Shown: one piece after another, positions 1 to 64,000 of the stretch
How the letters are laid out: each line of letters opens with the position of its first letter
Position numbering within the stretch: the first letter of the stretch is position 1
Assembly (NCBI RefSeq): GCF_002953215.1
Contig: NZ_CP026378.1
Span: 1,656,540-1,720,539, forward strand
Direction: 5' to 3'
DNA from: Mixta calida
GTDB taxonomy: Bacteria > Pseudomonadota > Gammaproteobacteria > Enterobacterales > Enterobacteriaceae
DNA length: 64,000 bases
Notes under the pieces: model-generated
What the model saw: the letters and a program-made list of their open reading frames with translations, nothing else
Told to the model about the DNA's origin: nothing
Database searches by the model: none
Position numbers and translations under genes: made by a program

Positions 1-1
1 G

Positions 2-91
2 CAGGTATGGCTGCTCTATAATCGGCAGCAGCCATCGGTATTTGTAGAGGTGTTCAAGCGCCTGGGCGTTCCGCTATTGCGTAAACCATAA
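2..91 (+). CDS. helD: DNA helicase IV, C-terminal end (partial)
   Basis: Frame 2 from the left edge gives 29 codons ending at TAA (89-91). The tail reads like the end of E. coli helicase IV, with a VWLLYN stretch, PSVFVE and a final RKP. HelD is an SF1 3'-5' DNA helicase. Its position next to convergent mgsA matches the E. coli helD-mgsA order. Only the last residues are in the window, so the call rests on the short match plus synteny. Confidence 0.75.
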   Translation, partial: QVWLLYNRQQPSVFVEVFKRLGVPLLRKP

Positions 92-110
92 GCCCGGCGC
101 AACAGATAAG

Positions 111-569
111 TTATTTCAGGCGCGCGTGCAGATAATTTTGATAATCGGGGATCTGAATCGCGACGGTCTGGCTAAACAGCGGCGAGTTGATCAGGAAATC
201 GGCGGTGGAACGGTTGGTAGCGGTAGGAATATTCCATACTGTCGCCAGACGCAGCAGCGCTTTTACGTCAGGATCGTGCGGCACCGCGTTCAACGGGTCC
301 CAGAAGAAAATCAGCATATCGATTTTCCCCTCGGCAATCAGCGCGCCGACCTGCTGGTCGCCGCCCATCGGACCGCTGAGCATCGCATTCACCTCAAGAC
401 CGGTTTCTCGCTGGATCAGGTTTCCGGTGGTGCCGGTCGCGTAGAGCGTATGCGCGCTGAGCAATGCTTTATGCTGGCTGACCCACTCAAGCAGAGAGGA
501 TTTACAGTGGTCATGCGCCACCAGGGCAATTTTTTTCGCTTCGGCAAGAGTACGGCTGGTCTGCTCCAT
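111..569 (-). CDS. mgsA: Methylglyoxal synthase
   Basis: The 152-residue protein has the normal family length. Methylglyoxal synthase converts dihydroxyacetone phosphate to methylglyoxal and phosphate in the cytoplasm, a bypass that relieves sugar-phosphate stress. The catalytic Asp is seen at residue 71 (GPMGGDQQ) and the active-site His at 98 (NAVPHDP). The phosphate-binding TGTTG motif is at 45-49. It converges on helD, as in E. coli. Confidence 0.97.
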
Positions 570-638
570 TCAGGCATCCTGTTGAGATAAGGTCAAAAAA
601 GGAATCAGACCGAGTTTACCTTTGCCGGGCAGTAAACA

Positions 639-1289
639 TCAACTTGCCCGTAGCGCCTTCATCCATCTCAGCAGGCGTTGACGCGTGGCGCTGTCGACCT
701 GATGAAACCACAGCTGTAAAAGGGGTTCGGCAGGCAGGTTAGCGCCGACGACATCGATCGGAAACTTTTGCTGTCTGACGCTTAAGGGCGGCTGTTGCGC
801 AAAGCGCGGCACCGAGGCGCTCTGGCCGCTGCGGTTATATGCCATTAACGCTTTTTCCAGATCGGTCTGCTGCCCGTCATGTAAGGGAAGGCGATCGCGG
901 CGGCTGGGCACCGTCTGGCCTTTTTCATCGACCATGATAAAGGTGCTGTTTTTATCAAACAGGCGGCGATCATGCAGGGAGTCAAGCTGCGGCAGGCGCA
1001 CGGAAATAGATTTTGCATTGGCGATAAAAGTTACGATCAGCGGATCGGAAATATAGCTGCGGCGTGCGCCGCCGTGCGTCAAGCCAACTGTTTTTTCAAC
1101 ACGGAACAGCAGCTGATGCTCTCCATTGTCCAGTTCCAACCCTTCGGCGCCCTTAAGCAGTGAGCCTGAAATTTTGCGTCCGTCCAGCACCAGCAAATCG
1201 ATATCGGGATCGAGCCTGAGCGTAGTCGCATAACAGGATGTTGCGAACAGCAACGCAAGCAAGCCTGAGCAGATCAAACGCAGCTTCAT
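639..1289 (-). CDS. yccT: YccT/CsgI-like periplasmic protein (DUF2057)
   Basis: The protein has 216 residues with an N-terminal signal peptide (about residues 1-21, hydrophobic LLALLFATSCYA), so it is probably exported to the periplasm. Sequence and position between mgsA and yccU match YccT, a DUF2057 protein. The E. coli protein has been renamed CsgI because it inhibits curli assembly; whether that role holds here is not visible. No catalytic motif was recognised. Confidence 0.88.
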   Translation of the reverse strand: MKLRLICSGLLALLFATSCYATTLRLDPDIDLLVLDGRKISGSLLKGAEGLELDNGEHQLLFRVEKTVGLTHGGARRSYISDPLIVTFIANAKSISVRLPQLDSLHDRRLFDKNSTFIMVDEKGQTVPSRRDRLPLHDGQQTDLEKALMAYNRSGQSASVPRFAQQPPLSVRQQKFPIDVVGANLPAEPLLQLWFHQVDSATRQRLLRWMKALRAS

Positions 1290-1479
1290 TATTTCTCCAA
1301 AAGGCGCACGGGAAATCCGGCAGTGAATGTATCAAATTCTTACATTATGGCATTGTGTTAACATTTTAACATATTATTTTGTGCCCTGAATCGCTAAATG
1401 CGTACATCCGTGTCGCCTGTTCATTCCCCCGACAGATTTCACCTAGAATGGGGGAAATACATATCCTCAGGAGAAGATT

Positions 1480-1896
1480 ATGAATGACCAAATGATTGCC
1501 GATGTATTGACCTCAACGCGCACAATTGCGCTGGTGGGAGCCAGCGACCAGCCCCATCGCCCCAGCTACGGCGTGATGGCCTGGCTATTGCAGCAGGGTT
1601 ATAAAGTGATCCCGGTGAATCCGGGCCTGGCGGGACAGACGCTGCTGGGACAAAAAGTGTACGCTTCGCTGGCGGAGATTCCAGATCCGGTGGATATGGT
1701 AGATGTCTTTCGCAATTCCGAGGCGGCCTGGGGCGTGGCGCAGGAAGCGATCGGTATCGGCGCGAAAACGCTGTGGCTGCAACAGGGCGTGATCAATGAA
1801 CAGGCGGCCACGCTGGCGGCAGATGCGGGGCTGAATGTGGTGATGGATCGCTGTCCGAAGATTGAAATCCCACGGCTGGGGTTACTGAAAAAGTGA
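1480..1896 (+). CDS. yccU: CoA-binding protein YccU
   Basis: The 138-residue protein has a CoA-binding Rossmann fold. The N-terminal nucleotide loop is visible as [17 protein letters not shown] near residues 16-32. It is preceded by a good ribosome binding site (AGGAG, about 1470). The family resembles the CoA-binding domain of succinyl-CoA synthetase but lacks the catalytic domains, and its biological role is undefined. It stands between yccT and hspQ as in E. coli. Confidence 0.93.
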
Positions 1897-1908
1897 ACGA
1901 TAAATAGC

Positions 1909-1943
1909 AAAAAAGGCCTGACGAGCATCGCCAAATCAGGCCT
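1909..1943 (-). terminator. Rho-independent terminator after hspQ
   Basis: The inverted repeat AGGCCTGA (1914-1921) / TCAGGCCT (1936-1943) is followed on the minus strand by a run of T (A-run 1909-1914 on plus). It lies just beyond the hspQ stop, where convergent yccU also ends. Confidence 0.75.
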
Positions 1944-1980
1944 GGCCGACCTGTTCCGACGTTGCCCGACATAACCTGAT

Positions 1981-2298
1981 TTAGTGACGTAAACGGGGAG
2001 CCATCAGCTGCTGACGAATCGACTCCGCCAGTTCATCCAGCGAAGGTTGTTCGGGATGAATGGTTTGCGGCTCGCCGGAAAGCTGGGCTTCGGCAAGATA
2101 AGTGTGGATGGGCTCGCCGTCATCATCTTCAGTGACAACGTGATACCAGGGCGCAGCAAGCAGGGCATCATTGGCGTCAACATCTTCCACACCGGGATCG
2201 TCTAACGAATACTCGGGATCGACATCAACCACCACCCCCAGAAAGCCCAGCATCTTATGACGCACCTGCTGACCAATTCCAAATTTACTGGCAATCAT
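1981..2298 (-). CDS. hspQ: Heat shock protein HspQ
   Basis: The 105-residue protein starts at ATG 2298, preceded by AGGAGGT; a TTG one codon upstream is less likely. HspQ binds hemimethylated DNA in vitro and acts as a specificity enhancer of the Lon protease. The sequence begins [18 protein letters not shown] and carries the family APWYHVV and HTYLAEAQL blocks. Length and neighbours (yccU, rlmI) match E. coli. Confidence 0.96.
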
Positions 2299-2360
2299 CA
2301 ATACCTCCTGACAAACACTGCCTTTGATACCAATATGGCGTCAAAGGCATCGTTTTCAAG

Positions 2361-3551
2361 TTACAGTACGCGACAGGCGACGCCCTTCAGATAAAGCCCT
2401 TCAGGATAACTGGCGATCACCGGGTGATCGGCCGCCTGGCGGAACTGCTCTATAAATTGTACATCACGCTGGGCATCTACGGCGGCGTCGGCGATGATTT
2501 TCTGGAATAAATCGGTCGGCATCAGGCCTGAGCAGGAGAAGGTCAACAACATTCCACCCGGATTGAGCAGCTGCATCGCCAGCATGTTGATATCTTTATA
2601 ACCGCGGCAGGCGCCCGCCAGCTGGTTTTTATTTTCCACAAACTTCGGTGGGTCCATCACAATCAGGTCGAACTTTTCACCGCTATCGCGATAGCTGCGC
2701 AGCAGTTTAAACACATCGTCGCGCAGGAACTGCGCTTTGCTGAGATCCAGCCCGTTCAGCTCGACGTTCTGTTTCGCGACGTCCAGTGCGGCCTGAGAGG
2801 TATCGACGCTAATGACTTCGCGGCAGCCGCCCATCAGCGTGGAAACGGCGAAACCGCCGGTATAGGAAAAGCAGTTCAGTACGCGCTTGTCCTGCGCATA
2901 GCGGCGCGTGGCGAAACGGCTGTCACGTTGATCGAGGTAGTAGCCGGTCTTATGGCCGGTGCGGATATCTACCAGCAGCTTCATGCCGTGTTCGGTAATC
3001 GGCAACAGGTCGGGCGGCAGCTCGCCGCTTACCGGCCCCTGCGTCAGCGCCAGGCCCTCTTTTTTACGCACCGACACGTCGGAACGATCGTAAATGCTGC
3101 ACGTCGGGTAGCACTGCTGCAGCGCGGAGATAATCGCTGGACGCTGGTATTCGGCGCCGGCGGAGAGCAGCTGCAGCACCAGAAACTGACCGAAACGGTC
3201 GATAGTGACACCGGGCAGGCCGTCAGATTCGCCGGCGATCAGACGATAGCTGTCAAGGCCGTCGCGCGCGGCCAGCCAGTCGCGCAGCTGCTGCGCGCTC
3301 TGCAGACGACGAATAAAAAAGGCGATATCGACGGATTCATCTTGCTGCCAGCTCCAGACGCGCGCGCGGATCTGCGAATCGGGAGAAAAGGCGGCACGGG
3401 CCAGCCATTTGCCCTGGCTGTCGCAGACATCGATGGTTTCGCCGCGTTGGGCTTTACCTTCCATTCGGGCGACGGCGCCGGAAAATATCCAGGGATGACG
3501 ACGGAGCAGGGACTTTTCACGGCCCTTAGCGAGAATCAATCGAACAGTCAT
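2361..3551 (-). CDS. rlmI: 23S rRNA m5C1962 methyltransferase
   Basis: The 396-residue protein has an N-terminal PUA domain (about 1-80) followed by a SAM-dependent methyltransferase domain. Visible methyltransferase motifs are the [10 protein letters not shown] region (motif I) and DPPKF, the motif IV equivalent. RlmI methylates C1962 of 23S rRNA. Position between hspQ and acyP agrees with E. coli yccW. Confidence 0.96.
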
Positions 3552-3640
3552 ATTTTGCTATGCTTACCAACGGAAAATGAGGCGACATTGTCCGGTGGAT
3601 ACCGGAAAAATGCAATCAAACTGGATCGCAGGAGGGCGCA

Positions 3641-3919
3641 ATGGCGCAGCAGTGCATAAAAGCCTGGGTTTATGGACGGGTGCAGGGCGTCGGATTTCGC
3701 TACAGCACGCAGGCGCAGGCGCAGCAGCTGGGGCTGACGGGTTACGCGCGCAATCTGGATGACGGTAGCGTAGAGGTGCTGGCCTGCGGCGACAACGCGC
3801 AGCTGGAGCAGCTGCTGGCATGGTTAAAGGCGGGCGGGCCGCGCAGCGCGCGCGTCGATCGCGTGCTGACCGAACCGCATCAGCCAGCGGAGACGCCGCA
3901 GCGTTTCACCACCGGTTAA
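3641..3919 (+). CDS. acyP: Acylphosphatase
   Basis: This 92-residue small cytoplasmic enzyme hydrolyses acyl phosphates. The signature GRVQGVGFR is at residues 12-20, with the phosphate-binding Arg20 and the catalytic Asn38 (GYARNLDDG). A purine-rich ribosome binding site (CAGGAGG) precedes the ATG. It is divergent from rlmI and convergent with tusE, as for E. coli yccX. Confidence 0.96.
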
Positions 3920-3947
3920 GCGGATAATAAAAGGGAGGCGCCTGGCG

Positions 3948-4274
3948 TTACAGGCACTTCACCGGTTTCGGCAGGCCCGCGATCCTGGTCGCCTGCTTTG
4001 CCGGGCCATCGGGAAAGAGCCGAAACAGATAGCGGCTGTTGCCTTTCTCTTCGCCGAATTTCTGCGCCATCGCTTTCACCAGCATGCGAACGGCAGGCGA
4101 GGTGTTGAACTCCATATAAAATGCACGCACGAAATGCACCACTTCCCAGTGCGCTTCGCTCATTTCAATCGACTCTTCTGCGGCGATCTGCTGCGCCAGC
4201 GCTTCGCTCCAGTCCGCCGGATCTAACAGATAACCTTGCGCATCGCGCGCAATTTCTTTGCCTTCGAACAGCAC
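3948..4274 (-). CDS. tusE: Sulfur relay protein TusE (DsrC family)
   Basis: The 108-residue DsrC/TusE protein receives persulfide sulfur from TusBCD and passes it to MnmA for 2-thiouridine in tRNA. The essential Cys is the penultimate residue (PKPVKCL end). The family RIAGLPKP block precedes it. Neighbours acyP and yccA match E. coli. Confidence 0.96.
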
Positions 4275-4327
4275 GGTATAACCTCAATAATGAAACCTGC
4301 GCCTATCTTAGCAAAATTGCCGACGGC

Positions 4328-4355
4328 AAAAAAACAAAGCCCCGCAGAACGGGGC
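4328..4355 (-). terminator. Rho-independent terminator after yccA
   Basis: The hairpin GCCCCG (4339-4344) / CGGGGC (4350-4355) is followed on the minus strand by a T-rich tract (A-run 4328-4334). It lies directly after the yccA stop codon. Confidence 0.75.
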
Positions 4356-4383
4356 CGGATAACGCAATCGCATAGCGGCTGGC

Positions 4384-5046
4384 TTAGTCGTTACGCGACG
4401 AGAAGCCAAGAATGCTGAGCAGGCTGATAAAGATGTTATACAGCGAAACATACAGGCTGATAGTAGCGCGAATATAGTTGGTTTCGCCGCCGTGAATGAT
4501 ATTGCTGGTTTCCCACAGAATCGCGCCGGTGGAGAAAAGAATAAACAGCGCGCTAATCGCCAGCTGCAATGCCGGCAGCTGCAGGAACAGGTTAGCGATC
4601 ACTGCCACTAACAGCACGACGAAACCCGCCATCATCAGGCCGCCGAGGAATGACATATCGCGGCGCGTGGTCAGCACATAGGCCGAACAGCAGAAGAAGA
4701 CCAGCGCGGTGCCGCCGAGCGCCAGCGCGATGGCGTCGCCCATCCCGGCCGACAGGAACGAATTCAGGATCGGCCCCAGGCTGTAGCCGAGAAAACCGGT
4801 AAAGGCGAAGGCGGCCAGAATGCCGGCCGGACTGTTCGCCAGACGGTAGGTCAGGAACATCAGGCCGTAAAAACCGACCAGCATCAGGATCAGGCCTGGC
4901 GCGGGCAGATTCAGCAGCGTGCTGGCAGTCGCCGTCGCGGCGGAGAAGGCCAGCGTCAGCCCCAGCAAGAAATAGGTGTTACGCAAAACTTTATGGGTGC
5001 TGAGCAGCGAAGCGCCGGCACCAGAACGGGAAACGATACGATCCAT
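4384..5046 (-). CDS. yccA: BAX inhibitor-1 family membrane protein, FtsH modulator
   Basis: The 220-residue inner-membrane protein has about seven hydrophobic segments typical of the BI-1 / YccA family. E. coli YccA is a substrate and modulator of the FtsH protease. The start was set at MDRIVSRSG (5046), matching the E. coli N-terminus, rather than the upstream in-frame ATG at 5058. It sits next to a tRNA-Ser gene as in E. coli. Confidence 0.95.
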
Positions 5047-5223
5047 AATGCACCTCATACAGGGGTCACAATCTTAGCGCAGAGCATACGAAGCGGGGGA
5101 AAAGGGAAAAGGCGTTTTACCCTTCTTTACGCGTGAAGCCGCTGATTTTGTGAGCCGAGTGGTGATAATGGCAGCAAAAAAACTGTCGTTGGCTGTTTTT
5201 CAGGCGAACGGTCAGCTTAGCTA

Positions 5224-5252
5224 TTTACATTGCCCTAAGGGGTGTTTATAGT
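5224..5252 (+). promoter_or_regulatory. Promoter of first tRNA-Ser
   Basis: The -35 TTTACA (5224-5229), a 17-bp spacer and -10 TATAGT (5247-5252) lie 12 bp before the tRNA. This is a near-consensus sigma-70 promoter. Confidence 0.7.
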
Positions 5253-5264
5253 TCGCCTCATTGC

Positions 5265-5352
5265 GGAGGGGTGGCCGAGCGGCTTAAGGCAGCGGTCTTG
5301 AAAACCGCCGATGGGAAACCATCCGAGAGTTCGAATCTCTCCTCCTCCGCCA
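5265..5352 (+). tRNA. serT: tRNA-Ser (anticodon UGA), copy 1
   Basis: This is an 88-nt class II tRNA with encoded CCA end. The anticodon loop CTTGAAAA gives UGA, and there is a long variable arm and a TTCGAAT T-loop. It is in the serT position after yccA. It is followed by its own terminator and differs from the second copy by one base in the D-loop region. Confidence 0.96.
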
Positions 5353-5363
5353 TCGAATCTATG

Positions 5364-5397
5364 ACGGGCCAGCAGCGATGCTGGCCCGTTTTCGTTT
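5364..5397 (+). terminator. Terminator after tRNA-Ser copy 1
   Basis: Perfect arms ACGGGCCAGCA (5364-5374) and TGCTGGCCCGT (5379-5389) flank a GCGA loop and are followed by a T-rich tract. Confidence 0.85.
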
Positions 5398-5477
5398 GAG
5401 TGTCAAGCCTCGTTGCTGCCGTTTTCGCCGCTGCGCTGCGAAAATAATCAGTCAGCCATTTTTTGTTTTAAAGGGAC

Positions 5478-5506
5478 TTGCACAAGCAGAATCAAGCCGT
5501 TAGACT
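5478..5506 (+). promoter_or_regulatory. Promoter of second tRNA-Ser
   Basis: The -35 TTGCAC (5478-5483), 17-bp spacer and -10 TAGACT (5501-5506) lie about 50 bp before the tRNA, so the second copy is probably transcribed on its own. Confidence 0.6.
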
Positions 5507-5555
5507 GCGTCGCACAATATGACGCGTCGGCAATTACGGTTGCAGATGGTCTTGC

Positions 5556-5643
5556 GGAGGGGTGGCCGAGTGGCTTAAGGCAGCGGTCTTGAAAACCGCC
5601 GATGGGAAACCATCCGAGAGTTCGAATCTCTCCTCCTCCGCCA
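5556..5643 (+). tRNA. tRNA-Ser (anticodon UGA), copy 2
   Basis: This 88-nt class II tRNA has the same anticodon loop, variable arm and CCA end as copy 1, with a single T for C change in the D-arm. It lies about 200 bp downstream in the same orientation, so it is probably a tandem duplication. The intervening DNA is not duplicated, which suggests an old event or gene-conversion of the tRNAs. Confidence 0.96.
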
Positions 5644-5656
5644 CATTTCAGAGAGA

Positions 5657-5681
5657 GCCAGCACAGCGTGCTGGCTTTTTT
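5657..5681 (+). terminator. Terminator after tRNA-Ser copy 2
   Basis: The stem GCCAGCAC (5657-5664) / GTGCTGGC (5668-5675) is followed by six T. Confidence 0.85.
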
Positions 5682-5872
5682 GTTGCCTGTCATCCGCTCG
5701 CGTGCGTGCCCAGATTGCCTTCATATCCTGACCCCCGCGCTTTCCCGTCATGACGTCGCCATCCTCTTTTCTCCTGACGAAGACGAATAGCCGCCAGAAA
5801 GGTGCGCAAGTCTGAAAAACATCCCGTTGCTTTTCAATTGGCTGGCAGGACGCAACCGCGATGTCGCGCGTC

Positions 5873-5881
5873 TGCTATAGT
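5873..5881 (+). promoter_or_regulatory. Candidate extended -10 promoter of agp
   Basis: TGCTATAGT (5873-5881) fits an extended -10 element (TGn plus TATAGT) about 120 bp upstream of the agp start. No good -35 is seen. The rest of 5682-6000 contains no recognisable gene. Confidence 0.45.
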
Positions 5882-6000
5882 CCTGATACGATATGAGTCC
5901 TGTATTCGCTGCCGCAGGCGGCGCGTCACACCTGATATTGGCTCTCACACCTCCGGTCAGGAGTCAGCAAGTCATCATCGGATCGAATGGAACAGTAACA

Positions 6001-7701
6001 ATGATCAAAAAACTCACTCTTTGTGCATTGTCGGTTATTGCGGCGTTACCCTTAGGATTTTCCGCTCAGGCCGCTGATGGCGATCTGCAACTCCAACAGG
6101 TTCTTATGCTGAGCCGCCACAATCTGCGCGCGCCGCTGGCGGATAATGGCAGCGTATTGGCGCAGGCCACCAAAAAATCCTGGCCGCAGTGGGACGTGCC
6201 GGGCGGCGAACTGACCACGAAAGGCGGCGTGCTGGAAGTCTATATGGGGCGTTATACCCGTGCCTGGCTGGCGCAACAGGGACTACTTAAAGCTAACGCC
6301 TGCCCGGATTCGAACGAAGTATTCGCCTATGCCAACAGCCTGCAGCGCACCGTCGCCACCGCACAATATTTTGTTACCGGCGCGTTCCCTGGCTGCGACG
6401 TCGCGGTCACCCATCAGGATGAAATGGGCACGATGGACCCGGTATTCAGCCCGGTGATCACCAACGACAGCGATGAATTCAACAAAAAAGCGCTGGCGGC
6501 GATGAATGCGGAAGGGGAGAAGTTAAGTCTTAAGCCCGCCTTCCAGCAGCTGGAAAAAATCATCGATTACAAAAACTCACCGGCCTGCGACGGTAAAAAA
6601 CAGTGCACGCTCAGCAGCGATAATCAGAATAAATTCAGTGCGGAAAACGGCAAGGAACCCAACGTCGCCGGCCCGCTGAAAGTCGGCAACTCGCTGGTGG
6701 ACGCCTTTACCCTGCAATACTATCAGGGCTTCCCGCTTGAGCAGATCGCCTGGGGACAGATTAAAACCCCTGAGCAGTGGCAGACGCTGTCCGCGATTAA
6801 AAACGGCTATCAGGATGCGCTGTTTACCTCGCCAGAGATCGCGCGCGAGGTCGCTTCGCCGCTGATCGACTATATTCGCAGCCAGCTTATCGATCAGGAT
6901 AAAGCCTCTGCGCCGAAGGTAATGCTGATGGTGGGACATGATTCCAATATCGCCTCGCTGCTGGCGGCGCTGGATGTGAAGCCGTATACGCTGCCGGGTC
7001 AGTATGAGAAAACGCCGATTGGCGGTCAGGTGGTGTTTGAGCGCTGGCATGATGCGAAAGCCGATAAAGATCTGGTGAAAATCGAATATGTTTACCAGAC
7101 AGCCGATCAGCTGCGTGACGGCGAAGTGCTCAGCCTGAAAAATCCGCCGCAACGTGTCACGCTGCAGCTTAACGGTTGCCCGACGGATGGTAACGGTTTC
7201 TGTTCGTGGGAGCAGTTCAACGGCGTGCTGAACGCAGCGTTGCAGGGTACCGCGCTACAACCGGCTGCGGAGAAGCCGAGCGCGCCGGCAGCCAACGACG
7301 CCGCAGCAACGGATAAGGCAGCGACGGACAACGCGGCTACCGATAAAGCGGCGCAGGCAAAGGCTGCGGCGGACAAGGCAGCGCAGGAGAAGGCTGCCGC
7401 TGCTGACAAGGCGGCGAAAGAGAAGGCTGCGGCAGAGAAGGCTGCGGCGGACAAGGCAGCGCAGGAGAAAGCTGCCGCTGCTGACAAGGCGGCGAAAGAG
7501 AAAGCTGCGGCGGACAAGGCAGCGCAGGATAAAGCTGCCGCAGCTGATAAGGCGGCGAAAGAGAAGGCTGCGGCAGAGAAAGCGGCGGCAGAGAAAGCTG
7601 AGCCAGCCAGTCAGTCAAAACCGCAGGCTGCGCCGGAAGCGCAGACGCCAGCTGATAAAGCGCAGCAGGCGCCGGAGAAAGAGGCAACGCCTGCGGCGTA
7701 A
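6001..7701 (+). CDS. agp: Periplasmic glucose-1-phosphatase with TolA-like C-terminal tail
   Basis: The 566-residue histidine acid phosphatase hydrolyses glucose-1-phosphate in the periplasm. The start is at [10 protein letters not shown], giving a clear signal peptide (1-24), rather than upstream in-frame codons. The RHNLRAP catalytic motif is at 39-45 and the HD pair at 313-314. The E. coli enzyme is 413 residues; here about 148 extra residues (about 419-566) follow, built of Ala/Lys/Asp/Glu repeats ([14 protein letters not shown] type) and a Pro/Ala/Gln end. The tail looks like the helical domain of TolA and probably forms a long helix or linker. The phosphatase domain itself is intact. 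Confidence 0.9.
7300..7610 (+). repeat. Tandem Ala/Lys/Glu codon repeats inside agp
   Basis: Short imperfect direct repeats such as GCGGCGAAAGAGAAGGCTGC recur through the 3' part of agp and encode the [20 protein letters not shown] tail. Repeat number could vary by slippage. Confidence 0.8.
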
Positions 7702-7714
7702 ACCGTTGAGTGCG

Positions 7715-7742
7715 AAAAAAGGGAGCCAGGCTCCCTTTTTTT
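7715..7742 (+). terminator. Bidirectional terminator after agp
   Basis: The perfect stem GGGAGCC-A-GGCTCCC (7721-7735) is flanked by A6 (7715-7720) and T7 (7736-7742), so it can serve agp and the convergent dehydrogenase gene. Confidence 0.88.
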
Positions 7743-7788
7743 ATGGTTTGCGTCGGGCCATTTTACGCAGAATGGCCACTTTATGAGC

Positions 7789-9165
7789 TTACTGCCCTGA
7801 CACGACCACCAGCTTCTGGTTTACAAACTCTTTAATGCCGAGATCGGAAAGCTCGCGCCCGTAGCCGGAACGCTTAATGCCGCCGAAAGGCAGCTCGGCC
7901 GCGGTATCGCTGGCGGAGTTGATAAACACCATGCCGGTTTCAATACGTGAGGCAAGACGTTTGCCGCGCGCGATATCGCCGGTAAACACGGCGCCGCCCA
8001 ACCCGTAATGGGAGTCGTTCGCCAGTTTCACTATCTCGTCATCGTTTTCCACGACATAAACCTGCGCCACCGGGCCGAAAAACTCTTCGAAATAAGCCGG
8101 ATTGTCGCGGGTGATGTTAGTTAAGATTGTTGGCTGATAAAAACAGCCAGGGCCGTCGATAACTTTGCCGCCATAGTGTAGCGTCGCGCCCTGTTTAACC
8201 GCATTTTCTACCTGCTTCGCCAGGGTATCGCGCGCGCTGGCTGAAGATAGCGGGCCCAGCGTAGTGCTTTCATCCAGTGGATCGCCGATTTTCATCGCTT
8301 CAAAGGCGGCAGTGAATCTCTCCAGGAAGCGATCGTAGATGCTGCGCTGCACAATAAAGCGTTTCGCGGCAGTGCAGACCTGGCCTGCGTTGCTCAGACG
8401 CGCCTGCGCGCCCTGTTTGACCGCCTCGTTGAGATCGCAGTCGTCCAGCACCACAAAAACATCATTGCCGCCCAGCTCAAGCGTGGTTTTCTTCAGATAC
8501 TTGCCCGCCTGCTGCGCAACGGCGCTGCCGGCGCGTTCCGAACCGGTCAGCGCGGCGCCCTGTACGCGATCGTCAGCGATCAGCTCAGCCACCTTGTCGC
8601 TGGAGATAAATAGATTGGTCCATGCGCCTTCAGGCGCGCCGGCTTCACGCACCAGCTCCTCAAACAGGCTGGCACAGTGCGGCACGATGGCGGCATGCTT
8701 CGCCAGCACCGGATTGCCCGCCGCCAGATTAGGGGCGAGCACGCGCATCAGCTGGTAATAAGGGAAGTTCCACGGCTCGACGGCGACCAGCACTCCCAGC
8801 GGATGATATTCGACCCAGGCGTCGCCCAGCTCGGTGGGATAAGGAACCGGCTGTAAAAATTTCTCGGCATGTTCGGCATAGTAACGCGCAATCTGCGCGC
8901 AAATCGCCACTTCGCCGCGACTCTGCTTCAGCAGCTTGCCCATTTCAAGGCTGGCGACTTTCGCCAGCTCCTCCGCCCGGCTGTCGATCAAATCCGCCAG
9001 CTTATGCAGTACCTGAATACGTGGCTGAACAGGGCCTCTTGACCAGTCGGATTGCCAAAGCTGCCACGCTTTTTCCAGCGCCGATTCGACATACTCGTCG
9101 CTGTGCGCAGGCCAGGTTTTCATCACTTTGTTGGTGGCGGGGTTCACAGATTGATAAGCAGACAT
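7789..9165 (-). CDS. NAD(P)-dependent aldehyde dehydrogenase (Sad/GabD-like)
   Basis: The 458-residue ALDH-superfamily enzyme is most like succinate-semialdehyde dehydrogenases of the Sad (YneI) type. The catalytic Glu230 (LELGGND) and nucleophile Cys264 (GQVCTAAK) are present, as is the cofactor-region PWNFP (131-135). The short length (below 480) is typical of Sad-type rather than GabD-type enzymes. Substrate specificity cannot be read from sequence alone. It ends against the agp terminator. Confidence 0.85.
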   Translation of the reverse strand: MSAYQSVNPATNKVMKTWPAHSDEYVESALEKAWQLWQSDWSRGPVQPRIQVLHKLADLIDSRAEELAKVASLEMGKLLKQSRGEVAICAQIARYYAEHAEKFLQPVPYPTELGDAWVEYHPLGVLVAVEPWNFPYYQLMRVLAPNLAAGNPVLAKHAAIVPHCASLFEELVREAGAPEGAWTNLFISSDKVAELIADDRVQGAALTGSERAGSAVAQQAGKYLKKTTLELGGNDVFVVLDDCDLNEAVKQGAQARLSNAGQVCTAAKRFIVQRSIYDRFLERFTAAFEAMKIGDPLDESTTLGPLSSASARDTLAKQVENAVKQGATLHYGGKVIDGPGCFYQPTILTNITRDNPAYFEEFFGPVAQVYVVENDDEIVKLANDSHYGLGGAVFTGDIARGKRLASRIETGMVFINSASDTAAELPFGGIKRSGYGRELSDLGIKEFVNQKLVVVSGQ

Positions 9166-9237
9166 AAGAGGCTCCTTTTCACTGGCGGGAAATAGAGAGG
9201 GGCGGGAATTTCCCGCCCCCTGAATGGTATACGTGGC

Positions 9238-9468
9238 TCAGACGTTTTTACGTTCGACGACCGTATCATCCCATGTCAGGACGTCGGCCTCGGTTTTATC
9301 AAAAGCGCGGAACAGCACTTCGTCATTGCCCTGCTGGCGCCAGATCTCTTCGGCCAGCTTTTCATCGTAATTTGCCACTTCAAAAATTGCCTCAGCAATC
9401 TCAGGTGAGGTATGGCGCAGGCTTGCCCATTCGCCGACATGATGTGCTTTGGATTGTTGCGTTGCCAT
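9238..9468 (-). CDS. yccJ: YccJ family protein
   Basis: This 76-residue soluble protein of unknown function has the YccJ pattern [20 protein letters not shown] near the N-terminus. A good AGGAG ribosome binding site precedes the ATG. It lies 24 bp downstream of wrbA on the same strand, the same pair as yccJ-wrbA in E. coli, so cotranscription is likely. Confidence 0.93.
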
Positions 9469-9492
9469 AATGTTCTCCTGTGTTGGTTGAGA

Positions 9493-10092
9493 CTATCCGT
9501 TCAGCTTTACCGCCAGACGGGCGACATGCTCGCCCTGAAAGCGGGCGATATTCAGTTCTTCTTCCGAGGGCTGTCGCGAGCCGTCGCCGCCGGCGTAGGT
9601 CGATGCGCCATAAGGCGTGCCGCCGCGCACCTGACCAATATCGAACAGCTCCTTCGTGCCGTAGCCGATGGGAACGATTACCATGCCGTGATGGGCCAGC
9701 GTCGTCCAGGTTGAAGAAATCGTATGCTCTTGCCCGCCGCCGGTGCCGGTAGAGGTAAAAACGCTGGCCAGCTTGCCGTAAAGCGCGCCGGAAGCCCAGA
9801 GTCCGCCGGTGCGGTCAAGGAAGGTGCGCATCTGACCTGACATATTGCCGAAACGGGTAGGGGTGCCGAAAATAATGGCGTCATACTGAGGCAGTTCTTC
9901 TGGCGTGGCTTCCGGCGCGTCCTGATCGGTTTTACCGCCCACCTGAGCAAAGCGCTCAGCGTCCATGGTCTCCGGTACGCGCTTCACGATGACTTCAGCG
10001 CCCTCTACCTTACTCGCGCCTTCGGCTACCGCTTTCGCCATCGTTTCAACATGTCCGTACATTGAATAGTAAAGCACCAGAATTTTCGCCAT
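9493..10092 (-). CDS. wrbA: NAD(P)H:quinone oxidoreductase WrbA
   Basis: The 199-residue flavodoxin-like protein reduces quinones using FMN and NAD(P)H. The FMN phosphate-binding loop is visible as [12 protein letters not shown] (about 8-19), and the [14 protein letters not shown] block is at about 76-90. Length matches the family (198 in E. coli). Confidence 0.96.
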
Positions 10093-10163
10093 TATTCGAC
10101 TCCCTGTTGCATAGTGTCTGATGTGATATCTAACGACTTAACCGATTTTTTCAGTCAGATCGT

Positions 10164-10253
10164 TTATTTCTTGGTGGTATCCGGTTTTTTATCACCTGAT
10201 TCCGGCGCCTGTTTCGGATCGTCTTTACTCTGCTGGGATTGATTCTGGGTCAT
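10164..10253 (-). CDS. Very small hydrophilic protein (29 residues)
   Basis: The ATG at 10253 is preceded by AGGAGAACGTT, a strong ribosome binding site, and encodes a 29-residue Gln/Lys/Asp/Pro-rich peptide (starts MTQNQSQQSK, ends KKPDTTKK). It has no hydrophobic segment. It is divergent from the EamA gene and upstream of wrbA. E. coli has a different small gene (ymdF) near here. Function is unknown; the ribosome binding site and start make it a plausible gene. Confidence 0.55.
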   Translation of the reverse strand: MTQNQSQQSKDDPKQAPESGDKKPDTTKK

Positions 10254-10395
10254 AACGTTCTCCTGTAGCAATGAAAGATAACAACAGTAAATGAGTATAG
10301 AAGAAGACAGCGAGCTTGCCTGGACGCATCGCAGGATTGACCTGCCGCGCCGGGAAAAGCACACTGTCAGCCTCTTTTTTCAGGACTTTCTGAAT

Positions 10396-11319
10396 ATGAA
10401 CGGTCGTTTATCACGTTACAAATGGCGTCTCACCCTGCCGGAAGCCATTCTGATTTTTATCACTATGATCTGGGGCGGCACCTTTATGGTGGTGCATCAC
10501 GCCATGACCATGAGCGGGCCGTTCTTTTTTGTCGGTGTGCGTTTCGCTACCGCCGCCTCGCTGCTGCTGCTTTTTTCTCTGCGCGGCCTGGGGCGTTTTA
10601 CGCGCCGCGAGCTCATGGCGGGGTTGTGGATCGGCATCGCCATCGGCTGCGGCTATGGTCTGCAAACCTGGGGTATGCAAACCATTTCCGGCAGCCAGTC
10701 CGCCTTTATCACCGCGCTCTATGTGCCGTTGGTGCCGCTGCTGCAATGGATCTTTTTAGGCAAAATGCCGGGGCTGATGTCCTGGTGCGGCGTCGCGCTC
10801 GCCTTCGGTGGATTGCTGCTGGTGGCGGGGCCGGAAAGCGGCGGGCTGGCCTTTAGCCAGGGCGAACTGGCGACGCTGCTCAGCACGCTGGCGATTGCGG
10901 CGGAGATCATTTTAATCAGCGCCTGCGCCGGCAAGGTGGATATCCGGCGCGTCACCATCGTGCAGCTGGCGGTAGCCTCGATCTTCTCCTTTATGCTGAT
11001 GGCGCCGAACGGGGAGCAGGTGCCGACCATGTCGCCTTATCTCTGGGGCAGCGCGCTGGGATTAGGCCTGGCCAGCGCGTTGATTCAGGTCACCATGAAC
11101 TGGGCGCAGCGCAGCGTGTCGCCGACCCGCGCGACGGTCATCTACGCGGGCGAGCCGGTCTGGGCTGGCGTGGTGGGGCGCATTGCTGGCGAGCGTCTGC
11201 CCGGCGCGGCACTGCTGGGCGGCGCGCTCATCATGCTGGGCGTCCTGGTAAGTGAAATAAGGCTGAAAAGGCGGGCAGAGGCGGCGCCCGCCGTCCGGCA
11301 AAATATCCGGGAAGAGTAA
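10396..11319 (+). CDS. EamA/DMT-superfamily transporter
   Basis: The protein has 307 residues from the ATG at 10396 (MNGRLSRYKW), chosen because the longer frame from 10291 adds a charged segment overlapping the promoter region of the small divergent gene. It has about ten transmembrane segments in two EamA repeats. These proteins export metabolites or amino acids across the inner membrane; the substrate is unknown. It converges on rutG with only 3 bp between stops. Confidence 0.8.
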   Translation: MNGRLSRYKWRLTLPEAILIFITMIWGGTFMVVHHAMTMSGPFFFVGVRFATAASLLLLFSLRGLGRFTRRELMAGLWIGIAIGCGYGLQTWGMQTISGSQSAFITALYVPLVPLLQWIFLGKMPGLMSWCGVALAFGGLLLVAGPESGGLAFSQGELATLLSTLAIAAEIILISACAGKVDIRRVTIVQLAVASIFSFMLMAPNGEQVPTMSPYLWGSALGLGLASALIQVTMNWAQRSVSPTRATVIYAGEPVWAGVVGRIAGERLPGAALLGGALIMLGVLVSEIRLKRRAEAAPAVRQNIREE

Positions 11320-11322
11320 AAG

Positions 11323-12654
11323 CTAGCGATGCTGACGCGCGATGCCCGCTTCAGCTATCGGCGTCGCGCGGCGTCGGCGCAGGATAGCATGCAGCAGTAT
11401 TGCGCCAAAGGTGGCGGTGCCGATGCCGCCGAGCGTAAAGTCGCCGATTTTCAATGCGAAGTCGCCCGCGCCGAGCACCAGCGTGACTGCCACCATAATC
11501 AGGCTGCCGTTCTGGCTCAGATCCACCTGATTTTGCACCCAGATGCGCGCGCCCGCTACGGCGATCAGGCCGAACACCACAATCGAGGCGCCGCCGATAA
11601 CCGGTGCGGGGATGGTGTGGATCAGCGCGCCGAACTTCGGCGAAAATCCGAGCAGCAGCGCGATAAAGGCGGCGGCGACAAAGGCCAGCGTCGAATAAAC
11701 ACGCGTCACCGCCATTACGCCGATATTTTCGGCATAGGTGGTGACGCCACTGCCGCCCATGCTGCCGGAAAGCAGCGTCGCCAGCCCGTCGCCGACAAAC
11801 GCGCGTCCGATCCAGGGGTCGAGATTACGTCCGGTCATCGCGGCCACCGCCTTGATATGGCCGAGATTCTCCGCCACCAGGATCACCGCCACCGGCGCGA
11901 TTAGCATGATAGCGGAAGCGGAAAAGATCGGCGCGGTAATCTGCGGCAGGCCCAGCCAGGGCGCCTGCGCTACCAGGCTGAAATCCACCGGCGTGCCCAG
12001 TCCCAGCCCGTTGGTCAACAGCGCGTAGACGCCCCAGGCCGCAATCAGCCCCACCAGAATCAGCAGGCGCTGGATCATGCCGCGCGTAAACACCGCCGCC
12101 GAACCGATGCAGAGGATAGTCAGCACCGCCATCCAGCTGTCGAATATCGACGCTGAGACGCTGCGTACCGCTATCGGCGCCAGGTTCAGACCAATCGCCA
12201 TCACCACCGCGCCAGTGACTACGGGCGGCATCAGCCGCTCGATCCAGCGCGTTCCCGCTTTCATCACGATAACGCCGATCAGCGTATAGAGCAGGCCGCA
12301 GGCGATGATGCCGCCCAGCGCCACGCCGAGGTGCGGATTCAGCCCCTGACCATTGAAGCCGGTGACGGCGATCACCACGCCGACAAACGCGGCGCTGGAG
12401 CCCAGATAGCTGGGTACCCGACCGCCGGTGATAAGGAAAAACAGCAGCGTACCGATGCCGGACATCATGATCGACAGATTGGGGTCCAGCCCCATCAGCA
12501 GCGGCATCAGCACCGTGGCGCCAAACATCGCCACCGCGTGCTGCAGGCCGAGGATCAGCGTCTGTCCGGCAGGGAGCGTCTCATCGGGCGCAACAATGCC
12601 CGTCTCGCCGACCGCTATTTTTTTATGCCATTGAGGAAACCACGAACGGGCCAT
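11323..12654 (-). CDS. rutG: Uracil/pyrimidine permease RutG
   Basis: The 443-residue nucleobase:cation symporter-2 family permease probably imports uracil (or thymine) for the Rut pathway. The start is at MARSWFPQWH (12654), preceded by GCAGGAG, rather than the longer frame into rutF. Twelve to fourteen membrane segments are seen, with family motifs GLQHAVAMFGATVLMP and AENLGHI. It is the last gene of the rut operon. Confidence 0.95.
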   Translation of the reverse strand: MARSWFPQWHKKIAVGETGIVAPDETLPAGQTLILGLQHAVAMFGATVLMPLLMGLDPNLSIMMSGIGTLLFFLITGGRVPSYLGSSAAFVGVVIAVTGFNGQGLNPHLGVALGGIIACGLLYTLIGVIVMKAGTRWIERLMPPVVTGAVVMAIGLNLAPIAVRSVSASIFDSWMAVLTILCIGSAAVFTRGMIQRLLILVGLIAAWGVYALLTNGLGLGTPVDFSLVAQAPWLGLPQITAPIFSASAIMLIAPVAVILVAENLGHIKAVAAMTGRNLDPWIGRAFVGDGLATLLSGSMGGSGVTTYAENIGVMAVTRVYSTLAFVAAAFIALLLGFSPKFGALIHTIPAPVIGGASIVVFGLIAVAGARIWVQNQVDLSQNGSLIMVAVTLVLGAGDFALKIGDFTLGGIGTATFGAILLHAILRRRRATPIAEAGIARQHR

Positions 12655-12692
12655 TTTATTCTCCTGCAAAAGGATGATGTGCCGCGACGGCG

Positions 12693-13217
12693 TTAGCTGG
12701 CTTCCCGCCGCAGCAGGTGATGGTAGTCGCGATCGAACCAAATCAGGCCGGATCCCTGTTGGCTGCAAACCAGCGCCTGCGCTTCGCAAAACAGAATATC
12801 GTGCGTGCCGACGCTGACCGTATGGCTGATGCGACAATCAAAAGAGGCGACGGCGCCGTTCAGAATCGGCGCGCCCGTCGCCAGCGTACGCCAGTCGGCG
12901 GTGAGAAAGCGCGCCTCCATCGGCGTTTTGCCGCCGAACAGATTCGACAGCGCCTCATGACCGGCGGCCAGCGTATTGACGCACAGCACCTGATTTTGCG
13001 AAAACGCCGGCCAGACCGAAGCGGATCGGTTAAGGCAGACCAGCAGCGTAGGCGGCGTATCGGTCACGCTGCAAACGGCTGAGGCGGTAAAACCGGCGCG
13101 CCCGCCTGGTCCGTCGGTGGTAACGATATTAACGGCGGCGCCCAGCCGCGACATGGCGTTGCGAAAATCTTGTTTCTCCACGGCGGTCAGCGAGGAGACT
13201 AAAGCGGATGACAACAT
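12693..13217 (-). CDS. rutF: Flavin reductase RutF
   Basis: This 174-residue flavin reductase supplies reduced FMN to RutA. Family features are visible: the [21 protein letters not shown] region (24 on) and the [10 protein letters not shown] stretch near residue 137. It follows rutD directly (18 bp), where E. coli has rutE in between. Confidence 0.95.
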
Positions 13218-13235
13218 AGTGACTCCTTAATCGGC

Positions 13236-14048
13236 TCAGGCGACGCGGCTGGCGTCCTGCGAAGCGGTCACCGGCGTGGCGTCGAGCCAGGCCAGCAGCA
13301 GTGAATTAAAGGTGGCGCTGTCGGTAACGCTCATCGCGTGGCCGCCCCAGTCCATCTGGCGCAGCGAGGCATTGGGCAGCGCGTGGCAGAGCTGCTGCGA
13401 GCAGGGCCAGGGCACCAGCAGATCGTCTCGCGCGCAGATCGCCAGCACTGGCTGCGTGATGAGGGCGGCCAGCAGCTGAAAGTCGGCGCTCATCAGCGCG
13501 TTCAGGCGGCGTAGCAGATTTTCCATTCCCTGAAAATGCGCGCACTGCAGCGCCTCTTCCGCTTCAATGCGCGCCTGATTGGCGGAGAGCCAGTCGGCGG
13601 GATAGAGAAACAGCGGCTGCGCACGCACGTAGGCATCCACCCCAGCGTTAAGCAGCAGATCCTGACGTACCTGGAAGCAGCGGCGCGTATGGGCGTCCAG
13701 CGTCAGCCAGCCGTTGGCCACCACCAGCCGCTTTACGCGCGCGGGGTAATCGAGCGCCAGCTGTAGCCCGATCAGCCCGCCCAGCGCGTGTCCCATCAGA
13801 TCGAAACGCGCGATGCCCGCCTCGCTCAGCGCCTGCGCCAGTTCGGCGGCCATATCGTGCAGGCTGTAGCCCTCCGGCAGGCTATCGGGGCTATTGCCGG
13901 TGCCGCGCTGATCGTAAGTTACCAACCGGTAACGCTGTTGCAACGCCGGTATCTGCGGCAACCAGAAGCTGCCCAGGCCGCCGAGACCGGCAGAAAGCAC
14001 CATTACCGGGGCGTCGCTGTCGCTGCGGCCGGAAATCTCAATATGCAT
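13236..14048 (-). CDS. rutD: Alpha/beta hydrolase RutD (aminoacrylate/carbamate step)
   Basis: The 270-residue alpha/beta hydrolase-fold protein acts in the pyrimidine pathway after RutC/RutB steps. The nucleophile elbow reads GHALGG (86-91) with Ala88 where a catalytic Ser would normally sit, so a classical Ser hydrolase mechanism is not expected; to my recollection this Ala also occurs in E. coli RutD. A C-terminal WGGHAMSV supplies the usual His position. It lies 7 bp after rutC. Confidence 0.93.
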
Positions 14049-14055
14049 AAACGCC

Positions 14056-14442
14056 TCACTTAGCGATATGGGCGGTGGTGGCGATCTCGATCAGCGCTTC
14101 AGGCTTCACCAGTCCGCACTGAATACAGAAGCGGGCGGGCTTATCTCCAGGGAAATAGTCCGCGTAGACCTGATTGATGGCGGCGTAATGCTGCCAGTCG
14201 GTGAGAAACAGCGCGTTGAAGGTCACATCTTCCAGCGTGCCGCCTGCCGTTTCGATCACCCCTTTGATGATCTCCAGCACGTGACGCGTCTGCGCTGCCG
14301 CATCGCCCGGATAAACCACGTTGTTCTGCGCGTCGAACGGCAGCGTGCCGGAGACATAGAGCACGCCGTCCGCCAGCGCGCCGGGCGAAAAGGGCGCTAT
14401 CGGCGCGCCGCTGCCGGGAGGAATAATCACTTGTTTAGGCAT
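14056..14442 (-). CDS. rutC: RutC (YjgF/RidA family)
   Basis: This 128-residue RidA-fold protein acts on 3-aminoacrylate-type intermediates of uracil breakdown. The family pattern is visible in the first half ([21 protein letters not shown]) and the ring-forming R at FCIQCGL vicinity. It is spaced 11 bp from rutB and 7 bp from rutD in the operon. Confidence 0.95.
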
Positions 14443-14453
14443 AACGGCGTTCC

Positions 14454-15206
14454 TTATTGCGCAGCGGCGCAGGTTGATTGTTGCAGAGCCTCATGCCCGG
14501 CCAGCGCCGTGCAGAAAGTGCTGACGTCCGAGACCCAGCCGAAAAAGGTTTCAATATTGAAAATCGCCGCCTGCTGAGCGAAAGGCGGGCCCGCCTGATG
14601 GGTAGCGTCTTCCAGCACGATGCCGAAATATTCCAGAAAGAAGCCGTCGCGCAGCGTTGACTCCACGCAGACGTTGGTAGCGATGCCGGTAAACACCAGA
14701 TGACGAATGCCGCGGCTGCGCAGCATGCCGTCCAGCGGCGTATGGTAGAAACCGCTGTAGCGCGGCTTCGGCAGCACGATATCGCCCGGCTGCGGCTGTA
14801 GCCGTTCTACCAGCGCATAGTCCCAGCCGCCTTTAGCCAGTAGCTTGCCCTGCAGTTCCGGGCGTCGGCGCATGGTTTTTAGCGCGTTCGATTTATGAAA
14901 GTTTGGCGATCCGGCGTCGCCCGCCTCAATATATTGTTCGTCCCAGCCGTTCTGAAACCAGATAATCTGAAGGCCGGCGGCGCGTGCGGCGCTGACCGCA
15001 ATGGCGATATTTTCAATTACCGGCTGCGTGGTCGAAACATCAAATCCCGCGAGGTCGAGATAGCCGCCCGGTGTGGCGTAGGCGTTCTGCATATCCACCA
15101 CGATCAGCGCGGTTTGCGCGGGTGGAAAAACGATCGCTTCAGGACGGGCGGGCAGGGTGACGGCCGCCTGCTGACTGGCGCTGGCGCAGATAACCGGCTT
15201 CATCAT
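14454..15206 (-). CDS. rutB: Ureidoacrylate amidohydrolase RutB
   Basis: The 250-residue isochorismatase-like cysteine hydrolase cleaves ureidoacrylate to aminoacrylate and carbamate. Visible are the catalytic Asp in IVVDMQNAY and the nucleophile Cys in [11 protein letters not shown]. Its start overlaps the rutA stop, indicating translational coupling. It is slightly longer than the E. coli protein at both ends. Confidence 0.95.
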
Positions 15207-16294
15207 GCCACCTCCTGCGCAGCCTGAGTCAGATGGGCGCGGCAGGCGAGCAGTGGCTGAATACGTTCGCCAAACGCTTCGATGCCCGGCAGGAAATCAT
15301 CAAAGGTCAGCAGCACGCCCTGCGTGCCTTCAACCTGCGCGACCTCATCCAGCATGCGCGCCACATTGGCATACGAGCCGACCAGCGTGCCCATATTGAT
15401 ATTCACGGCGGAGGTCGGATCGGCCATCTGTCGCACGTTAGTATTGCTGCCGGAACGCTTATCCTGCTGGCTTTGCATGGTCAGCCACGCCAGCGCTTCC
15501 TCGTCAGCGCCCGCCTTGTAATGCTCCCATTTGGCGCGCGCCGCCTCATCGGTTTCATCGGCGATAATCATAAACAGCACGAAAGAGCCAACGTCACGCT
15601 GCTCAGCGTCAGCCGCCGCCTTCATGCGCGCCGCAGTGGAGGCAAAAGCGGCGGGCGTGTTGACTCCTTTGCCGAAGCAGAAATTGTAATCGGCGTGGCG
15701 GGCGGAGAAGGCCATGCCGGCATCGCTCTGACCGGCGCAGATCACCTTCATCGATTTGCGCGGACGCGGGCTGAGGCGGCAATCGTTCATGGTAAAAAAC
15801 TCGCCTTTCAGATCGCTTTTGCCGCTGCCCCAGAGGTCGCGCAGCACGGTGACATATTCGGTGAGATAGTCGTAGCGCCGGGTGAAATAGTCGTCGCCGG
15901 GCCACAGGCCCATTTGCTCATACTCCGGCTTCTGCCAGCCGGTCACCAGGTTGACGCCGAAGCGGCCTTCGGCGATGGAATCAATGGTGGCAGCCATGCG
16001 CGCCACGATGGCTGGCGGCAGCGTCAATGTTGCCGCCGTAGCGTAGATTTCGATGCGTGACGTCACCGCCGCCAGGCCCGCCATCAGCGTGAAGGATTCA
16101 AGATTATGATCCCAGAATTCGGTTTTGCCGCCGAAGCCGCGTAGCTTGATCATCGATAGCGCGAAATCGAAATGGTAATGCTCCGCTTTTTGTACGATCG
16201 CCTTATTGAGTTCGAATGTGGGCATATATTGCGGCGCGTTGCTGGAAATCAGCCAGCCGTTGTTACCGACAGGAATAAAGATGCCTATTTTCAT
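15203..16294 (-). CDS. rutA: Pyrimidine monooxygenase RutA
   Basis: The 363-residue luciferase-like flavin monooxygenase opens the uracil or thymine ring using FMNH2 from RutF and O2. The N-terminus [18 protein letters not shown] is characteristic. It is the first gene of rutABCDFG, about 70 bp downstream of a sigma-54-type promoter and divergent from rutR. Confidence 0.97.
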
Positions 16295-16375
16295 GTGAAA
16301 CCCTCATAGTGGATGTTTCCCGATCGCGCTGCGGTGCATCCTGCCTCCTGTTCCGGCGGCGCTCAGAAGGAGGAA

Positions 16376-16391
16376 AGCAAAGGCTGTGCCA
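16376..16391 (-). promoter_or_regulatory. Sigma-54 (-24/-12) promoter of the rut operon
   Basis: On the minus strand this reads TGGCACAGCCTTTGCT. It matches the RpoN consensus TGGCACG-N4-TTGCW at all but one position, with GG and GC separated by the required 10 bp. The predicted start near 16364 leaves a leader of about 70 nt before rutA. Nitrogen (NtrC) control of rut is known in E. coli, which supports the call. Confidence 0.75.
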
Positions 16392-16465
16392 TAAAAGATA
16401 AAAAGAAGATAATCAAACAGATAACCCAAAATAAGTAGCTAATGCGCCAGCGCGTTGCGCCAAAA

Positions 16466-16481
16466 CAGACCATTTGGTCAA
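16466..16481. promoter_or_regulatory. RutR operator
   Basis: CAGACCATTTGGTCAA matches the RutR site TTGACCANNTGGTCAA in 14 of 16 positions, with an uninterrupted GACCA/TGGTC dyad. It lies between the divergent rutA and rutR genes. Confidence 0.75.
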
Positions 16482-16596
16482 AACGCTTTGCACAAAAATC
16501 AGGCGGGAAAGAGGGCCATGTGCAGAGGCTGACGCAGCTTTCCCTATCTCTGCTAAGATGCAGCGCGAACAGTTGCAGAGAAAGGAGCGGGAAAAA

Positions 16597-17235
16597 ATGG
16601 AAAACAAGACACCCACGCGGCGCGCGCGGGCGGTGGCGGCGAAGCGCTCGGCGATCCTTGACGCCGCGCTTGAGTACTTTTCACAGTTCGGCATGCACGG
16701 TACCAGCCTGGATAAAGTGGCCGAGCGCGCTGGCGTCTCGAAAACCAACCTGCTCTACTATTTTCCCTCGAAAGAGGCGCTCTATATCGCCGTGCTGAAA
16801 GAGATTCTGGATGTCTGGCTGGCGCCGCTGCGCGCGCTGCGTGAAGATCAGGACCCGCTGGCGGCGATTCGTCACTATATTCAGCTCAAGCTGGAGGTAT
16901 CGCGTGACCATCCTCAGGCCTCCCGACTTTTCTGTCTGGAGATGCTGCAGGGCGCGCCGCTGTTAAAGGCAGAGCTGGAAGGCGATCTCAAGGCACTGAT
17001 TGACGAAAAGTCGCGCGTCATTGAAAACTGGATCGTGCAGAAGCGTTTGGCGCCGGTAGAGCCGCAGCATCTGATTTTTATGCTCTGGGCGACGACGCAG
17101 CACTACGCGGATTTCTCCGCGCAGGTTGAGGCGATTACCGGACGCACCCTGAACGATGAGGAATTTTTCCAGCAGGCAGTCGCCAATGTGCAGCATATGG
17201 TGATTGAAGGCATTCGTATCCGCCCGGCGCCTTAA
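16597..17235 (+). CDS. rutR: TetR-family regulator RutR
   Basis: The 212-residue TetR-type repressor has its N-terminal HTH at about 20-65 (GTSLDKVAERAGVSKTNLLYYF). RutR senses uracil/thymine and represses the rut operon. The start was set at MENKTPTRRA after AAGGAG, because the longer frame runs through the operator. It is divergent from rutA with the operator in between. Confidence 0.95.
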   Translation: MENKTPTRRARAVAAKRSAILDAALEYFSQFGMHGTSLDKVAERAGVSKTNLLYYFPSKEALYIAVLKEILDVWLAPLRALREDQDPLAAIRHYIQLKLEVSRDHPQASRLFCLEMLQGAPLLKAELEGDLKALIDEKSRVIENWIVQKRLAPVEPQHLIFMLWATTQHYADFSAQVEAITGRTLNDEEFFQQAVANVQHMVIEGIRIRPAP

Positions 17236-17303
17236 AAACTTTACGTTCAGCGCGACGGAACCCTGCCAGGCTTATAGCGTTACGTTTCAACGCAGGAGCA
17301 AGC

Positions 17304-18269
17304 ATGGATTCCGTTTCGCAACTGGTTCTCGGCGCGTCGGTGACGATGGCTGTCATGGGCCGACGCGCGCTGCTCTGGCAGTCGGCGCTGGTGGGCGCGT
17401 TCTGCGGCACGCTGCCCGATCTGGATGTGTTTCTTGACCATGGCGATGCCATAAGAAACATGACGCTGCATCGCACCGAAAGTCATGCGCTGATCTGGCT
17501 GACGCTCCTCTCTCCGCTGCTCGCCTGGCTTACCGCCGGCGTGCTGAAGCAAACTTTCCAGTGGGCCCGCTGGTGGCCAGCCGTCTGGCTGGCGCTGATT
17601 ACTCATCCGTTGCTCGATCTGATGACGGTGTACGGTACTCAGCTGGGCTTGCCGTTTACCGACTATCCCTGGGCCATCGGCAGCATCTTTATTGTTGATC
17701 CGCTCTATACGCTGCCGCTAATAATCGGTCTGATTGCCGCCCTGTGGCGTCGCCAACCGCGCTGGAGCCGCGTCGGGCTGGCGATCAGCTCGCTTTATCT
17801 GCTCTGGAGCATGGCGGCGCAGGGCATCGCGACGCATCAGGTTGCGCCGCAAATCGCACGGCAGGTGGGAGGCAATGCGCGGCTGCTGGTTACCCCGACC
17901 GCCTTTAATACGCTGGTCTGGCGCGTGGTGGCGGTCACGCCGGAGCGTTACTATGAAGGCTACTGGTCGCTGTTTTCGCCGCAGCGCCCGTTGCAGCTCA
18001 GCGCGCACGATCGCGGCGCGGGGCTTTATCAACAGTGGAAAGGGGACTGGGCGGTAGAGAGGGTGGCCTGGTTCAGCCACGGCTTTTTTGCGCTGCGTGA
18101 GCATGACGGCAATCTGCTTATCAGCGATCTGCGCATGGGCGAAGCGCCCCATTTCACGTTTACTTTCAATCTGGGCGCGCCGCAGGCGCGGGATCTGCAT
18201 CCGGCGCGATTGCCTTCTGAACGGCCGTCGCTGACGGAAATGTGGCGGACGCTGCGTCAGCGCTTGTAA
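17304..18269 (+). CDS. YdjM-like metal-dependent hydrolase, membrane protein
   Basis: The 321-residue inner-membrane protein belongs to the YdjM/YbcI (DUF457) type. Conserved acidic/His motifs are visible: GTLPDLDVF (35-43), HRTESHAL (56-63) and THPLLD. At least four membrane helices are followed by a soluble C-terminal part. The family is called membrane-bound metal-dependent hydrolase; no physiological substrate is known to me. It follows rutR by about 70 bp. Confidence 0.8.
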   Translation: MDSVSQLVLGASVTMAVMGRRALLWQSALVGAFCGTLPDLDVFLDHGDAIRNMTLHRTESHALIWLTLLSPLLAWLTAGVLKQTFQWARWWPAVWLALITHPLLDLMTVYGTQLGLPFTDYPWAIGSIFIVDPLYTLPLIIGLIAALWRRQPRWSRVGLAISSLYLLWSMAAQGIATHQVAPQIARQVGGNARLLVTPTAFNTLVWRVVAVTPERYYEGYWSLFSPQRPLQLSAHDRGAGLYQQWKGDWAVERVAWFSHGFFALREHDGNLLISDLRMGEAPHFTFTFNLGAPQARDLHPARLPSERPSLTEMWRTLRQRL

Positions 18270-18273
18270 ACAA

Positions 18274-18299
18274 AAAGGGCGAACCGCCGTTCGCCCTTT
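18274..18299. terminator. Bidirectional terminator between the YdjM-like gene and cycA
   Basis: AAAGGGCGAA (18274-18283) pairs with TTCGCCCTTT (18290-18299) around a CCGCCG loop, between convergent genes. Confidence 0.75.
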
Positions 18300-18316
18300 G
18301 CAATGTTAATCTCTGG

Positions 18317-19711
18317 TCATGCTGCCTTGCGGCGACGCATCCACCAGCCAAAGCCCAGCATGATAAACCACAGCGGCGTCACCATCAGCGCGTTGCGCGT
18401 ATCTTCCTGCAGCGTCAGCAGAACGATAACGAAAGCGAAGAAGGCCAGACAGACCCAGCACATCACTTTGCCCAGCGGCATCTTGAAGGTGGACTGCTGG
18501 TGACGCTGCGGATACTGCTTACGGTATGCCATATAAGAGCAGAGAATGATGCTCCAGACGAACATAAACAGGATGGCCGAAACGGTGGTCACCATGGTGA
18601 AAACCGTCATTACATTTGGAATCAGGTAGATCAGCGCCACGCCCGCCAGCAGGCAGAAGCAGGAGAAGAACAGCCCGGAGGTCGGCACCGCGCGCGCGGA
18701 AAGACGACCAAAGGTGCGGTGCGCCACGCCCTGTTCCGCCAGGCCATAGAGCATGCGGCTGGTGGAGAAGATGCCGCTGTTTGCAGAGGAGGCCGCAGAG
18801 GTCAGCACCACAAAGTTGACGATGCTGGCCGCCGCCGGCAGGCCAATCAGCATAAACATTTCAACGAACGGGCTGCGGTCGGCCACAACGCTGCTCCACG
18901 GCGTAACCGCCATGATTACCATCAGCGCCAGCACGTAAAACATAATAACGCGCAGCGGAATTGCATTGATGGCGCGCGGCAGCACCTTGTGCGGATCGTG
19001 GGTTTCCGCCGCTGCGGTGCCCACCAGCTCGATGCCGACGAAGGCGAAAACAGCGATCTGGAAGCCAGCGAAGAAGCCGCTCAGTCCTTTCGGGAACATG
19101 CCACCGTGATCCCAGATATTCGAAAGCGCCGCGGTGCCGCCGCCGGGGGATGGATAGTGCATCGCCACCAGTACGATACCGGTCACGATCAGCGCAACGA
19201 TGGCGACGATTTTGATAATCGCGAACCAGAACTCCAGCTCGCCGAACATCTTCACCGTCACGATATTTAGCGCGAGGAACACCAGCACGCAGAGCAGGGC
19301 GCTCATCCAGATGGAGAAGTCAGGGAACCAGAGCTGGAAATAGGCGCTGATCGCCACCACATCGGCGATGCCGGTCACCACCCAGCAGAACCAGTAGGTC
19401 CAGCCGGTAAAGTAGCCTGCCCAGGGGCCGAGCAGGTCGGCGGCAAAATCGCTAAAAGATTTGTATTCCAGATTTGACAGCAGCAGTTCGCCCATCGCGC
19501 GCATGACGAAAAACAGCATAAATCCGATGATCATATAGACGAAAATGATCGACGGACCCGCCAGACTGATCGTTTTCCCCGACCCCATAAACAGGCCGGT
19601 GCCGATGGCACCGCCGATAGCCATCAGCTGAATATGACGATTATGAAGGCTGCGCCGGAGCTTATCCGGGCCTTCTGCTTTTTGCAGCGTAGTTTTAACG
19701 TTGTCTACCAT
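18317..19711 (-). CDS. cycA: D-serine/D-alanine/glycine:H+ symporter
   Basis: The 464-residue APC-superfamily permease has 12 membrane segments. It is close to E. coli CycA through long blocks (HIQLMAIGGAIGTGLFMGSG, FVGIELVG, FSTSRML). It imports glycine, D-alanine and D-serine across the inner membrane. E. coli cycA is elsewhere on its chromosome, so this location is a lineage-specific arrangement. 19712-20006 upstream is AT-rich with no gene recognised. Confidence 0.93.
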   Translation of the reverse strand: MVDNVKTTLQKAEGPDKLRRSLHNRHIQLMAIGGAIGTGLFMGSGKTISLAGPSIIFVYMIIGFMLFFVMRAMGELLLSNLEYKSFSDFAADLLGPWAGYFTGWTYWFCWVVTGIADVVAISAYFQLWFPDFSIWMSALLCVLVFLALNIVTVKMFGELEFWFAIIKIVAIVALIVTGIVLVAMHYPSPGGGTAALSNIWDHGGMFPKGLSGFFAGFQIAVFAFVGIELVGTAAAETHDPHKVLPRAINAIPLRVIMFYVLALMVIMAVTPWSSVVADRSPFVEMFMLIGLPAAASIVNFVVLTSAASSANSGIFSTSRMLYGLAEQGVAHRTFGRLSARAVPTSGLFFSCFCLLAGVALIYLIPNVMTVFTMVTTVSAILFMFVWSIILCSYMAYRKQYPQRHQQSTFKMPLGKVMCWVCLAFFAFVIVLLTLQEDTRNALMVTPLWFIMLGFGWWMRRRKAA

Positions 19712-20006
19712 AAAATGGTTCCTGTCTGTGATGTTGTGCGGCTCTGCTGGCCGATATTTATCGTTCTTACCGGCAGGTAAGTTGGCATAAGATAGTGTAA
19801 TTAACGGATTAACAGCTAATGATTTTTGCCAATCCTACAGGATCTCTTGCGCGATGTTGGCATCATTTATTTACGTCTTGTGCAAAGGCACAACTTTTAT
19901 GCAGCATTGGTATAAAAAAACACATCATTGACCTCTTTTGCAGCAAACGACGGCGGAATGACTACACTTACCGGGTAACCGCAACGGCGGCTAACGGGAG
20001 AAACAG

Positions 20007-20705
20007 GTGAAAGGTATTGCGATCGCGCTGGCGATCATTCTGGCCGTGCTGGCGGGTTTTCCCTGGCTTGAGCGTCATCTGCCGTCGCACCTGAATCCGT
20101 TTGCGCCGCTTTTAGTGACCGATCCGCCTGGTTGGGTCACCCGCTACAAGCTGCAGCGCATCCGTCACGATCCCGCCGCCTGCCTGGCGGTGCTGGAGCG
20201 TGCGCGGGAGGCGGGGCTGGTAAGTTTTACCCAGCCGCCTCCGATGAGCGGCGCTTGTCCGTTGGCGGCGCCGATTCGCATCCAGCGCTTCGCCGATGTA
20301 AGGCTCAGCAGCAGCTTTCTTGCCAGCTGTCCGTTGGCGGTCAGCAGCACGATGTTTGTACTACAGGCAGACAGGCGCGCGCGCTCCGGCCCTCTGCATT
20401 CGTCGCTGAGGCAGATTGAACATGTCGGCAGCTACGCCTGCCGGAATATTTATCATCGTGCGCAGGGGCGGCGAAGCGAGCATGCAACGGCGGATGCGTG
20501 GGATGTGACGGCGTTCCGGCTGGCGAACGGCACACGCATCAGCGTTGGACGCGACTGGCGCAGGCCTGATGAAGCGAGCGATTTACTACATCAGTGGTTC
20601 AACGACAGCTGCGCCTGGTTTGGCAATACGTTGGGGCCGGACTATAACGCGGCGCACGCCACACATTTTCATCTGGGGATGCGGGGCTATGGAATTTGCC
20701 GTTAA
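20007..20705 (+). CDS. Extensin-like (M15-type) protein
   Basis: The 232-residue protein has an N-terminal membrane anchor or signal (about 1-18) and an extensin-like C-terminal domain. The SEHATADAWDVTAF and HATHFHLGMRGYGICR motifs (His/Asp/His) resemble the metal site of D,D-carboxypeptidases of the VanY/M15 group. Four or more Cys suggest disulfides in the periplasm. It is probably envelope-related; the substrate is unproven. Confidence 0.82.
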   Translation: MKGIAIALAIILAVLAGFPWLERHLPSHLNPFAPLLVTDPPGWVTRYKLQRIRHDPAACLAVLERAREAGLVSFTQPPPMSGACPLAAPIRIQRFADVRLSSSFLASCPLAVSSTMFVLQADRRARSGPLHSSLRQIEHVGSYACRNIYHRAQGRRSEHATADAWDVTAFRLANGTRISVGRDWRRPDEASDLLHQWFNDSCAWFGNTLGPDYNAAHATHFHLGMRGYGICR

Positions 20706-21333
20706 CGGTGGCGATTTTTAGCACAGCGGCGAAAAAATTTATTATCACGGCAGTGATAATTCACGCTTCCGGGACATTTTTTTTAGTGAATAAAAACTAA
20801 TATGACATCTCAGAACTTCTAATATAAATTATAATAATCATTTACAGCGATTATTACCTGCCAATCAGAAATTTAATTTTTTGCGCTTTCATTTTGTTTA
20901 CAAAACAGTGATATCTATTAGCCTGTGTTATGTTTTTCGCGGGTACTCTGTAGAAAACCAGGATTATCCTGGATTGCGTCTGGCCGCGGCTGAGTTATAG
21001 TTTGTTGCAGATCACAAAAATCCATTCTATGAAAACAGCAAGGGGATTGAATATTTTTAAGAAAAATCTTACTCTTTCTCCATTGGCGATTGGAAATGTA
21101 TAAAAGCAGCGCTAATGAATATAACTTTACTAAATTACAAGGATTTAATAAGTCTACTTAAGACATTAAGTTTACATCTGCTTAACGGACCCTAAATGCA
21201 GCCTTTTTAAACATCAGTCCGTTGAACAATATAATTAAAAAAATTTTTCGAGAGCATTTAATTTTTTGTTACATCGGTGGCAGTTTGACTTAAACCACGG
21301 CGCGAGCAGGTAGCGCGTACCGGTGAGGCTTTA
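20706..21333. other. AT-rich intergenic region upstream of sdiA
   Basis: There are 628 bp without a supported gene. The one clear structure is a dyad CCAGGATTATCCTGG (20958-20972, 7-bp arms), possibly an operator. Many stop codons occur in all frames. Confidence 0.6.
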
Positions 21334-22056
21334 ATGACGTTCGATGATTACTTTGCCTGGCGCAGGGAGGTCGAGGCTCAGTTTTTTTTACTGAATAACA
21401 CGAAAGAGTTAACAAAAGCGTTGCAACAGCAGATTGAAGCGCTGGGGCTGGATCACTTTGCCTTATTTATTCGCCATCCAGTACCTTTTACCCGGCCTAA
21501 AACCTTTCTTTTCACCACATACCCACCTTGCTGGATAAAGCGATACGAAAATGAAAACTATTATGCCGTCGATCCTATTTTGCAGGAGTGTTCACTGCCG
21601 GGAAAATTTATAGCCTGGGGGGATGCCGTTTCGGATAAGAATGAAATATTCTGGCGTGAGGCAAAAGCGTACGGATTGACATCAGGCTTCTCTTGTTCGC
21701 TGATGGCGTCCAATCGCGCAACGGGTATATTATCGGTAGTATCCAAAAAAGCGTTAAATATGTCGCATATGTTGCCGGAACAGCAGTTAAGACTACAGTA
21801 TCTATTGGACCTGTCTTTGCAATCGTTACTGCGCTTAGATGATGTATCCATGCGGATTTTAGATATAACCTTAAGTTCGCGTGAACTGGAAATTTTAAAA
21901 TGGACAGCGGAAGGGAAAACGGCAGCCGAGATTTCATTGATACTTTCTATCTCGCCTTACACGGTTAACTTCCATCAGAAGAATTTACAAAAGCGGTTTA
22001 ATGCGCCAAATAAAACCCAGGTTGCCAGCTATGCGGCCGCCATTGGCTTGCTGTAA
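21334..22056 (+). CDS. sdiA: LuxR-type quorum-sensing regulator SdiA
   Basis: The 240-residue protein has an N-terminal autoinducer-binding domain (about 15-160) and a C-terminal LuxR HTH (about 178-236, SSRELEILKWTAEGKTAAEI). Strong identity to E. coli SdiA is visible in RHPVPFTRPK (48-57) and ISPYTVNFHQKNLQKRFNAPNKTQVA. It also holds the SdiA position ahead of yecF-uvrY. Unlike the orphan SdiA of E. coli and Salmonella, a luxI gene follows in the same direction. In Pantoea/Erwinia such orthologs are called PhzR or ExpR. Confidence 0.93.
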   Translation: MTFDDYFAWRREVEAQFFLLNNTKELTKALQQQIEALGLDHFALFIRHPVPFTRPKTFLFTTYPPCWIKRYENENYYAVDPILQECSLPGKFIAWGDAVSDKNEIFWREAKAYGLTSGFSCSLMASNRATGILSVVSKKALNMSHMLPEQQLRLQYLLDLSLQSLLRLDDVSMRILDITLSSRELEILKWTAEGKTAAEISLILSISPYTVNFHQKNLQKRFNAPNKTQVASYAAAIGLL

Positions 22057-22066
22057 ATAGGATTGC

Positions 22067-22086
22067 AACTACTAAATTTAGTAGTT
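22067..22086. promoter_or_regulatory. Perfect 20-bp lux-box-like palindrome
   Basis: AACTACTAAATTTAGTAGTT is a perfect 20-bp palindrome and has the CT-N12-AG core of LuxR-family operators. It lies between the sdiA stop and luxI, about 100 bp before the luxI start, so SdiA probably controls luxI from here. Confidence 0.7.
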
Positions 22087-22185
22087 TCATAAGGTTAACC
22101 GGTTGTCTACCCTTCGGCCGGGGTATCAGCTGGGTAAACGCCGTATACATACGGCTCAAACGAGGGAGTGCGACAGGGGAATATG

Positions 22186-22803
22186 ATGAAGATTATCCAA
22201 ACCCAGCTAAAGGATATGCCATCCTCGTTATTGGCTGAATTGGGCAGTTATCGTTACAGTGTGTTTGCGCGCGGTGAAGGGTGGTCGATACCCTCGCGGC
22301 TCAGTACGCCGGGACAGGAGTACGATCGCTTCGACCGTTCCGACGTAACGTGGCTTATCGCCTGGCATGTACGTTTTGGCATCTGCGGTTGCGCCCGCCT
22401 GATGCAGTGGCAGGAACCCGGCAATATTGAAGGCTTCAGCGTACCGTTCGATCGTAAAGAGGCGGTCTGGGAAATGTCGCGTTTCTCCGCGCGTCTTGAC
22501 GTTGACCATGAACTGCCGCTAACCATTCTCTGGCATGCTGTCCAGCTGGCGGAGCTGTCGGGCATCGATTATCTGGTCAGTGCCGCCACGCCGATGCTGG
22601 AGCAGATGTTTGAACAGCACAACGTGGGGTTCGAGCCTTTAACGCCGGGATTAATTCAGTCTGAAGACAATCTGTTCGCAGTAAAAATTCCGGTGAAACA
22701 GCAGGGTCTGGCGGAGAAGTATCGCGGCGCGCGCCGTTTCAGCCCGGAAGAGGTGTTGCCTTCGCTGGGCGTTTCTATCAACTGGCAGTCGCACGGGCGT
22801 TAA
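22186..22803 (+). CDS. Acyl-homoserine lactone synthase (LuxI family)
   Basis: The 205-residue LuxI-type enzyme makes an N-acyl homoserine lactone from SAM and acyl-ACP. The invariant residues are all seen: R23, F27, W33, D47, D50, R71, E96, S98 and R99 (blocks RYSVFARGEGW, EYDRFD, WEMSRF). The start was set at the second ATG of ATGATG, 5 bp after AGGGGA; GTG at 22168 and ATG at 22183 are alternatives. It is probably the PhzI/ExpI lineage proposed as the lost partner of SdiA. Acyl-chain specificity cannot be predicted. Confidence 0.92.
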   Translation: MKIIQTQLKDMPSSLLAELGSYRYSVFARGEGWSIPSRLSTPGQEYDRFDRSDVTWLIAWHVRFGICGCARLMQWQEPGNIEGFSVPFDRKEAVWEMSRFSARLDVDHELPLTILWHAVQLAELSGIDYLVSAATPMLEQMFEQHNVGFEPLTPGLIQSEDNLFAVKIPVKQQGLAEKYRGARRFSPEEVLPSLGVSINWQSHGR

Positions 22804-23147
22804 TGCCAGCGGGTCCAGAGCGTAATCAGCAACCATGCGGCCAGCACCCAGCACAGCACGGCGCTGGCCAGCGCGAGCGGCAGACGCATTATGCCGATAA
22901 AAAACCATAACGAGAGAAGATAGAGAAAGTAGGGCAAAATCGCCCACATGCCGAAAATGATGGTGGCGCGCAGCGCTGCCGAGCCCTTATCTGTTGCGAC
23001 AAGGTAGTGCGCAATCAGCGCAAATGTTGGAAAGAGCGGCAACAGCCCGGCGATATAGTAATTCTTACTCTTCGCCAGCAGGCCAATCGCCACCACCACG
23101 AATGCGCCAATCAGCGCTTTAAGCAACAGACCCATTGTTTTGTCCAT
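22800..23147 (-). CDS. glpM: GlpM family membrane protein
   Basis: The 115-residue hydrophobic protein has about four membrane segments and is similar to GlpM (begins MDKTMGLLLKALIGAF). The start at 23147 replaces a longer frame with a charged, unlikely N-terminus. GlpM was linked to alginate in Pseudomonas; its role in enterics is unclear. It overlaps the luxI stop by 4 bp in convergent orientation. Confidence 0.82.
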   Translation of the reverse strand: MDKTMGLLLKALIGAFVVVAIGLLAKSKNYYIAGLLPLFPTFALIAHYLVATDKGSAALRATIIFGMWAILPYFLYLLSLWFFIGIMRLPLALASAVLCWVLAAWLLITLWTRWH

Positions 23148-23202
23148 GTTAAAAGATTTAACATGCGTGAATGCTGTCGCAAAATCAATGGGTTCGTGAT
23201 AG

Positions 23203-23427
23203 TTAACGGCGGTATGCGGCCTTAATCTGACTGATTGTCTGACTGAACGTTTCCGCCTGCTGCGGATCGTCCAACTGGGCGATAACACGTTCCATGTTGA
23301 TAATGACTTTGCCCGCGTCCGCCTGACCCATGCCTTTCAGCATCATCGTGACCATCGCTTTCAGGCAGGCCACTTCATTCGCCAGGGTTTTTGTCTCTTC
23401 CGAAGTGGTAAAATCGTTCTGACCCAT
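23203..23427 (-). CDS. yecF: YecF (DUF2594)
   Basis: This 74-residue soluble helical protein of the DUF2594 family has unknown function. The pattern NEVACLKAMVTMMLKGMGQADAG is typical. It sits between sdiA and uvrY as in E. coli and has a good AGGAG ribosome binding site. Confidence 0.93.
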   Translation of the reverse strand: MGQNDFTTSEETKTLANEVACLKAMVTMMLKGMGQADAGKVIINMERVIAQLDDPQQAETFSQTISQIKAAYRR

Positions 23428-23902
23428 AGTTTCTCCTTGATAATCCTGTGTAAATATTCAGGCCGTTACTTACATCCCGAACCTGGCAAAGTATAACATA
23501 AATTATGAGACCGCTTTCTCACACCGCGCCGTGGATTGCGGAATAATTCACCATCTGAATCATCTGCATAAAATAAAAGCTGGACGTTATTTGGAGTGAG
23601 AAAAAACCTGACAATGTAATTATTAATAAAAAACTCATCACACAAGTTATCATCGCAACCTGTTGTATATAAACACCTTTTTCTTTAATTTTCTCTTTAC
23701 TTATTTTTAATGCTTTTGACTTTTTATTATCTGGGTCGATGAAAACATTTCACAAAATTGTGAATAAGAGACGTGCAGGAATGCTATTAGCGCCATCTAA
23801 AAAAACGGTGAATTATGTTCAAACCTGCAACAAAAAAGAGTAACATTAAGCGGCTTAATTAAAGCGTCCCATAAACATCACCATTTCCGGAGAAATCCTC
23901 TT
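23428..23902. other. AT-rich uvrY upstream region
   Basis: There are 475 bp without a supported gene. It carries a dyad TTCACAAAATTGTGAA (23749-23764) about 140 bp before uvrY, a possible operator; it is not a CRP site (arms are in inverted order). A 15-codon frame at 23815 is too weak to call. Confidence 0.5.
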
Positions 23903-24562
23903 TTGATTAGCATTCTTCTTGTGGATGACCACGAACTGGTACGCGCAGGGATTCGTCGCATACTGGAAGATATCAAAGGTATTCAGGTAGCCGGCGAGGC
24001 ATGCTGCGGTGAGGACGCGGTGAAATGGTGTCGTACAAATCAGGTAGATGTGATCCTGATGGACATGAACATGCCAGGCATCGGCGGTCTGGAGGCCACA
24101 CGCAAAATCGTGCGTTTCAATCCTGACGCTAAAATCATCATGTTGACTATCCATACGGAAAATCCGCTGCCGGCGAAGGTGATGCAGGCAGGAGCCGCGG
24201 GCTATTTGAGCAAAGGCGCTGCGCCGCAGGAAGTGATCAGCGCCATTCGCTCCGTACATGCGGGACAGCGTTACATCGCTTCCGATATCGCGCAACAGAT
24301 GGCGCTGAGCCAGATTGAGCCTGAAAAGAGCGAATCTCCCTTTAGCTGTTTGTCGGAACGGGAATTGCAGATTATGCTGATGATTACCAAAGGGCAGAAA
24401 GTGACAGATATTTCTGAACAGCTTAATCTGAGCCCTAAAACCGTCAACAGCTACCGTTACCGAATGTTTAGCAAACTGAATATCAGTGGCGACGTAGAGT
24501 TGACGCATCTGGCCATCCGGCATGGCCTGTTTAATGCGGAGTCGTTGATCAGTAGTGAGTGA
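23903..24562 (+). CDS. uvrY: Response regulator UvrY (GacA/SirA)
   Basis: The 219-residue NarL/FixJ-type regulator starts at TTG. Its receiver domain (1-120) carries the phospho-acceptor Asp54 ([10 protein letters not shown]) and the C-terminal LuxR HTH is at about 145-205. Partner of sensor kinase BarA, it activates csrB/csrC sRNAs and so controls carbon storage, motility and virulence. Near identity to E. coli UvrY is visible throughout. uvrC overlaps its last codons. Confidence 0.97.
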
Positions 24563-26387
24563 AGTCTTTGACGCAAAATCTTTTCTGAAAACCGTCACCA
24601 GTCAGCCAGGCGTATACCGCATGTATGACGGTGACGGTACGGTTATCTACGTTGGTAAAGCGAAAGATCTGAAGAAACGCCTCAGCAGCTACTTCCGCAG
24701 CAATCTTGCCAGCCGTAAAACCGAAGCGCTGGTGGCCAATATTCACCATATTGATGTCACCGTTACGCATACCGAAACCGAAGCGCTGCTGCTTGAACAT
24801 AATTACATTAAGCTCTATCAGCCTCGTTACAACGTGCTGCTGCGCGACGATAAATCTTACCCCTATATCTTTCTGAGCGGCGATCCCCATCCGCGTCTGG
24901 CGATCCATCGTGGCGCCAAACATGCGAAAGGCGAATATTTCGGCCCCTTTCCTAACGGTTACGCGGTGCGCGAAACGCTGGCTCTGCTGCAAAAAATCTT
25001 CCCCGTGCGGCAGTGTGAAAATAGCGTCTACCGCAACCGTTCGCGTCCCTGTCTGCAATATCAAATTGGTCGCTGTCTGGGCCCGTGCGTCGCCGGACTG
25101 GTAAGCGAGGAAGAGTATGCTCAGCAGACGGAATATGTTCGCCTTTTTCTGTCCGGTAAAGACGATCAGGTGTTGAACATGCTGGTCAGCCGCATGGAGC
25201 AGGCCAGCCAGTCGCTACGCTTTGAGGAGGCCGGGCGCCTGCGCGATCAGATCCAGGCCGTTCGCCGCGTGACGGAAAAGCAGTTTGTATCCAATCAGGG
25301 CGACGACCTGGACGTTATCGGCGTCTCCTATGATGCGGGTATGGCCTGCCTGCACGTGCTCTTTATTCGTCAGGGCAAAGTCCTGGGCAGCCGCAGCTAT
25401 TTCCCCAAAATTCCTGGCGGCACCGAGCTGGCGGAAGTGGTGCAAACCTTTGTCGGCCAGTTTTATTTGCAGGGCAGCGAATCGCGTACGCTGCCAGGCG
25501 AGATCCTGCTCGATTTTAATCTGCCAGAACGCGAGCTGTTGGCGGAATCACTCAGCGAGCTGGCCGGACGCAAAATTCATATACAGAGCAAACCGCGCGG
25601 CGATCGCGCGCGTTATTTGAAGCTGGCGCGCACCAATGCGGCAACGGCGCTGGTGACCAAATTAACCCAGCAGTCTACCATTCATCAGCGGCTGACGGCG
25701 CTGGCTGAAGTGCTGCATCTGCCACAGATAAAACGCATGGAGTGTTTTGATATCAGTCACACCATGGGCGAGCAGACGGTTGCGTCCTGCGTCGTGTTTG
25801 ACAGCAATGGTCCGGCGCGAGCGGAATATCGCCGCTATAATATTACCGGCATTACGCCCGGTGATGATTACGCGGCAATGAATCAGGTGCTGCGCCGTCG
25901 TTACGGTAAGGCGCTGGAGCCGGAAAAGGTGCCGGATGTCATTTTGATCGACGGCGGTAAAGGCCAGCTGGCGCAGGCGAAAGAGGTTTTCGCCGAGCTG
26001 GAGGTGAGTTGGGACAAAAATCATCCGCTGCTGCTGGGCGTGGCGAAAGGCAGCGATCGTAAAGCTGGCCTGGAGACACTGTTCCTGGAGCCGGTAGGCG
26101 AGGGGTTCTCCCTGCCGCCCGATTCGCCGGCGCTGCATGTGATCCAGCATATTCGTGATGATTCTCACAATCATGCGATTACCGGGCATCGCAATAAACG
26201 CGCCAAAGTAAAAAATACCAGCGCGCTGGAAAGCATCGAGGGCATCGGCCCGAAACGGCGCCAGCAACTGCTGAAGTATATGGGCGGCCTGCAACCGCTG
26301 ATGAACGCCTCGGTGGAGGAGATAGCCAAAGTACCCGGCATTTCTCACGCCCTGGCGGAGAAAATCTTTTACTCGTTAAAACACTAG
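24555..26387 (+). CDS. uvrC: Excinuclease ABC subunit C
   Basis: This 610-residue nucleotide excision repair nuclease makes both incisions at UvrAB-marked lesions. Order: GIY-YIG domain at the N-terminus ([20 protein letters not shown]), UVR motif around 205-240, RNase H-like domain ([30 protein letters not shown]), and C-terminal helix-hairpin-helix pair. It starts with GTG inside the 3' end of uvrY (8-nt overlap), as in other enterics. Confidence 0.97.
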
Positions 26388-26458
26388 CATTGAAACCCTG
26401 GTGGCAATGTAGCAACATACGGGTAAACCCTACTCATGCCAGACAGTTAGCGTACCTT

Positions 26459-27007
26459 ATGCAATTGAATATTCCGACGTGGCTCACCCTGTTTCGTGTC
26501 GTCCTGATTCCTTTTTTTGTACTGGCATTCTATCTGCCGTTCCACTGGGGACCGATGGCATGCGCTATCATCTTTGTGGTGGCGGCGATTACCGACTGGT
26601 TTGACGGCTTTCTGGCCCGGCGCTGGAAACAGTCCACCCGTTTCGGCGCCTTTCTCGATCCGGTGGCTGATAAGGTGATGGTGGCGATGGCGCTGGTGCT
26701 GGTAGCGGAGCATTTTCACGCCTGGTGGATTACCCTGCCGGCGGCCACCATGATCGCGCGCGAAATCATTATTTCGGCGCTGCGAGAATGGATGGCGGAG
26801 ATCGGCAAGCGCAGCAGCGTGGCTGTTTCCTGGATTGGCAAAGTAAAGACAACAGCGCAGATGCTGGCGTTGGTGGCGCTGCTCTGGCATCCTAACCAGC
26901 TGGTTTCAGGCATCGGCGTCGTTGCGCTTTATATCGCTGCGGTGCTAACTTTTTGGTCAATGTTTCAATACCTGAGCGCCGCCCGTGGCGATTTGCTTGA
27001 ACATTGA
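26459..27007 (+). CDS. pgsA: CDP-diacylglycerol-glycerol-3-phosphate 3-phosphatidyltransferase
   Basis: The 182-residue inner-membrane enzyme makes phosphatidylglycerol phosphate. The CDP-alcohol phosphotransferase motif (D-G-A-R-G-D-D) is seen in [10 protein letters not shown]...[10 protein letters not shown] near residues 42-68. The start at [13 protein letters not shown] equals the E. coli N-terminus; the longer upstream frame is not supported. It follows uvrC by 71 bp. Confidence 0.96.
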
Positions 27008-27057
27008 TCGATACGATGTAAAAAACGGCAACCGCTCCAAAGGTGAGGATAATTTTA

Positions 27058-27085
27058 TTGACTCACTGACGCAGGCCGGTAGAAT
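27058..27085 (+). promoter_or_regulatory. Promoter of tRNA-Gly (glyW)
   Basis: The -35 TTGACT (27058-27063), 16-bp spacer and -10 TAGAAT (27080-27085) lie about 70 bp before the tRNA. Confidence 0.65.
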
Positions 27086-27155
27086 GCAATGCATGAGATG
27101 GCTACAGGCCGTCGACAGTAAAAGCGCACGATTAAAAGGCGAATTTTTTGTAAAT

Positions 27156-27231
<76 letters not shown>

Positions 27232-27270
27232 GTTATAGTTTGCAGATCTTCGCGATCTGTAAAATGCGAA

Positions 27271-27295
27271 AAAGGGCCTTTCGGCCCTTTTTTTG
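27271..27295 (+). terminator. Terminator after glyW
   Basis: AAAGGGCC (27271-27278) pairs with GGCCCTTT (27283-27290) around TTTC and is followed by more T. It marks the left edge of the accessory island. Confidence 0.88.
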
Positions 27296-28284
27296 TATCT
27301 AAAATCTTCCTGCAAAACCCTCTGTAAGCAGCTTACCGTACTTCTCCTGCCGAGCCGGATATTCCTCTACCTTAAAATTTATTGCATTTAAATAAACCGC
27401 GATTTTTCAAAAACTGTTATTAAAGTGGCAGTTTACCTTTTCCGTTGATTACTAATTCTATTAATTATTAATAACTTTTTATTCCCTTCCAAAATTAATT
27501 AAAGGTTGTTGATTTTTTTTATATATATAATTTTCATTATGTCAATTAATGGAAGGCGTAAAAAAAATATATGCAGGTTATTGATTTAACGAAAGTATTT
27601 TTCTTCTTATTAAGAAAAACAATATCATTTTACCGTGAGAGAAATGTGCGGCTTCTGGTTTAACGATAAAATATCAGATAATCTACATATGCAGCCCAGC
27701 AGGTTATAGCCTTCAAGGAAATATATAGATAACCATGTCAATGCGCAGTGTAACTGGCATTGAAAATAGTAAATGGTAAAAGCTATATTATCAAAATTTT
27801 GCTATTGAAGTTTTTTGTTTTTAGTTGATGGTAAGTCTGTCTGATTTTTATTAATTACAAATGGCCGAAACTACCTTTTACAACTCGCCTTAACAGAAAG
27901 GAGATAATATATTTTAGCTCGTTTTTTAAATTGTTATCAGTAAATTCACCTCTGCTCAGGTGATGATTGCAACTGAAGATTGACAGCGTTAACGGATAAA
28001 ATAGTTAATAACGGAATGGTATTTTCTTTTGCGTTAAGTCCATTTTAACCCAATAAGTTGTTAACCTTAAGCTGCTATTATTTATATACTCTGGAGCTGT
28101 TTAAAACGGTGCAACTTTGTCAACAAGAAGCGCTGTCTCGCACTATTGAAAAAAATAATAAATTTAATGGCAATGTAAGCCATTGAAGCTGTTGCCTTGG
28201 TGGGGATTACCAGGAATCAATGATTCTTATCCGTTTGTTAATCAAGGCGTTATCAACAATGATCGTTATTACAGGTAAAATGAA
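27296..28284. other. AT-rich leader region of the accessory island
   Basis: About 990 bp are strikingly AT-rich with no supportable gene (longest frame about 30 codons, near 27571). It probably holds the tpsA promoter and silencer (H-NS-type) binding sites; no clear promoter could be chosen among many AT-rich candidates. No integrase remnant or copy of the glyW 3' end is seen. Confidence 0.55.
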
Positions 28285-30825
28285 ATGAAAAAAAACACCA
28301 TGCTTGGATTAGTTAAGTTTAATCCAATTGCTGCCTCTATTCTGTTAGCGTTGCCGATCGTAACGCAAGCAGTCACACCGAGTACAAGGGGGACCAATGT
28401 CAATCAGGTCAATGGAGTAACTGTCATTGATATTGATACGGCAAATGCAAAAGGCATTTCTCACAATATTTATGGATCATTAAGCGTCGATAAAAATGGT
28501 TTGATATTCAATAACAGTAATACCAGCGTCAACACCTCGCTGGCTGGTCAGATTAATGGTAACAGCAACCTTACCTCTGGTAGCGCAAAAGTTATTGTTA
28601 ACGAAGTGACAACCACTAATAAGAGCCATCTGAATGGCATATTGGAAGTTGCGGGTAGCAAAGCGCATTTAATTATCGCCAACCCGAATGGCATTAGCTG
28701 CCAGGGCTGTGGCTTTATTAATACGGATAAGGTGACAATAACCACCGGTAAGCCAGATATGCAAAATGGTGAGTTAAAAGGCTATAGCGTTAACGGTGGT
28801 ATAATCAACGTCAATGGCCTGGGCAGCGATTCGCCAACGGAAATCCTGGCACGTTCTGTTGCCACAAGCGGCCTGGTTATCGCACCGTCCCTGTCAGTAG
28901 TAGCGGGCAGCAACTACGTTGATACGACAGGGAATGTGACGGGAAGCGTGAAGGCGCAGGGAAGCCGTAACCAATATAGCATTGACGTAGCCAATATTGG
29001 CGGCATGTACGCTGACAGAATTAGTCTGGTCAGCACGGATAAAGGTATTGGCGTTCGTAACTCCGGTGTAATAGCTGGCTCTTCCAGCGTCCAGATTAAC
29101 AGTAACGGTAAGCTGGTTAACAACAATGCCCAAATAACTTCTGGCATGAACGTGGATATAAAAACCAGCGAAATGCTGGAGAATGTTACCGGAAAAATTT
29201 CCAGCGATGGCGATATCAGTATTAATACTAACCGGAAGACAATTAACAACTCGCGCGCGGGTAATATTATTTCTTCTGGAAACATTAATATTGACAGCGG
29301 TGCGCTGGACAACACTAATGGTAAAATGGCTGCAAGCGAAAAGCTGGAAATTAATACCAATAACAACAAGCTGATCAACTACGGCAAAGGTGAAAGGGTA
29401 GGCATCAATGCTGGGGCCGTGGTGCTGAATACCGGCGTCCTTGATAACCGTGATGGTTCCTTAAAAGGCTACAATATCAGCGCTAATAGCAGCGGCATCA
29501 ATAATACTCATGGAATTATTGAAGCTTCAGGCAATATTGATTTAGTAAGTAACCTTGATATCTATAATACCGAAGGGCGAATCCGTACCGCTACAGGTCA
29601 TATCAAAATCGATGCCTCTAAAGGTATCTTTAACAACAATAAAACCAGAACCGCTGATTATACCAGTGAGGATACGCTGGGCGTCGCTGCCGGTGAAGGC
29701 GGTGCCGAAATTAAAGCCATCACTGTGAATAACCAGTCAGGGCAAATTGGCTCAAACGGTACCATCTCTTTTATCAGCACCGGCAAAGTTGATAACTTCA
29801 AGGGTAAACTGTCCGCTGAGAAAGGGCTGACTATTAAGGCTAAGAACTTTAGCAACGGCCAGGCCGGCACCAGCGTTAATGGCAATGTTACTATAGATCT
29901 GACGGGCGAGTTTGCTAATAATATTGGCATCTTTTCTGCCAGAAATGGTGATATCTCCCTGAAGGCAAATTATGTTAATAACAGCGGTGCAGTACTGGAA
30001 GGGCGGAATGTTAATATTGAAGCTAAAGATTGGGTAAACAATAAGGATGCCCTGTTGGTTGCTCATCAAAAACTGGTGATCAATGCTGTTAACCATATAG
30101 ATAACAGTAATGGCGAATATTTTGGCCATGATTACGGGATCTACCTGGGAATGATGAACCAGCCTGGCGGACTTGATGGCAAGGGCGGAGTGGAGATTCA
30201 TACCAGAAGCATTAATAACAATCATAGCCGTATCGTTGCCGAATCTGGCTCGCTGGATATGGTAATCGGTGAAGCAGTTCATAACTCTCATGCCATGATT
30301 GTTTCTAAAGCAGGTGCCCCAGTCAACATCAAGGCCCAGAGTATCCATAACAACTACTCTACGATCAGCAGTAATGGTGCCCTGAATATTGAAACTGGCT
30401 TCCTGAGCAACAGCGGTAGTGGCACTATGATTGATAATAATGCTACAGGGATCATATCTTCTGTCGATGATTTAAGGCTGACGGTAGGGCAAAGTTTTAC
30501 TAACTATGGCTGGATCAACAGTAAAAAAGATGCCTACATTAATGTTAACGGTACTTTATCAAACTCTAATACAATTAATGCCGATGGCTCGCTTTTTATT
30601 AACGGCACCAGCGTTAATAACTACAGAAGCATGTCGGCAGGCAACAGACTGGAAGCGAAATCAGATTCATATATCGATAACTTCGGCAATATGAACGCTG
30701 CTGTTATGGCGCTTGATGCTAAGGGTAGTATTGGCAATCTCGGCGTTATCCTCGGTAGAAGCGCGTTAACGACCAATGCCCGGAATATTTATAACTATGC
30801 CACTATGACGAGCTATGGCTTTTAA
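28285..30825 (+). CDS. TpsA-type two-partner-secretion exoprotein (filamentous-haemagglutinin-like)
   Basis: The 846-residue protein has a signal peptide (about 1-29, ends TQA-VTP) and an N-terminal TPS secretion domain. Its key motifs are ISHNIYGSLSVDKNGLIFNNS (58-78 region), NPNGI at 133-137 and a CQGC pair at 139-142. The rest consists of FHA-like repeats rich in Asn, Gly and Ser (INTNNN, INNSRAG, VNNSG), expected to form a right-handed beta-helix. It would be exported across the outer membrane by the adjacent TpsB. It is short for an adhesin-type TpsA (often over 1500 residues) and ends in repeat sequence, with no C-terminal toxin or effector domain recognised. It may be complete or truncated. 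Confidence 0.9.
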   Translation: MKKNTMLGLVKFNPIAASILLALPIVTQAVTPSTRGTNVNQVNGVTVIDIDTANAKGISHNIYGSLSVDKNGLIFNNSNTSVNTSLAGQINGNSNLTSGSAKVIVNEVTTTNKSHLNGILEVAGSKAHLIIANPNGISCQGCGFINTDKVTITTGKPDMQNGELKGYSVNGGIINVNGLGSDSPTEILARSVATSGLVIAPSLSVVAGSNYVDTTGNVTGSVKAQGSRNQYSIDVANIGGMYADRISLVSTDKGIGVRNSGVIAGSSSVQINSNGKLVNNNAQITSGMNVDIKTSEMLENVTGKISSDGDISINTNRKTINNSRAGNIISSGNINIDSGALDNTNGKMAASEKLEINTNNNKLINYGKGERVGINAGAVVLNTGVLDNRDGSLKGYNISANSSGINNTHGIIEASGNIDLVSNLDIYNTEGRIRTATGHIKIDASKGIFNNNKTRTADYTSEDTLGVAAGEGGAEIKAITVNNQSGQIGSNGTISFISTGKVDNFKGKLSAEKGLTIKAKNFSNGQAGTSVNGNVTIDLTGEFANNIGIFSARNGDISLKANYVNNSGAVLEGRNVNIEAKDWVNNKDALLVAHQKLVINAVNHIDNSNGEYFGHDYGIYLGMMNQPGGLDGKGGVEIHTRSINNNHSRIVAESGSLDMVIGEAVHNSHAMIVSKAGAPVNIKAQSIHNNYSTISSNGALNIETGFLSNSGSGTMIDNNATGIISSVDDLRLTVGQSFTNYGWINSKKDAYINVNGTLSNSNTINADGSLFINGTSVNNYRSMSAGNRLEAKSDSYIDNFGNMNAAVMALDAKGSIGNLGVILGRSALTTNARNIYNYATMTSYGF

Positions 30826-30938
30826 ACGATAGTAACAAGCGGTCAATGCCGGTCGCTTTGCTAACTTATGAACGGCACGGCGCACCCTGCCTGACGCTTA
30901 TCGCATAATAGTGGTAATTTAACTCAGTAATACAATAA

Positions 30939-30968
30939 AAGCGGCAGCTATGCTGCTGCTTTTATTTG
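30939..30968 (+). terminator. Hairpin between tpsA and tpsB
   Basis: AAAAGCGGCAGC pairs with GCTGCTGCTTTT around TAT (one G-T pair). It ends in a short T-rich stretch and may attenuate transcription from tpsA into tpsB. Confidence 0.5.
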
Positions 30969-30981
30969 ATTGAGAAAAGGT

Positions 30982-32631
30982 ATGAAATTCAAAACGGATC
31001 TTTCTTGTTTTTTTATCGCTTGCCTGCTCCCTTTCCAGGCGGTAGCCGAGACGGATTTAAACCATCTGATCAAGGAACAGCAGAATAATGACCATGCGAC
31101 GCGTCGTGAAAACCGGATTGAAAAAAAAGATGTCTATTCCAGCGTTGAGCCGCAGGCGTTAAATAAACTGAATATTCCGCAGGAAAAAGAGTGCTTTGTA
31201 ATAAAAGAAGTAGATCTACAAAATGATTTCCTGAAAAGCGCGGCAATTAAGAAAATAAAAAAAGAGATGGCGGGGCGGTGTCTGGGAGCGCAGGGCATAG
31301 AAAAACTGGCTGTTGCGCTACAGGATTATTTTATCAGCTCTGGTTTCGTCACTACGCGGGTTGAAATCCCTTCGCAGGATTTAACAACTCACCATCTGAT
31401 ATTAAAGGTTGTGCCGGGACGTATTGATAAGATTATTATTCAGAATAATGATGTTCGCCATGAAATTTTACCATTTGCTACCGGTGATATCCTTAATATC
31501 AGAGATATTGAACAGGGGCTGGAAAATTTACAAGGCGTACCGGGTGTTAACGTAAAGGTGGATATCGCGCCGGGAGAGCGGAATGGCTACAGCAATGTCG
31601 TTATCGCGACCAACCGCTCCTCAAACTGGAATGTAAGGGCATCTTATAATAATTGGGGAGATAAAACTACCGGACAACAGTTGGCAGGCGGTGCGGGATA
31701 TTTATATAACCTGGCAAGAATTAATGATATTTTTTATCTGTCGGGAACACGCAGCTCAACGGGAGAATACAAAAGCATTGGCACCTATTATTCTTTCCCG
31801 TTTGGTTACTGGGACTATGAGCTGTTTTACAGTAAAAGCGGATCCCGGCAGGGCATGAAGATTGACTCTCTGGATCTAAATTACCGTGGTGAAAGCAAAT
31901 ACTGGAGCTTAAAATCGTCCAGAACGTTTTATCGCGATAAAGATAAAAAAATCACCGGTAGCGCTGAAATATTCAGAAGAAAGTCAGATTATAAGCTGGA
32001 TGATATCGATCTGGTACTACAAAAACGTGATATGGGCAATGTGCGCTTTGGTGTTAATTATAAGCAAAATTTTTCTGGCGCGGTGCTGGATGGCGCTCTC
32101 ACCTATCAACGTTTTTTAACCTGGTTTGGTGGAACCGCTACGCCGGGTATGAAGTCAGGAGATGTAAGCCCCTTGGCTCAGGTCGTGAATCTGGAGGTAA
32201 ATTATGCCCAGCTATTAAATAATCTTCCGGTTAAGAGCTATTACAATATTAAATTTGGTGCACAGTACGCACCTGAATCGTTAACTTTACAGGATCAGAT
32301 GACGTTGGGCGATCGCTGGAACGTACGTGGTTTTGAAAAAAGTCCGGGGCTATATGGCGACAGAGGTTACTATATTCAAAATACATTGAATATTGTTACA
32401 GGTGTTAGTGACGCTGAGTTTTATCTTGGCGCTGATTATGGACAAGTCTCAGATTGTATTTCTTCACAGGATGGCTACGATAGCAAAAAACTTATGGGGG
32501 CAACTGCCGGAGTAAAAGGCAGTATCAGATCGCTGGGGTATGACGTTTCGCTGTCTGCTCCCATCCTGTATCCAGATAATTTTTCTACTGATAAATTCAA
32601 TATAAATTTTCAAATTTACTACCAGTTATAA
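30982..32631 (+). CDS. TpsB-type outer-membrane transporter (ShlB/FhaC family)
   Basis: The 549-residue Omp85-superfamily protein has a signal peptide (MKFKTDLSCFFIACLLPFQAVA), a POTRA region (about 75-210) and a C-terminal 16-strand barrel ending in YYQL. It forms the pore that secretes and folds TpsA. The start is the ATG at 30982 after GAGAAAAGG, not the TTG 12 bp upstream. The stop is immediately followed by the PPTase gene, linking secretion genes to the biosynthetic genes in one transcript. Confidence 0.92.
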   Translation: MKFKTDLSCFFIACLLPFQAVAETDLNHLIKEQQNNDHATRRENRIEKKDVYSSVEPQALNKLNIPQEKECFVIKEVDLQNDFLKSAAIKKIKKEMAGRCLGAQGIEKLAVALQDYFISSGFVTTRVEIPSQDLTTHHLILKVVPGRIDKIIIQNNDVRHEILPFATGDILNIRDIEQGLENLQGVPGVNVKVDIAPGERNGYSNVVIATNRSSNWNVRASYNNWGDKTTGQQLAGGAGYLYNLARINDIFYLSGTRSSTGEYKSIGTYYSFPFGYWDYELFYSKSGSRQGMKIDSLDLNYRGESKYWSLKSSRTFYRDKDKKITGSAEIFRRKSDYKLDDIDLVLQKRDMGNVRFGVNYKQNFSGAVLDGALTYQRFLTWFGGTATPGMKSGDVSPLAQVVNLEVNYAQLLNNLPVKSYYNIKFGAQYAPESLTLQDQMTLGDRWNVRGFEKSPGLYGDRGYYIQNTLNIVTGVSDAEFYLGADYGQVSDCISSQDGYDSKKLMGATAGVKGSIRSLGYDVSLSAPILYPDNFSTDKFNINFQIYYQL

Positions 32632-32651
32632 TAATGATCACAGGGAAAGAA

Positions 32652-33026
32652 ATGTTTGTTGGTACGGATATTGTTGAAGTCGAACGCATTAAAAGAGCCA
32701 TTTCGCACTGGAAACACGATTTCCTTAATCGCGTCTTTACCGCGCGTGAAGTCAGTAAAATTAATGCTGAAACGCCTGATTATCAGCGTGCTGCGGGACT
32801 GTGGGCTGCTAAAGAATCTATGGTAAAGGCCATTGGCCTGGGATTTCGTAACGGTATAAGTTTTCAGGATATGGAAGTAGAGTATGATGAGTATGGCTGC
32901 CCATATTTTATCCTGCGCGGACGATTAAAAGAAATTGTAGCCGAAAAAGGAAAAGCAAAAATATCACTGAGCATTTCACACTGCCAAAACTATGCGATCG
33001 CCGTTGTGGCTGTTACGCACGATTAA
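32652..33026 (+). CDS. AcpS-type phosphopantetheinyl transferase
   Basis: The 124-residue protein is of the holo-ACP synthase family. The Mg-binding and CoA motifs GTDIVEVERI (4-13) and WAAKESMVKAIG are present, plus the C-terminal SISH. It would load phosphopantetheine on the island ACP. The ATG at 32652 has AGGGAAAG 6 bp upstream; an ATG at 32634, two bases after the tpsB stop, is the alternative. It is an extra copy besides the housekeeping acpS expected elsewhere, and equivalent in role to CylK-type enzymes. Confidence 0.9.
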   Translation: MFVGTDIVEVERIKRAISHWKHDFLNRVFTAREVSKINAETPDYQRAAGLWAAKESMVKAIGLGFRNGISFQDMEVEYDEYGCPYFILRGRLKEIVAEKGKAKISLSISHCQNYAIAVVAVTHD

Positions 33027-33058
33027 AATAAATTACCTAACAGAGCGTAGCTATTTGT

Positions 33059-33814
33059 ATGTATAAGTATGACGACCTTATCAATAAAACAGTGCTGGTA
33101 ACCGGAGCCAGCGGTGACATCGGGCTGGCCATTTGTGCGAAATTTCTTGAACAAGAGTGCCAGGTATATGCCCTGTATAACACACGATCCGCTGAATTAA
33201 TCGAGCTTAAGAATCGGCATCCTCAAGGCGACAAACTTCATATTTTACAGTGCAATCTTGCTGATAAAGATGAGGTGAGCAATTTATGCGTCTGGCTGAA
33301 TAAATCAGCCGGAAAGCTGGATGTTTTGGTTAATAATGCCGGCATCGTAAAGGATAGCCTGTTTGCCGCCATGAGTTTTGAAGATTTCAGTACGGTTATC
33401 GAACAGAACCTGCTTACTATTTTCAGACTGACAAAAGAGACGCTGATGTTGTTAAGAGCGGCAGAGAATCCGGCGATCGTGAATGTGGCATCTATCGCTG
33501 CGATTATCCCCAGTGTAGGTCAGACGAACTACAGCGCATCCAAAGGCGCGCTTCTTGGCTTTACCCGTACCCTGGCAGCAGAAATGGCAGCCAGAGGCGT
33601 ACGCGTAAATGCCGTGGCGCCAGGCATGATTGAGTCGCGGATGGTAAAAAAGGTTTCGCGAACGGTGGTAAGAGATGTATTAAGTTCAATACCGCTGAAG
33701 CGTTTGGGGCAAAGCGCTGAGGTGGCCAACACGATTGTTTTTTTAAGCTCTTCAGCATCCAGTTATATTGTTGGACAAACCATCATTATCGATGGTGGTC
33801 TGGTTATGCGGTGA
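33059..33814 (+). CDS. 3-oxoacyl-ACP reductase (FabG-like SDR)
   Basis: The 251-residue short-chain dehydrogenase has NADP loop TGASGDIG (15-22), NNAG (92-95) and the catalytic Ser145-Tyr158-Lys162 set (YSASK). The C-terminal GQTIIIDGG is typical of FabG. It is predicted to reduce the beta-keto group on the ACP-bound chain. It is followed 3 bp later by the dehydratase gene, so translation is coupled. Confidence 0.93.
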   Translation: MYKYDDLINKTVLVTGASGDIGLAICAKFLEQECQVYALYNTRSAELIELKNRHPQGDKLHILQCNLADKDEVSNLCVWLNKSAGKLDVLVNNAGIVKDSLFAAMSFEDFSTVIEQNLLTIFRLTKETLMLLRAAENPAIVNVASIAAIIPSVGQTNYSASKGALLGFTRTLAAEMAARGVRVNAVAPGMIESRMVKKVSRTVVRDVLSSIPLKRLGQSAEVANTIVFLSSSASSYIVGQTIIIDGGLVMR

Positions 33815-33817
33815 TCT

Positions 33818-34366
33818 ATGTCTAAATATGCGATTCCTGCAAAAATCTTCCTTGAGATGGGAGGCTGGCGTCAACCTTTGATAATGGTTGATCGTATTGA
33901 CGATTATAAATATGGAGAAAAAGGCTATATTCGGGTTGTCAAGCATGTTACCTATAATGAGCCTTATTTACTGGGACACTTTCCTGAAGATCCCATTATG
34001 CCGGGCGTAATGATTGCTGAAATATTTGGGCAGGCCAGTGAATACCTTTCATTTCTGACCGATATCTGTGATATTTATCGGGAGCGCCATCAGGAAAATT
34101 TGCAATCGTTGCGGGATATTCGCGCCAGAATTTATGATGCCGGGATGCTTGAAATTATCCGCGCGCGTCGGGCTCAGGTACGGGGCGTGCTGGCAGCGCA
34201 GAATTTAAAATTTAAAGAAGTCGCCTGTCCCGGAGATACCATAGAAGTGATTAGCAGACTCGCTTTTTCCGACGAGAGCGGTTTTAAGCACTACGCTGTT
34301 TCTGCTCATGTCGGCAAAAGAGAGATTAGCAAAGGCACCATCATCAATTACCGTGAAGTTAAATAG
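33818..34366 (+). CDS. 3-hydroxyacyl-ACP dehydratase (FabZ-like hot-dog)
   Basis: The 182-residue hot-dog fold protein has the FabZ signature GHFPEDPIMPGVMIAE, giving catalytic His54 and Glu68. It is longer than FabZ (about 150), with an insert after the central helix (residues 78-105). It would remove water to form a trans double bond. With no enoyl reductase in the cluster, the double bonds should persist. Confidence 0.92.
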   Translation: MSKYAIPAKIFLEMGGWRQPLIMVDRIDDYKYGEKGYIRVVKHVTYNEPYLLGHFPEDPIMPGVMIAEIFGQASEYLSFLTDICDIYRERHQENLQSLRDIRARIYDAGMLEIIRARRAQVRGVLAAQNLKFKEVACPGDTIEVISRLAFSDESGFKHYAVSAHVGKREISKGTIINYREVK

Positions 34367-34387
34367 TTATTACAGGGAGATAAGTGG

Positions 34388-34666
34388 ATGAACACAGTTA
34401 AAGATGATATTGAAAAGCGTAAAAAGATATTATTTACCATCAAAACTGAAATTATTCAGCGGCTAAATATTTCTAAAGAACCATCGCAAATTGATGACGA
34501 TACAGCGCTTTTTGGTAATGGCCTGAGGCTTGATTCCGTTGATGCCACAGAAATAGTCGTTATGCTGGATAAAGTTTTCAATGTTCAGGTAAGCGAAAGC
34601 GACGATCCCTCTTATATGAGAACGATTAATAGTTTGGCATCATTTATAATTAAGAAAAAACAATAA
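34388..34666 (+). CDS. Acyl carrier protein
   Basis: This 92-residue ACP has the phosphopantetheine attachment Ser50 in GLRLDSVDATE (DSV in place of the usual DSL). It has the acidic four-helix pattern and a weak AGGGAGA ribosome binding site. It is the carrier for the island pathway, dedicated because it differs clearly from a housekeeping AcpP. Confidence 0.92.
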   Translation: MNTVKDDIEKRKKILFTIKTEIIQRLNISKEPSQIDDDTALFGNGLRLDSVDATEIVVMLDKVFNVQVSESDDPSYMRTINSLASFIIKKKQ

Positions 34667-34713
34667 ACATATATTATAAATAAAAAAGCCATAAAGGAAT
34701 AAAGGTGTTTCAT

Positions 34714-35874
34714 ATGAAAACGCTTCATAATTTGCATTTGAACAGTAATGCCCGTATGGATGTTTATAACAGCATGAGTATGCCTGCTGCTTATCATGCT
34801 CCTGAAGTTGAATATAAAGCTGTGAGAGAAAACGCGTTGCTGGTTGACTATTCGCATATGGCTATAGTTAGCGTAACTGGCGAGGATGCCTGGGCGCTTG
34901 TTAACCAGATGGCCTCTGCCGATGTTTCCGCCATCCGCGATGAACAGGGAATATATTCTCTGATCCTTAATGACGACGGGACTATCCGTGGCGATGCTTA
35001 CTTTCTTTGCACGGATGAGGGATATTATATTCTTTCCGAAGATCTGACCGCTGACGAGATTATAACTAGTCTCAATACGATTCTGGAAAATGCTGAGGAG
35101 TTAGATATTCAGGAGCGGCCTGAAATCAGCGCTCTGAATGAGGCCGATTGGGGCGCTATATTACTGGAAGGACCCTATTCCTGGGAGGTGCTGGCGGAAA
35201 TTTACGGATTCGATATTATCGGTCTGCCTTACCATGAATTTATGCCCACGGATGATGGTTTGAACGTTTTCCGCTGCGGTAAGCATGGCGAGTTCGCCTA
35301 CTTGATGCTTGGCGAGCAGAGGGCGCTGGCTGAACTCTGGATGCGCTTACTGGAAGTAGGAGAGAAGTACCTGCTTAAAACCGGCGGCCTTGAGTATCAA
35401 AAGATAGTGCGAATTGAAAATCCCGTGTGGGACGCATCAATTTATGCAGCCTGTTCGTATAATCCGGTTGAGCTTCAGTTGCAGTGGGCTGTTCAGTACG
35501 ATAAAGAAAATTTTACCGGAAAAACGGCTGTCGAAACCCTTTCCCGCAACGGTGCGGAACGTAAATTAACCGGTATTATTCCCGTCACAACGTGCGAAAG
35601 TATCCAGGCTGGGGACAATGTGCTGGTCGGCGAAGAGGTTGTCGGTTCGGTCATTACCAGCATATTTTCGCCCGCGCGCCGCTCTGTTATCGCACTGGCT
35701 ATGATTGATAAAGATTATGCCTATTCAGATATCGCCGGTTTTACCCTCAGTACCGCGCATGGCGACGTTGCTGCAATGACGCAGGGGTTACCGTTCCTTT
35801 ATAATTTTAGTATGTTGGTTAATCCGGCTGAACACAGCTTTATCGACCCGGCAAAATTGCGCAGCGCGCTGTAG
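34714..35874 (+). CDS. GcvT-like (aminomethyltransferase/YgfZ family) protein
   Basis: The 386-residue protein has the folate-binding GcvT fold: RENALLVDYSHMAIVSVTGEDAW near the N-terminus, and the C-terminal barrel (FTGKTAVETL, GSVITSIFSPARRSVIALAMI). The start was set at ATG 34714 after AAAGG; GTG 34705 is the alternative. In the streptococcal cyl operon a GcvT homologue (CylF) also accompanies the KS/ACP genes, but its chemistry is unresolved. It might transfer a one-carbon unit or bind folate without catalysis. It ends the first transcription unit (terminator at 35903). Confidence 0.85.
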   Translation: MKTLHNLHLNSNARMDVYNSMSMPAAYHAPEVEYKAVRENALLVDYSHMAIVSVTGEDAWALVNQMASADVSAIRDEQGIYSLILNDDGTIRGDAYFLCTDEGYYILSEDLTADEIITSLNTILENAEELDIQERPEISALNEADWGAILLEGPYSWEVLAEIYGFDIIGLPYHEFMPTDDGLNVFRCGKHGEFAYLMLGEQRALAELWMRLLEVGEKYLLKTGGLEYQKIVRIENPVWDASIYAACSYNPVELQLQWAVQYDKENFTGKTAVETLSRNGAERKLTGIIPVTTCESIQAGDNVLVGEEVVGSVITSIFSPARRSVIALAMIDKDYAYSDIAGFTLSTAHGDVAAMTQGLPFLYNFSMLVNPAEHSFIDPAKLRSAL

Positions 35875-35902
35875 TTTTATTTCAGCGAAAAATTAAATAA
35901 TG

Positions 35903-35952
35903 CGGGTCTGAAAAAAATGAGTAAAAAAGTGTTATCTCAGACCCGTTTTTTT
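35903..35952 (+). terminator. Terminator inside the island after the gcvT-like gene
   Basis: CGGGTCTGA (35903-35911) pairs with TCAGACCCG (35937-35945) over a 25-nt A-rich loop, followed by seven T. It separates tpsA-gcvT-like from the ketosynthase unit. Confidence 0.8.
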
Positions 35953-36007
35953 CATGATGGCGAATATTCACAGGCAAGAATAGCGCTGTCAATATCAGGG
36001 ATAGATT

Positions 36008-38566
36008 ATGAAAATAACCAGGAAAAGAGTTGTTATTACCGGTATGGGGATCTTGTCATCGCTGGCTGATAATATTGTTGATTTCAGAGAGGCGCTATTC
36101 AATAAACAGTGCGGTATTAGCGACAGCAAGCGGTTTGCCGCATGGTTTGATAACGCGCGCGCTGCTGAAGTAGCGCAGCAGCTTGATTACTCCGAACTTT
36201 CGGACGATCTCGTTAAGTCACTCGATAATGCTGCGCTCTGGGCATATAAAGTCGGTAAGGATGCACTGACTCAGGCCGGACTGGTTAATAATAAAGCGTG
36301 TCTTAACGAAACCGGGCTGATTATCGGGGTTTCCTCTGCCGGTACCGAGGCTTTTCTGCCGCTATTTGAGCAGCGCATTCAGGATTTCTCTCTCAAAAAA
36401 GCGGTCTGTTCCGGTGGGTTTGCCTCCTGCTGTTCCAGCGTCTCTACCTTGTTGGGCTTGCAAGGCGGAATGGAGCTGGTTGCAACCGCCTGCACTGCCA
36501 GTCCGAACGCCATCGGCATCGCCTATGACTACATCCAGAACGGCAAAGGGAAAACTATGCTGGCGGTGGGAACCGAGCCGATTTATCTGCCTACGTTCGC
36601 CGGTTTTTATGTTCTGAACGTCATGCATTCCGATGCCTGCACCCCTTTTTCCGGCACGCCGGGCATGTCAATAGGAGAAGGGGCGGGAGCGCTGGTTCTT
36701 GAAGAGTATGAACATGCCGTGGCGCGCGGCGCCACCATCTATGGTGAGATTCTTTCCTATGCTACCTCTTGTGACGCCTATCATGAAACCGGGCCAGATC
36801 CGCGCGCTGGCGGTGCAACCCAGGTGATGTTGAAAGCCATGGAGAATGCAGGCATCACGCCCGACTGCGTTGACTATGTAAATGTGCATGGCACCGGAAC
36901 GGAAGCGAACGACAGAATCGAAACGATGGCGATGAAAAAGGTTTTCCCCCATGCGGCGGACCTGCCGGTAAGCTCGACCAAATCTTATTTTGGCCACAAT
37001 ATCGGCGCGGCAGGTATTGTGGAATTAATTGCCTGTCTGGTGACGCTGCCGCAGAAAAAGGTTCTGCCGACGCTGAATTTTACTCTGCCACGTCCTAACT
37101 GCGATCTCGATTATGTAGCAAATGAATTTAGGGAAAAAGATGTCAACATCTTCATGAAGAATAACTATGCCTTCGGCGGCAATAATTGCAGCCTGGTGGT
37201 AAGTATGAAACCCGCCTCCGTGCCGGTAACCTCTTATGAAGCGAAGCGGGTGGTTATTTCCGGTATTGGCGCCGTTTCCGCCATTGGCCATACGTTTAAT
37301 GAAATCGCGGACTTTATCTGGTCGCAGAATCGCTCTATTGAGCTCCAGCCCGTTAAGTTTCATAGCGATACGCTTGAGGAAGCCAGAGAGTTATTACGCG
37401 TGCTGGTTGAGACGCGGCAGCTGGAAGAATTACTGGGCGCTGAATATTCCTGCAATACACAGCCATTACCCGAGGAGAGAGAAAATTTTAAAACCTTCCG
37501 GATCGCGCATCTTGAGCCGCGAAAATATTTACGGCGCTACGATGCGCGCAAAGCCACCAACGGCGGAACCTACGCGCTGGTTGCGCTGGCCGAGGCGTTG
37601 AATAGCGGCAGGCGTAAAATCAGGAAAGAGGGTAATGAATTTGGCTTGATCATGGGCATGTGCCGTGGCCCGCAGGAAACGACCTATAAATATCTGCAAA
37701 GTCTGAAGCCAGATCCGCGCAAAGTGCGTACCTCGGAGTTCCCCGGTTCGCTGATGAATGCAATCGCCACCTTCTGCGGTATTTCTGAGGGAATCAAAGG
37801 TTACACCACGACGCTGGCGACCGGAGAGAATGCCGCGCTGGGTGCGTTAACCTACGGTTATGAACTGGTACGCCAGCAACTTCAGCCGCAGGTCATTGTA
37901 GGGGGCGCCGATGAATATTTCCCGTCGATGTCGCTCTATATGGACGCCGTTACTCAGAAACTACATATGACCTCGGAGGCGAGCGATTATCAGATCTACA
38001 GCAGGGATGCAAAAGGATCTATTCCAGGCGAAGGGGCATGTATGCTGCTGCTGGAGACGCCGGAAACGGCTGAAGCGCGCGGTATCGATGTGCTGGCGGA
38101 AATTGCAGGTTATGGTAAATCAAACAGCATCAGCTATTTTGATGCCGCCCAGCTAAGTGAAAAATCAGCGGCGTTGGCGCTGGCAATAAGGCGGGCGTTG
38201 GCAGATGCCGGTACCGCGCCGCATGAGATCGATCTCGTCTGCGGTAGCAGCAACGGCAGCAAAGAGAGCGCGCAAATTGAAATCGAGGCGTTCTGTCAGA
38301 TATTTCAGCAGGAAAACCCCCGGGTGCCGGTGGTGAACTACAACGCTTTTTTCGGCTTTATTGAATCTTCCGCAGGGTTAATGAACCTGGCTGTGATTAT
38401 CGACTGTATTAAGAGACAGGCGGTACCTGCTATCCCCTATACGCAGGAGTTTTGCGATGACCGCCTTAACTTTGTGCGCAGCCCACTAAAAGTAACGCTA
38501 AAGCAGGTTTTACTGGTAGGGGCGACCGAAGGGGGAAACTATTATGCATTTGTCATCAAAGCATGA
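36008..38566 (+). CDS. Fused ketosynthase / chain-length-factor-like protein
   Basis: The 852-residue protein consists of two FabF-like domains. Domain 1 (1-403) is a complete ketosynthase: Cys162 (TACTAS), His294 (VHGTGT), His330 (SYFGHN) and NYAFGG (386-391). Domain 2 (about 410-852) keeps the fold (RVVISGIG, GEGACMLLLE, GATEGG) but lacks the triad: Leu603 at the Cys position, Ser747 and Phe784 at the His positions. This is the KS-CLF arrangement of type II polyketide synthases, here fused in one chain. It should elongate the ACP-bound chain with malonyl units and set its length. Confidence 0.93.
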   Translation: MKITRKRVVITGMGILSSLADNIVDFREALFNKQCGISDSKRFAAWFDNARAAEVAQQLDYSELSDDLVKSLDNAALWAYKVGKDALTQAGLVNNKACLNETGLIIGVSSAGTEAFLPLFEQRIQDFSLKKAVCSGGFASCCSSVSTLLGLQGGMELVATACTASPNAIGIAYDYIQNGKGKTMLAVGTEPIYLPTFAGFYVLNVMHSDACTPFSGTPGMSIGEGAGALVLEEYEHAVARGATIYGEILSYATSCDAYHETGPDPRAGGATQVMLKAMENAGITPDCVDYVNVHGTGTEANDRIETMAMKKVFPHAADLPVSSTKSYFGHNIGAAGIVELIACLVTLPQKKVLPTLNFTLPRPNCDLDYVANEFREKDVNIFMKNNYAFGGNNCSLVVSMKPASVPVTSYEAKRVVISGIGAVSAIGHTFNEIADFIWSQNRSIELQPVKFHSDTLEEARELLRVLVETRQLEELLGAEYSCNTQPLPEERENFKTFRIAHLEPRKYLRRYDARKATNGGTYALVALAEALNSGRRKIRKEGNEFGLIMGMCRGPQETTYKYLQSLKPDPRKVRTSEFPGSLMNAIATFCGISEGIKGYTTTLATGENAALGALTYGYELVRQQLQPQVIVGGADEYFPSMSLYMDAVTQKLHMTSEASDYQIYSRDAKGSIPGEGACMLLLETPETAEARGIDVLAEIAGYGKSNSISYFDAAQLSEKSAALALAIRRALADAGTAPHEIDLVCGSSNGSKESAQIEIEAFCQIFQQENPRVPVVNYNAFFGFIESSAGLMNLAVIIDCIKRQAVPAIPYTQEFCDDRLNFVRSPLKVTLKQVLLVGATEGGNYYAFVIKA

Positions 38567-39779
38567 GGCGTTGGATAACGCAGCGTTTATTTGCGGCTAC
38601 AGTGCCCATTTACCTTTTGCTGCCAGCAGCGAAGCGTTAATCGAAAACCTTAAACAAGGTAAACGCGTCAATAAAAGCAACTGGTTCGCTTCAGATAAAG
38701 AGGCGATAAAGTGCGGGTTTAACAAAAATAAAACTGTGGCCCGGCTGACGCATAAAGAGCACAGCCCGCTGGAGCAGCTTGATCGCCTGATCGAAGAGGC
38801 GCTTGCACAGGCGAAGCTGAATACACGCTGCCTGGCGGGGGAAAATGTCCGGGTCTATTTAACCGGGCTTGGTCCCCGTGTTGATATAAAAGAGTACAGG
38901 TATTTCTACGACTACAACGATATTGACGATCTCAGGCTGGCAACATCGCTGAAAAGCCTTCACGCCTCTAATATGTCGCAGGATCGTCTGGCGCAGGCTA
39001 TAGCACAAAAATATTGCCTGCAACATCTGCCGCCTAATTTACACTGCACCAGTAATTCTTCGCTGGCAGCAGTCCATATCGGCTGTCAGGCGATAGAAAA
39101 GGGTGGCGTTGATCTGGTAATGGTAATCAACTGTTCGGAAATTAAAACCCAGGATTTGTGGTTTCTTGAAAGCCAGTCAATGCTGGCCAGCGATGTGGTG
39201 CAGCCTTTTGGCGAAAATAGCAAAAGCGTATTATTTGCCGAAGGTTTCTGCGTTATGTTACTTGAGGGGGGCAGGCATCGCCAGGCGCGCCAGAAAAAAG
39301 GGGGCATCAGGCTGCGCTCCGCCTATACGCAAATTAGCGCCAAAAGAAGCAATGATGCCGCTTATTTAACCAGTAATATCTTAAAGGTTATGCACAGCAT
39401 TATGGCTGCGACGGAAGTAACCTGTGATGATATTTGCGCGGTGATACCTCATGCCAATGGATCGGAAATAAGCGATAAAGCTGAGGCCAGGGCGTTAGCT
39501 ATGCTGCTGGAACAGCATCCGGTTCCCGTTTTAGCTTATAAAGGCCAAATTGGATATACCACTACCGGATCGGGTATTATTGATTTAATTATCGCTCATC
39601 ATACTTTATGTCATGGCGAATTGCTTCCACCCGTAACAAATGATGTGATTATCAAAGAAATTTCTCAATATATGCTGCCCGAAAAAGGTGTCATGAAGCA
39701 TCATAAACATCATCTGCTAAAAACGGGCGTAGGCGTGGATGGTTCCGTTATCGGCTTAATGCTTTCTAATTATGAATAG
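38544..39779 (+). CDS. Degenerate ketosynthase-like protein
   Basis: The 411-residue protein has the thiolase/ketosynthase fold. The active-site segment reads CTSNSSLAAVHIG with Ser170 where Cys is expected. His303 (PHANGSE) is kept, but the second His is Tyr338 (GQIGYTTTGSG). It is therefore unlikely to condense, and may decarboxylate, prime or act as a partner subunit. The start overlaps the KS-CLF gene by 23 bp after GAAGGGGG. Confidence 0.85.
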   Translation: MHLSSKHEALDNAAFICGYSAHLPFAASSEALIENLKQGKRVNKSNWFASDKEAIKCGFNKNKTVARLTHKEHSPLEQLDRLIEEALAQAKLNTRCLAGENVRVYLTGLGPRVDIKEYRYFYDYNDIDDLRLATSLKSLHASNMSQDRLAQAIAQKYCLQHLPPNLHCTSNSSLAAVHIGCQAIEKGGVDLVMVINCSEIKTQDLWFLESQSMLASDVVQPFGENSKSVLFAEGFCVMLLEGGRHRQARQKKGGIRLRSAYTQISAKRSNDAAYLTSNILKVMHSIMAATEVTCDDICAVIPHANGSEISDKAEARALAMLLEQHPVPVLAYKGQIGYTTTGSGIIDLIIAHHTLCHGELLPPVTNDVIIKEISQYMLPEKGVMKHHKHHLLKTGVGVDGSVIGLMLSNYE

Positions 39780-40779
39780 TGGAACGGTGAGTATGGACCA
39801 GATCTACTTATCCTCTTTTGCAATGCTTGAGCCTGAAGACGATTTTTATTTATATTCTCCCAGTTGGCTGAATGTATGGGAGTCATATCACCATAACAAA
39901 TCATTAAAAGCCACTCAGGCTCAGGCGTGGAACCTTAAACGTTTTGGTACCGTAAAAGATACCTATGCCGGGGAAATGATCAGATCGCCCGGTTATATGA
40001 AATATATTGAGGCGATGGAGCAGGCAGCAGATCTCGCCTTACAAAAAATGACAGCAAAAGAGCGGATGCTGTTAATGAGATCGCGTACGGCATTTATTTA
40101 TATAGATTCATGGGGAGAATCGGGATTATTTGAAGATATTTCCAGCATGATGCATGTTACCCTGATTGATACGTTACCGAAAAATCTGCTGAAAATTTTT
40201 TCGGTTAAAAACTTCACCTGCAAAATACGCGGTGAAAAACAATCCCTGATGCAAGCAATAAGGCTGGCTCAGGATTATCTGAACTGGGATGTTTTCGATT
40301 TCGTGGTTATTTGCGGTGCTTATCGCGCCATACCGATTTTAATTTTTAGCGAAGAAGAGGGCGCGGCTACCCGTAAAGAAAAACCTCAGCGCATCAGGTC
40401 TAACATGTGCGTTGAGCGCGTTGGCTGTTTTATTTTCAGTCAGCGGGAGAGCCCGCTTAAGATCGGCTGCGGTAGCTGGGTGATGCCGCACCGGAATGAA
40501 ACCGGCAACGCAGAGCCGCTCATCGGCGAAGCCGAGCTCAGTCTGGTGTCGATGGCAGGCTTGAGCAACAGCAAACTCAGTGTAACGCTCGCCAGCGCGC
40601 TACAGGCCGCAGGCGCTGAAACGATCAATCTTAGCGATCGCTATGGCAGCAGCGGCTGCCTTACGCCAGCGCTAAGCTGGATATACCTTGAGCAGCACGT
40701 TAACAGTTCAGCAAAAATGCGCACCATCGTACCGGACCATCTGGGCGGGTATAACTACTTTGATAGCTGGTATTGTTAA
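39772..40779 (+). CDS. Thiolase-fold-like protein of unknown function
   Basis: The 335-residue protein is encoded from an ATG overlapping the previous stop by 8 bp. It is not confidently assigned. Weak ketosynthase-like traces are visible: SLMQAIRLAQDYL after a CKIRGEK segment in the Cys region, FVVICGAYRA, and YGSSGCLTPALSW near the C-terminus like the GHxxAA loop. No catalytic Cys/His pattern is present. An alternative start is ATG 39793. It is probably a structural or partner protein of the neighbouring ketosynthases. Confidence 0.7.
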   Translation: MNSGTVSMDQIYLSSFAMLEPEDDFYLYSPSWLNVWESYHHNKSLKATQAQAWNLKRFGTVKDTYAGEMIRSPGYMKYIEAMEQAADLALQKMTAKERMLLMRSRTAFIYIDSWGESGLFEDISSMMHVTLIDTLPKNLLKIFSVKNFTCKIRGEKQSLMQAIRLAQDYLNWDVFDFVVICGAYRAIPILIFSEEEGAATRKEKPQRIRSNMCVERVGCFIFSQRESPLKIGCGSWVMPHRNETGNAEPLIGEAELSLVSMAGLSNSKLSVTLASALQAAGAETINLSDRYGSSGCLTPALSWIYLEQHVNSSAKMRTIVPDHLGGYNYFDSWYC

Positions 40780-40799
40780 CCAGATTAACAGGAAGCATT

Positions 40800-41507
40800 A
40801 TGGCGAACGCTATTAAGGAACTGCCGGCAATTTTTCTGAGTGGTATTAATAAAAGCTTTGGCAGCAATGAAAATAAAGTTGAAGCATTGAAAAATATCAA
40901 CCTGGAAATAGCCAGTGGTGAGTTTATCGCCCTGTGCGGACCTTCCGGCAGCGGTAAAAGCACTTTGCTCAATATCCTTTCAGGCATCGATCATCCCACT
41001 TCCGGGACGGTGATGTTTCTGAATAAAGTGCTTAACAATCTTAATGAAAATCAGCTTTCCCTGATCAGATGTCAGCATCTTGGATTTATTTTTCAGTTTT
41101 TTAATCTGATCCCGGTTTTAAATGCTTTTGATAATATTTTTTATCCGCTGATCCTGAACGGCAACTACAGTAAAAAAGAAGCGCAGGCGCGCGCATCGCA
41201 CTATTTAAACAGTGTAGGACTCAGTCATATGGCAGATCGTAAGCCGGGCCAGCTATCGGGCGGTCAGCAGCAGCGGGTCGCTATCGCCAGAGCGCTGGCG
41301 CATGATCCGACGGTAGTAGTGGCTGATGAACCTACCGGTAATCTGGATCTGGCGACCGGCGATGCGGTTTTAGATCTGCTGATGAAAATTAATGAAGAAA
41401 CCAAAACGACATTTATTATCTCGACGCATTCGACCCAGCTAAAGGAACGGGCCAGGCGTGTTGTTGAAATCAAGGATGGAGAATTAGTCAGTGACGCTGA
41501 AAACTAA
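40800..41507 (+). CDS. ABC transporter ATPase (LolD/MacB type)
   Basis: The 235-residue ATPase has Walker A GPSGSGKST (47-55), signature LSGGQQQR and Walker B VVVADEP followed by TGNLD, the hallmark of LolD/MacB/FtsE ATPases. The start was set at ATG 40800 after AGGAAG; a TTG at 40773 is unlikely. It pairs with the FtsX-type permease two genes on. CylA in cyl clusters is also an ABC ATPase, but this one is of the extrusion/lipid-sorting subtype. Confidence 0.93.
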   Translation: MANAIKELPAIFLSGINKSFGSNENKVEALKNINLEIASGEFIALCGPSGSGKSTLLNILSGIDHPTSGTVMFLNKVLNNLNENQLSLIRCQHLGFIFQFFNLIPVLNAFDNIFYPLILNGNYSKKEAQARASHYLNSVGLSHMADRKPGQLSGGQQQRVAIARALAHDPTVVVADEPTGNLDLATGDAVLDLLMKINEETKTTFIISTHSTQLKERARRVVEIKDGELVSDAEN

Positions 41508-42147
41508 GCTGCGCCTGTTGTTTTGCGTTTTTTTTCTGCTATTTGATCTCCGGGCGGCCGCTGAAACTTCTTTGCCTGCGGTGGAAAAGGTAGTGCAACA
41601 AAAATTTCCGGCTAAATGGAGTGAGCTGCAAAAAACTACGGATAGCTTGTGGCGCGAATATCGTGAAAAGGAAAATATTATTTCGCTGATATTCTATTCA
41701 TACGGGATGCTGAAATTAGCTAATCACTATAATACGATAAACGATCTGGTTAATGCAGCCGAATATGCCAAGCTGGGTTTTTTTTACCTCGACGAGGCGG
41801 TAGATCTGTATGAAAACGATCTACGCGTGCGTTATCTGCGCGCGCGCGTTGATGCCTGGCTGCCCGGCAGCCTGGGACGCTGTATTATTGCAATAAATGA
41901 TACGGAATTATTACTGAAATCAGCAGCGCGCTACGGTAAAGAAATAACCGATAATATTAATTACATGCGTTACCATGCGCTTAAAAGCTGTAAGGAAGAT
42001 AAACAGGCTGATGCGCTGCTTGCGCAGATAGCAGGCAATAAACCGAAGACAGAGTCAGGCTCACCAGAGAGTAATGCTGCGTCTGAATGGGATGTGAGCG
42101 AGGTCCGGCAGATCATATTGCCGTTAGTGAGGGATGCACATGATTAG
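41491..42147 (+). CDS. Exported helical protein of unknown function
   Basis: The 218-residue protein starts with GTG inside the ABC ATPase gene (17-bp overlap). A signal peptide is clear (LRLLFCVFFLLFDLRAAAE, about 7-25), so it is probably periplasmic. The mature part is alpha-helical and resembles TPR-like packing (AEYAKLGFFYLDEAVDLY). No family was recognised. Its place between ATPase and permease genes implies a role in the transport complex. Confidence 0.75.
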   Translation: MTLKTKLRLLFCVFFLLFDLRAAAETSLPAVEKVVQQKFPAKWSELQKTTDSLWREYREKENIISLIFYSYGMLKLANHYNTINDLVNAAEYAKLGFFYLDEAVDLYENDLRVRYLRARVDAWLPGSLGRCIIAINDTELLLKSAARYGKEITDNINYMRYHALKSCKEDKQADALLAQIAGNKPKTESGSPESNAASEWDVSEVRQIILPLVRDAHD

Positions 42148-43453
42148 CGCCAGGGAAGGAATGGTTTTTTTTGCAGCACTGGTTTTGGCGATGGTGCTTT
42201 ATTGCCTTTTTTTCAGGCTTCAGGATGCTAAGTTTGCCTTTTTAAATCTGTTTCGCCATAAAAGGCGTTCGCTTTCCACTATTATAGCGATTATTCTCGG
42301 TGGCGTGTCGATTTTCCTCTATGGCGGTTTTATCGATTACTCCTTCTGGATACTGAAAGAGCAGACGGTAAGAACCAACGTCGGACATCTGCAAATTTAT
42401 AATAATTTATATTTTGAAACCTCCAACAGAAGCCTGAGCGTGATTAAAAATTATGAAACGCTGAAGAACGAAATCTTAAAAGATGATGGGCTGGCTAAAT
42501 ATATTTCTACCCTGTCCGGGCAACTGGAATTTACCGGAATTATTTCACAGTATGAAAGTGAAACCTCAAGCTATTTTTCCGCGTTGGGCGTAGAGCCGAT
42601 TCCGGCGCTGAAGCTTGGCGCTTTTGATCGACTGCTGTCGGGAAGCGATCTCTCCCGGGTAAAGCATAATGAGGTAACGCTGGGAAGCGGCCTGGCAAAG
42701 ACGCTTAACGCGCATTACGGCGACTGGGTGGATACTATGGTGGTGAATACACATGGCGGCCAGGGAGCGATCTCTCTTAAGGTGCGTGGTGTTTTCGCCT
42801 CCGGCATCAAAGATTATGACGATGTGGCAATGAAAATCCCGCTGGAGACGGCACAGCGCATGATGGGCACGGATGGCGTAAGCAAAATATTAATTTTGCT
42901 TAAAAACGACAGCGATTTGCCGATATTCGCCATGAAGCTTCGCCAGTTTATCAAAGATAAAAATTTGCCGTTAACCATCAAAACATGGCAGGAGATATCA
43001 CTGTTTTACCAGCAGGTAGAGGGGCTGTTATCAGGGATCTATTTCTTTATAAAAATTATCGTCGCCCTGATCGTGATCTTTATGATCGGTAACGCCATGA
43101 CCATGAATATTGCGGAAAGAACCCGCGAAATTACTACGCTGCGAGCCATAGGACTCAAACCTTCCCATATTACCCGGCTATTTTTGCTGGAGGGGATATT
43201 TACAGGTTTTACTGGCGCGATAGGGAGTTTGATCATTGGTTTTGCTATTGCCGGCGCCATTAATCTACATGGCATTGCCATGCCGCCATCTCCGGGACAA
43301 ACGCAGGGATATACCGCCTTTATCAAGGTCAATAACCCTCAGTTAATCTGGATGACATTCTTATTGCCGGTACTGACTTCTGCTCTGGCGTCGATTCTGC
43401 CCGCGCTGCGGGCAGCCAGGCTGAATATCGCTGATGCGTTCAAATCTGTATAA
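42140..43453 (+). CDS. FtsX/LolE-type ABC permease
   Basis: The 437-residue permease has a first helix (8-27), a second at about 45-67, a large periplasmic MacB-like core, and three C-terminal helices with the FtsX signature (NIAERTREITTLRAIGL). The start is at ATG 42140, 6 bp after GAGGG; ATG 42134 is too near the ribosome binding site. Compared with LolC/E it has one extra N-terminal helix. With the ATPase it should extrude a lipid-like substrate from the inner membrane rather than import. Confidence 0.88.
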   Translation: MISAREGMVFFAALVLAMVLYCLFFRLQDAKFAFLNLFRHKRRSLSTIIAIILGGVSIFLYGGFIDYSFWILKEQTVRTNVGHLQIYNNLYFETSNRSLSVIKNYETLKNEILKDDGLAKYISTLSGQLEFTGIISQYESETSSYFSALGVEPIPALKLGAFDRLLSGSDLSRVKHNEVTLGSGLAKTLNAHYGDWVDTMVVNTHGGQGAISLKVRGVFASGIKDYDDVAMKIPLETAQRMMGTDGVSKILILLKNDSDLPIFAMKLRQFIKDKNLPLTIKTWQEISLFYQQVEGLLSGIYFFIKIIVALIVIFMIGNAMTMNIAERTREITTLRAIGLKPSHITRLFLLEGIFTGFTGAIGSLIIGFAIAGAINLHGIAMPPSPGQTQGYTAFIKVNNPQLIWMTFLLPVLTSALASILPALRAARLNIADAFKSV

Positions 43454-43463
43454 GGAGAGCATA

Positions 43464-44258
43464 ATGATGAAACAGAAAAAATGGTCCTTATTGTTCCTTC
43501 TGCCTCTCCTGCTCTCTCCTGTACCGGGATGGAGTGAGACATCGTCGCCGCAGGCGCTGGATATTATTCGTCTGTCCGACGCGGTGCGTTCCCCTAACCG
43601 ACCTTTCCGCTATACCGTGACGATACAGGAATATAAGGCCGGTGCCACACAGCCCGACAGTAAACAAATTCTGGATATCTCAATGCGCTTTATCAAGCCT
43701 GAAAAAGGGAGCGAGGCTGATGCGCGCTCCCTGGTCCGATTCGTCTGGCCGCCCAGGGATAAAGGTAAAATCATGCTGTCAGATTGGTACGATCTCTGGT
43801 TTTACACGCCGGAACTCAGGCGTCCTATTCCGATATCCCGCCAGCAAAGGCTGCTGGGGCAGATATCTAATGGCGATGTTATCGTTACAAATTTTGAGTA
43901 TGGCTATAACGCTGAGCTGGTAGGGGAAGTGCCCTGTGGAGAAAAAAAGTGCTATAAGCTGGTGCTGGCGCGCAAGTTACCCGAAGTCACCTATCCGAGA
44001 GTGATCTATTACGTTGAAAAAGAGAGCGACTATCGCCCCTATAAAGCGGATTACTACTCCCTCGATAATAAACTGATTAAAGAGGTGCGCTACCAAAACT
44101 ACAGGCAGGTATTGGGGAAAGCAAGACCCACCAAAATTGTGATTCAGGATGCCCGCTACGGTAACGCTTACTCCGTTATGGAATACAGCGATATTCGCTT
44201 TGAATCGCTGCCCGTATCGCATTTTACAAAAGAGTATATTCAACGCGGGGGGCGCTGA
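43464..44258 (+). CDS. LolA-like outer-membrane lipoprotein-sorting protein
   Basis: The 264-residue protein has a signal peptide (MMKQKKWSLLFLLPLLLSPVPGWSE). It resembles the outer membrane lipoprotein-sorting (LolA-like) family that accompanies FtsX-type permeases: SLVRFVWPPRDKGKIMLSDWYDLWFYTPELRRPIPIS and the YYVEKESDYRPYKADYY strand pattern. It would carry a hydrophobic cargo through the periplasm. The start follows TAAGGAG, directly at the permease stop. Confidence 0.83.
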   Translation: MMKQKKWSLLFLLPLLLSPVPGWSETSSPQALDIIRLSDAVRSPNRPFRYTVTIQEYKAGATQPDSKQILDISMRFIKPEKGSEADARSLVRFVWPPRDKGKIMLSDWYDLWFYTPELRRPIPISRQQRLLGQISNGDVIVTNFEYGYNAELVGEVPCGEKKCYKLVLARKLPEVTYPRVIYYVEKESDYRPYKADYYSLDNKLIKEVRYQNYRQVLGKARPTKIVIQDARYGNAYSVMEYSDIRFESLPVSHFTKEYIQRGGR

Positions 44259-45622
44259 TGTTACGTTCTGCTCTGCCGGTTTTATCGGCAGTTCTCTTCC
44301 CGGCGATGCTTATGGCGGATTGTCTGCCTGCGGATATGGTGCTTTTTAGCCAGTTGGCCTATATGAACAGAACGCCAACGCTTTGGCAGATTGCGGGGAA
44401 TAGCCCTTACCGTACCGATAATCTGTATAATGATTTTGGGATTAAATATGCCGGTCAGTGCGCTTTAATTGAGAATGAGCTTGATGTTAACTTTTCTGTT
44501 TATGGTCTGACTTATTATCCTTATCGGCATGTGGAAAAATTCGAGCAGGACGACAACCGTCTCAGAGGAATTATTAATCAGCTCAGCTTCTCTTATAGAG
44601 TTGCAAAAGCGCTCAGGGTAGAAGCGGGCAAACTGAAAAATCCTGTTGGGCTGTTCTATCTAAAATCTCCGGCGGTATTGCTGAACAATTATTATGCGGG
44701 CTTTAAAGCTACCCGCATATACGATCCGTTAATGAAACAGATCTATCCTGAAACCTCCTGGGCGATTAAATTAGCCAGTGACAGCACAGACTATTCATGG
44801 TCTTTAACGGCAGTACCAAAGTTAACCCATATTGATAAGCGGTATGAAGCATCCAGCAACTGGTCGGTAACGGAACGCGCTAATGCCAGTGAACGTTACC
44901 TGTTTTCTTACACCGATTATCGCCTGGCGGCCCATACACCTGCTGTCAACCTGGCTATAGGCGAGACAAAAAGCATTGCCGTATCCGACAGTTTTCACTA
45001 TACGCCGCAGTGGGTGTTTAATGCTGAGTTCGCCTGGCACGGAAAAGAGCAGTGGCGTCATTTTAACGTTGATAATGCTGAGAGCGTACAAAATTATCGC
45101 TTCCCAACTTCACTCTACCGCCTTGCTGAGAAGAACGGCCTCGAGCTGGCGCTGGGCGGGCAGTACACTACCGATCATTTCAGCGTACTGGGCCTGGAAT
45201 ACTATTATCAGAGCGAAGGGTATTCCAGCAGCGAGTGGCGAAAACAGCGTAAATTTATTGATTTTTTAAACAAAACCACGCCTTATGTCACATTAAATCA
45301 GGCTTTTGACAGCTATAAATATTTAATGGCGGCTGAAATAAATAACATTGCTAATAAAGGCAGCCTGCAAGGGAAACATTATATTAATGGCTATGCCAGC
45401 TTCATGATGGCGGATAGCTCCACTCTGCAACCCTATGTCGTGTTGAATTTACAGGATCAAAGTGCGATGTGGGGTGTTAATTATAACAGGCCGCTGGCGC
45501 AGAGTGACGGGAAAATGGAATTTTACAGCGGGATTTACCATGCGCAGGGAAGTAAATATTCTGAGTTTGGTCTTTTTGGCAAGACCGTTGGGGTTTATTC
45601 TGGGATGAAATATTATTTTTGA
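44258..45622 (+). CDS. Outer-membrane beta-barrel protein of unknown family
   Basis: The 454-residue protein has a signal peptide (1-21, ends MA-DC) and alternating hydrophobic strands, with a C-terminal aromatic end (GMKYYF) typical of barrels inserted by BAM. Its start overlaps the previous stop (TGATG). No named porin family was recognised. As the last member of the ABC - LolA-like - barrel series it may receive or release the cluster product at the outer membrane. Confidence 0.75.
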   Translation: MLRSALPVLSAVLFPAMLMADCLPADMVLFSQLAYMNRTPTLWQIAGNSPYRTDNLYNDFGIKYAGQCALIENELDVNFSVYGLTYYPYRHVEKFEQDDNRLRGIINQLSFSYRVAKALRVEAGKLKNPVGLFYLKSPAVLLNNYYAGFKATRIYDPLMKQIYPETSWAIKLASDSTDYSWSLTAVPKLTHIDKRYEASSNWSVTERANASERYLFSYTDYRLAAHTPAVNLAIGETKSIAVSDSFHYTPQWVFNAEFAWHGKEQWRHFNVDNAESVQNYRFPTSLYRLAEKNGLELALGGQYTTDHFSVLGLEYYYQSEGYSSSEWRKQRKFIDFLNKTTPYVTLNQAFDSYKYLMAAEINNIANKGSLQGKHYINGYASFMMADSSTLQPYVVLNLQDQSAMWGVNYNRPLAQSDGKMEFYSGIYHAQGSKYSEFGLFGKTVGVYSGMKYYF

Positions 45623-45626
45623 GAAA

Positions 45627-46559
45627 ATGCATATGAATAGCAATGTAAACTCATCGACTGTTGCTCTGCTTTTTGCCGGGCAGGGTAATCCTGTTATTGG
45701 TATGGGAGCCGATCTGTGGGATATTAATAAAACCACAAAAGCGATTTGGGATTGTGCCAGCGATATAGCGGGTATCGATCTGCGCCGCTGCTGCTTAAAA
45801 GGGCCAATGAATAAGCTGATACAGACCAGGGTTCAGCAGCTTGCTGTGACGGCAATAAATATTTCACTCTATTCATTAATGCGAGGAAAGTTAGAGTCCG
45901 AGTCCATTGTGGCTTCCTGCGGTCATAGCGTTGGGGAATATAGCGCATTATACGCTGCTGGCGTTATTACTCTTGAGGCGCTCTTTAAAATGATCGACTT
46001 TCGCGCCAGGGTAATGGATGAGCTGAGTAAAGTTAACAGAGGCGCTATGGTGGCGGTAAAGGGCGTGGACTACCTGGCGATGCGTGATTTGCTGGCCCGC
46101 TCTGATATGGAGTTGGATATTAGTTGCGATAACAGTCGCCGCCAGCAGGTGATTGGCGGAGCCTTGCCCGCGTTGAGCCAGTTTTCACAGAAGCTGGTTG
46201 CCGACCGTTATGAAACGATGAAGCTGGGCGTTAGCGGTGCCTGGCATACGCGTCTGATGAGCGAAGGCGTTCAGCCTGTGAGAGATTTTCTGGCCGGTAT
46301 AAGCATCGAACAGCCTCAACATGAGGTAGTGATGAACGTAACCGGACGACCGGAAATGAACCCGCAAGAGATACGGGAAAATTTATCGCTGCATCTCACC
46401 CATACCGTGAAATGGACCGATTCGCTGGAATATTTGCTGATGCGTAAAGAGCCCGTTATGTTTATTGAAATAAGTAATAAAGCTTATCTGGGGCTGTTGC
46501 TGAATGATTTCTCTTCTTTTTCAGCGCAGCTGTCATTGCATTGCAGAAAAATAATCTGA
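45627..46559 (+). CDS. Malonyl-CoA:ACP transacylase (FabD-like)
   Basis: The 310-residue acyltransferase has GHSVG (99-103, Ser101), catalytic His207 (GAWHTRLM) and the carboxylate-binding Arg in the DFRARVMDE stretch. The N-terminal LLFAGQGNPVIGMG matches FabD. It loads malonyl units on the island ACP and is equivalent to CylD in cyl clusters. Confidence 0.92.
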   Translation: MHMNSNVNSSTVALLFAGQGNPVIGMGADLWDINKTTKAIWDCASDIAGIDLRRCCLKGPMNKLIQTRVQQLAVTAINISLYSLMRGKLESESIVASCGHSVGEYSALYAAGVITLEALFKMIDFRARVMDELSKVNRGAMVAVKGVDYLAMRDLLARSDMELDISCDNSRRQQVIGGALPALSQFSQKLVADRYETMKLGVSGAWHTRLMSEGVQPVRDFLAGISIEQPQHEVVMNVTGRPEMNPQEIRENLSLHLTHTVKWTDSLEYLLMRKEPVMFIEISNKAYLGLLLNDFSSFSAQLSLHCRKII

Positions 46560-46574
46560 TATGAAGGTGCTGTT

Positions 46575-47576
46575 ATGAGTCCCGATTATTTTAAATTTAT
46601 ACGCTATCATGACAAGAGATTGATCCTTATTCTTTATCTTGTTCTTTTTATGCTGCTGGGTTTTTACTGGAAAAATAATGGCTATTCACTAACGCGACAG
46701 GATACGTGGCTTATCAGCGGCATCGTGGCAATCGTATTTTTCAACCTTATTTGTGAACTTAAAGCCTGGTGGATGTATAAGTATGTCCTGAAAAGCATAG
46801 ACTTTGAATTTTTCACTGGCAAACGCTGCTCCACAATAGAAAAAATAGCCAGCACACCGCTGGCAGGCGGTTTTATCGCTTACTTTATTACCTGGTTAAC
46901 CATTCAGGCTGCTTTTTTTGTTTCTGAGAAGCTGGAGAGTGTTTTTGGCCTGCTGCTTCTGCTGCCGCTCTTTTTATATCTTATCTACAGACGATTAAGA
47001 ATCTGTTATATCAAACAGGTAATCATGCAAGAGGAGCATAACACGCGTTATAAAACTCTTTATCAGGCGCTCAGCCATTACATTTTACTCAGCCTGGCAT
47101 TAAATGTGTTAACTATTAGTCCGCTGAAAAACAATGCCGACTTTTCTTTAAATGAGGGGTGGCTCTCGGCGCGACTGATTATTGCGATGTTTATTCTTTG
47201 CGCTATCGTTCTGGCTATAGATCTGATTTTTTCCTGCCGCTCCAGACGTTATGTTCTTTTGGGTAAGTTGTTTCTGAAAGAGATTGAAATCACCTCGCCG
47301 GCTGCTGTCCCCTGTGCTTCGTTGTACGCTAAACCCGTCGTGCTCAGAATACTCTTTTTGTTGATCGTACAGTTTGCATGGATTTTACTTCTCAATGTCG
47401 TGCTTACCCTGCTGGAGTGGAACCTTCCGTTTGAAGTTTATTACCTGTTCTGCTTCTTTCCGGCAGGTGGATACTATTGCCTGCATTTATGCTGGCTATG
47501 GCGCACCGATTATCTTGCAGCATGTGATATGTACCTGCGCTGTAATGTAATCAGCAAGCGCTCTGGTTTCTGGTAG
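46575..47576 (+). CDS. Polytopic membrane protein of unknown function
   Basis: The 333-residue protein has about eight membrane segments and a Lys/Arg-rich first loop. No conserved catalytic motif was recognised. It follows the transacylase by 15 bp after AAGGTG, so belongs to the same unit and is its last gene. It could be a membrane acyltransferase-like or tailoring/transport factor, but nothing in the sequence proves this. Confidence 0.7.
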   Translation: MSPDYFKFIRYHDKRLILILYLVLFMLLGFYWKNNGYSLTRQDTWLISGIVAIVFFNLICELKAWWMYKYVLKSIDFEFFTGKRCSTIEKIASTPLAGGFIAYFITWLTIQAAFFVSEKLESVFGLLLLLPLFLYLIYRRLRICYIKQVIMQEEHNTRYKTLYQALSHYILLSLALNVLTISPLKNNADFSLNEGWLSARLIIAMFILCAIVLAIDLIFSCRSRRYVLLGKLFLKEIEITSPAAVPCASLYAKPVVLRILFLLIVQFAWILLLNVVLTLLEWNLPFEVYYLFCFFPAGGYYCLHLCWLWRTDYLAACDMYLRCNVISKRSGFW

Positions 47577-48007
47577 CGTCAGCTTTTTTGAACAAAGGGG
47601 CAGGGAAGCTGGCAGCCAGCCCAAAAGCGTCAGCGGGCGGTAGGCTGCGTCAGGGTATGAGGTTACGGTTAAGTCTGTTCTCCTTTCAGGAAACCCATCT
47701 ATACTTATGGCGCCTTTCATACCAGGCGGCTGACGCAGACATTTACCCGGCTGCCGGCAGAGTTTGCTGTCGGTGTGAAAAGCGCGCAGTTGAAGCAGGG
47801 GCCGGAGCCGTGCCGCCCCGGAGAAGGAAAGGCTCTAAAAAAATTTAACTTCAGGGGGTTGCCAACCTCATTAAGTTAGTCCATAATGCCGTCCATCAGA
47901 TGAGGGAAGGCGAAAAAACTTCTCGAATCAAGGAGTTAGCAGCGAAAATTGGTTGCTTCTCATACAGAATTTAGATTGTCCGGTTGCGGGTAATCATACG
48001 GAATAAA
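47577..48007. other. Right edge of the island, possible gene remnants
   Basis: There are 430 bp without a clear gene. A frame at 47898-47972 reads MREGEKTSRIKELAAKIGCF-like residues and could be a decayed coding tail. No strong cysT promoter could be identified. No direct repeat of the glyW 3' end is visible. Confidence 0.4.
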
Positions 48008-48081
48008 GGCGCGTTGGCAGAGTGGCCATGCAGCGGATTGCAAATCCGTCCACCTCGGTTCGACTCCGGGACGCGCCTCCA
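48008..48081 (+). tRNA. cysT: tRNA-Cys (anticodon GCA)
   Basis: The 74-nt tRNA has GGCGCGT/ACGCGCC acceptor, anticodon loop TTGCAAA and encoded CCA. It is followed 11 bp later by tRNA-Leu, the cysT-leuZ pair of E. coli. Confidence 0.97.
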
Positions 48082-48092
48082 ATTTACACCCT

Positions 48093-48179
48093 GCCCGGGT
48101 GGTGAAATCGGTAGACACAAGGGATTTAAAATCCCTCGGCTGTATGGCTGTGCGGGTTCAAGTCCCGCCCCGGGCACCA
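48093..48179 (+). tRNA. leuZ: tRNA-Leu (anticodon UAA)
   Basis: The 87-nt class II tRNA has GCCCGGG/CCCGGGC acceptor, anticodon loop ATTTAAA, long variable arm and CCA end. Confidence 0.97.
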
Positions 48180-48223
48180 TCGAACATACCGAATAAAATC
48201 AAAGCAATAAGCAGTGATGTCGT

Positions 48224-48247
48224 AACCGCCCAAGGGCGGTTTTTTTG
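48224..48247 (+). terminator. Terminator after leuZ
   Basis: AACCGCCC (48224-48231) and GGGCGGTT (48234-48241) form a stem followed by T's. Confidence 0.9.
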
Positions 48248-48608
48248 TTTTTGTCGATTCTTTCCTGACAAATTGTAAAAACCTGTAGGCGCACAAAGAT
48301 ACGAGCAAACCACCATCATCCCGGCGTCAGTCACTCTTAATAATAGTTACAACATACTAATAAGCGATGCTTCTCGGTTTCAGCAGCATGAAAAGAAAGG
48401 CTTAACAGGGGCTGAAAGGGCGCAGATTGATAAGCGACAAAAGAGAAAAGCGCAGAAAGCGCATAATAGCGCTTTCCTTAACTTGTCCGTTTGGTCATCT
48501 CTTTATGACAGCGCCGGTTCGCTGCGAAAAAGAAGATAAACGATTCAGGGCCTGCCCGGCCTGATGCGCCGCCGCAGGCGATATCTTAACTTTCTGTCGT
48601 AAGTCACT
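48248..48608. other. Intergenic region before the DUF1275 gene
   Basis: No gene is seen. The clear structure is the inverted repeat GAAAGCGC-ATAATA-GCGCTTTC (48455-48476) with no T-run, so it is a possible operator or mRNA hairpin rather than a terminator. Confidence 0.5.
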
Positions 48609-49327
48609 ATGTTAATTTGTCAGGATGAGGCCAGAACATTTGTCACCGACAGTCGACTGGCCGCTACGCTCGCGCTGGTGGCAGGCGCGCTGAATACCGC
48701 CGCTTTTGAGGCGGTAGGCTTCTTTTCGGCCAATATGACCGGCAACGTCTCCTCGCTCTCCGAGCGGCTGGCGCGCAGTGAGCTGCCGGTCGCATTCTTT
48801 TTTCTCGAAATTGTCTGCCTGTTTATTCTCGGCTCCGCCTTTTCGACGCTGCTGATTAATCAGGGTCGACGTCACGGCATTCGTTCCGTATATGCGATCA
48901 ATATTCTGCTGGAGGCGCTGCTGTTGATGCTGCTGGGCTGGGTCGAAGCCTGCTTTACGGCTCTCTCCTCCGGTACGCTGATGATCCTTAGCCTGAGCTT
49001 TTTGATGGGCCTGCAAAATGCCGTTGTAACGCGGATCTCCAATGCGCGCGTGCGCACCACTCACGTTTCAGGAACCGCGACCGATATCGGTATTGAGCTG
49101 GCGATGCTGATCGACATTGTGCGACGCCGGGAATCACCGGAGTATGCGCCGGTTTATCTGCAACGGCTGCTGCTGCATGGCGCGACGTTAACAGCGTTTT
49201 TACTGGGCGGAGTCGGGGGATAGGGCTTTATCGTCTGACTGGCGAGGCGTTTCTGCTGGTTATCGGCGCGCTGCTGGCGTTGCTGGCGCTGGGCTCTCTC
49301 TGTAAAGCCCGGCGCCAGCGCACGTAA
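48609..49327 (+). pseudogene. DUF1275 (YoaK-like) membrane protein, frameshifted
   Basis: The first 204 codons encode a DUF1275 protein (about six helices; SANMTGNVSSLSE and LSFLMGLQNAVVTRI are typical), stopping at TAG 49221-49223. Right before it is a G5 run (49215-49219). Adding one G continues the reading in the plus-two frame as GIGLYRLTGEAFLLVIGALLA and on to TAA at 49325-49327. That gives the last membrane helix and Arg-rich end expected of the family. So this is a one-base deletion, a slippage site or a sequencing error. Confidence 0.75.
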
Positions 49328-49361
49328 CAGAAACCGCCGTGCGCGGCGGCCTCTGATCCCT

Positions 49362-50864
49362 TTAGAGTGTGCCGCTCAGGCGACGATGGAATTCGCTGCT
49401 GCGCGTATCCAGGCCGATGATGGTGACCTTCGCCTGGTAGCGCTGATAGCGATTTTCAATGGCGTCGAGCGCCGCCACGCTGGAGGCATCCCAGATCTGC
49501 GCATGGGTTAAATCGATAGTCACATCCTGCGGATCGTGCGCATAGTCGAAATGCTCGAACAGATCGTTGCTGCTGCCGAAAAACAGCGGCCCGCGCACGA
49601 GGTAACGCACCGATTCGCCATCGGCGCTCAGCTGCCGCTCGGCATGAATCACATGCGCCACGCGGCGGGCAAACAGCAGAATAGCGAACAGGACGCCGCC
49701 AACGACGCCAATCGCCAGGTTGCCGGTCCAGACGGTTGCCGCAACCGTCAGCGCCATGGTTACCGTTTCCGACAGTGGAATGCGCTTCAGCGTGGCAGGT
49801 TGCAGGCTGTGCCAGTTAACGGTCTTCAGCGCCACGATCATCATAATGCCCGCCAGCACTACCATCGGGATTTGCGCCATCAGGGCGCTGAGGCCGGTCA
49901 CCAGTAACAGCAGCACCAGCGCGGCCGCCACGGTTGATACGCGGGTGCGCGCTTTGCCCAGCTCGACGTTCACAATTGTCTGACCGATCATCGCGCAGCC
50001 GGCGATACCGCCATAAAAGGCGGCAAGGATATTACCTACGCCGAGTCCCCAGCACTCACGACGTTTGCTGGAGGGCGTATCGGTCAGGTCGTCGACCAGC
50101 TTCGCGGTTAACAGCGACTCCATCAGGCCCACCAGCGCGATGCTTATCGCGGTCGGCCAGATAATCTGCAACGTGGCGAGGTTAAGCGGCACGGCCAGCT
50201 GATTCAGACCGGGCAGTCCAGCCTGCATCGGGCCTTCGTCGCCGACGTTCGGCACATGCAGCCCGCAGAAGATGGCGATGGCGGTAATCACCACGATCGC
50301 CACCAGCGGGGAAGGGACGCTTTTCAGCAGGCGCGGCAGCAGCAGTACGATAGCCAGCGTCAGCGCGAACAGCAGCCATACCGGCAGCGACTGCCCCCAG
50401 ACGTGCGGCACCTGGGCAAAGAAAATCAACACGCCCAGCGCATTAACAAAGCCGAGCATCACCGAACGGGGAATATAGCGCATCATGCGCGCCAGCCCGG
50501 CGAGGCCGAACAAAATCTGTATCACGCCGCCCAGCAGCACGGCGGGCATAATGTACTCAACGCCGTGCGCGCGCACCATTGGGCCAATCACCAGCGCCAC
50601 CGAACCGGCGGCAGCCGTCACCATCGCGGGACGTCCGCCCAGCAGAGAGAGCGTCAGCGCCAGCACCACCGAGGCGATCAGGCTCACTTTCGGATCAACC
50701 CCGGCAATAACGGAGAAGGAGATCACTTCCGGGATCAGCGCCAGCGCGGTAATCACGCCGGCCAGACACTCGCGCGTCAGTAATTTCGGCGAACGTAGCA
50801 CGCGGGCAACGGTTAACTCGCTGTCGACGTGCTTTGCCTCGCGCGTCGCAGAAGGGGTAGTCAT
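49362..50864 (-). CDS. SulP-family anion transporter with STAS domain
   Basis: This 500-residue protein has about 12 membrane segments (sulfate transporter domain, 35-390) and a C-terminal STAS domain (about 410-500; ITIDLTHAQIWDASSVAALDAI). SulP proteins carry sulfate, bicarbonate or dicarboxylates; the substrate here is not determined. GGRPAMVTAAAGSVALV lies in the substrate-binding region. Confidence 0.9.
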   Translation of the reverse strand: MTTPSATREAKHVDSELTVARVLRSPKLLTRECLAGVITALALIPEVISFSVIAGVDPKVSLIASVVLALTLSLLGGRPAMVTAAAGSVALVIGPMVRAHGVEYIMPAVLLGGVIQILFGLAGLARMMRYIPRSVMLGFVNALGVLIFFAQVPHVWGQSLPVWLLFALTLAIVLLLPRLLKSVPSPLVAIVVITAIAIFCGLHVPNVGDEGPMQAGLPGLNQLAVPLNLATLQIIWPTAISIALVGLMESLLTAKLVDDLTDTPSSKRRECWGLGVGNILAAFYGGIAGCAMIGQTIVNVELGKARTRVSTVAAALVLLLLVTGLSALMAQIPMVVLAGIMMIVALKTVNWHSLQPATLKRIPLSETVTMALTVAATVWTGNLAIGVVGGVLFAILLFARRVAHVIHAERQLSADGESVRYLVRGPLFFGSSNDLFEHFDYAHDPQDVTIDLTHAQIWDASSVAALDAIENRYQRYQAKVTIIGLDTRSSEFHRRLSGTL

Positions 50865-51041
50865 AATTTGCAGGCTCTTATTGTCTTAACAGGATGCGGC
50901 AGCGCGCACTGTAAATCTGAAAGGGATAAATTGTCCGGGCAGGACAAGCGCGATATGTTAACGGTTATTGTTCGCTGACACCAGTTTCAGGCTCCGTCCG
51001 ACCATGGTGAAAACGCACGTTTATCAGCCAGAGGAAAAAAG

Positions 51042-51431
51042 ATGCAGCTACGCATTGCCAGACCGGTCAGCGATTTACGTCATAGCCAGCAACTTTACTG
51101 TCAGGGATTGGGCATGCAGCTGCTGGGGGCGTTCAGCGATCATCAGGGGCACAGCGGCGTGATGCTCGGCTACGCGGATGAAAGCTGGCATCTCGAATTT
51201 ACGCAGTGTCTTCATCACCCCGCCGCGCCTGTTTCAACCGAGGAAGATTTGCTGGTGCTCTGGCTGCCTGAGGAGCCGCTATGGCTGGCGCGCTGTCAGG
51301 CTATGCGGGCAGCTGGTTTCCAGGCGATTAACCCCTTTAATCCTTACTGGAAAACCGCCGCCCGCACGTTTATTGATGGAGACAACTACCGCACGGTGGT
51401 GCGTCTCGGCTGCTGGCCGCCGGTTAGCTGA
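51042..51431 (+). CDS. VOC (glyoxalase/bleomycin-resistance fold) protein, YycE-like
   Basis: The 129-residue protein has a VOC fold: RIARPVSDLRHSQQLYCQGLGMQLLG at the N-terminus and FIDGDNYRTVV at the end are typical. Possible metal ligands His and Glu are visible (HLEFTQ), but the activity is unknown. Its 3' end overlaps the convergent ymgB-like gene by 8 bp. 50865-51041 holds no gene. Confidence 0.8.
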   Translation: MQLRIARPVSDLRHSQQLYCQGLGMQLLGAFSDHQGHSGVMLGYADESWHLEFTQCLHHPAAPVSTEEDLLVLWLPEEPLWLARCQAMRAAGFQAINPFNPYWKTAARTFIDGDNYRTVVRLGCWPPVS

Positions 51432-51684
51432 GAATATCGTCTTCGGTCTTATGGACCACCAGCTCCAGAACGTGACGGTAAATATCGAGCATTACTACGT
51501 CGCTTTCCAGCTCCAGTCGCTGAATAAGCCTGGCGATGATCGCTTTGTTGGTAATCGGCTGGCCAGCCTGGAGGATCTCAGCCACTACAGTGCCAAGAAT
51601 TTCCATCTCATTAATGGCCGCGGTTTCCTGCGCATTAAAGTAATCAGCAATTTCTCTGTCAGTCTGAGGTGTCATAGTCTGCAT
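51424..51684 (-). CDS. YmgB/AriR-family biofilm/acid-resistance regulator
   Basis: The 86-residue all-helical protein is similar to E. coli YmgB (AriR): helix 1 near 30-40 (LGTVVAEILQAGQPITNKAIIARLIQ) and RHVLELVV at the end. In E. coli these small proteins link to the Rcs system, biofilm and acid resistance. Alignment by eye only, so the symbol is withheld. Confidence 0.75.
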   Translation of the reverse strand: MQTMTPQTDREIADYFNAQETAAINEMEILGTVVAEILQAGQPITNKAIIARLIQRLELESDVVMLDIYRHVLELVVHKTEDDILS

Positions 51685-51822
51685 TTCAGTCCTCTTTAAC
51701 GCGGCCAGCGCGCGTTAAGGCTTATTGTATCAAGACGATATCGGCCGGTAAGGTCGACCGGGTTTTAAGGGGTACAAGCAACGCAACGATGCCAAAACAG
51801 GATGCAACACATCCTTCAGACG

Positions 51823-51950
51823 AAAAAAAACCTCTGAAGGTGGAAATCCGAGTTAAACACCTTCAGAGGCGACGCAAATGCATCATTCGTTACAGAGCCG
51901 TTATCAGGCTCAGCGGTAAAGTTATACAGAAACATCAAAGTTGTACAAAG
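51823..51950 (-). ncRNA. Candidate small RNA
   Basis: Minus-strand terminator: perfect 12-bp arms CCTCTGAAGGTG / CACCTTCAGAGG (51831-51842 and 51858-51869, 15-nt loop) followed by eight U. A -10 TATAAT (plus-strand 51957-51962, ATTATA) lies upstream with a weak TTTTTA -35 at 17 bp. This predicts a transcript of about 125 nt with no supported ORF. No known enterobacterial sRNA was recognised. Confidence 0.5.
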
Positions 51951-51962
51951 GTTGATTATACA

Positions 51963-52407
51963 TATTGTGCTATTTATTAAAAATCATATAGTTAAATTAC
52001 TAATTAATTATTCAGAACTTATACAAAATCCCTAAAAAAGTATTTAGATTGCAACATTTGCCAAACTCTTCTTTAGGTCAGTTAATTTTTTCCATAATTT
52101 GAGAATGTTCTGAAGGTCGCCTGCGCCTGAAAATCGCGTGTTTCACTGACAAAATCGCCATCTTACTTTGCGCGGCAAATTATCTTTCGTCTAACATTTT
52201 AGAAGAGATACGGGATAAGGCCAGTCGAAGAAAACATCGCTAGCGGTTTGGCTGCATGGAGGCTCGCATGTCGTGCTGTTAACGATGCAGGCGATGCCAT
52301 TTTTTGCACAACAATACGCCATGTGCATTCTTCACAATCCTGTGCCTCAGCGCCTATACTTAACTACGGCGATTTACATTGAAGTCTAATCATTAGGTGC
52401 CTATATT
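51963..52407. other. AT-rich region before the marR-type gene
   Basis: No gene is supported. The proximal part probably contains the promoter of the efflux operon; a short 62-codon frame over 51789-51980 looks spurious because it crosses the terminator hairpin. Confidence 0.5.
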
Positions 52408-52836
52408 TTGGATTCCCAACAGCGTTTCTCCCGTCTGCTGCATCTCGCTGCGCATGCCTGGCGTTTGGCGATCGATCGACGGCTGAAAGAGAGCGGCCTC
52501 AGCATGAACAGCTGGCTGGCCGTGGCGACGCTGGCCAGCGAAAGCGAACCCATGACGCAAAAAGCGCTGGCGCAGGTACTGGGCCTAGAAGAGGCGAGCG
52601 TGGTGCCGCTGGTGGATCGTCTGGTGGCGCAGCAGCTGGTTGAGCGCTCGCAGCCGGAAGAAGATCGCCGCAAGCGTCTGTTGCTGGTTACTGAGCAGGG
52701 CAACGCGCTGTTCAATAAGGTCAAAGTGGAAACGGATCGGCTGCGCGGCGAGCTGCTGGCGGATATCGACAGGGACGAGCTGGCGATAGCCCAACGGGTA
52801 TTGCAACAGTTGCTGGATAAGACAGGAACGCTCTGA
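52408..52836 (+). CDS. MarR-family regulator of the efflux operon
   Basis: The 142-residue winged-helix protein starts at TTG, with no in-frame ATG before the DNA-binding domain. HTH is at about 50-75 (TQKALAQVLGLEEASVVPLVDRL) and the wing at 83-95 (PEEDRRKRLLLVTEQG). It immediately precedes the transporter genes, so it probably represses them until a drug or phenolic ligand binds. Confidence 0.88.
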   Translation: MDSQQRFSRLLHLAAHAWRLAIDRRLKESGLSMNSWLAVATLASESEPMTQKALAQVLGLEEASVVPLVDRLVAQQLVERSQPEEDRRKRLLLVTEQGNALFNKVKVETDRLRGELLADIDRDELAIAQRVLQQLLDKTGTL

Positions 52837-52837
52837 C

Positions 52838-54526
52838 GTGGCGAAATCAAATCCCTACGCGCCGCGACAGTGGCAGCCGCATGAAAAGCCGATGCTGCCC
52901 GGCTCGCCTTCGACGCCGCTTCACCCCGCTCATAAGCGCATCGCCTTCGGGCTGGTGGGGCTGCTGATTACGTTGACCGGTGCGCTCAGTAACGCGCTGG
53001 TAACCGCGAACCTGACCAACCTGCAGGGCACCTTTGGCGCTTATTCCAACGAGATCGCCTGGTTGCCCGCCGTCTATGTAATGGGCAACATTTCTATCAA
53101 CCTCTTACTGGTAAAGTTTCGCCAGCAGTTTGGCCTGCGCATTTTTACGGAAGCCTTTTTGCTGCTCTACGTGCTGGTGGCTTTCTTTCACCTGTTCGTT
53201 AACGATCTCAGTTCAGCGATCATTGTGCGCGCCGCGCACGGTATGGTGGCGGCCGCGCTCAGTTCGCTGGGCATTTATTATCAGGTGCAGGCATGGCCGG
53301 CGAAGCACCGCCTTAAGGCGCTGGCGATCGGCATCGGTGGTTCGCAGCTGGCGATACCGCTGGCGCGGCTGTTTTCGTCAGAGCTGTTGCAGCTCGAAGA
53401 GTGGCGTGGCCTCTATCTGTTTGAGCTGGGGCTGGCGGTGGTGGCGCTGGGCTGCGTGTTGATTTTGAAATTGCCGCCCAGCGACCGCAGCAAAGTTTTC
53501 GAAAAGATGGATTTCGTCACCTTTATTCTGATGGCGCCGGGCATGGCGCTGCTCTGCGGCGTGCTGTCGCTGGGGCGCATCGAGTGGTGGTTCACCACGC
53601 CCTGGCTCGGCATCTGCCTGGCGCTGTCATTGCTGTTGATCGTCAGCGCCATCGTACTGGAGCACAACCGCGCCAATCCGCTGATCAATACGCGCTGGCT
53701 GAGCAGCGGCGCGATCGTCAGGCTCGGCATCGTAATGATCATGATGCGCGTGGTGCTGGCGGAGCAGAATACCGGCGCCATCGGCTTTTTACAGCAGGTG
53801 GGCCTGATCAACGATCAGCTGCATGGCCTGGCGCTGGCGATCGTCAGCGGCGTGGCGCTGGGCATCGCCGCCAGCGCATTGACCCTGAAGCCCGCGCACT
53901 TCAGCTGGCCGATCGTTATCTCGCTGCTGATTATGATGGTCGCGTCGCTGATGGATGCGCACGCCAATCCGTTGACCCGTCCGCATGATATGTACCTTAG
54001 CCAGTTTCTGCTGGGCTTCAGCAGCTCGTTCTTTATGGCGCCCGCCATGCTGTTGGGCATCGGCAGCGTCGTCGCGCAGCCGAAAAACCTGGTGAGCTTC
54101 GTGGTGCTGTTCGGAATGAGCCAGAACCTGGGCGGCCTGATCGGTTCGGCGATGCTGGGCACCTTTCAGATTTGGCGCGAAAAATATCACTCCAGCCTGC
54201 TGGGCGATCAACTTTCGCTGCTCGATCCCAACGTCACCGATCGCCTGAGCCAGTACAGCAGCCTGTTCGGCAGCCAGCTGAACGACGCCACGCTGCTCAG
54301 CGCGCAGGCGGTCGCTCAGCTGCAAAGCGTCGCCACGCTGCAGGCGAACGTGCTGGCCTGGAACGATACCTATTTACTGACCGCAGGGATGGCGTTTTGC
54401 ACGCTGGCGTGGGTGCTCTGGCGCCTGATGCGTCAGCGCATCCTCACCCGGCGCCAGCAGCGACGCGACGCCGCCGCCGCGGCGCAACCTGTTACGGCAA
54501 CCTCTGAAAGCATGGAGAAACAATGA
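52838..54526 (+). CDS. MFS multidrug exporter (EmrB/DHA2-like)
   Basis: The 562-residue protein starts at GTG 1 bp after the regulator stop, with 13-14 membrane segments in a DHA2-like layout. It exports hydrophobic compounds with the fusion protein encoded next. The N-terminal cytoplasmic segment of about 35 residues is Pro-rich. The substrate is unknown. Confidence 0.87.
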   Translation: MAKSNPYAPRQWQPHEKPMLPGSPSTPLHPAHKRIAFGLVGLLITLTGALSNALVTANLTNLQGTFGAYSNEIAWLPAVYVMGNISINLLLVKFRQQFGLRIFTEAFLLLYVLVAFFHLFVNDLSSAIIVRAAHGMVAAALSSLGIYYQVQAWPAKHRLKALAIGIGGSQLAIPLARLFSSELLQLEEWRGLYLFELGLAVVALGCVLILKLPPSDRSKVFEKMDFVTFILMAPGMALLCGVLSLGRIEWWFTTPWLGICLALSLLLIVSAIVLEHNRANPLINTRWLSSGAIVRLGIVMIMMRVVLAEQNTGAIGFLQQVGLINDQLHGLALAIVSGVALGIAASALTLKPAHFSWPIVISLLIMMVASLMDAHANPLTRPHDMYLSQFLLGFSSSFFMAPAMLLGIGSVVAQPKNLVSFVVLFGMSQNLGGLIGSAMLGTFQIWREKYHSSLLGDQLSLLDPNVTDRLSQYSSLFGSQLNDATLLSAQAVAQLQSVATLQANVLAWNDTYLLTAGMAFCTLAWVLWRLMRQRILTRRQQRRDAAAAAQPVTATSESMEKQ

Positions 54527-55614
54527 GTCAGCAGGAAGAAAGTAAAGCCGCAGAGCGCGAGCGCACCAATAAACGCCGCATTCTTTCTGTCGCCGTCGGC
54601 AGCGGCATCGTGATCGTCGGCGTCCTGATTATCCTTTACGCCTGGCAGCTCTGGCCGTTCACCAGCGCGGTGCAGAGCACGGAAAACGCCTATGTGCGCG
54701 GGCAGGTCACCTTTATCAGCCCGCAGGTCAGCGGCTATATCACCGCGGTCAACGTTCAGGACCTGCAACCGGTACGCAAAGGCGACGTGCTGATGACCAT
54801 CGACGACCGCATCTACCGGCAGCGCGTCGAGCAGGCGAAAGCGCAGCTGGCGATGAAGCAGGCGGCGTTAGCCAACAATCAGCAGCAGCGTCGCAGCGCT
54901 GAGGCGGTGATAGCCCGCAACCAGGCCGCGCTGGAGAACGCAAAGGCGCAGGCGGTAAAAAGCGGCTTCGACCTGAAACGTGTAGAGAATCTGGTGTCGG
55001 ACGGCTCCCTGTCGATCCGTGAACGCGACGCGGCGCGCGCCGCCAACAGCCAGGCGGTGACCGCCGTGCAGCAGGCGAAAGCGACGGTGGATGTTTCACG
55101 TCAGGATCTGCAAACGGTGATTGTGAACCGCGCCTCGCTGGAGGCGGACGTCGCCAACGCCGAAGCGGCTCTGCGGCTGGCGCAGATCGATCTGGATAAC
55201 ACGCGCATCATTGCGCCGGAAGATGGACAGCTGGGGCAGATTTCGGTACGGCGCGGCGCTTACGTCTCAGCCGGAACGCGTCTGACCTCGCTGGTGCCGG
55301 GCCAGAAATGGGTGATCGCCAATATGAAAGAGACGCAGATGGCCAACGTGCGTCCCGGCCTGCCGGTCACCTTTACTGTCGATGCGTTGAACGGCGCGAC
55401 GTTCCACGGCGTGGTGGAGTATATTTCTCCGGCGGCGGGATCGGAGTTCAGTGCCATCTCGCCCGATAACGCCACCGGCAACTTTGTCAAAATCGCCCAG
55501 CGCATTCCGGTGCGCATCAAAATCAACGGTGAGGAACAGACGCGCCTGCGTCCCGGCATGTCGGTGCAGGTCAGCATTGACACTTCCGCCGCGCCGGTGG
55601 AGGCGCAGCCATGA
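54523..55614 (+). CDS. HlyD/EmrA-type membrane fusion protein
   Basis: The 363-residue protein has one N-terminal membrane anchor (about 26-46), a lipoyl-like half, a long coiled-coil hairpin (about 100-210, Ala/Gln/Lys rich) and a beta-barrel (APEDGQLGQISVRRGAYVSAG). Its start overlaps the exporter stop (ATGA). It bridges the exporter and outer-membrane channel. Confidence 0.92.
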   Translation: MSQQEESKAAERERTNKRRILSVAVGSGIVIVGVLIILYAWQLWPFTSAVQSTENAYVRGQVTFISPQVSGYITAVNVQDLQPVRKGDVLMTIDDRIYRQRVEQAKAQLAMKQAALANNQQQRRSAEAVIARNQAALENAKAQAVKSGFDLKRVENLVSDGSLSIRERDAARAANSQAVTAVQQAKATVDVSRQDLQTVIVNRASLEADVANAEAALRLAQIDLDNTRIIAPEDGQLGQISVRRGAYVSAGTRLTSLVPGQKWVIANMKETQMANVRPGLPVTFTVDALNGATFHGVVEYISPAAGSEFSAISPDNATGNFVKIAQRIPVRIKINGEEQTRLRPGMSVQVSIDTSAAPVEAQP

Positions 55615-56987
55615 CGGGGCGCAAACTGCAAACCCTGGCGCTGCTGATCCCGCTGCTGGCGGGATGCGCCACCGAAGTGGAAAAGGCGCCGTCCTCGCTG
55701 CCGGTGCCGCAGCAGTGGCGCAACCAGGTCGGGCCCGCCGCCGCGCCGGAGGCAAACTGGTGGCGCGCCTTCGCCGATCCCGATCTTAACCGGCTGGTTG
55801 AGCAGGCGCTGCGCAATAATCCCGATATTCTGACCGCGCGTTCCCGCGTCGATCAATATCGGGCGCAGCTACGCGCCGCGACGGGGGATAACTTCCCCAC
55901 GCTGGATGTCGGCGTCGGCGCGACGCGCGCCCGCACGCTGTCGGCGGCGACCGGCGCGCCGCATGACGGCAACGTTTATCAGGGGCTGTTGCAGGCGAAT
56001 TACGACGTGGATCTTTGGGGCTCGCGCAGCAGCAGCATCGACGCGGCGCGCGCCTCGCTGGCGGCGCAGCAGGCGGCGGCCGCAGCGGCCGAGCTGACCA
56101 TCGCCACCTCGGTGGCGTCCGGCTATATGTCGCTCCTGGCGCTGGATGAACAGCTGCGCGTCACCCAGGCGACGCTGGCGACGCGGGAGAACTCGCTGAA
56201 TCTGGCGCAGCGTCAGTTTGAAGCGGGCTATACCTCGCGGCTGGAATGGATGCAGGCGGCGTCGGAATATCAGGCGGCGAAGGCGCAGATCCCGCAGCTT
56301 GAGCATCAGATCCGCCAGCAGGAGAACGCGCTGAGCATTCTGGTCGGCATGAATCCGCGCCATATCGCGCGCCAGACGCGCTTCGCGCAGGTGATGCCGC
56401 AGCGGATGCCGTCGCTGCTGCCTTCGCAGCTGTTGCAGCGACGACCGGATATTGTGCAGGCGCAACGCCAGCTGCTGGCGGCGGACAGCTCGCTCGCCTC
56501 GTCGCAGGCGAAGCTGCTGCCGTCGCTGAATCTGACCGCTTCCGGCACGTTGCAAACCTCGGTGCTGCATCAGCTGGTGGACAATCCTTTCCGTCTGTGG
56601 AGCGTCGGCGGCAGCGTGCTGGCGCCGCTGCTGAACCGCGAAGCGCTAACGGCGCAGGTCGACGTCTCGATGGCGACGCGCAATCAGGCGCTTTATGCCT
56701 ATGAAAAAGTGGTGCGCAACGCCTTCAGCGAGGTCAACGACGCGCTCGACGCTATCGAACAAACCCAGGCGCAGCTGCGGGAAGTGGAAAAACAGCAGGA
56801 GATCGCCGCGGATACGTTGCGCATCGCCCGCAACCGCTATCAGAACGGCTACGCTTCCTATCTTGATGAGCTGGATGCGCAGCGCACGCTGTTTAGCGCG
56901 CAGCTCAATGTGGTGCAGCTGAAAAACACTCTGCTGCAGGCGCAAATCGATCTCTATCGCGCGCTCGGCGGCGGCTGGCAGCCGTAA
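55611..56987 (+). CDS. NodT-family outer-membrane efflux lipoprotein
   Basis: The 458-residue protein has lipobox LLAGC at the end of its signal sequence (Cys19), then two TolC-type repeats of coiled coil. It forms the outer-membrane duct of the tripartite pump. It overlaps the fusion gene stop by 4 bp, giving a regulator-exporter-fusion-channel operon. Confidence 0.92.
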   Translation: MTGRKLQTLALLIPLLAGCATEVEKAPSSLPVPQQWRNQVGPAAAPEANWWRAFADPDLNRLVEQALRNNPDILTARSRVDQYRAQLRAATGDNFPTLDVGVGATRARTLSAATGAPHDGNVYQGLLQANYDVDLWGSRSSSIDAARASLAAQQAAAAAAELTIATSVASGYMSLLALDEQLRVTQATLATRENSLNLAQRQFEAGYTSRLEWMQAASEYQAAKAQIPQLEHQIRQQENALSILVGMNPRHIARQTRFAQVMPQRMPSLLPSQLLQRRPDIVQAQRQLLAADSSLASSQAKLLPSLNLTASGTLQTSVLHQLVDNPFRLWSVGGSVLAPLLNREALTAQVDVSMATRNQALYAYEKVVRNAFSEVNDALDAIEQTQAQLREVEKQQEIAADTLRIARNRYQNGYASYLDELDAQRTLFSAQLNVVQLKNTLLQAQIDLYRALGGGWQP

Positions 56988-57140
56988 CGGTGGCAGGCTG
57001 CCAGCGACCGGCAAAGGTGCGCCAGCCTGCCGGTCTTCGCCACAGAGACGCTTTCCCGTGAAACAGGTTATGTTACACTGAAAAACCGCATTGCAGGCGC
57101 AGCGCGGTAGCGCGTTTTGCCGCGATTTATTCCTGCTGTG

Positions 57141-57296
57141 ATGATAATGAAAATGAACGAATCTTTGCCGCCCGACCCGCCAGAAAGAGACGAACCGCCG
57201 ACGCTGGATGATGCGCAGTTCGCGGTGGTGGTGCTTGCGGTAACCTCATTTACGCTTATAATTTTTGTGCTGCTCGTGACGCTGTGGATGTCATAA
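57141..57296 (+). CDS. Small single-span membrane protein A
   Basis: A 51-codon frame from ATG 57141 (other ATGs at 57147 and 57153). It has an acidic/Pro-rich N-terminus (NESLPPDPPERDEPP), then one helix (QFAVVVLAVTSFTLIIFVLLVTLW). It is unknown. It is followed by a second small membrane protein in the same direction. Confidence 0.55.
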   Translation: MIMKMNESLPPDPPERDEPPTLDDAQFAVVVLAVTSFTLIIFVLLVTLWMS

Positions 57297-57337
57297 GGTC
57301 ATGAGCATGCGGTTCGGGGCAAAAAAAGGAGAAGGGT

Positions 57338-57526
57338 ATGGAGAGTCGGGAGGACAAGCTTATCGCATTGATCGTTTTACTTTCTGCCTGCCTGATTACC
57401 GTGGTATTTCTCTTCGCTGTAACCTGGCTGAACGACGTACGCCGTTCAGCCCAGACGTTTCCTGAACCACAAGCCTGCTATGCGCCCGTCGAGGAATCCG
57501 CGTCGTCACCGCCCGCTCGTCGCTAA
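57338..57526 (+). CDS. Small single-span membrane protein B
   Basis: The 62-residue protein is preceded by a strong AAAGGAGAAGG ribosome binding site and has one membrane helix (KLIALIVLLSACLITVVFLFAVTWL) and a short Pro/Ser tail. Function is unknown. The last codons overlap the convergent glycosidase gene by 4 bp. Confidence 0.65.
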   Translation: MESREDKLIALIVLLSACLITVVFLFAVTWLNDVRRSAQTFPEPQACYAPVEESASSPPARR

Positions 57527-58677
57527 CCCTGATTCTGCATCTTAATTTGTTGACTGCGTAACGCCAGCGCCAGCGGCTCATACAGCGTGCGGCTGCCGTT
57601 GGGATCGGGCAGGCCGAACAGCGGGCCAGGCGAGCGGCGATCGTCCGCCCACGCGGGATACTCCACCACCGGATAGATCGAAATACCCTCCATCGCCACG
57701 CCGCGCTCCAACGCCAGCTGCACCTGATCGGCCACCACGTTCAGCCAGTTCGCCCGCGCGTCGCCCTCCGCGCCGGTCTCCGCCAGCAGCATCGGACGCT
57801 GATAGCGTTGCCATACCTCCTCCAGCAGCAGGTGCAGTGGCCGCCAGGCGGACTGGGTGATGGTCAACGGCGATCCGTCGCTCAGCCACTGATTATCGGG
57901 ATAGTAGTTAAGCCCGATAATATCCAGCGCCTCCGGGCTGCCGCCCAGTTCAGGAAACTGGCGGCCGCACAGCATATCCCAGGCGTCGAACTGCGCCAGA
58001 TTCTGACGCGTTGCTTCCTCGCGCGCCGCCGCGCTGTCGTCGGCCGGCGCCACATGCACCAGCGGATCGGTCAGCACAAAGCGCGCCTGCGGATAGACTT
58101 CGCGGATCGCCGCGATCGCCGCCAGGCTGGCGCGCACCAGCTGCTTCTTCAGTTCCGGGCCGCGCCCGCTGGCGTACGGGTTCAGCCAGGCGACCTCCGC
58201 GCCGGCCCAGGACCAGAAAGAGATCTGATTCACCGGCGTAAAGAAAGGCTGCTCGATGCCCTCATTGCGCATCACCTCCGCCATCGCTCTGGCAAAGCGG
58301 GCAAAGGCGGTAATAAATTCGGGGGACCAGATATCGAGATGAGACGGATAGCCGAAATGCGCCACCTCCCAGATGATCTGGATCCCGTGCTGGCTGGCGG
58401 CATGCACCATCGGCAGAAAAGAGGACCAGTCATACTCGCCGGGCTTTTTCTCGATCAGATACCAGCGCGCGCCATCGCGGGCGGTCAGCAGACGATGCTG
58501 CGCCAGCGCGGCGTAGTCTTTATGCACCAGCATGTCATGGCCGCTGCTGATAATCATATCGAGGCGTTTGCCTTCGCCGCGACAGGCGGTGGAGCAGGGG
58601 AAGCTGCCCTGGAAAAAGCTGTTGAACAGCGACGGTTGATGACGCTGCGGCGACATCGGTGAAGATGTGGTTGGCAT
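57523..58677 (-). CDS. Family-1-like beta-glycosidase, divergent
   Basis: The 384-residue protein has glycosidase family 1 traces: WYLIEKKPGEYDWSSF, a DIIGLNYYPDNQW block (252-264) and a nucleophile-like Glu300 (MLLAETG). The acid/base position reads TPVNQIS, with Gln151 where Glu is usual, and the protein is shorter than GH1 enzymes (about 450). Activity is therefore uncertain. An alternative start is Met8. Confidence 0.7.
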   Translation of the reverse strand: MPTTSSPMSPQRHQPSLFNSFFQGSFPCSTACRGEGKRLDMIISSGHDMLVHKDYAALAQHRLLTARDGARWYLIEKKPGEYDWSSFLPMVHAASQHGIQIIWEVAHFGYPSHLDIWSPEFITAFARFARAMAEVMRNEGIEQPFFTPVNQISFWSWAGAEVAWLNPYASGRGPELKKQLVRASLAAIAAIREVYPQARFVLTDPLVHVAPADDSAAAREEATRQNLAQFDAWDMLCGRQFPELGGSPEALDIIGLNYYPDNQWLSDGSPLTITQSAWRPLHLLLEEVWQRYQRPMLLAETGAEGDARANWLNVVADQVQLALERGVAMEGISIYPVVEYPAWADDRRSPGPLFGLPDPNGSRTLYEPLALALRSQQIKMQNQG

Positions 58678-58783
58678 GCGGTTCTTCTCCCGTGAAAAAG
58701 GCAGGCGCGGAACGTTTCGCTAAGTCTAGACTAAATGACAACCCTGACCTGATTTTCACAGCACATATTCCCAGGGAGGAAAG

Positions 58784-59335
58784 ATGCATAACCGATTGCG
58801 TATTATGCGGGGCGACATTACTCAGATGGAGGTGGACGCCATCGTCAATGCGGCGAACAGCAGTCTGCTGGGCGGCGGTGGAGTCGACGGCGCGATTCAT
58901 CGCGCCGCAGGCCCGGCGCTGCTCGCCGAATGTCGCCATCTGGCGGCCACGCGCGGCGGCTGTCCCACCGGCGAGGCGGTGCTGACCGGCGCCGGCAACC
59001 TGCCGGCGCGGGCGGTAATCCATACCGTCGGCCCGGTGTGGCGCGGCGGTCAGCAGGGCGAAGCCGAACTGCTGGCCAGCGCCTGGCGCAACAGCCTGCG
59101 GCTGGCGGCGGAAAACCGCTTCGCCACTCTCGCCTTTCCGGCGATCTCTACCGGTATTTACGGCTATCCTAAAGCGGCGGCGGCGGAAATCGCGCTGCGC
59201 ACTATCAGTGAATTTTTTCAACATCATGACTACCCGCAACAGGTGTGGCTGGTCTGTTTTGATGAGGAGATGTATCGGCTTTATCAGCAGCAATCAGAAC
59301 AGTCGTATGACGCCCGAGGAATACAGGGTGAATAA
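58784..59335 (+). CDS. ymdB: O-acetyl-ADP-ribose deacetylase (macrodomain)
   Basis: This 183-residue macrodomain protein has the loop [18 protein letters not shown] at about 24-41 and [12 protein letters not shown] in the second binding loop. It removes ADP-ribose-type groups, and E. coli YmdB also inhibits RNase III and influences biofilm. Order ymdB-clsC-opgC matches E. coli. Confidence 0.95.
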
Positions 59336-59367
59336 TAACAATCAGAACCATATAAAAAGGACAATCA

Positions 59368-60840
59368 ATGGCTGAAGCACTTTATCCGCAGGATAACTTG
59401 ACGCCTGCAGACAGTCGCACTCGCCTCGCCAGGGCAGTGACGCCCCGTACCGCTCAGCATCCCCGACACAGCGGCCTGCATCCGCTGAGCGACGGTCTTG
59501 ACGCCTTCGCCGCGCGCTACTTGCTGCTGTCGATGGCCGAAGAGCGCATCGATATTCAGTACTATATCTGGCAAAACGACATGTCCGGTCGGCTGCTGTT
59601 CAGCGCGCTGCTGGAAGCGGCCGATCGCGGCGTGCAGGTGCGCCTGCTGTTGGACGACAACAATACGATGGGGCTGGATAAAACCCTTAGCGAACTGAAC
59701 CGCCATCCGCAGATCGCCATCCGGCTGTTTAACCCTTTCTCCTTCCGCACGCTGCGCGCGTTGGGCTATCTCAGCGATTTTGCCCGCCTGAATCGGCGTA
59801 TGCACAATAAAAGCATCATCGTCGATAACATGGTCACCATCGTTGGCGGCCGTAACATCGGCGACGAATATTTCGGCGCGGGCAAGCAGCCGCTGTTTTC
59901 CGATCTCGATGTGATGGCGATCGGGCCGGTGGTCGAAGAGGTTGCGGACGATTTCGAACGCTACTGGCACAGCGGCGCGGTAAAAACCTTTGAATCGGTG
60001 GTGGATGAGGCGAGCGACGAGTCGCAGACGGCGGTGCGCCTGCCGGAAGCCTGGCGCGACAGCGAGCAGGTGCAGCGTTATATGCAGCGCGTGCAATCCT
60101 GCGGCTATATGGCGCAGCTGGACAGCGGCGAGCTGGAGATGATCTGGGCGCCGGCGCGTCTGCTGAGCGACGATCCGCGTAAAGGATTGGGCAAGGCGCG
60201 ACGCGGCACGCTGCTGCCGCAGCGCATGTTGGAGGTAATAGGGCGTCCGCAGCGGCAGTTCGACATTATTTCCGCCTATTTCGTTCCCACGCGCGCTGGG
60301 GTGGCGCAGCTGTTGGGTCTGGTGCGCCACGGCGTCAGCATCGCGATTTTAACCAACTCGCTGGCGGCCAACGATGTTTCGGTAGTGCACGCGGGCTACG
60401 CTAAATGGCGCAAAAAATTGCTGCGCCACGGCGTAAAGCTCTATGAGCTGAAGCCGCAGCATGACGGTGAAGAACGGCCGCACGATCGCGGGCTGACCGG
60501 TAACTCCGGCTCCAGCCTGCACGCCAAGACCTTTAGCGTCGACAATGAAAAGGTCTTTATCGGCTCGTTTAATTTCGATCCGCGCTCGGCGGTGCTGAAC
60601 ACTGAAATGGGGCTGCTAATAGAGAGCGACGTGCTGGCAGGCAATATCCATCAGCGCTTTGTCGAGGAGATGCGCGATCGCGCCTGGTCGCTGCGGCTGG
60701 ATAAGTGGGGCCGCATCAACTGGGTCGAGTATGAAGGCGAGCCGGGGGAAGTGGTGCATAAACATGAACCGAAGACGCGCTTCTGGCAGCGTCTGCTGGT
60801 GCGGCTGGTCTGGCGTCTGCCGGTGGAGTGGCTGCTGTAG
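59368..60840 (+). CDS. clsC: Cardiolipin synthase C
   Basis: The 490-residue phospholipase-D superfamily enzyme has two HKD motifs: MHNKSIIVDN (about 148) and LHAKTFSVDN (about 385). ClsC uses phosphatidylglycerol and phosphatidylethanolamine to make cardiolipin, and in E. coli works best with YmdB present, the gene just upstream here. Confidence 0.95.
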   Translation: MAEALYPQDNLTPADSRTRLARAVTPRTAQHPRHSGLHPLSDGLDAFAARYLLLSMAEERIDIQYYIWQNDMSGRLLFSALLEAADRGVQVRLLLDDNNTMGLDKTLSELNRHPQIAIRLFNPFSFRTLRALGYLSDFARLNRRMHNKSIIVDNMVTIVGGRNIGDEYFGAGKQPLFSDLDVMAIGPVVEEVADDFERYWHSGAVKTFESVVDEASDESQTAVRLPEAWRDSEQVQRYMQRVQSCGYMAQLDSGELEMIWAPARLLSDDPRKGLGKARRGTLLPQRMLEVIGRPQRQFDIISAYFVPTRAGVAQLLGLVRHGVSIAILTNSLAANDVSVVHAGYAKWRKKLLRHGVKLYELKPQHDGEERPHDRGLTGNSGSSLHAKTFSVDNEKVFIGSFNFDPRSAVLNTEMGLLIESDVLAGNIHQRFVEEMRDRAWSLRLDKWGRINWVEYEGEPGEVVHKHEPKTRFWQRLLVRLVWRLPVEWLL

Positions 60841-60907
60841 GCGGGCGTTTACGCCCGCCGTAAAGACAGGAGAGAAAGCCGCCGCGGGCGGCTTAATCGT
60901 TTGGCTC

Positions 60908-62032
60908 TCAGGGACGCGGCTTTTTGCCGGAAAACAGAAAGCGCAGCAGCGGAATGCGCAGGTGAATCTCATACAGCAGAAAGGCGATGCCGAAGACAAA
61001 CGCCAGGCCGGCGACGAAGCCCAGCGCGTTGTTGTGAATGTGCGGCGTAATAAAAATGCCATACAGCAGCGTTAACGGATGATGCACCAGGTAGATAAAC
61101 AGCGAGGCGTTCACCAGCCAGGTAATACGCGCCGAGTGGGCGTTAAGGAAGCGATGGCCGAAGGCGAACACCATATTGACCATCCACAGCCCCATCAGCA
61201 TCGACACTACCGCATCAATCTCATACATCCAGCCTTCGCCGCTGCTGTAGCGCTGGTTCGCCATATAGGCGATAAACGCCAGCGCCGCGCCCAGCGCCGT
61301 CCAGGGATTGAACCGGATAAAGCGCGCCTTCAGCGCCGGGTTGCGCCACGCCAGCGCGCCGAGACAGAAAAAGGGCAGGTAAAACAGCGTCTGCATCACC
61401 ACAAAGTTAAACAGGCCGTCGGTCAGCAGGGCGGGCTGAAAAATAAAGATCAGACGGCGCATCACGCACCAGCAGAGGCTGTAGAACACTATCGCCAGCG
61501 TTAAGGTCATCCAGCCGGGCGCCGCCGCTTCTTCGCTGGTGACGCCGACGCGCAGGCGACGGAACAGCCAGAGGCCGAGCGTGGTAAAGATCACCAGCAC
61601 CAGTAAAAACCACAGGTGTGAGATGAGTTCCCAGACCAGAGTGTTGTACTTGTCGTACAGAGAGAAGTGCGGCCAGCCGGCAACCTTACCGGTCCACGCT
61701 TTCAGCATAAAAAACTGCGGCAGGGTAATCAGCGGAATGGCGGTCAGCATGGGAATGCCGACGCGCTCGACGCGCACTTTCCACCACTCTTTTGGCGCAT
61801 AACGCAAGTAAAGCATGTAAGAGAAATAGCCGGAGATCACGAAAAAGACCTGCATACGGAAAGCATGAATAAAATCATTAAATATGGTTAACCAGAGGGA
61901 GGGCTCCGCGCTGTTAACGGACCACTGGTGGCTGGAATAAATAAGTGAAACATGAAAAGGGACGCCAAGAAGCATCAGATAGGCGCGAATCGAGTCAAAA
62001 AAATATTCACGCTGCTGGGTTTTTGTACGCAT
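60908..62032 (-). CDS. opgC: Osmoregulated periplasmic glucan succinyltransferase OpgC
   Basis: This 374-residue acyltransferase-3 type inner-membrane protein has about ten helices. It adds succinyl groups to periplasmic glucans. Motif [22 protein letters not shown] at the N-terminus includes the catalytic His. It is divergent from opgGH as in E. coli. Confidence 0.94.
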
Positions 62033-62270
62033 AATTATCCAGTTTTAGTACGTTTTTTGCTCCGGCTCACTCTGAACCTGACAAAAGTGAGCGCTTTACT
62101 TTACCGGAGCGGGAATCCATATAATATCAGCCGATTCTGTAACAGACGATCAACTAAGGTTAACGTCTGAACCGCAGGGTAAATGGGAACAAAACCGCTG
62201 ATATACTGTCGGAAAACGGAATAATCCATTAATATGGATGAGATTGATTTAAGCACACGAAAGGGGGGAT

Positions 62271-63836
62271 GTGCTGATTACTAACAAAAATAAAACGGAA
62301 CTGAAAAAACTGCACTGGTCAGGTGCGGCAGTTCTGCTTGCCTTGTATGCCAATAACAGTTGGGCTTTTAGCATTGACGATGTGGCAAACGAGGCGAAGT
62401 CGTTAGCGGGAAAAAGTTTTGAAGCGCCAAAGAGCAATTTGCCCTCTCAGTTTCGTGACATGAAATATGCTGACTATCAGCAGATTCAGTTTAATCACGA
62501 TAAAGCCTATTGGAACAAACTGAAAACGCCATTCAAACTGGAGTTCTATCATCAGGGCATGTATTTCGACACGCCAGTGAAACTTCATGAAATCACCGCC
62601 AGTACGGTGCGTGAAATCAAATATAACCCAAACTATTTTAATTTCGGCAATGTGCAGCACGACCCGGAAACCATTAAAAACCTCGGTTTCGCCGGATTTA
62701 AGGTGCTCTATCCGCTCAATGCCAAAGGCAAGGATGATGAAATCACCAGTTTCCTCGGCGCCAGCTATTTTCGCGTGATCGGCGGCGGCCAGGTTTATGG
62801 TCTCTCCTCGCGCGGTCTGGCGATCGATACCGCGCTGCCGTCGGGCGAAGAGTTCCCGCGCTTCCGCGAGTTCTGGATTCAGCGTCCGAAACCGCAGGAC
62901 AAGCAGCTGGTGATCTATGCGCTGCTTGATTCGCCGCGCGCCACCGGCGCCTACCGCTTTGTGCTGCGTCCGGGCAAAGACACCAATGTTGACGTGCAGG
63001 CAAAAGTCTATCTGCGCGATAAAGTGGGCAAGCTGGGCGTCGCGCCGCTGACCAGTATGTTCCTTTACGGGCCGAATCAGCCTTCTCCGATAGTGAACTA
63101 TCGTCCTTCTCTGCATGATTCCAACGGTTTGTCGATCCATGCCGGCAATGGCGAGTGGATCTGGCGTCCGCTGAACAATCCGCGCCATCTGGCTGTCTCT
63201 ACCTTTACCGTAGAGAACCCGAAAGGCTTCGGTCTGTTGCAGCGCGGCCGCGAGTTTAGTCAATACCAGGATCTCGACGACCGTTACGATCTGCGCCCGA
63301 GCGGCTGGATCGAGCCGCAGGGCGACTGGGGCAAAGGCCGCGTCGAGCTGGTGGAGATCCCGACCGCGGATGAGACCAACGACAACATCGTCGCCTTCTG
63401 GACGCCGGAGAATCTGCCGGAGCCGGGCAAGGAAATGAACTTTAAATATCGTCTGCACTTGACCCGTGATGAAGACCAGTTGCATTCGCCGGAAACGGCA
63501 TGGGTGAAAAGCACGCTGCGCTCCACCGGCGATGTGAAACAGTCGAACCTGGTGCGTCAGCCGGATGGCACCATCGCCTTCGTGGTCGATTTCGTCGGCG
63601 AAGAGATGGGCAAGCTGGCGGATAATACGCCGGTCGCGCCGCAGGTCAGTATCGGCAACAACGGCGAGATTGTTGAACAGAGCGTACGTTATAACCCGGT
63701 CACCAAAGGCTGGCGCTTAATGCTGCGCATTCGCGTGAAAGACAATAAGCAGCCGACCGAAATGCGCGCCGCACTGGTTAACGGTGATAAAGCGCTGACG
63801 GAAACATGGAGCTATCAGTTGCCTGCCAATGAATAA
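62271..63836 (+). CDS. opgG: Osmoregulated periplasmic glucan biosynthesis protein OpgG
   Basis: The 521-residue periplasmic protein starts at GTG 62271 (RBS AGGGGG) with signal peptide at about 14-32 ([16 protein letters not shown]). Near identity to E. coli OpgG is visible throughout (FHNDKAYW-like, [21 protein letters not shown]). OpgG processes and branches the glucan made by OpgH. Its stop overlaps opgH. Confidence 0.96.
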
Positions 63837-64000
63837 ATCAATGCTTACTCCAGCCGACTATATCGACGCGCTGCCGCTGACGCCGGAACGCAAAGCGGCG
63901 CTGTCGTCCAGTCTGCCCGCCCCGGAGGCGGGCGGTGACGTCTACAGTCAACTGCATCAACAGCTGGGCCAGGACGGCCCGGCTGAAGCGCGCCCTGACG
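63829..64000 (+). CDS. opgH: Glucan glucosyltransferase OpgH, N-terminal fragment (partial)
   Basis: ATG at 63829 overlaps the opgG stop by 8 bp. The frame reads [20 protein letters not shown] and runs off the window end. The N-terminus and position match OpgH, the polytopic enzyme that makes the beta-1,2-glucan backbone. Confidence 0.88.

What the first reader, a model, noticed from the sequence alone, without database searches (positions are those of the whole stretch)
28285..47576. Gram-negative cyl-like polyene/lipid pathway joined to two-partner secretion
Fifteen or more genes in one direction combine PPTase, KR, DH, ACP, GcvT-like, KS-CLF, two degenerate KS-like proteins, malonyl transferase, ABC/LolA-like/barrel export and TpsA/TpsB. 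The enzyme set mirrors the streptococcal granadaene (cyl) operon (CylD, CylG, AcpC, CylZ, CylF, CylI, CylK equivalents) but lacks CylE and CylJ equivalents. There is no enoyl reductase, so a polyene is expected. I know of no described enterobacterial system with this combination.
Basis: partly seen in the sequence, partly recalled or inferred. Interest (0 to 1): 0.92.

Follow-up and report, generated by a model that had tools for sequence, protein, structure and literature searches.

The report
Polyene lipid island with adhesin secretion
This 19-kb gene island, which recurs in many enterobacteria and survives as a two-gene scrap in laboratory E. coli K-12, is predicted to build a polyene lipid and carry it to the cell surface, where a secreted fibre protein likely joins it; no report of the lipid itself was found.

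Summary
In detail: 17 same-strand genes (28285-47576) fill a 20.8-kb insert between tRNA-Gly and tRNA-Cys of a Mixta genome, encoding TpsA, TpsB, AcpS, KR, DH, ACP, GcvT-like, KS-CLF, two more KS-fold proteins, a LolDE/LolA-like export route with a candidate barrel, a malonyltransferase and YcdU. TpsB accompanies the pathway in 29 of 63 loci compared; those placed on a KS-CLF tree form one clade, so TpsAB belongs to a derived branch of a wider system.

The novelty claim needs correction: the E. [quoted passage not shown] New here: K-12 ymdE-ycdU are this cluster's tail (367 of 5426 complete E. coli hold at least 80% of it; at least 2276 hold ycdU without KS-CLF); the second KS has Ser-His-Tyr in place of Cys-His-His; TPS-free relatives occur in Pseudomonas, Paraburkholderia, Erwinia and Desulfatitalea.

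A polyene is inferred, not shown; FabI is present in trans; CylE was not tested. Verdict: a new, uncharacterised variant of type II polyene-lipid pathways with a conserved link to two-partner secretion.

The parts
27232..48007 (.). island: 20.8-kb insert between tRNA-Gly (27156-27231) and tRNA-Cys (48008-48081)
   Evidence: the left and right flank matches lie 24 and 17 bases apart in two congeners (G007, G006), about 1.1 kb in G005 and about 20-21 kb in G000-G004
28285..30825 (+). TpsA: filamentous-haemagglutinin-type exoprotein, 846 aa, no toxin domain found
   Evidence: Pfam TPS 4.5e-38; a TpsA hit in 27 of 29 TpsB-bearing loci
30982..32631 (+). TpsB: outer-membrane transporter with POTRA domains
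   Evidence: ShlB 5.1e-64, POTRA_2, POTRA_3
32634..33026 (+). AcpS-type phosphopantetheinyl transferase
   Evidence: ACPS 1.1e-18
33059..33814 (+). 3-ketoacyl-ACP reductase (KR)
   Evidence: NCBIfam 3oxo_ACP_reduc 2e-70, below its cut-off
33818..34366 (+). FabZ-like dehydratase (DH)
   Evidence: FabA-like 1.3e-15
34388..34666 (+). acyl carrier protein
   Evidence: PP-binding 4.8e-07
34714..35874 (+). GcvT-like (CylF-type) folate-domain protein; the Asp altered in PDB 3a8k is kept
   Evidence: GCV_T 1.4e-35; Asp kept in 61 of 61 cluster copies
36008..38566 (+). fused ketosynthase - chain length factor (KS-CLF)
   Evidence: Cys-His-His in 58 of 58 KS halves, Cys in 0 of 58 CLF halves
38544..39779 (+). 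KS2: ketosynthase-fold protein with Ser-His-Tyr in place of Cys-His-His; predicted acyltransferase
39772..40779 (+). KS-like partner protein, thiolase fold
40773..41507 (+). ABC ATPase, LolD-like
   Evidence: LolD 239 bits, below the 307.75 cut-off
41491..42147 (+). 218-aa protein with a hydrophobic N-terminal stretch, likely periplasmic
   Evidence: sequence; conserved in 28 of 29 TpsB loci
42134..43453 (+). ABC permease, LolC/E-like
   Evidence: FtsX 1.8e-19, MacB_PCD; lolCE 98 bits, below cut-off
43434..44258 (+). LolA-like periplasmic lipid carrier
   Evidence: LolA_like 5.5e-37
44258..45622 (+). 454-aa candidate outer-membrane barrel
   Evidence: sequence only; no Pfam or PDB sequence match; conserved
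45627..46559 (+). malonyl-CoA:ACP transferase (MAT); K-12 ymdE is its 3' remnant
   Evidence: Acyl_transf_1 1.4e-25; ymdE 98% to residues 214-313 of the E. coli MAT
46575..47576 (+). YcdU: multi-helix membrane protein, conserved cluster component
   Evidence: 39% to K-12 YcdU; helical model, mean pLDDT 87.6; no Foldseek match at E<=0.001

Best explanation
The 17-gene, one-direction island holds a type II KS-CLF/KR/DH/ACP pathway predicted to build a polyene acyl chain, an ABC-permease/LolA-like/barrel set that would carry the lipid product to the outer membrane, and a TpsA/TpsB pair, conserved with the pathway in one clade, that likely places a beta-helical partner protein on the same surface. 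Proposed steps, all inferred from families: AcpS charges the dedicated ACP; the malonyltransferase loads malonyl units; the KS half (intact Cys-His-His) elongates with the CLF half setting length; KR and DH leave a double bond each round. The Ser-His-Tyr KS2 with its KS-fold partner, which have no counterpart among the Priestia operon's listed genes, would release the chain onto an acceptor as an acyltransferase, aided by the membrane protein YcdU. The GcvT-like enzyme would do folate-linked one-carbon or amine chemistry on starter or head group. The LolDE-like ABC pump with the 218-aa protein would lift the lipid from the inner membrane, the LolA-like carrier cross the periplasm and the barrel insert it outside. 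TpsB would secrete TpsA, which adheres or presents the lipid. Shown: gene content, conservation, co-inheritance, active-site states. Not shown: any product, transport step or phenotype.
For: Families of the enzymes and exporters. Intact elongation site in 58 of 58 KS halves; none of 58 CLF halves keeps the Cys. KS2: Ser in 38 and Cys in 1 of 39 at the Cys position, His in 39 of 39, Tyr in 39 of 39. Same gene order in an E. coli, an Enterobacter plasmid and a Rahnella plasmid. Among 29 TpsB-bearing loci each gene from AcpS to the barrel is hit in 28 or 29; MAT in 25 and YcdU in 6, most stretches ending there. On a KS-CLF tree of 57 loci the 27 TpsB-bearing rows are one side of one branch (support 100), with the Morganellaceae next to them. 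TpsB distances follow those of KS-CLF, GcvT and the permease (r 0.67, 0.79, 0.63; 0 of 2000 permutations as high, largest 0.30; 25 loci). A Priestia operon has an AcpS-MAT-KR-ACP-DH-GcvT-KS/CLF core. The E. coli aryl polyene cluster also lists a LolA-like protein (PMC8253772, passages).
Against: No chemistry was measured. FabI is in the genome, so double bonds could be reduced. The barrel is not confirmed by any match. The five Morganellaceae loci scored keep TpsA but show no TpsB, LolA-like or barrel gene (0 of 5 each), so TpsA is not tied to that route everywhere. TpsB follows the core genes less closely than these follow each other (0.63-0.79 against 0.77-0.81), and genes sharing a history would correlate without joint function. 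KS2 as acyltransferase is an argument from residues alone. YcdU is unplaced, and in L061 and L067 an unassigned ORF stands between MAT and AcpS with no YcdU hit.
Confidence: 0.6

Rival explanations
1. The pathway makes a saturated or partly reduced special fatty acid or lipid, because host FabI acts on the dedicated ACP; the island is a lipid-remodelling island rather than a polyene one.
For: FabI at 92% identity to K-12 is present; the O157:H7 relative is described only as fatty-acid synthesis in two papers (passages).
Against: Dedicated ACP, PPTase, MAT and KS-CLF set the pathway apart; by recall, known polyene pathways work in hosts that also hold an enoyl reductase.
Confidence: 0.2
2. The acyl chain is put onto TpsA itself before or during secretion, making a lipid-armed exoprotein.
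For: TpsAB adjacency and co-inheritance; TpsA copies look alike at their C-terminal ends by eye, and Pfam named no toxin domain in the two scanned.
Against: No conserved Cys: several TpsA copies, such as those of L012 and L021, have none. A lipid export route stands beside TpsB, which argues for a free lipid. TPS-free clusters are common.
Confidence: 0.15
3. TpsA/TpsB is a passenger that became adjacent and is inherited with the island without working with the lipid.
For: 29 of 63 loci show no TPS gene in the stretch held (two of them, L057 and L067, cut short); two TpsB loci have no TpsA hit (L027, L032); TpsB correlates somewhat less with the core than core genes do with each other.
Against: The clade that has TpsB spans four families, chromosomes and plasmids, and all 27 of its rows on the tree keep it.
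Confidence: 0.2
4. The cluster is an aryl polyene (APE) cluster, as antiSMASH was reported to show for part of the O157:H7 locus.
For: PMC9205054, passages; KS/CLF, KR, DH, ACP and LolA-like parts are shared in kind.
Against: No acyl-ACP synthetase, RND exporter, second ACP or separate CLF and KS genes as listed for the E. coli APE cluster (passages); the same paper places the known APE cluster of ST11 in another segment.
Confidence: 0.05

Closest known systems
O-island 47 / S-loop 71 of E. coli O157:H7 (from ECs1282)
   Same: Same genes in the same order, TpsA to YcdU, in an O157:H7 genome; the first eight are listed in PMC1635569 (passages). It is a member of the same family.
   Different: TpsA is 1270 aa there against 846; in E. 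coli the cluster lies by serX, not between glyW and cysT; no product named in the passages seen.
Gram-positive cyl (granadaene) operons
   Same: KS, KR, DH, ACP, GcvT-like, malonyltransferase, PPTase or ACP synthase, ABC pump (PMC6985545, passages).
   Different: No CylE-like or glycosyltransferase gene recognised; adds KS2, KS-like partner, YcdU, LolA-like, candidate barrel and TPS; the pump is Lol-like.
Priestia megaterium plasmid operon (L075)
   Same: AcpS, MAT, KR, ACP, DH, GcvT-like and KS-CLF side by side; 25-38% identity.
   Different: No KS2, YcdU, Lol-like export or TPS among its listed genes; has an MFS transporter and a thioesterase.
Aryl polyene clusters of Gram-negatives
   Same: Type II polyene logic and a LolA-like protein for an outer-membrane lipid (PMC8253772, passages).
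   Different: RND transporter, acyl-ACP synthetase, two ACPs and separate KS genes there; none found here.
Two-partner secretion systems (FhaB/FhaC, ShlA/ShlB)
   Same: TPS-domain exoprotein next to a POTRA barrel.
   Different: Inherited with a lipid pathway; short exoprotein in which no toxin tip was found.

Membership tests
cyl (granadaene) operon | KS, KR, DH, ACP and CylF/GcvT-type gene together | tested here: met
   core list from PMC6985545 (passages)
cyl (granadaene) operon | CylE acyltransferase, said to be universal in cyl operons | tested here: inconclusive
   no CylE sequence was compared; none of the 17 proteins was named so by Pfam/NCBIfam (lists for KR and ABC capped at 25)
cyl (granadaene) operon | GcvT-like gene orthologous to the Gram-positive one | tested here: inconclusive
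   one search places the Priestia copy beside the cluster clade, on a long branch flagged as unsure
cyl (granadaene) operon | ornithine-rhamno-polyene product | not testable with these tools
   needs chemistry
aryl polyene cluster | acyl-ACP synthetase, RND exporter, two ACPs, separate KS and CLF genes | tested here: not met
   gene list in PMC8253772 (passages)
two-partner secretion | TPS-domain exoprotein next to a ShlB/POTRA transporter | tested here: met
   both are hit in 27 of 29 TpsB loci
Lol lipoprotein sorting (LolCDE/LolA) | scores over the curated LolD and LolCE cut-offs | tested here: not met
   239 against 307.75 and 98.4 against 362.45 bits; LolA_like Pfam met
glycine-cleavage T-protein | over the curated gcvT cut-off | tested here: not met
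   104.8 against 235.85 bits
glycine-cleavage T-protein | catalytic Asp (the residue changed in 3a8k; its catalytic role is recalled) | tested here: met
   61 of 61 keep it; the Asp before it is replaced in 61 of 61

The most novel reading that the evidence does not exclude
A lipid-presenting two-partner system: a dedicated polyene lipid, released by a new Ser-His-Tyr class of ketosynthase-fold acyltransferase with the orphan membrane protein YcdU, is pumped to the outer surface and displayed or used together with its own secreted TpsA fibre, so that lipid and exoprotein act as one surface weapon or adhesin; about four in ten complete E. coli genomes, K-12 included, carry only its stub.
Probability: 0.22. 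Interest if true: 0.85.

Novelty: new variant of a known kind. Interest (0 to 1): 0.62.

Why it matters
It gives a biosynthetic home to an uncharacterised K-12 gene (ycdU) and pseudogene (ymdE), which a mastitis study marked as core genes (PMC4951805, passages). It points to a widespread, unidentified surface lipid in Klebsiella, Enterobacter, Kosakonia, E. coli and others, whose cluster is filed in the papers seen as 'fatty acid synthesis' or aryl polyene. It offers a testable case of a lipid pathway inherited with two-partner secretion, and a ketosynthase-fold protein with an altered, near-invariant active site.

Tried and rejected

Rows dropped or set by hand: KS-CLF copies under 820 aa (58 of 61 kept) and KS2 copies outside the length bounds (39 kept); in the KS-CLF tree, L014, L015 and L032 were left out, and L057 (Proteus myxofaciens, contig cut just before GcvT, TPS not visible) was placed by me in the 'TpsA only' group by kinship, while one search counts it under 'none'. 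The GcvT tree used 16 of 61 cluster copies, and L083 was dropped for stops. In one search the broken L015 KS-CLF entered the distances as its first piece only, and the tree was a quick one without bootstrap. L067 is also cut short. L043/L070 and L047/L069 are the same loci under two ids, L019 and L073 are near-copies, and L014 and L055 are both Proteus mirabilis, so the counts hold repeats. The genome scan used two short peptide patterns, so its 52 loci are a lower bound.
Full report
Observation. Between tRNA-Gly (27156-27231) and tRNA-Cys (48008-48081) lie 17 open genes on the + strand whose families are those given in 'parts'. G+C falls to 0.39-0.52 in the island. The genome is one contig of 4.3 Mb. 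Two of its same-genus genomes have contigs of the lengths of the Mixta tenebrionis and Mixta theicola records, so the genus is Mixta by inference.

Site. In all eight genomes searched of the genus the flanks were located. The left and right flank matches lie 24 and 17 bases apart in G007 and G006, about 1.1 kb apart in G005 and about 20-21 kb apart in G000-G004. The 335-aa gene is found in those same five of eight and in none of the other three, so five of eight genomes hold the island at this one site. In G002 that gene is split by a stop.

Distribution. KS-CLF relatives at E<=1e-150 occur in 29 of 392 genomes drawn evenly from the family, and at E<=1e-100 in 10 of 99 relatives, this genome included. 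A GcvT-like profile brought 52 loci from named genomes, a lower bound: Mixta, Kosakonia, Enterobacter, Klebsiella oxytoca, Leclercia, Silvania, Rahnella, Serratia, Pantoea, one Acinetobacter, then Erwinia, Cedecea, Pseudomonas, Paraburkholderia, Providencia, Proteus, Morganella, Desulfatitalea and others. In E. coli complete genomes the 20.3-kb TpsA-to-YcdU stretch is at least 80% covered in 367 of 5426, KS-CLF is matched in 370 of 5426 and ycdU in 2646 of 5426, in 2591 of them over at least 80% of its length. So at least 2276 hold ycdU sequence without KS-CLF.

K-12. In MG1655 the order is IS3D, ymdE (pseudogene), ycdU, serX. The ymdE fragment is 98% identical to residues 214-313 of the malonyltransferase, and YcdU 98.8% to the last protein, of an intact E. 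coli cluster. K-12 therefore keeps the tail of a lost cluster. PMC4951805 (passages) reported ymdE-ycdU as part of a mastitis core genome and noted longer ymdE in other phylogroups, without naming the cluster in the passages seen.

What is in print. O-island 47 is called 'adhesin and fatty-acid biosynthesis' (PMC5567499, passages). PMC1635569 lists ECs1282-1289, from haemagglutinin to oxoacyl-ACP synthase, as potentially making fatty-acid-containing molecules (passages). PMC9205054 says that antiSMASH finds an aryl polyene gene there and that the region is induced at spinach roots (passages). PMC8565820 treats OI-47 for its regulator GrvA (passages). None of the passages seen names a product. 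That OI-47 and the ECs1282 region are one locus is inferred from gene content. The searches were limited to open-licence papers.

Architectures. Of 63 loci compared by profile (some repeats, listed under Tried and rejected), 29 hold TpsB (a TpsA hit in 27 of 29), five Morganellaceae loci hold TpsA but no TpsB, LolA-like or barrel gene, and 29 have no TPS gene in the stretch held (L057 and L067 are cut short). Twenty-five of those last 29 show two or more KR genes; of the other four, L057 and L067 are cut short and L069 and L071 end before the first KR. Among the TpsB loci one of 29 (L074) shows two KR hits, both before DH. YcdU is hit in 6 of 29 TpsB loci, the others ending at or before its place, in 5 of 5 Morganellaceae loci and in 9 of 29 TPS-free loci, Pseudomonas and Desulfatitalea included; in L061 and L067 another ORF stands in its place. 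On a quick KS-CLF tree of 57 rows the TpsB-bearing loci form one side of one branch (27 rows, support 100) with five Morganellaceae rows next to them, one of which (L057) I put in the TpsA group by kinship only. One gain of TPS with later loss of TpsB in Morganellaceae is the simplest reading. TpsB distances correlate with KS-CLF, GcvT and permease distances at 0.67, 0.79 and 0.63 over 25 loci, against a largest permuted value of 0.30; the three core genes correlate with each other at 0.77-0.81, so TpsB follows the core a little less closely.

Enzymes. The KS half keeps Cys-His-His in 58 of 58; the CLF half keeps the Cys in 0 of 58. KS2 has Ser (38) or Cys (1) of 39 at that place, His in 39 and Tyr in 39 of 39. 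From memory, a Ser-His pair is used by some KS-like acyltransferases such as DpsC; that is the basis for proposing KS2 as the release enzyme, and it is untested. The 335-aa protein adopts the KS fold. The GcvT-like protein keeps the Asp that was changed in 3a8k in 61 of 61 copies, so folate chemistry remains possible; PMC6985545 proposes that CylF makes ammonia for ornithine (passages). FabI is present in the genome.

Kinship to cyl. A Priestia plasmid operon has AcpS-MAT-KR-ACP-DH-GcvT-KS/CLF in a row, at 25-38% identity to the window's proteins. The shared core thus crosses the two envelope types, while KS2, the KS-like partner, YcdU, the Lol-like pump and TPS are seen only on the proteobacterial side of this comparison. 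In a tree of 22 GcvT-like proteins the Priestia copy falls beside the cluster clade, but on a branch flagged as too long to trust. CylE was not tested.

Verdict. A real, mobile, conserved lipid-biosynthesis and export island with a derived two-partner arm. It works like a polyene pathway by its parts; its membership in the cyl family is not established, and the genes listed for aryl polyene clusters are absent. It is a new variant of a known kind, already visible in print as an O-island but without a product in what I saw; its link to ymdE-ycdU, its KS2 site and its TPS history are set out here from the calls.

Noticed in passing
L016 10545-11830 (NC_000913.3): K-12 ymdE-ycdU is the 3' remnant of this cluster next to IS3D; at least 2276 of 5426 complete E. 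coli hold ycdU sequence without KS-CLF.
   Followed up: yes
L013 7758-30668: On an Enterobacter bugandensis plasmid the cluster is flanked by two IS6-family transposase genes with the same protein accession, as in a composite transposon.
   Followed up: no
L055, L056, L058, L053, L014: Morganellaceae clusters keep a TpsA-type protein of similar length but show no TpsB, LolA-like or barrel gene.
   Followed up: partly
L051 1-6777: In a Paraburkholderia the cluster lies downstream of rpoB-rpoC; large ORFs of similar length precede it in L059, L062, L064 and L066.
   Followed up: no
L060: The Serratia rubidaea copy is broken into many pieces (KS-CLF in five ORFs).
   Followed up: no
L089, L090 (G002): The KS-like gene is split by a stop in one congener.
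   Followed up: no
L075 8007-14439: Priestia megaterium plasmids carry a compact polyene-type operon with a fused KS-CLF and a GcvT-like gene.
   Followed up: partly
L070 8801-9586: Some TPS-free clusters have an extra ORF of about 262 aa between the KS-like and ABC genes; the L070 copy has no Pfam match.
   Followed up: no
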